A stretch of DNA of 64,000 nucleotides from Pomacea canaliculata (lineage: Eukaryota; Mollusca; Gastropoda; Architaenioglossa; Ampullariidae), in the NCBI RefSeq assembly GCF_003073045.1, contig NC_037590.1, positions 7,475,835 through 7,539,834 of the forward strand. The letters are read 5' to 3'. Both the position numbers and the translations under genes were made by a program. This document shows positions 1 through 64,000 of the stretch, one piece after another. The stretch's first letter is position 1. Every line of letters begins with the position of its first letter. The notes beneath the pieces were generated by a model. It was not told the DNA's origin and did no database searches. It saw nothing but the letters and a program-made list of their open reading frames with translations.

Positions 1-3000
1 GGACAGCGAGTGTAATTTTCAAATGTTGACATAAATAATTTAATATTGACATCAATAGTTATGGTAACCTACAATTGAAAGGCCGGGAAATCATGCTTAT
101 AAAACATTTACTCAAGAAGAAAGCTATTAGTGTTGACCTAAGGGATCATGCAGCTTGTGACATGCTTGCACTAAATGCCTTTAAGACGGTTGAGGTCGTC
201 TCCCCAGGATTAAGATTGGTTAACAGCTGCTACAGAGAAAAAATCACATGCGACTGAGCGAGATCTGAACCCAGAATCCACAGATTTCTACCAAATTGGT
301 ATTGCATCACTTGGCTGTTAAAACATGACCATGTTTTTTGTTTAGGAGCTCGAATCAATGCCATCGATGAGTGGACATTCTGACTTCCAATGGTAGCATG
401 GTTTACTTGACTTTTATGTCTCCTAGGTTTGGTAAAATGTGAAAGCTGTTGTATCACTCACTGCATTAATTGTTGACAAAACAGGTCTGCAAACACTAGT
501 ATCCCTCCAGATAAAAAGTCTGAGAACAGAGCTGAGCATGGTAACACATGTCCACGTCAGCTTGCAGATCATCCACAACAACCTGTATCATTGTATCATT
601 GTCATCTGTAGAACTGCTGCCGTCTGTGTGCCACTGATGCAGGTACTCCGCCAGGTTAGTTTGCAGTGATGAAGATATCATTGATGGAGAAGTAAGCAGC
701 GGGGCAGAGAGCTATTTACTGACGAGTTCAGGTTCACGATGTCAACAAGTCAGGTCTTGGGGTCAAGGTTCTACGATAACAACTCCATTCACCATCGTGC
801 TGATCGTGATGACGGACTTCTAGCATCAGTGGCATGTCCAGCAGGTTAACTAGTCAACATGTTCACCTGTAGTCTGGAACGTCATGGGGCGCCGCGTTCA
901 GGCCAACCACCCACAGACAGTAAACAAAGCCTAGCTGTTGCGGTCATTGCACCATGAATAGCTGACCATTTCCTCAAGAGACTTTTGTTCTATGCTAGAA
1001 AGATGTGAACTTTGCTCTGAGATGCAGTTCCTACGACCTTTTGATTCGAAGGTGGGGTTGATTGGAATTGATTTGGTTTACGAAACGAAATTCTTTCCAC
1101 ACATTATTATCAAAGGGAAAGAAAATAACCAAGTGGTTACAGCAGTGATGGCCGAACCCGGAGGCGCGCAGGTTCGATACCTGAGGAAAGACAATGGAGG
1201 GAAAGGAGATGCATGGCATCGCCTTTATAAAAAGCTGGCCACAGGAAGTGCTCGAGGGATTTGTTGAAATAAATCTGTTTCTGGAGAAAAAAGTCAACCG
1301 AAGTGGCATAACTTGTCAACCGCATGATTTCTGAAAAAATCAGTGAAAGTAATGTACGGTATCGACTTTCAGGGTTACATTTAATTAACCTCTTTTTATT
1401 ACGCTTTCCCCGTTAACTTATTCAAGGGAAGATACCACGCTTTTCAAGGACCAGACCAGTGCATCCACAGTTACGTCCCTTTATTAAAAAAAACCCCCAA
1501 AACACAGCAGGTCGGCACAGCTGGCGTAACTTGGTGATTAAGATGGTGGAAAACCTTTCTAATTCTAGATTTTATCTAATATTCAAGAATAAAGGTGCAC
1601 AAGACGAACCCTTTCCCCAGAGTGCATAATCACCGCTAGGTGGAAGCACTTTCTCTTCCAAAAGCAGCACACATGTGAAAAGGTGAAAAGTGTACTTGGC
1701 TCTGGTAGAGAAGGTCGGTGGTTCAAACTACCCATGAACACTCTGCTAAGAACCTGAGTTATCAGAGAAGAGAAAGGCATGGAAAGTTGAGGGCTGGGTT
1801 TTGCATTTAACATGCTGAACCCTAGCCACGGTGAACCATTTAGTTTCTATGCATCCTGACCACATCAAAGTTATAGGACACCTTCACTCCACCTTACAGT
1901 AAGGATAGACTACATGTAAATTTATCAGATTACTAGATCAATGTGACGAATGTTTCACCCAAAACTAATTTCATCTTTTGAGACATTTATACTTTCTTTT
2001 TATTGTTTGAATGTTATGTCAGTTTATAACTTGTTATAAGAACGGTTTTTATTTGATTGAAATGTTTTTGCATACCATTAATTAGAAATCCAACAGTCTG
2101 CATGGCTACAACACTGTCTTGCTTATGTAAATGCAGAGTTAGGACACATGTACAGCTAACATGCATTGACATGAAGTCATGTTCCTGAAATTCCAAACCA
2201 TACCAGGTTACCTTTTTCTCATCAAAGCAATACAGCATAGGGTTATATCTTCCACATGCAGGAAGAAGGAAATCATTCATTACTTTTATAAAACATCCAC
2301 AAGAACATGTTACACATGACTGGGGGTTCAGAGAAGATGAAAGTAGAAAAAAAGTATTAAAAAGAGAAGCAGGAGATGAGGCAGAATTTCTGACACCCTG
2401 GATCAGTCAACAACTCTTAAAAAACTATTTTTATATAATTTATTGGTATATAAATACTAAAAATAATTACTGGTCTTGCCAGTTCTCAAAAACAACAATA
2501 ATAATTGAGGAATGTATACCCATGAATGCGAATATCTTCATAACTATAGCTCAATAGTGTTGATACACCCATACTGAATGAGATAATATATAGCAAAATA
2601 AGTTGACCAGGTATTCTTTTTTGACTGGTGAAGAAAGAAACACTAGACCAGAATTTCTTCAACCAAATTATCAATACACAAATTTCTTGATATGTTAATC
2701 AGTGATATGCGAAGGTGTCTTTACACTTTGGTGCTGCTTTAAAAAAAAATTGTACATACTGAGAGTAATATGTGATATTCTACTCAATTTGATAAAAGCA
2801 GCAAAAAGAGCTTAATTACCAGCCAGCTGGCCAATCCATCCAAAAGACAACAAAACTTAATTTAAAAGATAAAATCTGAATGAGAAGTAAAGAGTAAACT
2901 CAGTGGCAAAAACACTGCATATCCTACGACGAAAGCATTCAGCACTATAAAACTATAAATAGATCCAAGACGTCATGTTAACAGTGACAGAAAGACAGAT

Positions 3001-3226
3001 TTTAAGTACTGTTTGCAGATTACTATGGAGAAAAAAAAGTAGCATTTATTGCTGTCCCACACTTAAAGATGTTTGCCATAGATAGTTTACAACATTCCTC
3101 TACAATGGGATGATGGGAGAAGAATGCACATCTGGTCTTTCTCTTCTCTATTCCTCTCCCCCCACTGACACACACACACCAACATTCTTTCATCTCTCTC
3201 TCTCACGAGTGTACACACACATAAAA
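1..3226. other. Intergenic stretch without a recognised gene
   Basis: I see no exon chain or recognisable protein here. Short open frames (for example 992-1267) carry no known motif and lack convincing splice neighbours. The stretch holds a probable decayed SINE near 215-330 and short CA/CT-rich simple repeats near 3165-3220. Confidence 0.6.
215..330 (-). repeat. Decayed tRNA-related SINE copy
   Basis: Read on the minus strand, the segment contains a B-box-like word, CTGGGTTCAGATCTCG. It aligns loosely with the head of the better preserved SINE copies at 7366-7690 and 10621-10806, which have GAGTTCATTTCTC and GGGTTCAGGTCTCG at the same place. The rest is strongly diverged, so the family call is tentative. 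Confidence 0.35.
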
Positions 3227-3285
3227 ATATAATTATCTTCCTCAGGGTACCTGAACACATTTAGAAGTAAAAAAAGTAAAGAAGT
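3227..3285 (+). repeat. Direct repeat, copy 1 (about 60 bp)
   Basis: This near-identical segment recurs at 3470-3531 in the same orientation. Both contain CTTCCTCAGGGTACCTGAAC followed by an A-rich end and AGTAAAGAAGT. About 185 bases separate the copies. No coding role is seen; it may be a duplicated piece of an unknown repeat. Confidence 0.7.
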
Positions 3286-3469
3286 GTACATATACTTGCT
3301 CCGTAATGAACGCCATTATATTGTTTACTATTAAGTTGAAACCTCAAACATAACTGAAATGTTGATTTTCTACAGCCAACCACTGTTGACATTCATGTAA
3401 CCAGCAGCATGTGATGTTGACATGGGGCAGATGACCTCCCGAAAACTGAATAATTATTATTACACATTA

Positions 3470-3531
3470 AATATAAATATCTTCCTCAGGGTACCTGAAC
3501 ACATTTAGAAGTTAAAAAAAAGTAAAGAAGT
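3470..3531 (+). repeat. Direct repeat, copy 2 (about 60 bp)
   Basis: Second copy of the repeat at 3227-3285. It differs by a few bases, mainly in the length of the A-run, which suggests a fairly recent local duplication. Confidence 0.7.
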
Positions 3532-3644
3532 AAAAACCTTAAAAATCATACTTTTGAAACAAGAAGGAAACCAGTATAATCCTTTTTATCACACCAAGGG
3601 AACCCCTAAGAGATTGAGGAAGTTGATAGTTTCACCTATTTTCG

Positions 3645-3850
3645 GTCCAAAATGTCAAACACAGGGGATGCGGAGATGGAGATCAACAAAGGTGTTGGCG
3701 ATGGATTGGACATGTGCTCTGCCAGTAGACGGCAGATCTCTGCAGTCGACCTACGATAGACTCAAGACGGCCGAAGAAAATGAAACGTGGAGAAGAACAG
3801 TGGAGAGGGAGATGAAAGGAAAGGGTTGGACCCAACCCGACTTATACCCA
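3645..3850 (+). mobile_element. Non-LTR retrotransposon (LINE) 3' coding remnant
   Basis: The plus-strand frame reads ETWRRTVEREMKGKGWT. I recognise this as the carboxy-terminal signature found after the reverse transcriptase domain of many invertebrate LINE ORF2 proteins. It is preceded by a degenerate stretch with RRWR and DGR-like residues. No reverse transcriptase catalytic motif is present, so only the extreme 3' end of ORF2 survives and the copy is dead. The A-rich DNA after about 3905 could be the old 3' UTR. Confidence 0.7.
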
Positions 3851-4515
3851 ACCCTGACAGCTTATGTTCTATTGTCTTTTTTTGAGCATGTTGAATGTTG
3901 CATGTTGAAAAAAAAATGTAGGTACATTTTTTTATAGATATATATACTGCTTTTGGCAGTCCACTTACCCTATATTATGATTTTCTGCAGAAATCATATA
4001 AAATGAGTACATTTTACAAGAACCTGCGTGTTTTATGGGTCACCTGTCATTTCAACCCAAACCATATAGCTTCAGTTCTTGCAACCATATCATCCCAACA
4101 CCAAAAGTCAAATCCATCCAGACTCAAAAGATGAATTGATCTTCAACAACAGGAGTAGAACATTTAAGAGAGCATCTTTGTTTGCCAGGGTATGTATGTA
4201 TTAATTGATTGCTCTAGTCTGGAGAGTTGGTTCCCCTATTAATCCTCAATACAGACTCACAATGGCAGAGTAAGAATGACCAAGTGAAAGCAAAAATAAC
4301 AAACACATTATGCTATAGTTTTTAAGATCATTATTTCAACATTTAAATAAACAAACATAAATTTATAGGTGTCTGAATTCATAATTCATGGAATAATAGA
4401 AAAACTGATTGATCTCCTTCATATGACCTCTCTATACATTGACCCGTTTTTTGGTGAATTTTAGTGAGTCTTAATAGGAAGGGTTTTACTGTATTTGCAA
4501 AAATTCAACAAACGT

Positions 4516-7500
4516 CTAAAATCCATCGGTGATTATAGGCACTTGAAAATGATCCATGAAGTAGCGCATCTCCACTTCACAATTCACTGTCCATGGAATG
4601 ACATGAACTCCAAGATTTCTCCACCATTGCACTTCCACTCTGATAATGTAAAAAAGTCAATGTGTATATAGAGAAAGATTATTGTCAGCACTTACACTAT
4701 CCATTTTCCCTTCAACTCAAAGATTAAAACATTTAATAAATGACAGTAACTTTAAAGCCACATATTAGTTTTATGAATAACATGATAAATTACTTGATAA
4801 ACTCTACTGGCCGTCATCTTGTACTAACCTGAGGTCATCATTTGTATCTATTGTTGTTGGGAATGTGTGTGTGGGAGAGACACTATTTCAATATGTACAT
4901 TTACATTATTTCTTTTATATTCTGTATATGTATTATATAATTGCTAGTACAAGCACTATTTTGAATTGCCCCATGGGGATCAATAAAATTGTATTGCAAT
5001 GTACAGAGAAAGATGTAAAGAGAACAAAATGGCAAAGAGTCTAAAGCAAAATAATCACTACAAAAGAATATATATTAACTGAAGGTTCAATCCGAAATTG
5101 GGGAAAAAAATAAACTATTAGCAAGACTGAAAGAATGCATTGTGTGAGAGATTTGCAAAAAGGTTAACATCCTCAAGACATATTAGTTAAACTCAAAGAT
5201 TCAAGGAACAGCATTCAAAAGAGAAATATAATCTCTACAGGAATGAGTTAATTAGATGGGCTTGTTTGTGTCTTCTTGACCATCATCTTATCCATTGTCT
5301 CTTAAGCCAGTGTTGTCTACTTTCTTTTTCTTTTATCTTAGTCCTTCACATATTCCTCTATGATTAAAAAGAAAATAAGAAGCATGCAGAATGAAGAAGC
5401 ACCTGCTCAGGCTTTGTTTGTTTATCAAGAAGAATGAGTTGCCACAAATAAGCCAGGTTAGAGAATAGGTCATCCAGTTGAAGATCCAATCCAAATATGG
5501 AGTAAAATAACTGAAAAAGCCTGCACGTCTTGGTGTAATACAGTCCCCCTCACATGAAATAAAATGCTTTTGAAAGGTTAGACCAGTGATCACTCTTGGG
5601 TTCATGGCTCTCACCTGAAAGATCACAAGATACTATTAGTAGTTTCTTGCATCTCTTGTATCTCTCTTAACTATTTGTCCTCTTTGTGAATTAAAATTTT
5701 CAAATTACCATAAAAAGTCTTTAAATAAATGTGATGAAACCACAATTATAACTTTTGTAAAATTTTAATAATGTTAAAAAATAGGTTTAAATGAAGAACA
5801 TTTTTTGTTTCTGCAAAACAATTCTTAGCTTGAATCATGAGTGCATTTGAGGTCATTTGCTGTTACTTGATGTCCTGCCTCTTCCTCTGACCAGGTAATA
5901 AATTCTCTTCGCTATTCTACTAAATATGACACACCCTGTAGATGACATATGGGTTGAATGAACAAACAGCAGCTGTATCATACAGAAGCGGATAGTTTTT
6001 GAAAAGCCCATCTATAAGCCGTGCAGTCTGAAAATCATGAGAAGTAAAATCTCTGCATGTATAAATATCCTGGAAGATCTTTCTTACCTACAACATGCAT
6101 AATAAATATCAAATCATTTATATATTCCATAATGCCGAAGACACACTTGCATTTATATTTTTAAAGACAAGCAAATCTAGCATAAAAAAGGTCATGGTGT
6201 CTATAAACATTTACTTCTGCAACCTGGAACTATAAGCAAAGGATGTAAATTCATGGAATTAATGGCACTGTTTAGCTTTGTTTTACAAACATGCTATTTT
6301 GTTCTCTATTGCATTTTCGTGGTAGTGATAATGAACTTAATAAATTAATTCACACCAAGACAGATGATGCTCAATGATCATAATAAGAATGTTAGCCAAG
6401 TTAACAATGCAACATTTGCACAATAAAACTTATAATAATGAATAGTAATTCACTAATCTGTTCATTTATACAGATTAAGAAGGCCCACCTGATAAGCAGA
6501 ATCCTTGCAGTCAATGAAGAGAAGCAGATTGTGTTTAAGGCATTCCTGAACACACTCTTCTAGGGTTGGAACCGTCACTGGTTGTTTATATCTGAATTTA
6601 AAGTAAGATTGTTGTGAAAATTCCAGTAATAATAATAATAAATGGAAGAGTTGTATAGTGCATGCTCACACTCATAAGGAGCATGCTCTTAGCTCTTAAA
6701 ATAAGAACAAGACATAGACAACATACAAAGAATGGAAGAATAGACAACAACACTGACGATGAATAAATGACAAATATACAAAATGCAAAGAGGAACCAAG
6801 TAACAAGAACTGAGAATATTGTTATTTTGCAGAGGAAGATGAGTAGGAAAGTAGCAATAAGCGAAAAAAGGAGGGTTGGGTGAAAACAGACTAGAATTGT
6901 GTAGGAAAGTAGCAATAAGCGAAAAAAGGAGGGTTGGGTGAAAACAGACTAGAATTGTGTAGACTGTGTTAGGAACAATGCTGAAGGAAGAGGTGCATTT
7001 TCAGTGCAGATTTGAAGGATTTGTAGGTGGGTGGTGGATATGGGAAGGGAGAAAGTTTCATTGTTTTGCTGCATAGTAACTAAAACTCATGTGACCGTAG
7101 TTAGGATATGGTCATTAGACGAAAAGAATAGTCATCTGGCGGGGATGCAGGGGAAGAGAAGTTCAGAGAAATAGCCAGGGCACGAGCCTGCAAAGAAATT
7201 AAAATATAGTGCGGACAGTTTGTACTGAATACAAGAGCAGATGAGTAGCCAGTCCAGGAAGCAAAGGACTGGAGTCACATGGTTCTGTTTTCTAGCTCTA
7301 AGCAGCAGACATGCAGTGGAGTTCTGTACTTTCTGCAGTTTATGGTTCAAGTATCAGGGGCAGAGAGCAGCCCGGTGGCGCAAAGGTTAGCGCTGTTAGC
7401 GCCTGTCACCAATACAGTGAAGGTTGGCTGCCCTGAGTTCATTTCTCATCTCGGGCATGCTGTTCTTTCTCTGCACGTGGCATCTGTTTACAGGGCTGGC

Positions 7501-8965
7501 TGCCCTCTGCCAAGGACGGTCCCAAGCCCGGCTGAAAAAGGAGGAGGGTTGGGCGTGGGGCCAGCACCCCCACCCCGTAAAACAAATCCTTGCTACCGAA
7601 ACATCGACAACAGTTAAGACTGTAGTCGATGGCCTATGCCCCAGGAGGGGCGAAGAGCGTAAAAAACGTAAAAAATATATAAGTATAAATATGCTGCGTA
7701 ACATATCAATGATATAATGATAAATCAGATAGCCTTTCTTCTTCTGAGAAGCTGAAGGAAGTTTTCCAGCCATAGGCCTGAATAGATCTCAAACCTATGA
7801 CCTTGCTCTGAAGCTGCACTATTCTCCCTGCCATTCCCTCTTAAATAACCTTTAAAACTCAAATAACCTTGCTAAAAGCCTAGAGTAATTTTTAATCTTT
7901 TTTATAGCGTTTTACATGTATGCAAGGTAGTATGCTTGGAGGAAAACAGAAATACACACACAAAGACATACACTTGCAACATTCAAACATGCAGCCAGTA
8001 ATTAACACTATCCTTATTACAATTGATCAGGATCAGAACATGGATCTTGGGCATGATAACAGAGAACTATCAACTTTTTCCTAATCACCTGCTTTTATGT
8101 TGAGCTGAAGCATCCAATCTTCTTATCTCATCAAAAGTCATTTGACGAACTTTACCATGTCCATTTGTTGTGCGATCTACTGTGTCATCATGAAGCAGAA
8201 TCCCTATTCCATCTGCAGTGAATCGCAAGTCAACCTCTACTCCTGCTACCCCTTGCTTGGCTGCCTGTGTGTTCAATGTAATTTTGAATGTGTCTAGTTT
8301 ATAAATAATTCAGCCTTTTGAAAGTATAGATGAAGGCATGCAATTAAAGAGGTTTCTTGAAATAATAGCTGCTATGAAAATTACCACAACTCTACTCTGA
8401 AATTAAAAGGGTACGTATGCCTGTAATGATATAAACAGCCCTTTTACGAGAGATTTAGTAGTTTATATAAACCCTTTGATCTACATATATTCAAGTAAAC
8501 ATAAACTCAAACCTTGCTATTTTGCACAGTGCATTTTCACATGCTTATGAAAACTGGAGAAAATGAGGATGAGAAACACTCCTCCCTCTAGTGCATGCAC
8601 ACACACAGAGCACCCCAACCAAAACACACTCTTATATTCTCGAATAAACACGCAGACACATATCTTACTTCATGAATTGCTTGCAAAGTATTTTCAGGAG
8701 CATCAGTACAGCCCCCACGATGTAAAATAGTGCGACGAAGAAATGTAGCGTCTGCACTTTCTTCTTCAGGAGGCGGCTCAAACATCCGCAGAAAGTTCTC
8801 CAGTCTCTCATGAGACACTTGGGGAAAACTGAAGAAATATATTGCAGAAAATACAACTAAAGTCCCGGCAACTGATAGCCATTTACCCCCTACGATTCCA
8901 AGGACTGCAAACAGAATGACCAAACCGGACGCATATAAACTGTTCCTATAATTGATTGCATCCAT
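4516..8965 (-). CDS. GDE1: Glycerophosphodiester phosphodiesterase 1-like (GDE1), complete, six exons
   Basis: A membrane-bound GDPD-family enzyme that hydrolyses glycerophosphodiesters or lyso-N-acyl phospholipids to alcohol plus glycerol-3-phosphate or a related product (family knowledge). Exons, 5' to 3': 8669-8965, 8089-8264, 6489-6591, 5935-6027, 5403-5614, 4516-4639. Lengths sum to 1,005 bases, giving 334 aa, close to the vertebrate GDE1 length. Two hydrophobic segments lie at about residues 13-47. The catalytic HR pair is in LHRGG (H82, R83), followed by APENTL. Metal-ligand residues are seen in GVEVD (E109, D111) and LLHDD (H124). A hydrophobic stretch in exon 5 (GFFSYFTPYLDWIFNWM) and the terminal VPIITD also match the family. 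All junctions keep phase; the exon 2 and exon 5 donors end in phase 2. The long intron 2 carries a LINE fragment, a SINE and a tandem duplication. Confidence 0.93.
4955..5005 (+). repeat. Possible LINE/SINE 3' tail in a GDE1 intron
   Basis: The segment ends with GGGGATCAATAAAATTG and lies antisense to GDE1 in its last intron. A terminal block of the form GGGATCAATAAA followed by a short simple repeat is common at the 3' ends of invertebrate non-LTR elements. A similar end, CCCACTGGGATTAATAAAG, occurs at 35567-35585. No coding part is left. Confidence 0.35.
6843..6958 (+). repeat. Perfect 58-bp tandem duplication
   Basis: Bases 6843-6900 are repeated exactly at 6901-6958. Each unit begins GTAGGAAAGTAGCAATAAGC and ends CTAGAATTGT. 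It lies in GDE1 intron 2. The absence of any difference between units indicates a recent event, or alternatively an assembly artefact. Confidence 0.9.
7132..7350 (-). mobile_element. LINE reverse-transcriptase C-terminal remnant (CR1/L2-like)
   Basis: The minus-strand frame contains KLQKVQNSTACLLLRARK, then HVTPVLCFLDWLLI and YKLSAL. This order of motifs is the well-known tail of the reverse transcriptase region in CR1/L2-type non-LTR elements (compare LQxVQNSAARL, HxTPxLxxLHWLPI, YKxxxL). The copy lies in GDE1 intron 2 in the gene's own orientation. Its 5' side is cut by the SINE that starts near 7366, so only a short ORF2 piece is left. Confidence 0.75.
7366..7690 (+). mobile_element. tRNA-derived SINE, tail type 1
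   Basis: The tRNA-like head includes GGTGGCGCAAAGGTTAGCGC (A-box region) and GCCCTGAGTTCATTTCTC (B-box region). It is followed by a central block with GGCATCTGTTTACAGGGCTG that is shared with the copies at 10621-10806 and 37083-37228. The 3' part (from about 7505) differs from those two copies. It ends with GTCGATGGCCTATGCC and an A/T-rich tail. The copy abuts the LINE remnant at 7132-7350, so it probably inserted beside or into that older element. Confidence 0.75.
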
Positions 8966-9560
8966 TCTGCTTCCAGTGAAAATAACAACGTGCGTCCGTT
9001 AGTTGCCGGGGAGTCTGGGAATCAAGAACCGCAACTCTTACAGAAAATTCTGAGAGTTAGCGAACTTGGGTAAATCATCGTTGCTAGGGACGCTACAAAG
9101 ATCTCGCCTTATGTATAATGAAGATCAGGGTGGGGAACATCCGTCCTAAGAAATGATTTAATTTATTCCACCAAGGCAACTGCAGATTTCAGTAAATCTT
9201 TTTTTCCACAGCAACATAAAAGTACATTAAGGGAATAACAGTAACAACATAAATTTGAGGGACAAGCAAGGAATGTGGAGATACGACACATACAAGTACA
9301 TGACAAAAGAGACACGTATGCTCGCGACATCCTGTCTCCCAGGAAGGTATCCGTTAGAATAACAATGAAAGTAGGAAGGATATAGTGATTAATTTAAAAA
9401 GTAGTAACACCAAGAATCAAACAGTGCAAGAAACGACAAAGGACAGTAAGGTGAACTGCAGGGCGCGACATAACAGTAGATGGTCACAGGATCAAGATGG
9501 CGTTAGAGGGATGCATGTGTCGGACAGGACACAAGAAAGATTTTGCTACAAAACTGTATA

Positions 9561-9630
<70 letters not shown>

Positions 9631-10620
9631 CGACGACGACGACGATGATGATGTAGCGCATTTTCCAACAGCAGAAATTTCTATGCACTTTACAAGAGAA
9701 AGGCCACTAAATGTGCATAACATACACAGACACAGCCCAAAACATTTCAGCAAACAAACAAACAAACCGACAAAGGAACGACTAAAATCCAGCTTTGCTG
9801 TCGTTGCCGTTAGTGGTAGGCTTGATCGTTGCTCTGCTATATTGCATCCTTTATATGGACCAAGAGGCGAGTTGTTACAATTCCACAGCTCGGAAAGCCA
9901 TTGTGTAGTCTGTCGGAACTCAGAATGGATCAAAAGAGACTCGGGCCAACGGAGATGAAATCGCCATAAGACTGTTGGTATCGATGCAATCACAAGCAGC
10001 CAAAATTGCATAAAAATGTTAAAGCAGAGGACTGTTTGATCCTTTAGCTATGGAATGCCCATAGTAGTGCCGACTTGGAAAAACAGAAGAAACCGTTATG
10101 GCGTCAGGTAGAAAAGACCGGCAGTCGACGGGAAATTTGAAAGTTGTAGAGGAAAATAAAAGTGAATCAGTCCTGCCCGGCAAATAAATAAGCACTGGCC
10201 TATACAATAGGCACCAAAAAAAAAAAACAACAAAAAACAAAAAACACACACACAACAAAATAATCAAAAATACAAAAAAAAAAAAGCTTCGGAAAGCTGC
10301 CTACCTCAGCAATACCCCTCTAGAGAACTAAGACCTTTCTCATTATAAATGTTTATTTTACAGACTCCAAGCACTTGTTTCACTATACTTTTTTCTAATT
10401 TTAGCGAGAAGAAAGTCTACACCGTCATTAACTTCAAGCGTGTGGAGAATTCCAGATTTTGTATTCGATCTGTAGCACCGAGATTTGCCCGACAACCAAC
10501 GCTGTGCCGGATTCTGTACAACCTTATAAAAAAAGAAACCAAATACAAATGAATGCCACGAACTAATATACGTCTGTGTGCATACAGAAATAGGAAAAGT
10601 GTATAGGAGTAGACACAGGG
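8966..10620. other. Region upstream of GDE1, no further gene seen
   Basis: The GDE1 promoter should lie just upstream of 8965 on the minus strand, but I see no TATA box that fixes a start site. The rest holds a long GAT repeat (9561-9653) and A-rich runs near 10210-10285. Open frames across the GAT tract are poly-Asp or poly-Ser/Ile artefacts of the repeat. Confidence 0.5.
9561..9653 (+). repeat. (GAT)n microsatellite with GAC block
   Basis: About 30 consecutive trinucleotide units of ATG/GAT, with a short GAC-type interruption near 9630-9645. The run keeps three forward or reverse frames open and therefore creates long spurious reading frames on both strands. Confidence 0.95.
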
Positions 10621-10806
10621 GTGGAAGTGGTATTGGTGTTTTACGCCGAGCCAGCAACTAAGCCTATATCATGGGAAGACAGCCAACCCTGTAAACAGAT
10701 GCCACAGACAGAAAGAACAGCGTGTCCGAGACGAGACCTGAACCCAGGACAGCCAGTCTTCTCTGCATTGGTGACAGGCGCTAATCGTTGCGTGACTCGG
10801 CACGAC
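10621..10806 (-). mobile_element. tRNA-derived SINE, tail type 2
   Basis: On the minus strand it starts with GTGCCGAGTCACGCAACGAT. It carries the B-box-like GTCCTGGGTTCAGGTCTCG, shares the central GGCATCTGTTTACAGGGTTG with the copy at 7366-7690, and ends with GGCGTAAAACACCAATACC. The tail differs from that of the 7366 copy and resembles the copy at 37083-37228. Confidence 0.75.
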
Positions 10807-13800
10807 ACCCTGTCGAAGACTATCCATCAGGGCACCTTGGAGGGTAATCAACTCCGAGATGGTCAAAGAAAAAAACTGGCTTAGAATCGTCAAAGACTGG
10901 ACTGGTCGTCCTGCTCACTCTCGCCCACAATAGAGACATGTAGCCCCGACTACAGGGGCCGGTCAAGGAACAACTGACCGACTCCCGCTCTTTCATCAAG
11001 TAGACACTGTGTAGTTTGGTGATAAGTATAAAGTTTTGCTATGAAAAGGCTATACTTGGTGACGAGAAGCTTAGATCGATCGTCTAATGCGTGGAACGCG
11101 TGCGCCATGGACTTGCATCACGTGGTCTGCGCTGCGCATGCGAAGGACGCATTAATACGAAACCCGCCCATTATCAGCAGACTATCGTAATACGATATTA
11201 ATGATTCTTGCGCTTTGCTAATCAATAAACCGGCTAATGGTTGCTTTTCCCTTCCCTCACCTTGTGCACCTTACCTCTGAAGATACCGGCACTGGATCTT
11301 TAATCAAATCACTTGTATGTAGACTGGTTATATATCATGTGATCAGTACTGCAACTGTTCTCATACATAGCGTTTGTCAAACGCACAATGGGGCAATGTA
11401 TCTTTAGCAACAATAATAACAACAACAACCATACCACCAATTGTTCACCCCCACTACCAACAGTTTCCTATCAAAGTAACAATTTTAAGTGCAGTACAGT
11501 TATAAATAATAAACATTGATGTGTTTTTAATGCACTCACACAATTTTTTATACACATGGTAACAAAGAGAGGTCAGGTCAGCATGAGGTCAAAATTATTG
11601 CAGGTAAGATGAGTAGTCTCAATTGTCCTTTTCACCCTGGGGTTTCCTCAGTCAATCAAATTCTCACGCCATCTCGTTGCAACCTAGGATTTTCTTCTTT
11701 TATTTCCTCAAGCCCCGCAATCAGTCAAACACGTGTTCTCATTGTAAGGAAAAACATCGGATAAAAAGATTAATCTTAAAAAATCTGTGAATGAAAGGAG
11801 AAACCTCGCTGATCGACGACAGCAACAATTATGGTACCTGACACGGGGGTAGTTATCTTCTACTGGGATTTGCTGGGCACAAGGAAACATGATTATTCGG
11901 GTCAAAAGTCAGATTGTTTTGATATTTAACTTGAAAAATCATTTTATGCAAACGGACAGTGGGGAGGAAGATATTCGGTTTTGGAGGAAAAACTTCGTTG
12001 ACATTCTTGTCTCTTCAGAATCCTCTCTCCTTCCAGGCTCCTACTGATGATTCGGTTATCATGGTGTATTGCTTTCATTAGTTTATAAAACGATAATATA
12101 GCTCATGTAAAGTTTTCCATTTTTTTGTGTCGTGTAAAACCTCTTCTAAAGGAAGAAGAACACTTTAAAAATTCTGCTTTATTTGATTATTATGCTCCTG
12201 CTAAAATCTTTTGGAGAGAATTAGAATCTTTCTACAATATTTCTAAGGTATTTGTTACCATAATGTTGGAGACAAAGTAGATGATGATGATGATGATGAT
12301 GACGATGATGATGACGATAACAACAGCAACAAGAAGTGCAATGAAGAAAATTTATTACAAAAGGAGAAGGCTCATTGTGCTTTGCAAAAACCAAAAAGTA
12401 GTATAGAAAACAGCTATGGTATCATACACAGACCGTATGAATATCTAATGTGAAAAAAATATATATAGAGAGAGAGAAAGAGAGCACAGTATGTTAATAT
12501 GTTGCATGATACATGACTAAGGCAGTGAGGCGTTTCCGCTTAGAATGTCCACACCAGCCATCAACAAATAATTCGGTTGCCGAAGTCCAGACTGAGAAAC
12601 AGCCATCCACGCTCGATACTGCACCTTTGAGGGGAAGCTGAACACAGCCCAGAAAACAACACGGAACCTAGCTTCATGTCTTATTCAGGTGAACCTCTCA
12701 TGTTTTAGTTACAGGGGGCCTGCCACTGCAGGCGATATCCTCCTCAAGACTTCCCGCCGCCTCCTCCCTTCTTTGGTTACGAGGAGACAACTCCATCTTG
12801 GCTGCGTGCCGGCGTCTGCAGACCCGTGGATGTCCATGGCTGATGATGCTGGCAGTCTCAACAGTCACAGTGATGACATGCCTGTGAAAAAGGGAGAATA
12901 TATATACATATGTATATGAGAGAGAATCGAATCGAATATTTTATTGCTTATGCCATCGACCCCTAACAAGATGGCGACACCACAATGACATTGCTAATGA
13001 ATTACATAAAGATACGTTGAAACCTGTGTATTGTATCAAACATACAATTATACATATTTGAACCTGGGGGTATTATATTGTTGTCTATTAGAGTGCATCT
13101 ATATAGGTACCAAAAATACTACATAGTTAAAAATAAAATAAAGAGCGAGAGAGAGAGAGAATAAACGACTCAGTTATTGCTCAAGCCATCGGCCTGTATT
13201 ACAGCAGTGATTGAACAGACTCTTCACTTTGCGAAATGTAAGTAAACATTTGCCACCAAAGTTAACAATAGAAACAAAGGAAATTTCTCTCTTGTGTGTC
13301 TCCATTCTTGATTCCACTTGAACAGCCCTGTGCCAGCCAACAACATTCGGTGCCTGCCGGGCCTAGCACTTACTATTGTTTTATTCATCGTTATTATTAT
13401 TTATTTATGTATTGCTTCCAGTGGTGTCTTTTCTTGTTCTCTAGTATAAACGATGAAGAGCTGCATTCTGGCATCCATCAACAACTCTTTAAAATCATTC
13501 CACTCCGTCGCTTTTACTGTTTTGTTGAGCTCTGGCAACCCGAGGATTTCTGGGTTAGGTTGCATGCGAGGTCTTAATTCCGACTTAAGTTTAAGCCCAC
13601 AATTCTCGGCTGAACTTCTAAACATTGCCTTTAGCTAGCGGGTATTTCAGGTGTTCAGAATTAGTTTTGAGTTACAGGTCTCAAGTGGCAAGTCGACTAA
13701 TTAGACCAAACTCAGTGAAGTCGACTTTCTTGATACATAGACTAAATCATCAACAGCCATGCACCTATAACAGACAAGCTCACTTCTACAACATACACTC

Positions 13801-13854
13801 ACTCATACACAAAGTACATTACAGACACACGCTACAAACGATTATGGTCAAAAC
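10807..13854. other. Intergenic stretch with simple and LINE-tail-like repeats
   Basis: No supported exon chain. It contains an NRF1-like word TGCGCATGCG at 11133-11142, a GAT/GAC microsatellite near 12277-12318, an AG-rich patch near 12463-12485, and two similar blocks near 12925 and 13160 described separately. The open frame at 13401-13625 (minus) has ordinary composition but no recognisable domain. Confidence 0.5.
12925..13205 (-). repeat. Two related LINE-tail-like blocks
   Basis: The block at 12926-12975 contains TTTATTGCTTATGCCATCGA next to an AATCG repeat. A second block near 13160-13200 contains TTATTGCTCAAGCCATCGG. Read on the minus strand, both give a word like GTCGATGGC followed by AATAAA and a short repeat, the usual look of a non-LTR element 3' terminus. 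The type 1 SINE tail (7620-7640) has the related GTCGATGGCCTATGCC. Confidence 0.35.
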
Positions 13855-13855
13855 T

Positions 13856-14258
13856 GAGTGGATCAGTGACTAAACGGACCCATAGATAATGGTCAAGCCA
13901 GCTCCATCAAGGTGTAACTAGGAACCTAGAGCTAACACCTGTAGGCTGTTTGAAGACCACCTGCACCTCCACCTGTTTGCAGTTGATCAAAGGAATATGG
14001 ATTACTTCTAGTTCACTGCTTCATTCCCCGTCCCCTTCTCCCAGAGGCAAGTGCACTCCCTCCCACCTCCTCCCTATTCTCCTCCCTCCCCACTGTCATA
14101 GTTACGGCCTACACTGTAAGTCGTGGTGGGTGCGGCAGTCTGTGAACCCTCCGTGTTCTCCATGCAGACACTACACTTAGGTTAGTTTCCTCCTTCTCTC
14201 CTCCCCCAACATCCCCCATCCCTTATTGCCAGTCTGGACCCGCCTGTCGTCACGTGGC
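13856..14258 (+). repeat. Large direct repeat, copy 1
   Basis: About 400 bases that recur at 14844-15191 in the same orientation. Shared anchors include GTGGATCAGTGACTAAA at the left, ACCTGCACCTCCACCTGTTT in the middle, GTGCGGCAGTCTGTGAACC, and GTCTGGACCCGCCTGTCGTC at the right. This copy is longer because of extra CT-rich sequence near 14010-14100. I recognise no protein and see no terminal inverted repeats. Confidence 0.85.
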
Positions 14259-14843
14259 AAGGCCCCACCCACCCAAGGCCGCGGTCTCTACCTGAAGGTC
14301 TCACTGTTTACTTGTTTACCAGTCTCAAGTGCACAATTTAAACTGAAGGATCAGGTTCTTTTCAAGGTTTTGTCAACACCTTTCTTTACAACGTTGAAAG
14401 AGTTTCTCATTCACATCATTCTAGTTTTCTGTAATCTGTGTTGAGGTCTATAGCGCTCACAGCTGGGTGTGGTTAAGGAATTCAAATTCAGAGATGAATA
14501 CGTAGAACCCGAAAAAAATCAGGAATGTAGGTCATGGGAAGACAGGTACCCTTTATTTTGACACCATCGAGTCATTCAATATTTTTGGAACAGCCTGGAT
14601 AACTTTCTATCTCGAAGAGATGAGAAAACGCAATTCACGTAATTGTAAATTCAACAAGTAAACAACAGGGCAAGATGAAATTAAAATTAAGCAGATAACT
14701 GGACTCCATTGTATTGCAAAACAAATGCTTATAAATTTAAAAAGCTAAATACAAAAGAAGTCAACAGTTCTAATTTATCTTAAACATGTAATTTAAAGAT
14801 ACAGAAATGGATATAATTAATTGTCCTTTTAAACTCATAATGA

Positions 14844-15191
14844 AGTGGATCAGTGACTAAATGGATTCATAGATTCTGCTCCAGAGAGCTCCATCAAGCT
14901 GTAACTAACGGTAACATGTACCTGTAGGCTGTTTATGACCACCTGCACCTCCACCTGTTTGCAGTTGATCAAAGGAATATGAATTACTTCTGGTTTCCCG
15001 TCCCCTTTTCCCAGAAGCAAGTGCTCCCTCCTCCAACTTCCCCCCGCTGTAACTCATGGCGGGTGCGGCAGTCTGTGAACCGTCCGTGTTTTCCAGACTG
15101 ACACTACACGTGCGGGTGGTCTCCTCCTTCCCTCCTCCCCCAATATCCTCCATCCCTTCCTGCCAGTCTGGACCCGCCTGTCGTCACGCGG
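14844..15191 (+). repeat. Large direct repeat, copy 2
   Basis: Second copy of the repeat at 13856-14258, about 585 bases downstream. Base changes and small indels are spread over its whole length, so the duplication is not recent. An open minus-strand frame (14905-15153) exists here, but it has no known motif and its counterpart in copy 1 does not look conserved as protein. Confidence 0.85.
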
Positions 15192-17726
15192 CCACCAATT
15201 TGTCTCTCACCTGCTGATGGCTGCGTCATGTCGGCGCCCGTGCAAGTGGCTGTCATGTTCAGGTGCACGTTCTCACGCAGGTAACATGCACACGAGCCTC
15301 GTCGTCACAGGTGTGCCAGCGACTGTCATCATTGCGCCAGGTGTGGCTGATGGCAAGGTACTGGCGGGGAGACACCGATGTTGAAATCTCTGCAGTTACA
15401 AACATTATCTCTTACCGGCCCGCTGCACAGGTCAGGCGTCGGTTCACACAGCCAGGACTTCCTGCCTCACGTTCGATGTTTGTGCAGGTGTGACAAATAT
15501 GATCGGATAACACAGGTGTGTGTATATATAAATAATACAAAGGCGAGGCATCACACACACACACTATCTTCCCACACCTGGTCATGACAGTTGTTTGTAT
15601 GTATACTAGCTCATCGATAACAATAAGTGTGTTATTAAATACATATATATATATAAACACAGAGCTCATCATGCTTAGCCCTAAGTGCCCGGCTGTCCAA
15701 GCTGACCCCCACTGACCCGCACTGACCCACCGCACGGTTGTGTTGTTGTGTTGTTGTGTTGTTTGTTGTTGATGCAGGAGAGCAGAGCGTCGTGCGGTCA
15801 GGTGTCCTGATTCTCCTCTCTTATCGCTCGGCCATTGGCTTACTCGACCACCGGCCTGCGTTACCTGGGCGACTGACAACGCACACCACCAGGGGGCGCC
15901 GGTGTGGCGACGGCAAAACAGCTTTGAGTGTCGGTGTCCTACCTGTCGGCCTGCTTGCCTTCTGCGTTCGGGGCAGAAACCGTTCCTCGGATTCTGATAC
16001 AGGTCAGTAACAAAATGGACAACAATGTCCTTAAGTTATCTCCATTTTTTGCCGTATCATGAAAATAATCCTCTTAGCTATTTATAGACACTAGTTATCG
16101 CCGCAGCCGTTGTATTTATGATGATGTCTGGATGGTAGTGAGGTGGCATGCTTCCTGTACCTGATTCTTGTTGTAAATCTTTCTTTTCTGCGGGTGTTGT
16201 CATGCTGTGATGTGTGCGTGCTTTTATTCTGATATGGTCTAGTCTGAACGCATATTTTCTATGCACATTCAGTGTTTGTAAATGGTGTTCTAAATAATAG
16301 AAAGACTGAGTTTTTTTTTTTTTTTTTTTAGGAAACAGTGTTGCATAAGGACGAGGTATTACACATCTACTTTTTATAAAATGTTAGGGAAAATTATTTG
16401 TTGTTTCGAACTACCTGTATAAATGCTAGCCGATCCAGCTTTTTGATGTAAATACAGAGAAAAGTCAGGCCTCGTACTGGCTTTAGCTCCCTAGCGACTG
16501 GCTTTCAAACATCTGAATTTCGACTTTCTTTTCAGATCTTAATCTCTGAAGATGATGTTAGTATTTTATATGTCTGTATAGACTATTATTGAGACGACAA
16601 GTTGTTTTCTTATATGAAATGTATAAATGTATAAATGAACGAAATGTAGCTTTCAGTAAAGGATGTACTTGTACTGGTTCCACAATGTACATAACCATTA
16701 TTTATCTCTTTTTTTCTGGTAGTTATGTGTGTACTGATAATTCAAGAAGCAAAGTAAAAGTGCATAACTGTATTATTTCAACTATCATTTACATTATATT
16801 CCTAAAGCAGAGAGGAGGGTATGCCAACTGATTTTGAGGCACACTGTTGGATATTGAACTAAAAATAGCTTTTTGCGGATTTTGTAAACCAAATAAAAGA
16901 CAAAGCGGGGATGGGGAAAATACACAAGTGAGGCAAGCAACTGTGACAGAAAATAAATATGCCTATTCCTACTTAATCCTCTCTCGTACCAACTCTCCCT
17001 CCCCCCGCTCTACACACACACACGCACACACACGCACACGCACACACAGACACAGACACACCCTACTGTTGGCCTTTCATCTTAGCCTGCTAGTTGCTCT
17101 ATCGATTAGGGCTGACTACTGAGAAAGATGTTTTGTTTCTCTGAAGGGTCGCCATTTACGCATGAATTGACTTTCATTTTCGTATTGGCGTAAACACATC
17201 CTTTCAATCAACGATTATGGTGTCACTTGCATCTGACTTAATGAAGCATGGAACCCGCCCCAACACACACACATACACATATACACACATATACACATAT
17301 ACACACATGCACCCACACACATATGCACACATGAGTTTGAACATTGGGTGTATTCCTCTAAGGAATCTCATCGTTGTGAAATAGTTGGGATGTCTGAAGA
17401 GTTTCAGTTTGAACTGTGTCGGGGGTAAAATCGAAAAATCGAAGAGCGACCGTCTGTCACAAACAGTCCCTTGTCTCCCTGTCCCTGATCTTCACCTTAT
17501 GAGACTCCGCCTCTCCATGCCTTTCATATTTATTATATCAGTGTTATCCCTCATCTTCTGACATTTGCTCTGCTGTCTGCAGCTTTAAAACTGTGTTTGA
17601 CTTGTTGGCAGTAAATGCTGCCACCCGCCTGTTCATACAGTTCATTTGTTTAACAGCCGGCACCCAAGTTTTTCTGGCTTAATGTGTTCTTTAATAACGA
17701 ACTTCTAACCCGATTTGTTTTTTATC

Positions 17727-17781
<55 letters not shown>

Positions 17782-17815
17782 TATTATTATTATTATTATT
17801 ATATTATTATTATTA
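17727..17815 (+). repeat. (ATT)n microsatellite
   Basis: About 29 units of TTA/ATT with two short interruptions. It produces an artificial Tyr- or Ile-rich reading frame. Confidence 0.95.
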
Positions 17816-19859
17816 CTCAAATTGTCAGCAATAAATATAGCCATCGTAAATATGTCAGTGTGTGTACACAGTGTCATGTCACAAAACACAAAGTAAGTCA
17901 CTATTTAAAATTTCCTTGCAGCACTCTATTGAATAAGAGACAGAGAGAGACAGACAAATAAAGAAAGACACAGAGAGAGATTGTGTGTATGTTTGTTCAA
18001 GAAATCTTCTGCTGCCCAGATTGTTTTTCTGTGTACAAGAGGGCAATGAAAGACATATTTTCGCTTGTTCTATTGCAGTGTCGTTTATAAAATGTACACT
18101 GTGTCAGTTGTACTGACAGACAAACAGTCGTTGTCACGGCACATTGTTTTTTTCCTCTATCAGGCAGACATTGCGCCCCTTGATGCCAATGAGAGGTCCC
18201 GCCAGGATCGATAAGGACAAATCTTTACGATTTCCCTGGTATTGAATAGCTGCTTGTTTCCTCATTCGTGCTAATGGGTGCATGCTGTTGTTCACCTGTA
18301 CACCTACCCATAATGCATCTGTGTAAGCGTGCATACATGTCCGTGCATATAAACGTACATGCATGCACCCATAAAGGATGCAGATGATAGTTGGGTGTGC
18401 AGAGACCTTCAACCCACGAGTCTAGTTATCTTTGTGACAAGCATATTCTCACCACCAGCCAGTCAGACAGACAGACAGACAGATATTCTACTAACCGTTA
18501 TCTACGTAGAAGAAAAAGTAGTCCACCAGTTCTCCTGCACGAAAGTTTCCTGTTTCAGCATATGGAGTAAGAATACTTGATCCCATGGGTGGGTCAGGCC
18601 TCTTATCAAACCATGCCCAGCCAGCAACAGATCGATGCTGTCTTTTGGCAAATGTTCGAATTTCATCGTGACCATGGTTACCAAAAGCAAGCAGAGATAA
18701 TGTTAACACGTACTGTTGGTCACTGCACATTGTGCTTCAGCAAACACGAAACAGTTTTCAAAATTTTCCTCGGAGGTACAGTTGGGAAGGAAGAATGGCG
18801 AAAACAAAGGGAGGATAAGTTGTGAACTAGTCACGTTTATTTTAGGCTTCTCAGGTTACAGTTTGATCATTGTAGTAGCCAATTCCCGGAAATTCAATAT
18901 TTGCCCCCTTTTTACTCCTCTTCCTCTAAAATAAACTAAAATGAAAAAACAAAGGAAGTAAAACACTACTCTTGCGAGCTGGCATACTTTAATATTTTAA
19001 ACTCATGTGTGTGTGTCTGTCTGTCTCTGTGTGTGTGTGTCTCTCTCTCTGTGTTTGTGCATTTTAAAGTGCCTAACCACTAACGTGTATCACACATACA
19101 GGACCGCAGGTAAACAAATTGCACAATGGGCTAAGTACGCTCTCTCTCTCTCAGACAGACAAGCACAAACACCACGTACCCGGAAGAAGTGGAAGGGTGG
19201 TGCAAAAAAAGAAAGAAAGGAAAAGAAAAAGAGAGACAGAAAGAGAGGGTCCTGAGTTTGACAGTAACGTCTTGAGAAACTTAATGAATAAATCATGTTG
19301 ATTGGCAAACCAAAGCCAAGCCTTACTGTCATGGCGCCAGTATGTCGGCTTCAATCAAAAACAGTCGATAGACCTGGTATTCACTTTCTCTGTTTATTTT
19401 AATATTTTAATCCACTTGACTGAAGGTGTGCAATGTCATTATTGTCGCAGCCTTTACTTCATTGTTAACTTAAGCCGCCTCTTTCCGCTTGTAGACTTCT
19501 TAAGTGAACACTACTCAAGCCGCCCATGCGGAGAAAGAGCAATGGCGGGGATGTCAGAGATTAAGAACAGTTCCGCAGAGAAAAAAATGGCTGGTCCGAA
19601 AAATGTCACAACGACATACATTTATAAGTGAACAAGTTTATAAGGGAGACTGGTGTAAAGTCACCGGGTGGAACTTCATAATGAGAAAGAAATCTCAAAA
19701 TCGTGTCATCGGTCTCAAGATAATGACAATGAATCGCAAGAAGCCATGTAATGAAAACGAGTCGTCAGTCACGACATAATGAAAATGCATCTTTGGTGTA
19801 GCCATGTCTAAACCATCATTTCTAACGATTGAGCTTATCCGAGGGGACTAGTTCTCCAT

Positions 19860-20250
19860 TTCATATCAGAATCGATCGTGCGTGGCGGAAATGAAATTAG
19901 TGCGCATGCGGAAATGACCTTAATCCAACTTGAACTTTACAGCGATTGGGTAGCTGCAAAGGACCGGTTATCCGGAAGTCTGTCAGTGCACGTGACCTTT
20001 CTGAATGCGTTTGCGACTTTGAGACATGTTTGGCCCAGTCTCCCAGAGAAACGGGGTTCATCTCGCAATCTGTCAACAGTCAGAAGCGATTTTTGTTCCC
20101 CCGACACTCTTCTGTCCTCGGCATGACAATGGGCTGTGAGTCTCTCGTGTAGCTTCGATATCTCACGTGCTCGCACGACCCTTCTGCGCATGCGCTGTTT
20201 GCTTTAAGCGACGTGTTTGTCCAAAACATGTCTCAGTTTCCGGACGTGTG
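19860..20250. promoter_or_regulatory. Candidate promoter-like patch with NRF1-type motifs
   Basis: Two copies of the NRF1-type palindrome lie about 285 bases apart: TGCGCATGCG at 19901-19910 and TGCGCATGCGC at 20185-20195, with CACGTG at 20164-20169. CpG is locally more frequent than in the flanks. The LU gene's first coding exon (22746) starts at a strong splice acceptor, so an upstream non-coding exon is expected; a GTAAGT donor at 20475-20480 could belong to it. The link is an inference; transcript data would be needed to place the start. Confidence 0.3.
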
Positions 20251-22745
20251 GCAGGACAAACGCCTTTCCCAGGTCACTTGCGGACAGATTGAAGATAACT
20301 CTGAACAGAAGTTATGTTGATGATCAAAGAGCAATGGGAGAGAAAGGTGGATGAAAAACAACTGGAGTTTTCAAGATATACACGTATTTAGAGGTGTCAC
20401 AGCTTTCAAAGATTTGTGCTTTAAGGGGTATTTTCGGGGTGGGGTAGACAGTAACCGGACTATCTCTTTAACATGTAAGTGAAACATATTATTTTATGTC
20501 TATTATTTATCTGAGCAGCTGTAAATCCTAGTACACATCGGCTTCAAGATTTGGGAGTCATAGATGACTTTGTAAAAGAATTTGAAGAACTTTTTTTAGA
20601 CCAGAAATTGAACTTTCGATAAACAATCGAGAAACAACATCCCAACGGGTGTGAAAAGAAGAAATCTCAACTTTCTGAATTTGTTTTCGGCTTCAATGAA
20701 ATCAATGACAGGAATAAGGATAAAACACCGACAGTTATCTCACAACGATAGTAGATTTGGTGGGTTAGCTATCTTGATGACGTCACGGTGGTACTACAAT
20801 ATGAAGACAAAGCAATGGAGTGCGGCAATAGCTCGGAGTCGGCAGGAAGCTGCATTCAGTCACGTGTTCTGAGCAACATGGACTGGGCAAAGACAAAGAA
20901 TTGCAGTTGGTGTGGGTTCAGAGGCCGGCTAATATCGACCACAGCCCCACCACCGAGTGCAGAAGCACACACTTCAGTTGCTAAGAAACTGTCAGAACGG
21001 GCGGCTTACCTGTACACGGCATGGGCCAGCCTTTTGAAGATCTTTTATTAAAGAGCACGGCAACTCAAGCAAGAAATAGTCATCAAGACGGATACTGAAG
21101 TTTTGAATTAATTCTTCTCAAAATTCTGGATTACAAACGAAATTATTTCCTTGATGTTGGTTATCGGCGCGCGCACATACTAAAAGCAAGCACAAACGAC
21201 AGTGAGTTAGCATGTCTGTCTGTTTATGTGTCGTTGGAAATACGGTCTGACAAGGATATGATTTTCACATCATTGCGCACTTCACCTTAAATATCAATGC
21301 CCGCTTTATGTCGAAACTTTCTATCATACTAGTGTATATCACATCACACAATATATCGTGACTGAAATAAAGTTGAAATGAATGCAGTCTCACATACACA
21401 GTAATACAGGGTGTGTAAGCTTGTCTTTGCTTTTCTTTCCAGAAAAAAACATCCGGGACCTTTTTTCCCTTTGCCTCGAAAGGTAAAAAAATAAATAAAC
21501 TAAAAATTGTGCGGCTCGATTTCATCTTTTTCCCATGAAGTTTGCCTTTCCTGCCTGCCGAGCGCGATCTGTTTGTTGTGGCGACCTCTTAGCAACGCCG
21601 CGGGTGGCTTACGTGGAGCAGGGCCTTGCTCTTTAGTTTCCACTTCAATTCCCTGGAGTTTAAAGCAGGCGGGTTGGCTTTTGTTGTCACATTGATTATT
21701 TTTATATAAATAAGACGACATTTTCTGCTTTCATCAACGGCTGTTGTCGCTCATGAATGCGTGCAGTTACATAACCACACAACTGGAATCATTATAACTC
21801 TGACATAGCGGCTTGCCTCCAACCACGTCCAGCCAGTTATCAGACTGGAACTTAAAGACATTATAGTTTCTTTTAAACTGTGCCTCTTCTGCTTCGATAC
21901 CTTTTTTCTTCCATATTTGAGTTTAGAAAGGAAAGGTTTTTTTAAAAAAATATTTTTCCTTTCTTTCATGGATCCCTTACCCTGTCGATCTGATTGAGCT
22001 GAAGCTATGAAAGTGTTCAGATTATAACAGTTGTTACAGAGTTCTGGTTATTCACTTTCAACTAGTACTAACCTTGATGATTTTTCTGAGATTTCTAGTT
22101 GCATCAACGATAAAAGAGCACTTGTAAGTAGTGCACAATAAGTAGTGGAAATATTCTGGCTCTGCCGTTAGTTTGTCTAATAAATTTCAAGTGTTTGAAT
22201 CACAATGGCTTTATTCAGCCAGAAGAACAAATGTATTCCAGTAACAGTTAATGTGCCAGACATTCCCATAGTACCCTTAGCAACACTTTAAGGAGCTTAT
22301 CTAGAATATTGAAAAATATTTCTTAGGACGATCACAAGAAGAAAAACGTTTTTCATCTTTATCTTGAAAATAAAGGATTGATTTTAAAATATTTCAGTTT
22401 TCTTGGTTAGACATTGTGAATTGTCACTTGTAAGTCATAGGTACACTTTCTAAAATAAATTAGAGCTTAAGGGTCCAAATTGATTCTTATGACTGAGTAA
22501 ATACAAAGAAACCGGCAAATTATATTACATAACAGTTCAAGAGCAAAATGAGGGATCCAATGGCACATAAAGACCATTATTATGTTTGCTCACTAATAAT
22601 TCACTATCCATGAAATATATCTTCAATCCCTACTTATTTATAAACTATAACTTATAGTTATTTTTTCAGAACAGGCCTCTGCATAAGTTATAGAGATTTT
22701 AAAAATATTAAATATTAAATATTTTTTTTTTTGGTCTTTTTCCAG

Positions 22746-25700
22746 GAATTTTAGCGAGAGGATTCTGAACAAAAAGGAAAATGAGGACTTCATGCTTACA
22801 AGTCTTGTTTGTGTGTAAGTTGGTTTTGCAGTATTTCTTTTGAGTGACCGGTAAACAAACGAAAATTGAAGTGAAACAATGTTTTTAGCATTATTATGAT
22901 CTCAATGACTGTTTTATACAAATTATTAGTTCATTTTTTCATTGCACCGAGACCAATATTTATTGTATTGGTGTATCTTTTCCAAACCAGCTTTAGAGTA
23001 TTGTGACAAAAGATTTATGATCTGAACAAAACATTTGCTAACTACTTATCTCTTCACACACATTGTTTTTTTAATACAGGTGTCTTCCTCCAAGCGTTGT
23101 CTGGAATACAAGGCACCACCACAAGTATGTAAATTCAGCTTTACTGTATACATCAAGTAATGCTTGTAATATAGATTGAAACAAGAATAAACATAAACAC
23201 ATTTTCAAGCTGTGTAAGGACACACAGTCATTTCAATTTCAACTTTTTGGTAATTCTTTAAACTATAGCAAAACGTTTTTGAACCCGTGGAAAATAGTTT
23301 TTGTAAAAGACCGATATTTTCACGATTATGATTTCTTTCTTACATCATGGGATGTTTATAAGGTAGACTAGGATAAGCTGCCTTGCTCGGTAGGTAGGGT
23401 AGGAGTGTAAAATACATTTTAGACTGATAATATTTTCTGTCAATAATGTGTTTATCGGGACGGAACCACATCTGTAAGTGGGTATGTGTGTGAAAAAAGA
23501 TGTCACAGTTGTAATTAAAATATGGACATAGCTTTCTCAATGACTAAAACATACACAATGTAAGCGTGCATGCTTTAAAATCAAGTAAAAAGTTAGAAAA
23601 CAAAAGTAGTTGACACATTTATTATATTTCTTTTTTTTTTAAAGCAAGAGTTTCTTGAGAAATAAAGATTTTACCCAAATACAAAGGCTAGTTGTTAAGC
23701 AGCACACTATAACAACGGGTATATGCCGTGCCCATGGAATTATGGGGAGAAGTAAACAGTCAGGTTAATGATTAAACATTAAGGTGACCTTTGAAGGTCG
23801 GTCAGCAAGGTGCTGGTGTAGGCGAGGTTATGAGTTGGTGGCACTCACATGAACTTCATGATCTTGTGAAAATGCTTGGTTTGTTCAGTGAATTCCACAG
23901 ACACAGACAACACCACCATCAGCAGCCCCGCCAGTGGAGGTTCATTAGATTCAACCCCTACCACAGCTACTACTACTACCACCGCCACCACCACCACTGC
24001 TCCTCGAGTAAGTCCATGTCTAGTCACTCGCACCCTGAGCTCAGCTTACAGTTGTTGCTCCCTAAGGATGCTCGCACCAGAACCACGCCAGGACCTACAC
24101 GCAAACACACAGCTGCTCCATCACATTACAGCAGCTGTAGTGTCACCATGGCAACACGGATGTCATAGTGCCATTGTCACAGGACTCAAACAGACTTGTC
24201 ATCATAACAGCTAACAATAGCTACGAGTCGTCGTCACAACACAGAAACAGATGAGTTATTATCACAACAGTGAAACGGACGTATCACCACAACACAGAAA
24301 CAAAGTTGTTATCAGCTATTATCGCAAAAACAAAAAAGGAATATCTCACCATCAAAATTTGTTCGATTGCATCCCCATTCCCACAAAAAACAAAAACAAA
24401 GAGCTATTTTATTTCATCAAATGCTAGTTAATTAACATTTGTCCGCCAGAAGAATAGCACATCAGCTAGTAAATCACTAATAATGATGATGAGAACGATA
24501 ATGACGATAACATTGACGACGATGACGATGATGATTGTGGTGATGATAATACTGGCCACTGAGAGAGAGAGAGGTAGGGTCGTTCAGTCTGCTGCTAACA
24601 TATTTGTGTTCAATCTCAGAAGTGTTACAGCTTCTCCAACTGCGACTCAGCGTCAACCTGCGGCACCAACTCCGTAAACTGCTTCAACAACTCCTGCCAG
24701 GTACAGTCGTTTAGTAGTTATTCTTATTAAACTTTATTTTTTCCATTTAAATCCTGTTGATGAATTAACTTACATTCCCATCCATCACCTAGCACAATTA
24801 CTATGACTACAAGTACACAGGCACCATTCCATTGCACAGAATAGAAATATTGATGATAACATTCTTCTCTGTCTTTACATGATAAGTGTTGGATGTTGTG
24901 AGGGTAAGGGGTGTGTGGTTCCTATGTGTGGCATCACCATGCAGTTGGTATAGATGTGATTTTGCTTGGAGCTTTCAACCAAGGGGACTCCAGCAAGAAG
25001 CCACCCTGTCTTGGGTTAATTTACACGCGTATAGAAGTATCCATCTGTAAAAATGAGATGACATTGTCAATATTATGCGATGTGCCACTTGTATTGAGCA
25101 AAACAAAATCCATAAAAGACTAACCTGTGTGCTCAAGGAAAATCCTTGGAAATAGAGCATAAAGTATCACAAAAACATATTCTTGTAGTATTTTATGATA
25201 AAAATTTTATTTCAATCACACCTGGATTTGTCAAGAAAACAGGAAATATTTCTAAAAATAGCGTCGTGTGCATGACCCGAATTCAAAGAAGAAAGATGCG
25301 ATACTCTGTAAAAATAAAGCAAACCAAGATATTGTTGCTGATTAAGATTGTTGATGAAGTTAGTTTGTCATTTCCTAAAGATGATGGCAACAGACTCCAG
25401 TGGAGTAACTTTGTTCAGACATCTGTATATACACATCTCTGCTTTGCTCAAACCTGCCGTGTGACTTCGTCTTCACACTGTACTCAAGAATGCTCAAAAC
25501 ATTTTAAAATCAGTTGTTATCCAGTCATTTATGCAGTACAGGCAAGTCTACGACTTTCAGATCATCTTCCTACACCAGTGCCAACTGGACAAAAGCACGA
25601 GATGCTAAAACAACTATGACTGCTGGTAACAAGCTTAAGAAACATCAAGCACCAGATGTACAACATTGGCGGTTTATACACCTCCTGGTCCACAAGTAGC

Positions 25701-26365
25701 ATAGTGCTACAGTCACACAGTTGTTGAACGACTTCCTATACATGTCCGTGCTCTTATCTTTGTCCTGTCCAATGCTGAAACCAACTGACAGGGTGAGGGC
25801 ATCATTGATGTGCTGCTCCAAGCAACTAAAATAGAATTGAATGTGATAAACTTATGAGAAGCTTAAACGGGAACATGTGCGAGTAGGTGAAAAGATTTAT
25901 TCGGAAAATTAATGAAAAGTTGTTAATAATATTTGTTGTAATAAGGCGCCCAGGTTTATTACGGAAAATGTAAGAAACAATGATGGACCTGAGCAAAAGC
26001 AATGAATATTGAGAATGAAGGACAGGTGTACAAACACCAAAGCGTCTGAAGGTCGGGCGCCATTTGTGTTTCAGATCACACGCAAGACGACCGGAGGTAG
26101 CGTTAACATCACAGCAGAATGTTCACCATATGACTGCTCGGTGACCACCACCACAGCCACTACGACCACCACCACCACAGCCACTACGACGACCACGACG
26201 TCGGCCTCGTCCACAACTACTACAGCGAAACCTACTACGGAATACCAATGCTGTAGTACAGATAACTGTAACTCTGTGTCTTATCTGAACACCGCACCTG
26301 AGTTTCTACCTGGCTACCTGTCTCTAATCATTGCCGCCGGCTATGGCCTTCTGAGAATGATGTAG
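22746..26365 (+). CDS. Secreted GPI-anchored Ly6/uPAR (LU) protein with Thr-rich tracts, complete CDS
   Basis: Exons: 22746-22814 (ATG at 22781), 23080-23124, 23901-24007, 24620-24700, 26075-26365 (TAG). The CDS is 558 bases, 185 aa, and all phases agree. Residues 1-23 form a signal peptide (MRTSCLQVLFVCVFLQALSG then IQG). Residues 27-62 are a Ser/Thr-rich stalk. From C64 there are ten cysteines (64, 70, 76, 83, 88, 105, 110, 148, 149, 154) ending in CCSTDNCN, the LU three-finger hallmark. A second threonine tract (about 113-146) lies between cysteines seven and eight. The last about 20 residues are hydrophobic (LPGYLSLIIAAGYGLL), as expected for a GPI signal. The function is unknown; LU proteins are surface receptors, ligands or modulators. 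The polypyrimidine tract and CAG before 22746 imply an upstream 5' UTR exon. An alternative exon 3 acceptor at 23907 would also keep frame. Confidence 0.85.
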
Positions 26366-29300
26366 TCTGCACATGGTCTTTCTCTTTGCAGCTGATACAT
26401 TTGTTCTGCATTTATTTACTTATTTACTTGTTTACAGTCTTCTCCTTTGCCTAGCTCCACAACATGCAAGCCAACCATGCACAGGTGAATGCCTTCACGA
26501 CTAGCAAAATATTACAAAACAGATGGCGCTTCTGCAGCAGACTATGCTAAAAAATGTCGACTCTTTCTATTTTCTTGGTCGATTTCTTAAAACATCGTAT
26601 TTGAGAGACTTTGAGAGGAAGGTTTGTGTGCGCGATGCACCCAGAGATTCGTTGGTATGTGGTTTTTTTCAACCAACACAACAGTTTATGTGTTCTGTCA
26701 CCTCGAATGTTTTCAATACAACACACAAACACTGCTTTCCTCCAATTTCTTGATGGTCCTCTGATAGGTTGTTTGTTTTGTTTAATTGTTTCAATTACAC
26801 CTCTTCAGTCTTTCGTGATTAGACATAAAGTTTAGAAGAGAAACAGTTTTCAAACAACTATATATAGAGAATGAAGCGGTTATCATGAGTTGTTTTTACA
26901 ACTGCGCCGGTAATGCAGAGTTTAAATCTTCTCCACTTCTCTTTTTTTCTTTTCTTTTTTTTTTTTTTTAAAAAAAAGATTTAAAGTGTTATTACAGGCT
27001 AAGAAAAAATAATTTCAAAATTGAATTCTGGGATGCTAATATTACACGCGCTTACAAACAAACTGTTGCAACGTGTGTTGCTAGTGGAGCAACATGTCAT
27101 TTTGGCCAAACTGAGGAAGCTAGGACTGACAAGACACACAGACATAAATACACACAAACACTTACATACGAACATGCAGACACATCCATGTAGACATCAA
27201 CCTTGTCATTGTCAATGACGTTGATGACGCGCATAAACCTCTGATGACATCAGCCTTGTGCGCCGAGACACAGACGACAGTGATGATTACTATCGGACAT
27301 ACATCAACAATAAAATCAGTATTCCTCCTGTAAGAGAATAGGACTGATTATAAAAAGAACAGATGAGCGGATACTTTTCATGAAGTCTACAGAATGCGGG
27401 TTTGTTTTCCAAATGACTGAGTTCGGATAGAAAGAATTAGTTTTCAAAATCTGGGTGAGTAGCCCCATGTTAAGTCTCGAAAACAATTTTTCACACTTCA
27501 ATGGGTTCGAGAAAAGTTCAGAGTATGACATGAAAAGAAATGGGTTACTTATCCAGATTTTTGGAAATGTCCTTTGCTCTCCTGGTCATTTGAAAAAAGT
27601 CGATTTTGTAGATGTTCTGCACTTTGTTGTTCTGTGTGGACTTAGGCACAAGTCAGCTGAATGCCATGTTTGCTCTTCGCTTGTAGCCTGTTGTTTGTTT
27701 AGCTTTTTGTTCTCTCTTTCTAACACAATAGCTTAAATAATAAAGCATTGAAATCTGACCACTGTCTCTAAACACATTGGATGCTCTTTTATCGGAAACT
27801 GTAATAAGATTGTTGATAGTTTTGCACTTAATTTGGATTATTGTTTGATTTTTTCACTATTTTTCATGTTAGTGTCAGCAGGTCGCCTGTATGTTATATC
27901 ACAACACATTGCTTTGATATTGCTTGAATCTGTTTGTGACGTAGTTACATGTGAACTTAGTATATGCAGATAAACATATTGTTTACACTTATTAGCTTTA
28001 GTAGAGAAATTGAGATACTTGGTGTACAGAGAATGAATACAAGAAGAAAAGAGGCAGGTATAATTTATCGAATGAACTGATAAGATTTTCGTTACTCGAG
28101 TGATTATTGTATCAAGGAAGCTAATCTATGTTTTAATATTTTATATTCGGTGTATTGGTGTTTTTGTTTTTTCTAATGGACTAAATTTGCAGTTGTTAAG
28201 GACCTTTATAATCGGGTAAGCATTCGATCAGGTTTGGCAAAGTCGTTTGGGGAGTTCACAGGAAACTAAGTTTTTGGGGCAAATGTTCTGAACATGTGAA
28301 TTTGGGTCAACATGTTAAATCCAGATTTGTTTGTTAATACAAAGTGACTTGGGAACAGTTCAGATGTCTGACCTTTCAGACCTTTGGCCGGTTTAGAACA
28401 GACTTTATATGTGTGACTTAAAAAATTTACTTTCTTTGGTAGAAGTTCTTTGAATTTGACGAGTTTTACGAAGCTTCTTAATAAATAAAATCATGCGTGA
28501 AAAAAGAGCACTGTTTATAAATATGACTTGTTGTACAAAACAGTTATAGATTGGGTGTACTTGCACTGTTTGTCAGAAACATTTTGCACATTTGGTCAAA
28601 ATCAACTATTGGGAAGATGAAATATATTTTCCCATAAATAGTTCTAGGCACGCAGCTATTGCCGTCCTTATATATTTATGAAAAATTGCCTTTTCTTTAA
28701 AACAGACATCTCAGTATCACTTGAGTAGAAAGAAACTTGAGGTTGTTGTAACTTATTGATATGTTCGATCAAAGAATTACAGTCCTGGCTCGTTTTCTCG
28801 CCATCAACACAAATGTTAGACGAGCGTGGCGACATAACGAGGGTACAGAAAAAAATATCTGATGTAAATTTGGGGAAATCATTTCTGTAACAAAGTTGGT
28901 GAGTTTGGCGAGACAAGAAGCTGAGACTGTATTTAAAATGTATTTCTAATGCCTCACTGTAGTGTCACCAACTAAATTGTGATTTGCATTTTTGACAATG
29001 CAGTGATTTTGTACTCGAGGAAAGAAATTACAAACCACAGCTTTGTTGGTTCACCAACAATTATTTTTGATTGAATTCCGTCCTCAAAATGTTCTCTGAA
29101 TAATGAAATAAATTTGTAGACGTACAAACGTATTGAATTTTGTGGTGTGTTACATGTAAAGTATACAAAGTATCGCATGTCTGCTAAAATGTTATGATCA
29201 CAAGTTAACTCTCATTTATTGTTTAATCACGAGTAAGTTACATTATACTTTATGCTAATTTCTCTGTCTCCCAGGTTATCTAATTTTTTTTTTGCCTGAA

Positions 29301-29942
29301 ATTTACCTGTTACTGAGACATGTATGTGCAATGACTGTAAATACAAAGATGTTCTGAAACATGCACTTGTTCAACTGCGACCAAAAAAAAAAACTACGAA
29401 GTTATAAAATTAAATAATTATTACAAATTGTAACATAAATAATTAAAGAAAAATAAATGTTCAATACGATGCAATTAAGACAACAAAATTGTAATATTAT
29501 TAATTAAATGTTACATTAAAATATAAATTTTAAAGATGTAATTTTAAATAATTGCGCCTGAATGCAGCGAATGTTTGATGAAAGGGAGATAACTTCCTAG
29601 AGTGAGGAAGCCATAAGAGGGTTGAGATAGAAAGGACAGAAATTAAAAAAAAAATACTGAAAACATTAGAGGAGTGCTCTGATTATAAGGAGCAGGGTTT
29701 CTGGTCTCGAAGAAAAGAACTTTTCATGGAGAACATACTGAACTGTTTTACACGCCATAACAGGTGAAGAATCATGTAGAAGAAAGTCTGCCTCAAAAAG
29801 AAATAAAATAAATGAAGTAAATTTTAAATAAAAATTTTATTTACATTAAAGAAATTAAAAATACTGTTCTGCTCAGAAAAATCTTTATTTAAAATCATTG
29901 AAAGACATTCATGATTTTTTGTTTGTTTTGAAAAACGGATAT
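26366..29942. other. Intergenic stretch between the LU and homeobox genes
   Basis: AT-rich DNA with poly-T and poly-A runs (for example 26940-26980). AATAAA words at 27308 and 27737 could serve as polyadenylation signals for the plus-strand LU gene. TTTATT words near 29884 could serve the minus-strand homeobox gene. No exon of a further gene is recognisable. Confidence 0.45.
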
Positions 29943-32300
29943 TTACTTAAGGGGAGCGAAGACAGGCAGACAAGTGTTGGGACCTCCCCTGAAATAGCAG
30001 CAGTAGCCATGTTTGTCTTGCACCCTAAGGTCCAGCTCCCCCAGTAGTCTACGTGAATGTTGAGACAACTTCAGGTTACCAGGCAACCGAGGCACGGAGG
30101 GCACCGTGGAGGGGAGGTCACACTGGCAGACCAGCGACGAGCAGCAGACGGGATTACCTGAGAAGGGAAAGGAAGGACATGGCAGCAGCGCCCGGCAGGT
30201 GTCGCGCAGTCCTGCGGAAATGCCGCTGGTGAAGCTGCTGAAGAAGGCTGTAGACAGAGGCAGGAGGGTAGAGGAGGGAGCGTTCTTGCCATCCTGGTCA
30301 GCAGTTCTTGCCGATGTGTAGAGAGGTGAGGAGGAGACGGAGGACACCTGACCCCGCTTTGTCATTTTGCGCCACTTGGCCCGGCGGTTTTGAAACCAGA
30401 CCTGTTATAGTTTAGTCTGTTTCTATTAACCAGACAGGTTACAGGTTACAGTCATTTTCGATTAACCATACCTTTTTTAGGTTACAATCATTCATGAAGT
30501 TCACATGTATGTGAGAGAAGGTGTAGGTGTGCGTCTTGTGTGGGCATTATGTTGTGTATATATATATATATGTGTGTGCTCATATTATGTGTGAATATGT
30601 GGTTGGGCTTGTAAACAAAAGAATAATTTGTCTTGGACTTCTTCTGACAGACAATAAAGTTCGTTGCCCAGTATACGTCACAGCTATGCATGACAATCAC
30701 AGCCAATGATGACAAACGCAAAAGAATGAGAAAAGTAAATAAACTAAAAGAAAGACGTGCAGCTGATCCAGAGATTCGTAAATCTTTCTTTGTAGGAACC
30801 AGAATACAAATAATTGTTGTAATTAGTTTGAATTATAAGTATGAGATTTTTATGGGGGCCAAAACATCCAAATGTCGCTAACAGCCACCCTCTTCCCAAA
30901 AAATATTATATGACAAAACTTCAGCACTTAGCTTTCTAAGTCATCTTGAGGAGAAAATGAACTTTCTTTGTGCTTGAGAACCAGACCAGGGGTAAGTACA
31001 AGAAAATAACGAGTTATTGTCATCGCCTTTTCACTGACAACAAGAAGCCAACAATTTATTTGCACTAAGGAGTGAGAACACGATACTCCACATCTTCTCT
31101 ATGCTTTCCATCCCTCATATATTTATATTTCTTTCTTTTCACTTTTCATCGAAAATTCTACAGCGTTACACGCAAAGGATATCCATCATCGGAATGAAAG
31201 ACAAAGTCAGAAAAAGAAGAGAAAAGACGAAGTGAGCGCCTAGTCACCTGCACTCTGGCCTCTGTGAGCTGCAGCCTGTAGGCCAGGGCTTCCCGGGTGT
31301 AGACATCCGGGTAGTGGGTGACGAGGAATGCTCGCTCCAGCTGCGAGATCTGCCACGTGGTGAAGTTCGTCCTGTGTCTGGGACGGGAGGCGCCTGCAGG
31401 AGTGTATGGCACTACAATAAGCTGGTGGGACAGGAAAATACTTTCCTAAATGGTGAAAACACAGAAGGGGTGTCATGCTAGCCAGTGATTTGTTCAGAAA
31501 GAGATTATGCTAGCAAGTATTGTGTATTCGTAGTTATTTGCTGTCTACCAAATTTAATTGAGTTTTATTTGTAAAGATACCCTGACTTTGGGTGGGTAGC
31601 GGTACTCAGTAAGTTCTCTACCCTCTCTTCTTCTACTTAATTTTTTTTTTTTCTCTTCCACCTCATCCTCCTCATTATCACCATTAAAGGGAGACAATAT
31701 TTCACAGTGGGCAGATGCAAAAGTGCTACTTGCGTGATCTTATTCAGAATCATCTACAAACATGAGTTATGAAGACAATAAACTCAAAAATCTCATAGTT
31801 CAATAAAGCTTAACAAATTGAAAGAAAACACCGACAGTTATGCAGCTAGAACTCAAAAGCAACTGACATAAACAGCTAAACATTCAGCTAAATAGATTGA
31901 AATAAATAAACACACACAGAGGCATAACGGATCAAAAGATATTGTATTAGACAGCAGCTTAACCACCAATAAATGGACAGAAAAATTATATAGGAATATG
32001 TTAATAATATGACACAGACTGTTTTAAATTTAAATCAATTATTTTCTTTGTTAGTATGGAAGTACAATCAAGATATATTTAAAGAAAGAAATAAACTTAC
32101 AAGCTAATAAAGAAAAGAAAAATATTTAGCAAGATACTCTAATTAATTATCTTACCCTTTTCTCTGTTCGTTTTGGGGACAATGGTTCCAGGTACCTGTA
32201 GGTCTGTGTTTGAAGCTGGTTGCTCGTCAGCAAGAATTCTGTCCATCCCAAACGACAACACAGGTGTTTTGAGATCAGGAACACTCTGATATGACTCCAT
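29943..32300 (-). CDS. Paired-like (PRD-class, Q50) homeobox transcription factor, complete CDS
   Basis: Three exons: 32156-32300, 31248-31411, 29943-30401; 768 bases, 255 aa, all phases agree. The homeodomain is residues 58-117. It begins [20 protein letters not shown], continues [13 protein letters not shown] and ends in the recognition helix [12 protein letters not shown], with glutamine at position 50. The second intron falls between homeodomain positions 46 and 47, the classic PRD-class intron site. Near the N terminus FGMDRIL (17-23) resembles the eh1 motif that recruits Groucho/TLE co-repressors, so a repressor role is plausible. I see no paired domain and no C-terminal OAR motif. The RTNF start and HYPDV...REALA pattern recall Uncx, and the rest recalls Hbn/Rax/Arx, but I cannot assign an orthology group. 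It acts in the nucleus; targets are unknown. Confidence 0.92.
30555..30577 (+). repeat. (TA)n microsatellite in homeobox intron 2
   Basis: A short TATATA run followed by TGTGTG lies inside the intron between the second and third homeobox exons. Confidence 0.85.
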
Positions 32301-32957
32301 ACCTAGCAGTCTTTATACTTCCACAACTTCAAAACCTTGTCATGAGTCCATTTAGCCAGGAGTTTCTTTTAAAAGGCAGCTCTGGCGATAACTTAGGAAC
32401 TGTGGGAAGCTTGATATCCCATCTTGCAGCCGTCCACTGGGTGCCAGAGACTACCTGCAGGCTCTGCAAGAACCACAACCCCCGTCTTTTGCCTTAAGTA
32501 ACCTCCCCGCTTCATCTTATCTACTGAGGCAGTGGTCGGCTTGCGGATTATGACCAATTTGTTCCACTTTAATTTCATCAAACGTCGTTGACAGCAATTT
32601 GCTTTATTTACCAACGGCTGTCGCTTCATGCTTTAGCTACATGGGCGAGTAACTCGTGTTTTGTTTTCTCCCCTTGCTGACTATCCCGCATCCGTATCTT
32701 GGCTGGGCAGCGTCATTGTACGTGAGAGAAGGGTTGTCTTTCGTTGTAATAATGGTTCTTATGTAAGTCTTAGGTTTTAAAAAATATTTTGTATATGTAG
32801 TTGAAATGTATGTTAATATTAAAAAATGGATAGTATTTTAGTAGATTTGTTTTTCTTTTTTTGCCGACAAACATGGCATCAATGCTCTGATTCTTCTATC
32901 TTAAACCTTTCGAAAAACAAATCCAGATACACTTTGTCACTTTCCTAGGGAGTCAGC
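32301..32957. other. 5' flank of the homeobox gene
   Basis: This is sequence upstream of the homeobox start codon at 32300, which should contain its 5' UTR and promoter. I see no TATA box or upstream exon that I can place with confidence. It ends at the short terminal-inverted-repeat element at 32958. Confidence 0.4.
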
Positions 32958-33132
32958 CAGGGCTTCTGCTTACGCCAAAAATTGCGTACAGTACGCATTA
33001 AAAGTTCGGAGGACCCCTTCAATTTTCGTCAATGGGGTCCCCTTCAAATTTGGGCGAAGAACAGGGATCCCTTAAAAATCTGAAGAAGGGGTCCCTGGGA
33101 CCCCAAAGAATTTAGCTTTAGCAGAAGCCCTG
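32958..33132 (+). mobile_element. MITE-like element with terminal inverted repeats, copy 1
   Basis: A 175-bp element starting CAGGGCTTCTGCT and ending AGCAGAAGCCCTG, which are perfect inverted repeats. It is flanked by the hexamer GTCAGC on both sides (32952-32957 and 33133-33138), a likely target-site duplication. A reverse-complement copy lies at 63695-63861. There is no coding capacity, so it would be a non-autonomous DNA transposon. The inner part is rich in GGGGTCCC/GGGACCCC words and can fold on itself. Confidence 0.85.
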
Positions 33133-35778
33133 GTCAGCCATTCAAAAAAATCGTAGCGATTAATTAAAAATATGTGTGATTTATTGAGAGACTTTATAAC
33201 TTCATATGTCAGAGTACCTGCACTAAATATGCTTTGGTTGATATGCTGCTTTTAAGTTCATTTGACTGTCTTGTAACCGGTCACCTAGCTGTGCACCAAA
33301 CTGATGTTTTTTTTAAAATTTAAATTCCTACAACAACCCTTGTCTACACTCTCTTTAGTCTTGCTTTCCCATTGCTTAAAAAACATTGTCGGTATTATTT
33401 ATTTATCTGCTTCATAACTTATTTTAAAAATAGTCACATAATTAAATTTATTTTGGAGACTTAAAACAATTTTGCGTCAGGGAGAAATAATTTTGAAATA
33501 AACCAGCAATTGTCTTCCTGTTTAAATTGTACGATATACATTTGCGTGTACGAATTCCGACACTGAAATAAACAAATTACAAACAATAAAAACAGGTAAA
33601 ATATTTCCCTTCAACATTTAGATAAAGTTTTGAAACTGAACAAAACTTACAAATAAAAAGACCTGCTAAAGGTATAGGAATACGGATACCCATACGGATT
33701 TCGTAAACTTTCCGCGAAGTCGCCGTTGCTCTCCGGACGAAGGAAGATTGGCCTGAACCAGGCAGCAACAAACCTCCTCTAACGATCGACTGTTGCAAGA
33801 GTTCCCAGCCTCAAAGAATTCATCTTCATCTTTCTTCCATGCCGGACCAGCGCCTTGTTGACTCGCGCTCCATTCCTCGTGGGCAGCGGATTAATTTGCT
33901 AATCTGAGATAACTCATGCTTGATTAGTTCGCTGCTCTCCCTTTCTTCTGCTTTCCCTCCGCAGAGCCCAGCTGCTGGTCAGAGCTGCGGTTCCTGCGCA
34001 CTGCGCTGACATTTCTAGAGATTTCCAAGCGACATTAATCTTAATAAGGTAATTCATTACCTTCACATACACATTTCCTTACTCTGCTGTAAATTTCGTT
34101 TCCTAGTAGAAAAAATAGCAAATTAATTTATACTTTTAAATATTCATCTGCAGAAGTAACCGGGAAAACAACTCTCTTGACACATTGCTATAGGAAGATC
34201 AAGAGACCAGAGCAGAACATATATTTTCTGGCACCATTCTCGGAAAAAGATAAGATCAGTATATGCAATAAATTCTGAGGTAAGCACTGACAGTACAAAC
34301 CGAGCTAGATATAATTGTTGTAGGAATGAAATGTGATGTTTTTAGAGCTCCGACTACTTTATTTCAAACAAAATAGCACATTATATTTGATTCAGGTCCT
34401 TATGATTCTGTTCATTATCATTGCACAACAGGCTGGATTTATTTAAAACATTAAAATCCTTTATTATAAACTGAAGATAAAAAAAAAATTAAATTCCCAG
34501 GGCGTTTGTCATTTTTTTTTAAAAATCACCAGCCATCACAGTTTTTCTGGTTCTAAAAAACGCAGTGTTTTTGTGACAGTGTAAACATTAATAAACACAA
34601 TCAGGTTGAAGGCTGTAGTCCAATTTATTTGCTAGCAACGAAATAACACAAACACAACAATAGGCAGATAAAGTAAAGCTGTTTAATAAGAAATTTTGTT
34701 TCGTGCAAATTGTTATAAATGCTGCTAGTGTATCATAAACAAAATATCAAGAAGAACTCACAGAACCATTTGTACTGTTTCTGTCATTAATTACATGAAG
34801 CAGTTTTGCCAAAACTTGCAGAATGTTGGATCTCATTCGTTCTCGTTATCTGAAGATGAACCGTTAGTTCTTGTGATTTTTGCCTGCTTTTACTGACTGA
34901 ATTTTTTCACCTGAGAGCTAAGTAAAATATACTATTAGAGGACACATCTGCCGATAACATGAAATTTTGCAGTGATATACGAAATGAGATCTTTTGGTAA
35001 GTAAATTCCTCAAATCCTTATTTCAATTCACGTATTAATGAAGGCGGATGTTGATGTAAGCAAATATGGTCTAAAAATAAACGTTTGCGCACGTCACAGG
35101 CTAGTAATCTTGCGATAAATTCAACTTAACAGAAATAATAGTGCATAAATAAAAGATTTACCAAACTAGACATGGTCTTTTAAAATTTCTTATAATTCAA
35201 TATCATCCAGCTTCTCAATGTAGATGTGAAAATAAACTTTACAAAATTGCATGTGATGCCAACAGTTTGTAAAATACACAAATATAAATGTAGAAATACC
35301 GAACAAGACTGGAAATCGGGAGGTTAGCTCCTACCTTGGGACCTATTTCGAAATATCCGTCGAGCTGAGGAAATAAACCTTAGAGACCCTATCAATACTG
35401 AAAACAACACACTTAATGAACTTAAGGAACGTTCAGTTTTAAAATCAATAGTCATTTATTAAAACAGTAATTCTTATCTTGTCCTTATCTTTCTCTTGTA
35501 ACTAGCACTTGTTTTGTTTTGTTTGTTTATTTTTTAATCTGAGACCACTTCCTGAGTATAGCTACCCACTGGGATTAATAAAGTTGGTCCTTGTCCTTGT
35601 GCTTGTCCCAGTCCTGCTGTTGAGGGTCCACCATTGTGCAGTTTATGCTCGATGATCTCAAAGAAGAAGTGTTTAATCATTTGTTTGTGTTTTCACAGGT
35701 CGCTAAAACACACAAATGGTGTCATAAATTCATCGAGCAAGTCTGACAAAACATCTTCCTCTGAATGTTTTTGAGAAT
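33133..35778. other. Intergenic stretch between homeobox and cadherin genes
   Basis: AT-rich sequence with no recognised exon. Near 35540-35620 a word CCCACTGGGATTAATAAAG followed by repeated CCTTGT looks like the 3' tail of a non-LTR element on the plus strand. The 3' UTR of the minus-strand cadherin gene must begin at 35778 and run leftwards. Confidence 0.5.
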
Positions 35779-37835
35779 CTATATTTTCGATGTTCTTAGG
35801 CCAGTCTCATTCTTCAGCTGTACAGAAGCCTGGTTTGACTCATTGCTCTGCGCATGTCCATTACTTAACGCATGCGCTTGAAGAACTTCATCCAGAAGTG
35901 GGTTTCCTTTTCTTGGAGGAACAGGAGAGCTGGTTTCCGTGCCGTACAGTTCTAGCATCACTTCCTCTTCATCGAACTCGGTCGGCGCTGGCTCACCATC
36001 GACATTGTTGTCATCAAGCAAGTCGTTATATCTAAAAAAAAAATAAAAACAGGAAGCAGGTATGATGATCATGTAAAGAGATGGAACTGAGAAACATGTG
36101 ATGTGAGACTTAATAATAAGAAAGAAGACAAATAGACAGAATGAGAAAGAAATATAAGAGCATTGAGAAAGAAGAAAAGGGGACGGAGAAGGGCAATGAC
36201 GAGTGGTAGGGAGAGTTGCTAATGAAAATCACGTGGTGCGTGTTAAGCATACTGTTTACTTGAATGTTTAGAGAAAACTTTTTACTGTTTGTTATCTTCA
36301 TTATCGCCAGTCTGCGCAGTCGGCTCCTTGCCATAGACTGGATTGTTCCTGTAAATAACAGACAGAATGACAGTATGAACATAACATGTCTCTCGCGGAT
36401 CTCCATTCTTTCCTAACCCTTATGTAAGAAAGCGAAATTGAAACTGCCTTAGGTTTTTTTTAAAAACAATGGTAAAAATGCCCGCAAAATACCTGTACTA
36501 CATTTCGGTCTTAATATCTGTTTATAATAATTGTCCTTTGATGATTCATTTTTATGATTAATTTGCCGGTTTTCATGAAACAACAAATGAGAATAATAAT
36601 GTTCTTCGACATACCTCACAGTAATAGGGTTCATGTTTAAAAATGTGCTAGATTTTGACATCAATGCTGAAAGGAAAAAATAGAAGAGTTAAGAACATAT
36701 TTCAGTAAAATGAAATATGAAAATACATTATAGTAAAATAAAATAGGAGAATACGCATAAATTAAAGAAACTTATCCATTTCAGTAAAATCCTACATCAT
36801 AACTTATTAACATGAGATATTGTACAAATTATTTATTTTAATAAAAATATAATCGTCCATTTCATTATAGTATTTAATTCAAATAAATTTGAAACAGAAG
36901 ATATTACATCTTAGTAAATCAGTTTCTAAAAATACTTTTCATTTAAACTTCTTGCAATAAAGAACAAACAAAATGTATGCAAACACGATGACATGCTAAT
37001 GAAATGATTTTAGTCACAAACGTATGCCTTCACTATTTCCTTTATCCTCTATTTGATATCATTTGGTCACCAATTCCGAGAAAATTGGATGTCCTGAGTT
37101 CAGATCTCGTTTCAGGCACATTGTTATTTTTCTCTGCATGAGCGGCATCTGTTTACAGGGCTGACTGCTGTCATGATAAAGCATCAGTTGCTAGCTTGAC
37201 GGAGAACACCAACACCTCCATCACTTTTTTTTTTTGACTAATAGATTAAAATGCAATTTATTTTCCTATTTAATGTTTTTGTGTAGGAAACACTGTTTAG
37301 CGAAACTGGCTTTTCACTTACGATCGGCTTCCGTGGTACTCGCCATCAGCTTGCGTTTGAACCTGTGAACAGAAACAATAACTAGGAAAACATACCCGAA
37401 CAATCTTTAACAGCAGTGACAGGATCATACTTGTTCTTGAAAAACCATACCTACAGGTATAGCATGTTTGAGGTGCCTATAAGAAAAACTCTGAGCAAAT
37501 GAGTTTAAAAGAATAATAAAACTGATGAAGCGTTTTTTTAATGTGGCAAAATCACACGAGATATTTTATAAGATATGGGAGTTTACATAACTTTGCGAAA
37601 TTTTTAATGATATAGAAAGACCACAATTAAATTATAAAATACAAAGCTAGGTTGTCTTTGTATAAAACAAACACTCGTTGTAAACAAGTACACTGCACTG
37701 TACTTGCCTGTATATATTCGCTATCATCACGATAAGCGTGACGAGGAAGCCAATGACGAGGACACAGATAATGCCAACAAGAATATATTCCATTCTCGTT
37801 TTGTCGTCTGACTTCATCTCGGCCTCCCTTGCAGT
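35779..37835 (-). CDS. Cadherin A exons 31-35: TM helix and cytoplasmic tail
   Basis: Exons 37708-37835, 37322-37362, 36615-36666, 36286-36348, 35779-36031. Exon 31 encodes YILVGIICVLVIGFLVTLIV, then IANIYRFKRK, a basic stop-transfer. Its donor is CAG|GCAAGT, a GC donor. The tail has MNPITVRNNPVYGKE, an acidic stretch and LYGTETSSPVPPRKG. The small 3' exons invite alternative tails by exon skipping, although that is not shown here. Confidence 0.9.
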
Positions 37836-40800
37836 CTGTCACGAAAATTTTACAAAAATACTGACCAGTCTAATCCAAAGGACAAATTTTGAGAAAAAAA
37901 GCATGTAAATATTTTCAAACACCAAAACTATACACCATCGGAACTGTGTATTATGATGAACTATTTTGAAATATAAAATGATGAAGGACGATGATACTCT
38001 ACCTGTATGGCGAGAGCTTGATATTGATTAAGACCTTGCACCAGATTGGTATTGTGATCGATTTCACTGCAACGATAATTACAACAATTAATTATTTTAG
38101 ATAAAACAGTCCAATCTCCTTTACTTGCCCTTCTATCTTAACCTCCTTCTCCGTTTCTTTCTGTGCAAGCATGTGTGTAGAAACTAGTAACTCAGAGAGG
38201 CAGTCTTTCGCAATCGTGAAAAAATATATTCCCATTAACAGGTAAGGGTAAAGAATGACTTATATGGATTCTATTTATGCATGAGTGTAACATACATAAA
38301 TTTAAGTCCATATTTGCGAGGTGTCGTTTATATCTGCCCTTACTATCCTCAATCTTCTATTTACTAGCTTCTGCAATTCATCTCGAGTGTCGTTAGCCAA
38401 ATTTGTATGTTGATGCTGTTACCATTACTATTAAAATTATTTTCTTTGAGCAATAAACCTTGAAATGAATTTAATTCTTTATGAGCTTGCCATGAAAAAC
38501 AATTATTAATTCACGAGTTATGTCAAGGACGACAACTGCAAAAATACTCACGCTTGCATGGTCGCTGCATCCACCAGGTTGTCGTTCTTGTCCACGGCGT
38601 GCACAAGTAACACAGACCTGTGAACATTATTCACATGTGAACATTCACAGGATCAATGGCATGCGACTGTCAACATTTTGTAACTGCGAACTACCGCCCT
38701 TATCTTCTAAGTGCTTTACTCTGCACAGAGCATGAGTAAACTCAGAATGTTAACAAGTTTTTAGCAATGAAGATGCTGAAGTGCTTACTTGAAGCGATCG
38801 GCATTCCCGTTGGTGTCCACAAAATCTATGATGCCGTCGTCTATGAAGTCAAACTGGGATGTATTTCGCATGAAACTAGCATTGAGAGAAGAAAATAGGA
38901 CAAAGTTTAATAAATTAGCTCTGTCAAAATTTAAATTGGCGCTGTTAGTAATATAAATGACTAATGTATTCGGAGATAAAAATTAGCGAAATAAATAATG
39001 ACAGGTCCTTGTTGGACACGCAGAGACCGCATACATGAATACATTCCCGCCCTCGCAAAGAAAGAGGAAGAAGAAACTGTATTTAAATTTAAGAAATGTA
39101 AGATAATGCTTATCAGAATCATTAAGCTTCATTAGTTTCAAGAGGTACACCCGATGGCACATGTTTGTTTGTATGTGTGCGTGTGTGCGTAGGGGATAAG
39201 AGAAGATGAAAACACGCTACAAACCTGAGTATCTGTGACTTCATATTTCTGATGTCGTCTTTGGAATGAAAAAACGAAATTCGAATAATCTTATCTGTTC
39301 CAACTACGTAGACCTGGAAAATACAACTGACATGACTGAACTCAGTAAGTGAAACAATCGCTTAAAGACCAACCTGAACGGTTTGCTTTTTTTTCAGATA
39401 TCGGTAGATGTAGCCGATATAAAACTAACCTGTAAATTTCTGACTCCATCGGTTAATAAAATATTCGCTACGATTAGCACCTGCGATCAACGAGCACCGT
39501 ACAAGTGTACTACGTCATGTTGGTGTACCATTCACAACATTGCCAGCAGTCAATATATAAGAAATTAATAAAAGGTTCATAGTGGTATGCAGTGCTGGTA
39601 AAGATAGAGAGATTGTGTGTGTGTTTGGAAAAGATTTAACGTGTGACTGATAGAGACATAGAAAAAGACAAAGACACAATTATACCAAAAACTGACTTTG
39701 AGAAGTGTTTCGCTGCTGCCAGCTGAATCATTAACCAAGACTCGCCACTGGAGCAAGCCCTGCATGTCTGCGGAGAACGACCTGTTGGTCTGAAGACTTC
39801 CGTTGACGGTCAGACGCAGTGAACTGTCCAGACCAAACTGTTTCAGGTGTCCAACAGGGTCTATCGGACCCGCGGGGTAGAAGGCGTGCACACGGTTAGG
39901 TTCCAGGTCTGCATCCGTCACTAGGTCCTGGAAATAATTCAAAACACACCAAGAAAATTATTATGTATATCCTAAAACAAACAACTTACTAATCTCGCCA
40001 CAAATTACAATATAATATTTCACTTGTCTCAATGTAAACTAGATAACCTCACTCAGGAGCCTTTCCACGCACTTGTATTCACACGTGATCAGAGTGCATT
40101 ATTAAGTTCTCCTGATAATGAATAATTTTGTTTATATTCCAATATAGGTACTTATTTATCCACAATCGGCTTCTTTTCATACCCCTGTGAATATGATCAC
40201 TGTCTGAAACTGGGATCTTGGTGATTCCAAATGCTAGTGTAGTTATTTACCTGAAGGTTTAAAATCTCTGTCCCGTATTCTGACGTTGCTAGGAAACCAG
40301 CGGAAACAACGGAGCTGGTGAAGATTGGAGGGTTGTCGTTGATATCTTTGACCAGTACACGCACTTTAATGGACGTGTTCTGGGCCTGACAAAAATAAAT
40401 AATTAGCCATAAACAATTGAAGACACTGGTTATACAACTGTTTGTCTACCCGTCTTTGCGTCAGTCGGTTTGTTTCTGACATTCTTTGCTTACCCTCAGA
40501 TACATCCATTGTCTTCCCAACAACAAATAACAGTCCTGGCGAATTGCGAAAAATAACTTATTTTTGTCCTTTTATTTATTTATTTATTTATTTATTTTTT
40601 TTTGCTGCTACTGCAGAAAGGTCTTTCACATGCTGCACAATAAATTCTTGTCCGTCACCTACCTGGGGTGGGTTTCCGCATTCTTGTGAGAAAGGCGTGT
40701 CGTCTGTCGCTGTGATGGTGACCGTGACCTCACTCTGTTTTTCCCGGTCAAGTGGCTTTAGCAACGTGAGTACACCTTCCTGGCGTGAGTTAGCGTTGAC

Positions 40801-43800
40801 ATTAAAATAGTCCCAGAACTCACCGACCTCTAGAACATAAGATTAATCATACATTCAGGGTTTCCAGTTACCGTAGATATAACCAACAACACGCACGCAC
40901 ACACACACACACACAAAGATAAAGTGCTTAAAAGCTCGGGGACAGACCAACAGGTGTTAACTACCTACCAAGCCTGTAGAGGGTCCGTGCATCAATGTCA
41001 GGATCAAAGGCTAAGACGTTGCCCACGGTGACGTTAGACAAGTTCTCGTAAACCTCAAACTGTTTCTCGCTTTCATTGAATTTGGGTGAGTTATCGTTCG
41101 TGTCGTTGATGATGATTGTCACACGTTGTGATTGACTAGTTTGGACGAAGGGAAGCCCTTTGTCTTTGGCGAAGATCCATAGCTAAAAAAAAAACAAAAA
41201 AAAACACGACGACAGGTGTTGGAAAGCAATTAGTCTCTCCACGATTTGTAGAAGTGTCTGATTTTAGTCAAAGAAGCTCATTCAAAATTTGTGTTCGCTG
41301 CTTATATTTTAATGCCTGTACACAAGTACACATATTTATACATATTTAATAACATTATGAAGCATCCGAAAAGAAAACAGTAAATAAAATTGTTTTTCTA
41401 AATGTCTGATAAAAATATAATGAAATCATCTAAAGTCACACACTTTATCCCTAATTCAGTGTTCATAGTCTAGCTCAACTAAGTTTTTTTTAATGATTAT
41501 TCTAATAATGCTACTTCTATCATCCGAGACGGAACAAAGGTCTGTGTATCATATACTAAAATAATATTTTAAGAATAAGACACCTTTTTGAAAGCAGAAT
41601 TGCAAATTCATTACAAACACCCGCATTGCGAGAGAGAAGACCTTCTGACCTCAAACCGAGCCTTGGTCTCGCTGTCGAATGACTTCCCCTGAGCCAAGGT
41701 GAGGTCGCCAGTGTCGACGTCGAGACGAAAGAAAGCCAGGTCGTCGGCACTGGTCAAGGTGTTGTCCAGAAAATACTGAACTTTGCCGTTAGTGTCTTTG
41801 TCTTTATCGTCATCAGTAGCATTGAAAGTGTAGATGGATGACCCGGACCTTACACACTGTAAGAAACAAGAAATGTTGCCACAATGAATCATGAACAGTA
41901 ATATAACACATGAGCAAATGTAAAATTATTTTCTAACAAATATGTTTCAGAAAATAATCAATGGTATTTTATTTTCTGATTTTTAGCTTTATAGCTTAAT
42001 TTTTTTCTGGAATATACCTAGTTTCCACGAAATCCTTTTGCTCGAAAAGCGTGTGACACGTTGTAACCACCCAAATGATATTTATCTGCTGAACAAGCAG
42101 ATTTAAGGATCATACCATACACAAATGGTCAAAGCATCTAAAGGATTCTACCTCAGGCACTGCTGGTACCGGTCCAATGTTCACAAACTGAGGAGCGTTG
42201 AGATTGACATCAATGACTGTGATCGTCACATTGGCTGTCGCATTCAGGGGCGGATCACCGCCATCAGTCACCGTCAGAATGTAAGAGTAGACTTCCGCCA
42301 TTCCTGTAAGATTGCTGTTGACCAGTATACTTCCGGTTGTCTCGTTGACTGTAAACAAGCTGAAGTTCCCCATTGGCGTCAGTTGATAAGTCAGCTCCGA
42401 GTTCTGACCCAAGTCCTGGTCTGTGACTTTTATTTCTGGACTGATGTCGGACACTTTATCTCCCTTCATAGCGGTCTCCACAATCTTACCCACTATGGCT
42501 GTGTTAGATGGATGGAACTCTGGCGCATGGTCATTGACATCCAGAACACGGATTTCAATTTGCTTAGATGTATGGAGGCTGATGCCTGACACTGGGTTGT
42601 CAAAGGCAGTAACACTTAGCATATACACATCCTTTATTTCACGGTCCAGTCCTCCTCCGACTGTTATTTCACCCTGAAAACAAATACAAAACCAAATATG
42701 TCTCTGCCTGTCTCTCTCCATGTGTATATATATAATTATATAAAACGTGGACGTTTTTGAACTATAAAATTTAATGTGAGACGCCATGTAAAGAAGTATG
42801 AAGTAAAGATGTATGAATGTCAAAACTTTAGACTGCGATAATTACCGTTGTTTTGTTGATGATGAAGTCTTGGACGATGTCAGAAAAGACAAACGAGACC
42901 AGACCGTTAACTCCTTCGTCTGCGTCTGTAGCAGTCATGATGCCAACCAGAGTACCCCGGGTAGCATTCTCGTAAACAGAATACCGTGTGGTGGAATTGG
43001 TGAAAACAGGGGCGTTGTCATTGGCGTCCACTACAGTGACACTGACTGTGATGTTTGAGGACAAGGGCGGGGACCCACTGTCCGTGGCCACAAGAGTGAA
43101 ATTCACTAGAGACTGTTCTTCTCTATTCAGTCCCCGACGCAAAGAAATCTTTCCTGGAAAAAAAACTCGCAAAATGCAGCTAAACCACAATTATAATTTC
43201 ACTAAAAAACGATATTTCTGTGACAATGATGTCAAAGATGATCTATGACATTGACGGCAATGAAAGGGGTGGTTGAAGGCGGAAGAGGACGACGATGATG
43301 TCCCTTCATCATTATATTTATTAGACACTCATACACAAATCACGTTTAGTTGACACTAATCAAGTTTAGTAGACACTAATCACGTTTAGTAGACACTTAT
43401 TATGTTGATTAGTCACTAACCTACAATGACAGGGTAAAAAAAAGTGCTTGCTATTACAATGCCACCAAAAGCATTACAGAAGGTGGGAATAAACTTCTAA
43501 TTTACGATTTTTTTCAGACACACAACTCCTTTCAGTGCTAGTGTGCATAAGCTATTGAATTTTTTTTTTATTATGTACAGCTAGTTAATGCATCCAGAGA
43601 AGTTGTAGTGCAGCTGGAGGAAGCCAATGTCTACCTACCAGAAGTCGTTACTTCAAAGTGCGATGTATTGTCTGGAACCAAGAAAATGACAGTCTGGTCC
43701 TTGTCCTTGTCTGTAGCTGTGACAGTGGCGACCTCTGTACCCACAGTTACTGCCTCTGACACAGTGAGCGTTGGATTCCCTTGGATGACAGGGCTGTTGT

Positions 43801-46800
43801 CATTCACGTCCTTAAGAGTGACTTTAACAGTTGCTGAAAATCAAAATAAAAAAAATAAATAAACGCTATTAACCATTTCTTGGACCTCTTTCTATTGCAG
43901 TATAAAGTTAATAAAATGGGGAGCAAAAAATTACGAAATATTATAAAGGTAGATTAAAAACAAAAGAACAAGAGGAATAACGCGTGACTAGATACTAGAC
44001 AGGATTCTGGAAGTGTAGGACAACGGACCGTGGAGTTTATGTACGTTTAAAAAATAATCATCTGGTGCCCAGAAGTGGAAATGTTTTCAATTAAAAGAAA
44101 TGGAAATTAACATTTAAAATAAAAACTTGTGAAATAACAAAAGGTTTGACAGCTTTCCCATCCTCGCTCTTCTTTCTGCTTTAACGAGGCGTCGCTGAGA
44201 TCGGTACTCAAAACAGAAGAATGTAGAGTTAATGGCGCTCATCATACCACAGTCAGCTTGGCAAAAGATCCCCATTGTGAAGCAAAACTAAATCCTAAAC
44301 AGTTGCATCGTCCTCACCAACAGCAGTCTGGGGCAGGTTTATCTGGGCCTTGATATCAGTCACCATGATGCTGAGAACAATAAGGTCCGCAGTTTCTCTG
44401 TCACAGGTGGAGTTGACATAAACAGCACCAGTCGTGGAGTTGACAGCAAACCAGTCCTGCGACGATTACCAATTGTTTATTTATGTCTAAAACACACTGT
44501 GTAGGCCGAATTTTTCTTAATTTTTTTCTTATCAAATATTTGTAATCCTTTTACCTTTTTACAGGAACAATTACCCCTCGTTTAAAGAAATTATTACAGC
44601 TGTACAAAGGAGCACATAATGGAGAAAGGGAGGAATAAGAAGCAATGCTAGAAAGTATGACTTACCCACACTTCTCTGTTGTTGACATGGAGAAGGCGGT
44701 CATTGAAGGCTTGTGTTTCATTCTTCAGAAGTTCATAGGTCAGCAGGTGATCTGTGTCGGGGTCTGTGGCAGTCATGACAAGGACCGTGTCGCCCACCGT
44801 GGAATTCTCCGCAACTTTTCGCTCCCCCTGCGCTGCTCCGAACATCGGAGGTTCATCGTTGATGTCGAGGAGGAAGACAGAGACGGTGGCGCTGCTTGAT
44901 CTGGGGGGATCACCCCTGTCCAGGACGAGAACAGACAGTTGGAAGTTATCTTCCTTTTCTCGGTCAAGCTTCGCTCCTGGGCCTACTGTTACTAACCCCG
45001 AGGTGCTGTTTACTCGGAAATTGTCGAAACCTCCGGAGTCCAGGACGAAGAAAATGATGTTGTTTGGTGCGCTGGTGTCATTGTCAGAGGCTGTAAGCTT
45101 GATGACACTTTCACCTGTAAGAATATGATCACATGACTACAGACACACATAAAAGTGGATGAAATATGTTCCAAAGTGGTTAATTTGAGATTTACATTAA
45201 AGATTTTTTTAAGAAAACATATTCCAAAACATATAAAACATGTTTCAGCAATATGACTCATCTTAGATAAATTAGTACAAAAATGAAGCTGTATACTAAT
45301 TTTATTTTTGTAAAAGTATCATTAATCAAATAACAAAAACAATTTATAGAATTTTTACACAGTTTATTTTATTTTTAATTTTAAACAAATGATACCTTTA
45401 AAATATGTTTGAGAAAATTCATAAACATATTATTTATAAAAGCAAAATAATATGAAACCTTGAGTGCTGTTTTCAGGAATACTTGCGTTGTATGATAATT
45501 TGTCAAAGTTTGGAGCATTGTCATTTTTGTCCTGCACATTTAACAACAACGTTTTAAATAATTTTAAAATCAAGGAAATAACAAAGTCAGAAAGCTGCTG
45601 CTTTTTAAATTATATTTATTCAACGTGATATCTAGATTTCTCTTTTAAAAAAAGATTGTTTATTTGCCCACATACGCTTTATAAACCTCGTCAAACACAA
45701 ACACACTCATACATATACACCACATGATTCTAAAACTGTATTAATTAATAATCAAGTAAATTTTTGAAATACAAAACAGCAGCGAGAAGCCTTTGCAAGA
45801 GCATAAATATATAATAATAAATGAAAAGTCTGCTATCTTCTTTGAGTGCTGAACAAATGATGATGATGACGACGACGACGACGAAGATGATGATGATCTA
45901 TGCTCAGCTGTCGCTTACAAAGAAAAATGTAAAAGAGAAGTAGGAAGTTACTAGTCATCAATCTTACTAGAAGTGTGATGGTAACATCTACTGTCGAGCT
46001 CAGGGGTACAGTTCCTTGATCTCTGGCCTCCACTGTCAGAGTTAAGGTTTCTGAGCTTCTGCCTCTGGTTGACATGGCATCGAAGTCCAGTGACATCTTG
46101 ACTACAAGGTCCCCAGTCAGAGGGTTGATTTCAAAGTGACCGACAAGTCCAGGGGGAGTGGTAGATGGTAGAAGACTGTAGGTGATGTTGCTGTTCGGCG
46201 TCCCTTGCTCATCTTCGTCTGTTGCCTATGGCAGCAAAGAACACACCACCATAAGTTCATCTTGAATGTGAAGTGGGAGCCATTTCTATACATATGTGAT
46301 GAGAATAAATGTAAACAAATAAAGCCCTTAGTAAAGACGAGTAAACAGAATGCAGTCTTACCTCAAGACGCAGAGGTCTGGTAAAATTCTTTTCACCCTC
46401 TGGTAAGATGGCTTCGTACTGATTTCTTCTAAAAACAGGTGGGTTATCGTTTACATCGCTGATAGAGATCGTTAGTGACGTCACGTTGAGAAGTCCTCCG
46501 CCATCTTGAGCTTGTACGAGCAAAATGTAACTGGCAGTCGTCTCGCGGTCTGTTGTGTTTGAAGCCACCGTCACGTTGCCACTGTGCGAATCGATGTCAA
46601 ATCTGTGGTAATTACAAAAACAAAAATTATACACGTTGGTTACATTTTGAAAAATAAAAAAGATGTATGCCTACCCTTTAACATTTCCGTTTCGAAAGAG
46701 TTCAAGTCTCTAACACGAAGATAGTCATCGTGATGACTACGATTCGATAATTTTATATAATGATGACAAGTAAACTGATAACTGAACAAAATTGGGTAAA

Positions 46801-49800
46801 ATGTTAGAAGCAGACAAACTATAATAGACTAAAAACTTTAACTAAACAAACGTCACATACTTACATCCCTCCATCATTCTGAAGTGAGTATGTGATCTTC
46901 TCGTCACTTCCTCCCAAATCTTTGTCAAAGGCCTTCGATTAGATAGGATACACACACTGAATAAGTTATTTGCTTTTATTAATTTCAGCACATTAGCTTG
47001 CTTAGAGTGGCAGCTGTATAAGAAAGATGAACTAAAGAATCTATTTTAAGTTGTTATTTATTATCAAGTCAGGAAATAATGCTAATTAAATGAGGATATA
47101 AAAGGAGACATTGCGTTTACAGTAAATATAATTTTAAATAAAAAAATATTTGCCAAAATTTTGTCCGTGTATTCTTCCAAACAACACGAAGAAAGCCTTA
47201 CATATGTAACAGTTCAGCTGCGTAAATATTGCTGAAATTCAGTGTCGATAAACTAACCTGAAAATGAAAAACCTGGTATCCGGGTGGACTTCCCTCGGGT
47301 ACAGACGCTCTGATGTCCGTTTCGTTAAATTCCGGAGCGAACTCGTTGACGTGCTCGATGTTGACTGTCACCGTGGCAGACGCCGACAACGCCGTGCCGT
47401 TAATTGGAGTGTCCCTCGCCAAGATCTGAAAGAGTCCGTCAATTACAAAGTTTTATGCTACAAAAAACTCACTGTAAATAAACATAAAATAAAGTTTAAA
47501 TTTCTTGTAAAACGAGAACTTCTGAGATGATGGATGTCTTTTGCTAAAGAACCGCTTCAATAGGATCTTTGCTTTTCTCAAAGCTACACAACAAACAATA
47601 TTTTAAAGGAACAGCTCTTTATATTCTTACAATAACTGAATACCTTCTTTCAAGAAATTTATATGCAGGAGGTATATATGTAATTACTTCAAAAAAGAGT
47701 TGTTTAGATTCTTCGTAGTTGAGTTTTGAGTTGTTTTTGACCCGAATGAAGACCGATCCTGTATCCTGGAAGCTGCTCTGCTCCAGTTCAAACGTGTCGG
47801 TCATGTTGATGAGAAATATCTTTATGGCGCTGTTGTCACCCTGATAAAAGATAATCATAGATGCTGATTAAGCAAAACAGTTGATAAACTGGTTTAAATA
47901 AATCGTGATTTCAATGGAAAATAAATTGAAATAACATATGCTTGACATGTATTTCAAGAAATTTACAATGTTGCTGTCGAATGAATCTCAAGTCTATAGC
48001 GCACTTTAGAAAAGGTATAGAAAGCATTCAGTACTCAGTTTAGCTCATCATTTTTAAATATGCTTAACTTAGTTTATATAAGAACTCTTTTGAAATTCCT
48101 AAACGACTGGCAGAGATAAGTCAGAATCAAATGTCCTAAAGTTAAAATGGACTACATGTTTCTAAAAGCATTTCATTATGATTTGTCCTTCCACCTGTGC
48201 TTCTCAATGACAGTTTTGGGTTTAAGCACGTGTGTTCTCTATACGAACCCGATCCTTGTCTGACACTGTGATCTGTGCACTACCATTTAGGGTCAGTGGT
48301 ACCCCGGGTGGCGAATTTTCTCTGATCGTCGCGGTATAGGAAGTGTTGGAGAACGTGGGAGGGTTGTTGTTGACGTCACGTATGGTGATGGTCACAGTCG
48401 CCGTGGCTGTCACATTCCCCATTTGGGGAGGATGTTTGTTAACTTCAGTGGCCTGAGACAGTAACAAAAGTTTCTTCATGTCATCTTTCCTTCATACGTT
48501 TTTTTTTATCCTTTTAGTCATTTAATTTTTTCTATGATGTTTACCAGGATACTTGTTACTAAAACATTTCAATTTAACGATTTTTTATTACTGTAATATT
48601 TCTGTATGTTTTCTTGACGGGAGAATGTTAGGTTAACCGCTGTCTCAAACTATTTAGGAAGTAGCTTCTAGTGCCTGGGATATCTTTAAACAGAATTACG
48701 CTCAAATGAACAATTAGTTGCTCTTTTAAGAAAGAAAATTACACATGTTGTGAGTGCGATGCAGAAGAAACCTTCCACTTTTCTTAATAACAGCCCGGAA
48801 GGTGTTTCGGTGACAATATCTTCTGTTTTTTATTTCGTGGTCGCAGTACTTTATTACACAGTATACAATCAGGCATTTTTTATAATACGTTTTTGATTGG
48901 ATACGGCATCTACAATATTTTTGTTTGTCTCACCACACGATATCACCTGTATATTTTTACCTGCACGATGACGTTACATACTCCATTTGTGTTCTTTAGT
49001 GTCGACATATCTCGATCGAGAGCTTTACTTCCAACAGAAAGGGTTCCAGCGCTGTTCATTTGAAATAAACCTACACATAGGTCTGGAACAGAGACGATTA
49101 ACATTAGTACTGAAAAAATAAACAACTTTAGGATCGGTTACATTTATCAACAGCTCAAAGTCGAAATAGAAAAAATGGGGATGCCTTACAGTGGCGCTTT
49201 TGAGTGTTGTATTTGTAATTAGCGACATAAAATCCAGTCACTTGAGCAAATAATATTAACCTTTTGGTGAGAATAATAATTTGATTACCACTTAACCGTC
49301 TAACTTTTGTGACCATCTTGCAATCTCTTGAAGTTGTTTTGAAACTTTAAAACTCATACATTTAGTTCAACTATTTAAATGTTTTAAAATTGTGAAACAT
49401 TTTCTAAATTTGTAGAAATAACACATCATATAAGTTGTGATTTTACCTTGACTGATGTTATATGTGAGAGGGTTGGACACATTGAGGCCTCTGTCTCCAT
49501 CCTGGGCTACAACAGTGAGTATGGTAGTGTTCTGAGGAAAACATACAAGCGAAAAATAGGCAATGTAACTTCAAATAGATTGACAAAGGAAGTAGGAACA
49601 TACGAAAATATTAGCTTTACGCATTTTTTGATGGATTATACTTTTTTAAAGATTTTTTTTATTTTACTACGCCATTTTAATGTTTATTTTATTAATATTT
49701 CTAGATATGTTACCAGAACCGACTTTTGAAGACACTAAAACACATTATTCTTCTTACAGATTCCAACAATTCTCAGTAAGTGGATGTAAGTTTACCACTT

Positions 49801-52800
49801 GGGCGTCTTCGTCAATGTAGGCGATGTAAGGCAAGCCAGTGAAGAAGGGGGGCGAGTCCTGAACATCTTGTATTGTGATGAAGAGATCCGCTGTGGAGCT
49901 GAGACCGCCACCGTCCTGTGGAAAACAAAACATCTTGTGTTTCTTAACACCAATTACTTAAAAATACACTAAATAAAATATGATATGTAAATGCAAAGGT
50001 AACAACTTAAGACTTCCAAATATTTCACGATACAAAACAGGTGGCGATGTATGTCAACCGCTGCATCTATCCATCTGTGTCCCCGACTACCAGTATTAAC
50101 GGATCAACTCTATACATGCATTGATATGTATCCCAAATATGAGTTTTACTTTAAAGATACTTAAAAATGAGTTAATTGAGACTGTACATCTCTTGAGGGC
50201 AAATTTTTAATAGCTCCGTGTCCATCCATCTACTTTTCGGCACTAACATTTCTTCCCCAGTTCTGTTTAAAGGGTCAGGTACCAGAGCGAAAGACAAATC
50301 ATTTGTGAAAAATTACTGCGCCACACAAGTATCACATCGACTAGTTAGTCTCGATTCTCATTCTCTTAACACTCAGATATCCTCCTCATGGTCATATTTT
50401 TCAAAAGGAAGGGGCAAAACCTCCATGAAAGATGACACGTGGAAAAAGTCTTTCTTGAAATAAATACAAGCTTTAGTAACAGCAGCCTATGCGAGACTAA
50501 TGATGCTAAAAGTTCATGTGTAGGTGTCTGACCATTGCTGTCACGATGTAATGATAGAAGTTCGCTGTTTCGTAGTCCAGGGAACCATTGAGTGTAACCT
50601 TTCCAGAGACCAAATCGATGACAAATGTGCCTTGGACTCTCGCACTTTCAGACTGTGGATAAACACACTGCCGCAGAAAAAAGAAAAAAAAAACATAGAC
50701 AAATATACACACGAACGTGCGCGTACTCACAAACACACACACACCAACACAAACATGCACTTACATGCAATTAGTAACTTTTAGAGACAAAGTAAAGTCG
50801 CATTTCAGGGAGAATTCACAAGTAAGATTCATGCCTGTCATAGAGTTTCTAAGGTGTTAACAATCACTCATTATGTAAGATAGTTCAGCTTACAGTCATG
50901 TAATAGCTGACTGCGCCACCTTGTCCATTGTCCGGGTCCATGGCATTGATCTTAGTGTAAACAGTTGTTCCCACAGATGCGCCCTGCAAAATAAATACTT
51001 GATTGTTTTCTCCCTGGAATTCTTTCGCAATTATCAGACAGAACGTGTCCTTTTTGTACTGATATTGCTGAGACAGAGTTTCATTTTTTAATTATGTATT
51101 CTTATCATTGAGATGTCATTGCGGCTAAGATGGCTGAATATTATGATATCCGCCATACAAGCCATGAATATTATGACTCATTACTTCTCTTACTGACGAT
51201 ACAGAGGATAAATAAAAGTGTACTTGTCAGCCATACTTCCACAAAGGCTATCATGGGGTCAACGTACAATCACCACAACTTCAACAACACTTACATAACG
51301 CCAAATAAGGTCATCAGCCATCATTTCTGTCTCCCAAATCTCATAGCAGATAGTGACAAGGTAGTTTAGTGATCAAATTAATATCTATAGTCACGGGTGC
51401 TTTTAAAATATATTCATTATTTTAAAGAACAACGGCTAGCATTGTGTATTGTCATTCTTTTAATGTTAAGATAGTGTAAAATCATACTTCTGTCTCATCA
51501 AATGTTGATAATTGCATATCTGTGTCATTCACTGCATTCACACATACACACGCTAGTCTCTAGGAGTCGCTACCCGGTCAGGTTGAGGGATGTCTGCTAG
51601 GTTTTTTTTTCTTCTCAAACGTCCTTGTTTCCCAGTGCATTACACATTATTTCTCGTGTTGATTCGACCGATATCATTGCGCAGTCGTGCCTCCGTTTCC
51701 TCACAGAGAACTGATTCGAGGAATCATCTTCCGTGTTCGTTGGGGCTTAGTCGGTGCAACTTACAGACGAGGAATGGACAGCAAACTTCCATGTCCTTTC
51801 ACAGATTTGTGTCAAACTCTCGTCATAATACCGTCAAATAACTTGTTCAAGAGCAGCTAGCTTTTTTTTAGATATTTTTCGTCTACATCCGTATTCACAC
51901 ACATTCATGCACTCATGCTGGAAAGTTTGTATAAAGACAAAGTAAGCACACCTCTTGGACACCAGCAGTGTAGGGAAGGTTTCTAAATGTTGGGGCATTG
52001 TCGTTGACGTCCTCTACAATCAGCTGAGTGTGAATATTAAAAGTGTCCTGTAGATGAGACGGTTTTGTTATGTTATAACTATTGCATCGATAAAATTCTA
52101 TTGGCATTAAACAAGGCAACTAGTTATTTAGTTTCGAAGTGTTCACACTAAAATCTGATAAATATTGTCCAAACCGAAGAGTACAGAATTCACATTTCAC
52201 GTGCAGCAGTCCTGACACAGTCAGTGGTGCAACTTACGTCTCCTTCAGCAACAAAGACCAGATGAATAGCCCTCATGATCTGAAAAAACCCAAGAAATTA
52301 ATTTATGGTTTTACTTATTAATTTATGGTAGATTAATGACTCTGGAAAATCACTTCTTCTGCTAGCTCACACAACATTTTCAAGCGATGCTTTGAAGTAT
52401 TGAGAGAGATCTACCGCCTTGGTTTGCAATTCTTTATACAAAATGTGTGAAAATGGTTTTAGCAGCAGCAGCAGCAGCAGCAACAACAACAACAACAACA
52501 ACAATAATAATCATCATCATCATCTAATTTTCTAAAGCGAATTTTAAAATTTTCACACTGGTGAACATTCATTCATATTCATAGATAAAAAGGGACTGAG
52601 TACAGCTGTTCTGTTCTAATTTGCATTAGCTGTTATTTGTGTCAAGACTCACCTCCCAGTCTAACTCTGTGTTCAGTATCACATTCCACACGCCGTCTGA
52701 TCCGTTGACATGCTGAACCTTAACATACCTGTCGGAGTCACCTGTGCTCACTCTCATCTCACGATGGCCATCACTGTACTTGGCCGTCATGTTGAAAAGA

Positions 52801-53379
52801 ACCGTGCCTCGAGTGGTGTTCTCGAGGCAAGTGTAGTATTGCTCGATTGTTACCTTAGGCAGTGAAATAGCCTGTGCCAGCATCAACACTGTCCAGAAGA
52901 ATACACAAAGCAAAGGTAAAATACGAAACGCATAGGTACTGTGTTAAACAGATTCACTAAAAATCAAATTAAAATTGACTTAAACAGAAACAAATTAGCA
53001 ACACAGACGTCAGGACCTTTAAAAAGGTCTCAGCTAACGGGAGGAATGAGATCATCTTTTAATTGGACAGTTCTATGTACAGCTGTGACGTCACGAATGC
53101 TAACAGATTTGTTGCAAAGTGATGATAGAGAACGGAGGTGATTATTTGCCCAAATTTTGTGAAAAAGTATCTTGCACTAGGCTTTATCTATTATAAGAAA
53201 AAAGTTACAATCTCATGACTTTAATACATACGTGATCAGACAGGCGAAACACTTAAAAGCACAATGGACACCACATGTTCGTGCAGAAATATAGTTATTA
53301 AATTATATATAATGACAACAGGAATTTGAAACTTACAGAAATTTGTTGCAAGGCAACATCCCAGTATCCTTTTGTCCAT
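35779..53379 (-). CDS. Large transmembrane cadherin (CDH23/PCDH15-like membrane-adjacent region), complete, 35 exons
   Basis: A calcium-dependent adhesion-type protein of 1,847 aa; 35 exons total 5,544 bases and every splice junction keeps phase. Layout: signal peptide (1-23), about 13 cadherin repeats plus a 14th degenerate one (24-1567), a juxtamembrane domain (1568-1669), one TM helix (about 1686-1710) and a 137-residue tail. The repeats show LDRE, DxD and DxNDN-type calcium motifs, for example VNDNAPTF, VNDNPPVF, ANDNAPVF, VNDHAPEF. The juxtamembrane part (VGTDKIIRISFFHSKDDIRN...) resembles in layout the membrane-adjacent domain of CDH23/PCDH15-type cadherins; this is my judgement from pattern, not a search. 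The tail carries NNPVYGKE (NPxY) and SPVPPRKG (SH3-type). A paralogue follows at 59210-64000. Start choice: the ATG at 53379 gives a signal peptide once joined to exon 2. Exons are given in the ten segment entries below. Confidence 0.93.
37083..37228 (+). mobile_element. tRNA-derived SINE, tail type 2 (truncated)
   Basis: It contains TGTCCTGAGTTCAGATCTCG (B-box region) and GGCATCTGTTTACAGGGCTG, and ends with GAGAACACCAACACCTCCAT, like the tail of the copy at 10621-10806. It lies antisense in cadherin A intron 32. The head before 37083 is not recognisable. Confidence 0.65.
38003..39927 (-). CDS. Cadherin A exons 26-30: last EC-like and membrane-adjacent domain
   Basis: Exons 39697-39927, 39225-39313, 38789-38875, 38552-38617, 38003-38066. 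Exon 26 begins VTDADLEPN and ends with a repeat that lacks a final DxNDN linker. Exons 27-30 code the juxtamembrane part: VVGTDKIIRISFF, an acidic loop FIDDGIIDF and LLVHAVDKNDN. The second gene has exons of identical length and phase (89, 87, 66, 64 bases) here. Confidence 0.88.
40251..41182 (-). CDS. Cadherin A exons 23-25: EC12 (end) and EC13
   Basis: Exons 40969-41182, 40663-40829, 40251-40385. They hold NDTNDNSPKF, AFDPDIDA, PLDREKQSE and KDINDNPPIF. For exon 24 the acceptor at CTAG|AGGTCGG is required to keep frame; the AG two bases further would give a stop. Confidence 0.88.
41650..43153 (-). CDS. Cadherin A exons 20-22: EC9 to EC12 (first part)
   Basis: Exons 42846-43153, 42152-42673 (longest, 522 bases), 41650-41856. 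Motifs: GLNREEQ, VDANDNAPVF, ATDADEGVNG, GLDREIKD, LDVNDHAPEF, VTDQDLGQNS and the deviant linker IDVNLNAPQF. The frames running antisense at 42125-42589 are shadows of exon 21. Confidence 0.92.
43320..43412 (+). repeat. 20-bp minisatellite in cadherin A intron 19
   Basis: About four tandem units of the form AGACACTAATCACGTTTAGT with small differences between units. Confidence 0.85.
43639..45114 (-). CDS. Cadherin A exons 17-19: EC7 and EC8
   Basis: Exons 44666-45114 (one of the longest), 44318-44456, 43639-43833. They hold ASDNDTSAPNN, KLDREKED, LDINDEPPMF, ATDPDTDHL, CDRETADL and KDVNDNSPVI, all canonical cadherin calcium motifs. EC8 carries a longer A-F segment (NDRLLHVNNREVW) split by an intron. 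Confidence 0.9.
45459..46932 (-). CDS. Cadherin A exons 13-16: EC5 and EC6
   Basis: Exons 46865-46932, 46362-46602, 45968-46225, 45459-45531. They hold FDKDLGG, TTDRETTASY, SDVNDNPPVF, then ATDEDEQG and LDKNDNAPNF. A GAT/GAC microsatellite (45855-45895) lies in intron 15. Confidence 0.88.
45855..45895 (+). repeat. GAT/GAC microsatellite in a cadherin intron
   Basis: A run of GATGAC-type trinucleotides in intron 15 of cadherin A. It creates poly-Arg/His frames on the minus strand that are not part of the gene. Confidence 0.9.
47258..47840 (-). CDS. Cadherin A exons 11-12: EC4
   Basis: Exons 47688-47840 and 47258-47425. This repeat ends with EHVNEFAPEF and has lost the usual DxNDN. It also lacks a clear LDRE. 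Several NxT/S sequons (for example NMT, NNS, NGT, NET) are present. Confidence 0.85.
48249..49531 (-). CDS. Cadherin A exons 8-10: EC3
   Basis: Exons 49447-49531, 48961-49082, 48249-48452. Motifs include AQDGDRG, ALDRDMS and the linker RDVNNNPPTF, with N in place of D at a calcium position. The exon 10 donor is CGG|GTTCGT, a poor match, but the next exon joins in frame. Confidence 0.82.
49796..50983 (-). CDS. Cadherin A exons 5-7: EC2
   Basis: Exons 50894-50983, 50533-50667, 49796-49915. They hold AMDPDNGQGG, LDYETANFY and a linker QDVQDSPPFF. The linker deviates from the DxNDN calcium consensus. The exon 6 donor is ATG|GTCAGA, weaker than most. At exon 7 the donor after GTG (GTAAAC) fits better than one three bases earlier. 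Confidence 0.85.
51952..53379 (-). CDS. Cadherin A exons 1-4: signal peptide and EC1
   Basis: Exons 53337-53379, 52653-52888, 52238-52279, 51952-52047. Exon 1 codes MDKRILGCCLATNF and ends in a perfect GTAAGT donor. Exon 2 continues LLMLAQAIS, so the signal peptide spans the first intron. The mature protein begins near LPKVTIEQYY. EC1 closes with the linker EDVNDNAPTF in exon 4. An AGC/AAC microsatellite (52461-52524) lies in intron 2. Confidence 0.88.
52461..52524 (+). repeat. Compound (AGC)n(AAC)n(AAT)n(CAT)n microsatellite
   Basis: Four successive trinucleotide runs within intron 2 of cadherin A. They lie outside the coding exons. Confidence 0.9.
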
Positions 53380-56300
53380 CTTTTCCAAAAGATTGTGTTT
53401 CTGGCATAAAGAGTGAAGAAATTTAAGTACTAAGAACAAGTTTGATGCTTCTCTATTGCCTGAACTAAACTAGATTTTCCTGTTATAAATTAGTTTAGAT
53501 AGTCAAATATTCATCGTAGACACGAGAACGAGGCTTTTTATATTCTCTGTATTTTGCCAACTCTTAGTTCATTCATTTCATATTATTATTTATAAATTAT
53601 TCTACTTTTATGAAGCAGCAATGCTGTCACGACTTTTGCGCAGGCAATTTGGATATGACTGGATTGAATCTGATAAAAATACTATTTCCTAAAATCTGAG
53701 CTCTCTGTTCTGAAAAAAAGGAAAGAAGCTTACAAACATCAAAAAGATCAAGACCACAAACTTGACAAGTTACTCGTTAAGGCTATAGCTAATAAGAGAG
53801 CTGGGACTAAAAGTTAATTAAGTTTGTGTGTGGTTATTTGTAGCTTCACGGGTCTTGCATGTGTGCCTGGTAATATGTGTATACGGGTGTCTTCAAAAAG
53901 AAGGGTGCTCTTCGCTAAGACTTCAGCAAATAACATTTCTGCACCAAGCTCAGGTCAGTCATTTGAAACACGAATCGTACCCTGCTAACCCGTTCATGTG
54001 AAAGGTCCGAGATTTATCGCCATTTAATACAAGTGGTTCGTAGTTCAAAGCAAGAGAGTGATTTAAAAAGGGAAGGAACAGGACGCAAGAAGCCAGATTC
54101 AAACTTCGTAACCAGGTGCTAGCTCAATGGTTGACACCCAGCAGGTAGCTAACTCTCATAAATAATTAGCCGCTAATAAACTAAAGCTGTCTTAGCTGCT
54201 GCTTGGCGTCAGTCCTCGAGTTAGCACCTAGCGACCTTCTCTCCCCCTGGTCCTGGGGTGTGGTGGTTCCAGTCCATTATCGCATACAAGCGATAACATG
54301 CTAGAGAAAGATGGCGACTACTGCAAGCTAGTGCTATTAGTGTTGCTCATGCTGTCAGGAAATGGACCTTAGTAGTAGTAATAATAGGCCTTTGTATCTA
54401 TCTACTTACCTGTTTGCAATTCTGTGCAGATAATGATTCTATCTTAAATAAGTAGTGGTTAGTTATTCCATCGTTTGTTCCACGTATGACAACTGTTTCA
54501 ATCAGTCGATCAATGAGTGAAACTGTTTACAGCCCTCACAAGCAGTTCCTCGCTGTCTCCTTCATTGCCTACTACAGCTCATCAAGGAAGGGAAAAGAGA
54601 AGGAACGGAGCACATAGAGACTGAGAAAGATTGTGACATATGACCACGACGAGAATTCTCTATAAACGCCGATTTATACATTAAAACTGAGTCCTTAAAT
54701 CTCACTAAAGTATTACTAGTATTTAACTGAAGAAAATTTAATCCAATGTTTAATAATAAAATAAAAATAAAAACATTTACATACCGCATATCTAGTTTAG
54801 CACAAAGTTACAAAGTCTATTCTGTTATTTTGCAGAGCAATGGCAGCTAGTGCTAAAGCATGACGATTGAATATAATCAAGAAATACTAACGATATTAGA
54901 TAAGTTTACCACATTAAAATGTAAAAAAAAAGAGTAACAAGGACATTGACAGTTATAGATGTGTTTTGTGGATAGAAGTGAATGTATCTTGATAGCCTCT
55001 ACAATGACAAGTGTTTCTCAAAGCTGCCTGATGTTTACTATCAAATATTCTACCCTGCCCCCCTGTCAGACACTGCTCCTTGTGGTCGGATTGATTGCAT
55101 GGCACAAATAAAATGTACCTGGTCGTTTCTAGTGTCAAGCCAAGAGAAAAGCCGGGAGCGATAATATGGTCGGACATACAATTAATAAACTGTTATCTTG
55201 AAGTTATCTTCAAAATAAAAAAATAAATTAACCACAGGTGGATTTAGAGAGACCTCTTTTATAACACAGGCAGGATTCTCTTAATTAGTTTTACGACACG
55301 AACGTTCATAAAAAGGTATTTTAATGACTTACAGTTTTTATGCTTTTAAACAAAACTTTACTTCAAGGCAAAATGAGTTCTGGGCGTTACAGAAGTGTTC
55401 TGGTCACTGAAGACAGTGGGGCCCACACATCAAAAGACTCAATGCTAAGCACACCTGAATGCTTCTCAGCTAACTGGAGTTGTTTTGGAAGCCATCCCCA
55501 TCCTCACAAAACTTTTAATCTGGCTTAATAAAAGTAGACATTCCTGACAATACTACCCGAAATCTAGGAAAATATTAATATAAATTTTATAAAAACACGA
55601 CTTTCATACTAGCTACTATTAACTTGCTAAAATTAGTCTGAATACTCGACAAGACAAGTTATTGATCATCTGTATACTCAGGTGAGTGGTTCTTGGAAAA
55701 ACTAACGGCTTATCGAATTATTCTAATTACGCACTCTCTCTCCCTCTCTGTCTCTCACACAAGCTTTCATCTCTCACCAACATCATAGCCCTCAAACTGA
55801 AAAAGCCTCTTACCTTAGATTTTGTAAATTTCAGAGGAACCTTTGCCTCAGAAATGAAGGTTAATACAAGTCGATGTGTGTTCCGTATTTATCTCTTTAA
55901 AATATCCTACCGCACAGTCTAGTCTCACAACAGATACAGTTCTCAGTTCATTTAGTCCTGAACAAGGCCTTCTGGGAACGTTTCCCGATATAAATACAGT
56001 GTGCAGTCAGTTTAACCTGTGCAATGACTCCTGTACACACATCTGCACACACACCTGTACACACACCTGTGCCAACATGGTTCCACACATTCACAGGTCC
56101 TGCACACAACTCGCTAATCAAAGTGTCTCGAGATCCGGGTGGCGGGGAGGGAGTCAGAGTGCACCCAGTGAGAATGTAGGTATGGTCACCCGTCAGTCAC
56201 CTTATCACAGGCTAATCTTTTGTAGTTCCATTACTCCTCTTCCCAAACCGATAAGGTTGTCCTGTCCCTTGCCCTCTAACAAGATGTGTTTACAGTCATG

Positions 56301-59209
56301 CGAATTCCCCCTTCTCTCCACCCCAGGTAAAATTAATCATTATCAAACAGGAAGAACTACACTCACACTTCTATTTCTGCTGTCAACAGCTTACATTAAA
56401 CTCTTGTGAGTCACAAGGAAACAAAAGTGTTTGATCTCGCTATCACCAGGCATACACAGGGTCTCCCACATTTGTTCTTAACTCAGAAAGTAGAATCATC
56501 ATTACACAGATAATACAGAGAGTAATGTTGTCCAGAAAGAAACGGAAATCATTCGGCATCAATATTGCACATGCATCTTTTATTTAAAAAAAAAACAAAC
56601 AAAACAATAAACGGGGAACTGTCATTGATATTAAGATAAAGAGATTGAATTGCTGGCCGTAATAATTTGGTAATAAATTACTGGTCGTGCTGTTCTCGAA
56701 AGCCGCAAACTTTGTTTTCAAGTGCCGTGTTCGTGCTGTTTCTTGTCAACCAGCACTCAGCGCACTGGAAAGTATAGAGTTGCAACAGCCACTGGCGGTG
56801 AAGAAATGTTACTTGGGCATTCAGGTCAAATCACGTCCTTATTTGTTTTGCTGTTAAAAAACCCAATAACTTTTAGTATTCTAAAAACTTTCATCCTATT
56901 AAACAGAAACAGAAAAATTAACGAACTTTTCTTTACGTGACATAATGATTCGAATCAGAATTCTACAACGGGATTTTTTCCTTAAAACAATTCTATGAAA
57001 CTGTTACAAAGAAAGTTGACTACCAAATGTTTCAGGAACACGAAACAACCTCGTCACTCACGTTGACTACCTCCCTTGACATTAGAACTGTTGAGCCAGG
57101 TGACGTGACGTGACGTAACACATCCTAACGTTTAAGTTCGTTTTCTATTTGTTCGTGCAGTTACTTATCAGCACTCATCCATCGCTAATCTCTCTCTCCC
57201 TCTTCTTCTTCTCTCTCTCTCCTCTCTCTCGCACACTTCTCTTGAACTCGTTTTTTCAAATAGCTTCTTTGGAAACAAATCTTGACTTCGTCTTTACACT
57301 GTGCTTCACATTTGGCAGATTGATTGCGCACAGACATATTGAAAGGCACCGACTGTTTGTCCCTGTCAAGCCTTTGACCGCCCTAAGACTTTCTCTCGTT
57401 TGACAAGAAGGTCTGTCATTATGTACCCCACTATCTACTGTGAGGAAAGTAGCATAACAGACACAGAAGTAAACACGTCTTTGATGCTTTATTTCACGAT
57501 AAGCACACAGCTTCCTGATTTCTCTTGCGGTCGTCCTTATGATCGTTATCATCGTCCTCTTCTCACCACCAGCAGTACATTTATATACGCTTGCTAAAGC
57601 AATATTTTACATGGCATACACCGGTAGAGTTCGTTGGTCTCTGTTCTTAAAAATAACCAGAAATTATAGTTTGACATAGATTTGCTGTACATTCGATCTG
57701 ATTCTTCTTCTGGAACAAGATAATTGACATTTTACTTGATATTCTGCTTGGCATTTGACCCTTTTACTGAAAAGATTTTTGTTAGCAGAAAATCGACTAC
57801 ACGAAAAAAACACACCACCTTCATAATTTCAAGATTGAGCAATTATCTATTCAAAGAACTACATATAATTATGACAAAGATGCACATTTACATGCAGGCG
57901 AGGACCGGCAATCAGTGAAAAAAATCTTTTTCCTTCTCATACATGTGGTGTGCATACTACAAAGTAACAAACTGACAATGTATTCTTAATAATAGTATTG
58001 TACTTCAACTGCACTGAACAAACGTTTCACGTATTAATTAATATCGAAATTGCAATTAACAGCAATGCATGCGGACTAGAGTCAGAGAGTTTTACAAAAT
58101 TAATGACATGGCTTACAGAAACAAACAGGTGAGTGATACAGAGCCATTAAAGTGTGATATAATCCACTTTCCTAATATAGAGATAAAATAAAATGAAGTC
58201 CAGCTGAACGAAGGTTATGGAAAAGATAAATATTAAATATAAGCAAGGCTATGAATAAAACTGGACAGTAAAAGATAATCTCGTGTGTTGCGTCCCCTTA
58301 CAGAAAGACAAATGTTAATATACAAATGCTACATTTCTTAGCGTTTAATATTTACAGAAAAAATACAAATTTCAAAGCAGATATAATAATTTAAAACACT
58401 CTTTTTTTAAAAAATTTTAAATTGTACAACAGATTAATAAATACATGTAATACTGTTTAAACTTTACTATTGTGCAATTTGCTTCAAAATTAGTTAAGTT
58501 GGACGCAGTAATAGATATATTTCTTTTGATATTTAAATCAACATTCACCTCCTCCCTCCATCTTCCTTCATTGAATACTTGAAAACAAAAACAATTCACA
58601 ATCCACTTCGAGAAACTATGACAAAAGTCTAAGGTTAGAAAAAACTGGAAGGCAGCAAACACGTGTCCATTATTCGGCGGATCCATTAATGTTGTAGGTC
58701 AGGACAAAATGCATGGCGGCGAAAATGCATGGAAACGGAGCAGAAAGGAATTATTCACTTATGTTTGTTTTTAAAATGATATCCTCGTCTGACATAAGTC
58801 ATTTGCATGCATATATGTCTTTAACACAAATTTACAACAAGCCAAATGCATTAACAAGGTCCTATAAAAACATTATGCATTGTTCATACTTGAGAAAAAA
58901 GTTGAAATGCATGGGTACTCAAAACAAATTGTATTTGAAAATATTTATACCGTCTTCATTAATTAGTATTTTGTTAAAACATCGTTACAAAAAGAGAAAC
59001 GTGTAGTGTGGCGGGGCTCTGCTGTTGTTTCACTTCTGACAGGAAGCTTTAGAAGACTAGAAAATAATGTCTTTAGATGCGATTTTAAGTTGTCATTTGT
59101 AATTTGCACTTGTCACATCATGGCAGCAGTAAGTCCCACTCTCCTTTATTGTCCTTTTCAATGCCACACATAAATATTCTAGATTTTTGAACCTTTTAGG
59201 CCAGTCACA
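53380..59209. other. Interval between the two cadherin genes
   Basis: This holds the promoter and 5' UTR of cadherin A (right of 53379 on the minus strand) and the 3' UTR of cadherin B (left of 59210). I see no further exon. The 177-codon plus-strand frame at 55876-56409 includes a CACACA-type stretch and has no motif. A triple TGACG tract ending in TGACGTAA (57101-57118) and AATAAA-type words are present. No degenerate third cadherin copy is visible. Confidence 0.5.
57101..57118 (+). promoter_or_regulatory. Possible CRE/ATF-type site cluster
   Basis: Three overlapping TGACG units, TGACGTGACGTGACGTAA, the last of which forms the CRE-like TGACGTAA. It lies 3.7 kb upstream of the cadherin A start codon. 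Function is unproven, and a chance occurrence is possible. Confidence 0.25.
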
Positions 59210-59650
59210 TTAAAAATGGGAGGAATAGACGTTGCCATTGGAAACCTGCTTTGACACACCGTTTTTAGCATGCTCACTAGTTAGTTCGTGTTCTTGAAGG
59301 ACCTCATCCAGGAGCTTGTTTCCTTTTCTTGGAGGAAGGGGTGAACTGGTTTCCGTGCCGTACAGGTCCAACGTCACTTCCTGCTCGTCTGTCTCGTTTA
59401 CTTTTGCTGGACGGTTGTCGACGTTGTTGTCGTCAATCGAGTAGTAGTCGAAGCTGATGAAACAGAAACCAGTGAAGAATTTAATGGTTGATGTGATATA
59501 GTAACAAAATGACTTGGATGATGGTGGTAACAGCTTGTACAGGAGGCCTTCTTATGTCCTCAAATATTCTCGGACTGTGGCTATGTGGTCATTTAGTCTA
59601 GACTTTATTTGTTTGTACAGTTTTCATGTCCCCTGTAAGCAATTTCCCCT

Positions 59651-59684
<34 letters not shown>

Positions 59685-62600
59685 TGATTGATGATGGATG
59701 ATTGATGATGGATGGATGATGGATGGATGGATGGATGGATGGATGGATGATGATGATGATGATGCCTTTTTAGCTTAGTGCCATTAAAATAATTCGTTCA
59801 GATAAATACATTACCGGCTGTCATCATCATCGCCCGTCTCTCCAATCTGCTCCTTGCCATACATTGGGTTGTTCCTGTGTATAAACCCGGAGGTGGACAC
59901 GTTATAAAAATACATTTCTTGTTACTGTTTCTTGTTACTGTTTCTTGTTACTGTTTCTGGTTACTGTTTCTTGTTACTGTTGTTAGGTTTCCTCTCCCAA
60001 CCCTCCCCTGACCATCACTCGAAACCGATAAAATTTCAATGATTTCCATCACATTGTTGGAGCAGATCTTTATTTCTAGCCTCACGCTATCCCACGTGCA
60101 CACGAATTTTACTATTGCAAGCAAACACATAAATACGGTTATTCATTCCTTAATCACCGCTTAAACAACTTCTGTAAGAACTCTGTTACATACTCTTATT
60201 TGTAGGTGAAATTCTGTCGAACTTAGCATAAGGAACACGCACTATAGCATGAAGCATTATTTTCTGAATTAGCATAAAACACTTTCCCCTTTGCATCGAA
60301 AAACAAAATATTTCAATAATGTGTTAATTGCATTGTTCAATAAAGTTAATAATTTACATACCTCATGGTCCCAGGATTCAACTTTATGACTGTGTTAGCC
60401 CTTGTCATTGCTGTTGGAAATGATGGCAGACAATACGACATTTAGTTAAATAACACACTATAATAAAATAACTCATACTGATGTCTTTCAAAGAAAAATG
60501 ATAATATTATTGAAGTAACCGAGCAGTAGTCTGTTAAAACACAAACATTTTGTCATGATATTTATTGTGCGCAGGGCCACATTGTTCATATTTCCGGTCA
60601 GTTTTAAAATATATTACTGTTTGCAATATCTACTTTCAATACAGATGTATATTAATCCGTTAAACTAAACTAAGAAATAATGAATTTTGTTAACTATCCT
60701 GTTAAAACGATAAAATTCTGTATGTTATTGTTTGAAATTATACTAAAATGCATTAATTGTAAACTGTAAGTGACCACATACAACCATATGGAAATACATG
60801 GAACAAAACTAATATAAGCATCCATTCTTCATTTGTTTTGCTTCCTGTTTCGGATTAGATAGAATTTAGTTTTAAAGTGTAATAAGTAAGTCTTGAGTGG
60901 AACACAACTGTTAGCAAAGCTGTCCTTTCACTTACGATAGGATTCAGTGGTGCTCGCCTTCAGCTTGCGTTTGAACCTGCAGGTACACGACACAAAGGTT
61001 TCAGGTCACTCAGGTGTGTCTCTTCTTGTCTATAAAGCCTTTCTCCCACATAAAGCTTTACATTCTTAAACAACATTTAGACTTATTTGGTCCCAAAGCA
61101 GAGTATCGATGAGTTTTTCAAGGCAAATGAGTTAATAATCATTAAACAATTTTGTAGCTTAGGTGTAAGGTATGTATGGGATCAAATGATAACATCTTTA
61201 CTTATCAGCTGAGGATATAAAGCGGTTTGGTTTCTAAATTGCATGACACATATTCTTTGCTCTTATCAGCCAAGAAAAGAACTTTTCTGTTTAAAAACGA
61301 AAACACGTGATATCTAAAGAAGAACAGGAAGGAGTTGTTGGTCCTCGTCCTGTTTGTACTTGCCTGTATATGTTCGCTATCATCACAGTCAGCGTGATGA
61401 GGAAGGCAATGATGAGGGCAGCGATAATGCCGACAAGAACGTACTCCAGTTTGATACTGTCGTTTGCCTTCACCTCAGCCTCTCTTGCAGACTACATGTT
61501 AGAAAACAAAAAGGTTTACAGCCAATCAGCGCTATGAAGACGCATGTATACAGTGGGACAACTATTGTTTGAAAATAATGTGTTAATAGTTTACCTCTAT
61601 GGACAGGACTTGAAACTTGTTTAGACCTTGCACCAGATTGGTATTGTGGTCGAGTTCACTGCAAATATAAATACATACAAGGAGGTATAAGACAAAAAAA
61701 AAAGTCAAATAATTTTTATATGCGTTTCGATCCGAAATCAGAAACTAAGGAATGATCTCTTGGACTGAGAGAGAGAGAGAGAGAAAGAATCGCAGTAGTA
61801 AAAATAAGATGAATTAGAAAAAATGAATCTATGCTGAAGTGCTAGTGTTTATGCTAATATATGTATGTGCATAAATGGTGATGTGTATGTTGATATATGT
61901 ACATGCCGTTAAGTCTCTGTCAATGCTTAACCTCTAGTTGTGGATGTGAGAAAGTTGTATCTGTATGTCTTCAACTTATGAAGTGCTTTAAATAATCAAT
62001 GTAATGCTAACCTTTCATAAATAATAAATATTGCCATCATCTTGATACCGTTATTAGTAATACTAACAATATAAACATGACATAACGATAACTATTACTA
62101 AAAGCTGTATCATGGGTTGGTCATGAACTACTCACTTTTGTATGGTCGCCGCACTGATGAGTTTGTCGTCTTTATCCACCGCGTGCAGAATCAACACAGA
62201 CCTGTGAACAAGCACAACATTACTCAGCTGTGGCTTTATATGAACAGGTAAGTGAAATGTGTAGGTGACCACAAACGATAGATACCGACATTCTAAATTA
62301 TTCCCACTTTCAATGTCGGGTTTGAAACAAACCGCTTACTTCAATCGTGATAATAAATATCTGCTTGGCAGTTTTTTGAGGTGTTATGTTATTACTGTGC
62401 TTACTATGAAGTGCTTATGGATTAAATTGACTGAGATAGTGTTAATAAGTGTATCTTAGAATAAAACCCAAGGGCTTACCTCGAAGGATCAGCCTTTCCA
62501 TCTCCAACTATAAAATCCTCAGTACCGTCGTCAATGAAATTGTACTCCGATGTATTCCGCATAAAACTGGAATTTAAGGTATAAACTAGCTGTAAAAATC

Positions 62601-64000
62601 ATAACAGATAGTAAAGGCAATATTCTCAGTTTATTAAAAGCGAAATGACTCCAAGAATTAGAGAAGAAGAAAAAGAAGGGTCGCCTCTCTCTGGGCTCCC
62701 AAAATAAGCACACACGCCCATACAAACGCATGTACATATATAAAAAAACCACGAACGGACACACATACAGACACACACATACATATAAACACACAGCAGA
62801 CATGTACAAAGTTTTGAGTGAAGAAGCAAAAAAAGTCTCAGAGAACTTTGTTCACTGAGACAGAAAGCCAAGGAAACACTCACTAACCTCAGTATTTGTG
62901 ACTTCAATGTCCTCAATTCGTCTTTGGAGTGAAAGAGCGAAATCCGAATGATCTGGTCTGTCCCGACTATGAAGAGCTGCAAATATAACTGACTGGAGTG
63001 AGAGCAGCAACAGACTATCAGGACGAACAAGTGCAGGGTATGTCACACGTGTGTACGGAGTGTGTGTGTGTGTGAAAGTGAGTGTGTGTGAGTGTTTCAA
63101 TATAGTTATATGCAGTTTAGAACTAAGGACGAATCAATCAAAAACCTAATTGTAAAATTTGTTTTTGGTTAAAACTGTCATCTTACTCATACTGGTTAAG
63201 TATCAGTAGGTTTGTGTTAACCCCGAGCTCCTTTCAATGTGGTCAGAGAAAATATAAATTTAAAGCTAAAATAAATTTTCATCGCAAACACATTGTACAA
63301 CATTTACAAGACAACAATAACAACAGAAGAAACGCTAATAGTAATCATCATCATGAATGAGCTCACATCTTCAATCAAGTTGTTTTGTTTATCAGCAGAC
63401 ACACTGGATTGATAAATAAAGTTTACAACCAGTGCCATTACAGTATGTTTATATACTATTATTAACACATGATGCATGTATTAAAATAATAAGAAGTAAA
63501 ATCTGAAATAAGTATTATGCCCCTATGCCAAAATGGACATTGCAAAGAGTATTCCGGAGTACAGTGGCAGTTGAAGTCGGTTATTAATAATTTAAGCATT
63601 ACATTAAAAAAATATTTTCGAGATATGAAGTATACATATTTTGGGAAATGTCTAATTTAAATGTATTCTAAACAGAAATACGTTGACTAAGGTTCAGGGC
63701 TTCTGCTAAGGCTAAATTCTTTGGGGTCCCCTTCTTCAGATTTGTAAGGGGTCCCTGTTCTTTGCCCAAATTTGAAGGGGACCCCATTGACGGAAATTGA
63801 AGGGGTCCTCCGAACTTTTAATGCGTACTGTACGCAATTTTTTGCGTAAGCAGAAGCCCTGCAGGTTAATATTATTTTGCAAATCCTGCTAGTAAAACAT
63901 ACAGGGAGGAGGGGGGAACAAAAGTCAAAACTCTAGGAGAAAACCAGAGTGAATGAAAGGCATGCAGACGGAGAACTAACTTTCAGAAGTGTTTGGTTGC
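59210..64000 (-). CDS. Second cadherin gene (paralogue of cadherin A), 3' part only
   Basis: Ten exons are in the window; the 5' part lies beyond 64000. Exons: 63981-64000 (partial), 62888-62976, 62480-62566, 62136-62201, 61595-61658, 61364-61491, 60936-60976, 60362-60410, 59815-59874, 59210-59453 (stop). They match exons 26-35 of cadherin A in order and phase. Six consecutive exons (89, 87, 66, 64, 128, 41 bases) have exactly equal length; the next two are one codon shorter (49 vs 52, 60 vs 63). Product: juxtamembrane IVGTDQIIRISLFHSKDE and FIDDGTEDF, TM helix YVLVGIIAALIIAFLITLTV, then FKRKLKASTTES, NNPMYGKE and LYGTETSSPLPPRKGN. It is presumably the same class of calcium-dependent adhesion protein. 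The TM exon again uses a GC donor. Confidence 0.93.
59650..59764 (+). repeat. (GAT)n/(GGAT)n microsatellite in cadherin B intron
   Basis: A GAT run passes into GGAT and back to GAT in the intron before the last exon of cadherin B. It is close (about 50 bases) to the donor of exon 59815-59874. Confidence 0.95.
59915..59979 (+). repeat. 13-bp minisatellite, five units
   Basis: Five tandem units of TTTCTTGTTACTG, one with a G substitution, in the cadherin B intron just upstream (in gene sense) of exon 59815-59874. In gene sense the unit reads CAGTAACAAGAAA. Confidence 0.9.
63695..63861 (-). mobile_element. MITE-like element with terminal inverted repeats, copy 2
   Basis: A 167-bp reverse-complement copy of the element at 32958-33132, with the same CAGGGCTTCTGCT / AGCAGAAGCCCTG ends. 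It is flanked by AAGGTT on the left and CAGGTT on the right, a probable 6-bp target duplication with one change. It is about 8 bp shorter than copy 1 in the GGGGTCCC part. It sits in the intron between the first two visible exons of cadherin B. Confidence 0.85.

Follow-up and report, generated by a model that had tools for sequence, protein, structure and literature searches.

The locus raises the question of what kind of large cadherins it encodes, and whether the two genes found there belong to a larger family. The window is a stretch of 64,000 nucleotides of Pomacea canaliculata contig NC_037590.1, and it probably constitutes one end of a cluster of CDH23-type cadherin genes. The first-pass annotation had described a tandem pair, here called A and B, and had suspected further copies past position 64000. 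Extension beyond that position reached the rest of B and five additional paralogues, C1 to C5. A and B lie on the minus strand and are modelled as membrane-anchored; C1–C5 lie on the plus strand and end in a C1q domain. Exons for the membrane-adjacent domain (MAD), the TM and the tail have no copies beyond those of A and B in the 174 kb searched. A, B and C1–C5 are described here as gene models, with several exon edges placed by hand. Exons of the automatic models that had no partners were discarded (four in B, one in C1 and two in C2), and others were added or resized by hand. A single open frame runs across all modelled exons of A (n=34), B (n=53) and C1 (n=30), and the anatomy as modelled is probably correct.

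Gene A (35779..52888, minus strand, our own model) comprises 34 coding exons. Its product, previously given as 1,847 aa, is modelled here with 1823 aa without a sure signal exon, for which a search was made and none found. The domain order is 14 EC repeats, MAD, one TM and a short tail ending in RTSKI, the number of ECs following from the 13 EC linkers that we counted. In the first model of gene A, Pfam Cadherin matched 12 stretches in EC1-13 (E 6e-155), and EC14 was not recognised with this earlier model as query. The internal splice sites are GT-AG throughout, except for one GC-AG pair. The first placed exon encodes EC1 (52653..52888, 236 nt, minus strand, 5' edge set by hand) and has partners of 230-236 nt in B, C1, C2 and C3, where the 42-nt exon (52238..52279, minus strand) likewise has partners of 42 nt. 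Exon 17 (44318..44456, minus strand, 139 nt) ends in phase 1. A 51-nt exon at 39480..39430 was discarded; gene B has no partner for it.

The layout of 14 ECs, MAD, one TM and short tail, proposed earlier for both genes, holds for A and fails for B, which has about 24 ECs. The two genes are not of equal size either, B being the larger with 53 exons against 34. The 3' part of B occupies 59210..64000 of the window (minus strand, our own model) and contains only the last 20 bases of the EC14 exon together with the MAD, TM and tail; the upstream end lies beyond the window at ~91405 (~91.4 kb in the extended numbering). In total B encodes 2961 aa, and beyond the exons shared with A it has a signal exon of 55 nt and two inserted blocks of nine exons each, 18 exons in all. 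The EC count of B was corrected by hand: from 25 motif hits four false ones were removed, and two missed QDENDxSPVF motifs were added. A and B are not one transcript, since a separate stop, tail and exon for EC1 are present in each.

The last ten exons of the two genes, all on the minus strand, correspond one to one. The EC14 exon of 231 nt (A 39697..39927; B 64211..63981) is followed by four MAD exons of 89 nt (A 39225..39313, homologous to the MAD of PDB entry 8tri; B 62888..62976), 87 nt (A 38789..38875; B 62480..62566), 66 nt (A 38552..38617; B 62136..62201) and 64 nt (A 38003..38066; B 61595..61658). In the first models of B the 89-nt MAD exon had been called in another frame (62966..62888) and the 87-nt exon had been called too long (62589..62480); a stricter run gave the present two. 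The 128-nt TM exon (A 37708..37835; B 61364..61491) holds the highest 19-residue hydropathy of each product (A 3.29, B 2.98) and precedes a GC-AG intron that is common to both genes. The tail is modelled in exons of 41 nt (A 37322..37362, beginning with FKRKL; B 60936..60976), 52 or 49 nt (A 36615..36666; B 60362..60410), 63 or 60 nt (A 36286..36348, NNPVYGKE; B 59815..59874, NNPMYGKE) and 253 or 244 nt including the stop (A 35779..36031; B 59210..59453). The last exon contains SSPVPPRKGN in A and SSPLPPRKGN in B, and the C-terminal residues (TSKI and SSHF, respectively) suggest class-I-like PDZ ends, a reading that we favour.

As first proposed, order and phase agree in these exons: phases are equal in all ten and lengths in seven, comprising the 231-nt exon and the six of 89, 87, 66, 64, 128 and 41 nt that had been reported as identical, and the remaining three differ by multiples of 3. 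Over the whole gene, every one of the 34 A exons has a partner in B with order and phase kept; 25 of the 34 pairs are equal in length and the other nine differ by multiples of 3, although at four edges that were set by hand (those of the 236- and 73-nt exons of A and the 42- and 73-nt exons of B) the agreement is partly circular, because these edges were placed with the partner in view. The introns show no visible similarity, as had been noted: eight of the last nine give no blastn match at E<=0.01, and the ninth matches over 30 bp at its 5' start. With a dS of 0.84-1.70 and a dN/dS of 0.21-0.30 between A and B, the earlier interpretation of an old tandem duplication under constraint is borne out.

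Neither tail matches Pfam Cadherin_C, the catenin-binding tail, at E<=1, in line with the statement that the genes are unlike classical cadherins; the layout does have relatives, however, as cadherin-23 carries a matching membrane-adjacent domain. A profile of EC14 and MAD from A and B, searched against the PDB, finds CDH23 EC25-MAD28 (8tri) with E 1.9e-8 over 188 positions, and the next match is an unrelated enzyme (E 1.1e-3). With phmmer, gene A alone also finds 8tri (E 7e-7). The profile, the MAD-alone searches and the shuffle comparisons were run with a corrected MAD exon join, and the gene A phmmer, PCDH15 and Pfam queries with earlier models that are one residue off at that join. Aligned with the 8tri MAD, the MADs of A and B alike reach a score that none of 5000 shuffles attained, in a comparison picked after the database search had been run. 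In a whole-PDB search with the MAD alone, an unrelated chain scores above 8tri for both genes, and 8tri, in second place, is not significant (A, E 0.031; B, E 0.71). At the other end of the protein, EC1-3 of gene A align end to end with CDH23 EC1-3 (5w4t; E 2e-31, residues 9-321 to 13-318). On the homology of the juxtamembrane domain to the CDH23 MAD, we provisionally class A and B as CDH23-type, not classical, cadherins.

A competing view, to which we give somewhat less than an even chance, is that A and B are ordinary invertebrate cadherins of the Cad88C/Cad87A or CDHR2 type, with a MAD common to all of these proteins and nothing special in the link to CDH23. EC1-3 of gene A also align end to end with Cdhr2 EC1-3 (5cyx; E 2.5e-24), and the accessible part of one study describes CDH88C in all bilaterians examined except three deuterostomes, and CDH23 as deuterostome-specific (PMC10734073). 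However, CDH23 outscores Cdhr2 over EC1-3 (112.6 versus 89.2 bits), and PDB chains of PCDH15 match the EC part of gene A, yet are absent (none of five) among the five matches of the EC14 and MAD profile at E<=10, where the PDB chains may lack the MAD. If A and B are CDH23-type, a cadherin of this type with a MAD in a mollusc bears on the deuterostome-only statement, as worded in the accessible part of that study (PMC10734073). The EC number of A and B fits neither CDH23 nor other MAD cadherins.

The C1q-ending copies, the candidate novelty of the locus, lie outside the coordinates of the first-pass annotation. C1–C5 contain the same EC exon series as A and B, longer or shorter, followed by a C1q domain in three exons. 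The point of exchange is the phase-1 intron after exon 17, downstream of which A and B continue with a 195-nt EC exon, more ECs and then the MAD, whereas C1–C5 continue with the C1q cassette. In all five copies the cassette starts 0.7-1.0 kb behind exon 17, is joined in matching phase 1, stops at the same place and consists of three exons with lengths equal across the copies, the first of these exons having been placed by hand in C3 and C5. All five match nearly the full Pfam C1q model (PF00386; E 1e-18 to 3e-24), and in C1 and in C3 Cadherin and C1q matches occur in one modelled protein. Candidate signal peptides are present in B, C1, C2 and C3, that of C2 being weak (hydrophobicity and splice phase only); for C4 and C5 no signal exon was accepted. 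None of the five copies as modelled has a TM-like stretch, the 19-residue hydropathy of C1-C3 reaching at most 1.38 outside the signal. These features suggest that the EC-C1q copies are likely a new kind of secreted cadherin. No EC-C1q protein was found in the accessible parts of the literature searched, mostly outside subscription journals, nor in those of PMC5549309, PMC6835236, PMC10045044 and PMC10898136, and the domain combination is apparently undescribed there.

It is improbable, in our estimate, that the C1q exons are independent genes downstream of cadherin genes or fragments, joined to them by the gene finder. This genome is rich in C1q genes, with 114 exon-level matches, C4 and C5 have no 5' exons, and the EC-C1q join is predicted from frame, phase and repetition. 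Against such a joining artefact stand the fivefold recurrence of spacing, phase and exon lengths and a cassette start without a Met in four of the five copies. In addition, 84 of the 114 genomic matches cover, in a single frame, at least 100 positions of the 127-position model (hand count), so that a C1q split over three exons is atypical of this genome.

As modelled, the join of EC exons and C1q is phase-compatible, and the copies differ in how complete they are. C4 and C5 do not have exons 01-10; C2 has lost exons 07-12 and retains only remnants of 06 and 13; C3, in which EC exons have likewise been lost, has a remnant of exon 13 and a 73-nt exon with a GC donor. Because of the exon losses in C2, C4 and C5 and the GC donor in C3, some of these copies may be incomplete or defunct. 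That unequal exchange within the cluster produced the C1q copies as functionless by-products now in decay, as these losses and the high dN/dS of 0.66 between B and C1 might suggest, we regard as unlikely: the five cassettes and exons 16-17 are all open with AG/GT sites, dN/dS between C1q cassettes is below 1 in all ten pairs (0.29-0.51, point values without a significance test), and outside EC1 the B–C1 value is 0.51, below neutral (p 0.001). Exon 14 of C5 has 255 nt and a GT donor. Positive selection on EC1 between B and C1 was considered and rejected (dN/dS 1.64, not significant, p 0.33).

Over about three-quarters of its extent, C1 is an inverted copy of B of recent origin (dS 0.09), and it may represent a chimera caught soon after its birth. 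If real, the EC-C1q copies show how a membrane link protein can become a secreted, probably trimeric one by a single 3' cassette exchange at a phase-1 intron.

Proteins of the C1q family trimerise and bind. As the likeliest division of labour, though with rather low confidence, we tentatively propose that anchored A and B make apical links and that the C1q forms are their soluble, probably trimeric counterparts. A and B would connect apical protrusions or cells by links that calcium stiffens and that the tail ties to the cytoskeleton. At least C1-C3 would be secreted and held as trimers by C1q, presenting the EC1 tip of the anchored forms in solution and threefold, as a bridge, coat or decoy for the partner of the tip, possibly with a second binding face added by C1q. 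Less probable still is a diversifying recognition system, in which one CDH23-type tip would be presented both on the membrane and by secreted C1q trimers, which would bridge it to microbes or glycans, and C3, C4 and C5 would be alternative 3' cassettes (EC exons plus C1q) for one 5' exon set. The alternative-cassette reading derives from the open cassettes of C4 and C5, for which own 5' exons were not found, and from the fitting phases.

Among known systems, CDH23, which makes up the upper half of the tip link in hair cells, resembles A and B in its EC1-3 (collinear with those of gene A), its MAD homologous in register, its single TM and its short non-catenin tail; KRKLxA behind the TM is shared with the human tail. 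CDH23 has 27 EC repeats, unequal to the 14 and about 24 of the snail genes, which differ also in their clustering and in having sister copies without a TM. CDHR2 (protocadherin-24), a component of intermicrovillar links, shares the end-to-end alignment of EC1-3 and the presence of a MAD, described as MAD10 in the accessible part of PMC8691648; it differs in its 9 ECs and its lower EC1-3 score, and our comparison with it was made outside the MAD. Protocadherin-15, with 11 ECs and MAD12 according to the same part of PMC8691648, is likewise a MAD-bearing giant cadherin, and differs by the absence of its PDB chains among the EC14 and MAD profile matches at E<=10. The clustered protocadherins also form a tandem cadherin cluster. 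Their ECs are encoded in one large exon, whereas those of the snail genes are split over many exons and accompanied by a MAD, and no shared constant exons are evident here. Mollusc C1q-domain-containing proteins (the Ig-C1q QREPs and sSUEL/C1q), as described in the accessible parts of the sources, among which that of PMC6835236 does not contain the word cadherin, resemble C1–C5 in that an N-terminal binding module precedes a C1q domain at the C-terminus; in C1–C5, cadherin repeats make up this N-terminal part in the form of a rod.

Across the window and the next 110 kb, an N-free region of 174 kb, we modelled five genes. Extended positions equal the contig position minus 7475834 (segments L009 from 64001, L010 from 74001 and so on to L019 from 164001), and the genome searched comprises 440,159,624 bases in 24 contigs. 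Models were predicted from the genomic sequence by our own exon-chain finder and then curated by paralogue comparison; the codon scores were trained on 35 exon pieces picked by eye in the window, and the finder is not independent of these pieces. All five models are open throughout with a single terminal stop: the minus-strand cadherin genes A (34 exons, 1823 aa) and B (53 exons, 2961 aa), and the plus-strand copies C1 (30 exons, 1600 aa), C2 (approximately, 13 exons, 652 aa) and C3 (approximately, 14 exons, 687 aa, four exons hand-set). Remnants of exons 06 and 13 in C2 and of exon 13 in C3, numbered by the shared extracellular cadherin (EC) exon series, are not placed in the models.

Genes A (52888..35779) and B (from 59210 to beyond the window end) had been described as a tandem pair with equal exon architecture at their 3' ends. 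The exon lengths 89, 87, 66, 64, 128 and 41 are exact in both, and the common order and phase extends to all 34 exons of A, each with a partner in B. Lengths are equal in 25 of these 34 and differ by multiples of three in the remaining nine, four edges having been hand-set with the partner in view. The introns are unlike, as proposed, in that the last nine lack blastn similarity, except for one 30-bp match at one intron start. The estimate of about 14 ECs holds for A (14 by linker motif; Pfam Cadherin matches 12 stretches within the first 13 and misses EC14) but not for B, where two occurrences of a nine-exon block (440/139/149/156/165/68/244/258 or 237/73 nt) bring the number to about 24; the two blocks are in part 83% identical, over 2.6 kb with introns included. 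In the membrane-adjacent domain (MAD), the 89-nt exon (39225..39313 in A, 62888..62976 in B) is also open in a second frame, 48% similar between the genes, and this caused an error of the gene finder in B.

The suspicion of a larger cluster beyond 64000 proved correct: five further copies of the EC exon series (C1-C5) lie between 100.3 and 152.8 kb, on the plus strand. In A and B, exon 17 (139 nt, phase 1 at its end) is followed by a 195-nt EC exon; in all five copies it is followed by three exons of 152, 130 and 143 nt, encoding a nearly full C1q domain and ending in a stop at one shared position. In C3 and C5 the first of these exons, bounded by AG and GT, was hand-extended to 152 nt. Pfam C1q matches every cassette, and C1 and C3 each hold Cadherin and C1q within a single modelled protein. 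The whole-genome C1q search recovered only two of the five cassettes (contig C1:7593145 and C1:7603022), so that its count is a lower bound. Candidate signal exons of 55 nt match between B and C1 (93% over 200 bases), and 49-nt candidates in the right phase occur in C2, where the candidate is weak, and C3; gene A yielded weak candidates only. Outside the signal, the best 19-residue hydropathy is 1.38, 1.19 and 1.32 in C1, C2 and C3, against 3.29 and 2.98 for the TMs of A and B. In C4 and C5 the first exon found is 11-12; exons 01-10 were not found (the stretch before C5 was covered in part) and no candidate signal exon was accepted, yet each of their nine exons, 12 through C1q, is open and bounded by AG/GT.

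An inverted duplication relates B (71.9-94.4 kb) to C1 (114.2-97.7 kb), introns and 5' flanks included. Identity is mostly 81-92%, falling to 73% and 70% in two short pieces, and introns diverge by 10.6% (7456 aligned sites, 17 introns). This duplicated part makes up about three-quarters of C1. Past about 115.2 kb, C1 matches C2-C5 at 69-88%, with no match to A or B among the listed segments of 150 bp or more. Judged by these alignments, C1 is a chimera with the break between 114.2 and 115.2 kb; we infer the order and direction of the events. The dN/dS ratio is 0.21-0.30 for A versus B, 0.29-0.51, as point estimates, for the ten C1q pairs and 0.66 over 899 codons for B versus C1. In the last pair it is 1.64 in EC1, non-significantly (p 0.33), and 0.51 outside EC1 (p 0.001), with dN of 0.170 in EC1 versus 0.048 elsewhere. 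Change at the EC1 tip may be fast, owing either to selection or to a relaxation of constraint.

Pfam detects nothing above cut-off in EC14, MAD, TM or tail of A and B. The best PDB match to EC14+MAD of A is CDH23 EC25-MAD28 (8tri, E 7e-7), which an A+B profile reaches at E 1.9e-8. The MAD alone is non-significant against the whole PDB, where 8tri has E 0.031 for A and 0.71 for B and ranks second to an unrelated chain. Compared directly, in a test picked after the search, the score against the 8tri MAD is reached by 0 of 5000 shuffles for A and B alike, and the alignment spans 117 residues with two internal one-residue gaps only. Both CDH23 (5w4t) and Cdhr2 can be aligned with EC1-3 of A over its full length. 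Thirteen other chains (CELSR1, protocadherins) have better E-values than 5w4t, and their best stretches begin no earlier than query residue 64; in the best 60 of 170 matches, a best stretch that begins before residue 61 is seen only for chains of CDH23 and Cdhr2. On the EC14+MAD, MAD and EC1-3 comparisons we call A and B CDH23-type, a class label used without a claim of orthology. The available part of PMC10734073 gives CDH23 as deuterostome-specific and CDH88C as present in every bilaterian examined except three deuterostomes; going by that part, A and B either contradict the former or belong to CDH88C.

The tails of A and B share NNPxYGKE and SSPxPPRKGN, the latter presumably resembling a class-II SH3 ligand, and end in TSKI (A) and SSHF (B), which we take to resemble class-I PDZ ligands. 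Both genes have a GC-AG intron behind the TM exon. A GT lies four bases past the conserved GC donor (37708 in A, 61364 in B); splicing there would change the reading frame and lead to a stop some 20 residues past the TM in either gene, making a tail-less form of A and B possible.

Several other genes were seen. A homeobox gene, which we take to be paired-like, lies on the minus strand from 31385 to 29943, its homeodomain divided between one exon with [20 protein letters not shown]... and another with [12 protein letters not shown]...; once joined, the fragment matches Pfam Homeodomain at E 1.5e-23. An open minus-strand stretch at 8588..8998 with HRGG..APENTLQA resembles the N-terminal region of a glycerophosphodiester phosphodiesterase; it has no Pfam match at 1e-3. 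Two chitinase-like genes (GH18, by eye) adjoin the cadherin-C1q cluster on the plus strand (about 154.8-168.2 kb extended, L017-L019), with stretches in and beside them 91% (163 bases) and 81% (218 bases) identical. Elsewhere, with 150 of 490 candidates scored, long open EC runs of up to 1264 aa mark further cadherin clusters on contigs C3, C9 and C12, and a small group of short cadherin open frames lies about 30 Mb off, at 37.86-37.92 Mb of contig C1.

C1q domains of this superfamily assemble as trimers. A protein that combines the EC1 tip of the anchored form with a C1q end and has no TM would be its soluble three-fold version, and we speculate that it acts as bridge, coat or decoy. The cluster genes may already stand in the public annotation of the genome under generic names. 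In the portions available of the literature searched on cadherin with C1q, no EC-C1q protein was found; the mollusc C1q chimeras described there are sSUEL/C1q and Ig-C1q (QREP). Bivalve C1q domains recognize microbial patterns, according to the accessible part of PMC6835236. CDH23 and its kin, as far as the part of PMC8691648 at hand describes them, form calcium-stiffened links joining actin-filled protrusions, with EC1-2 as the tip and the MAD adjoining the membrane; A and B resemble them in having both the EC1-2 tip and the membrane-side MAD.
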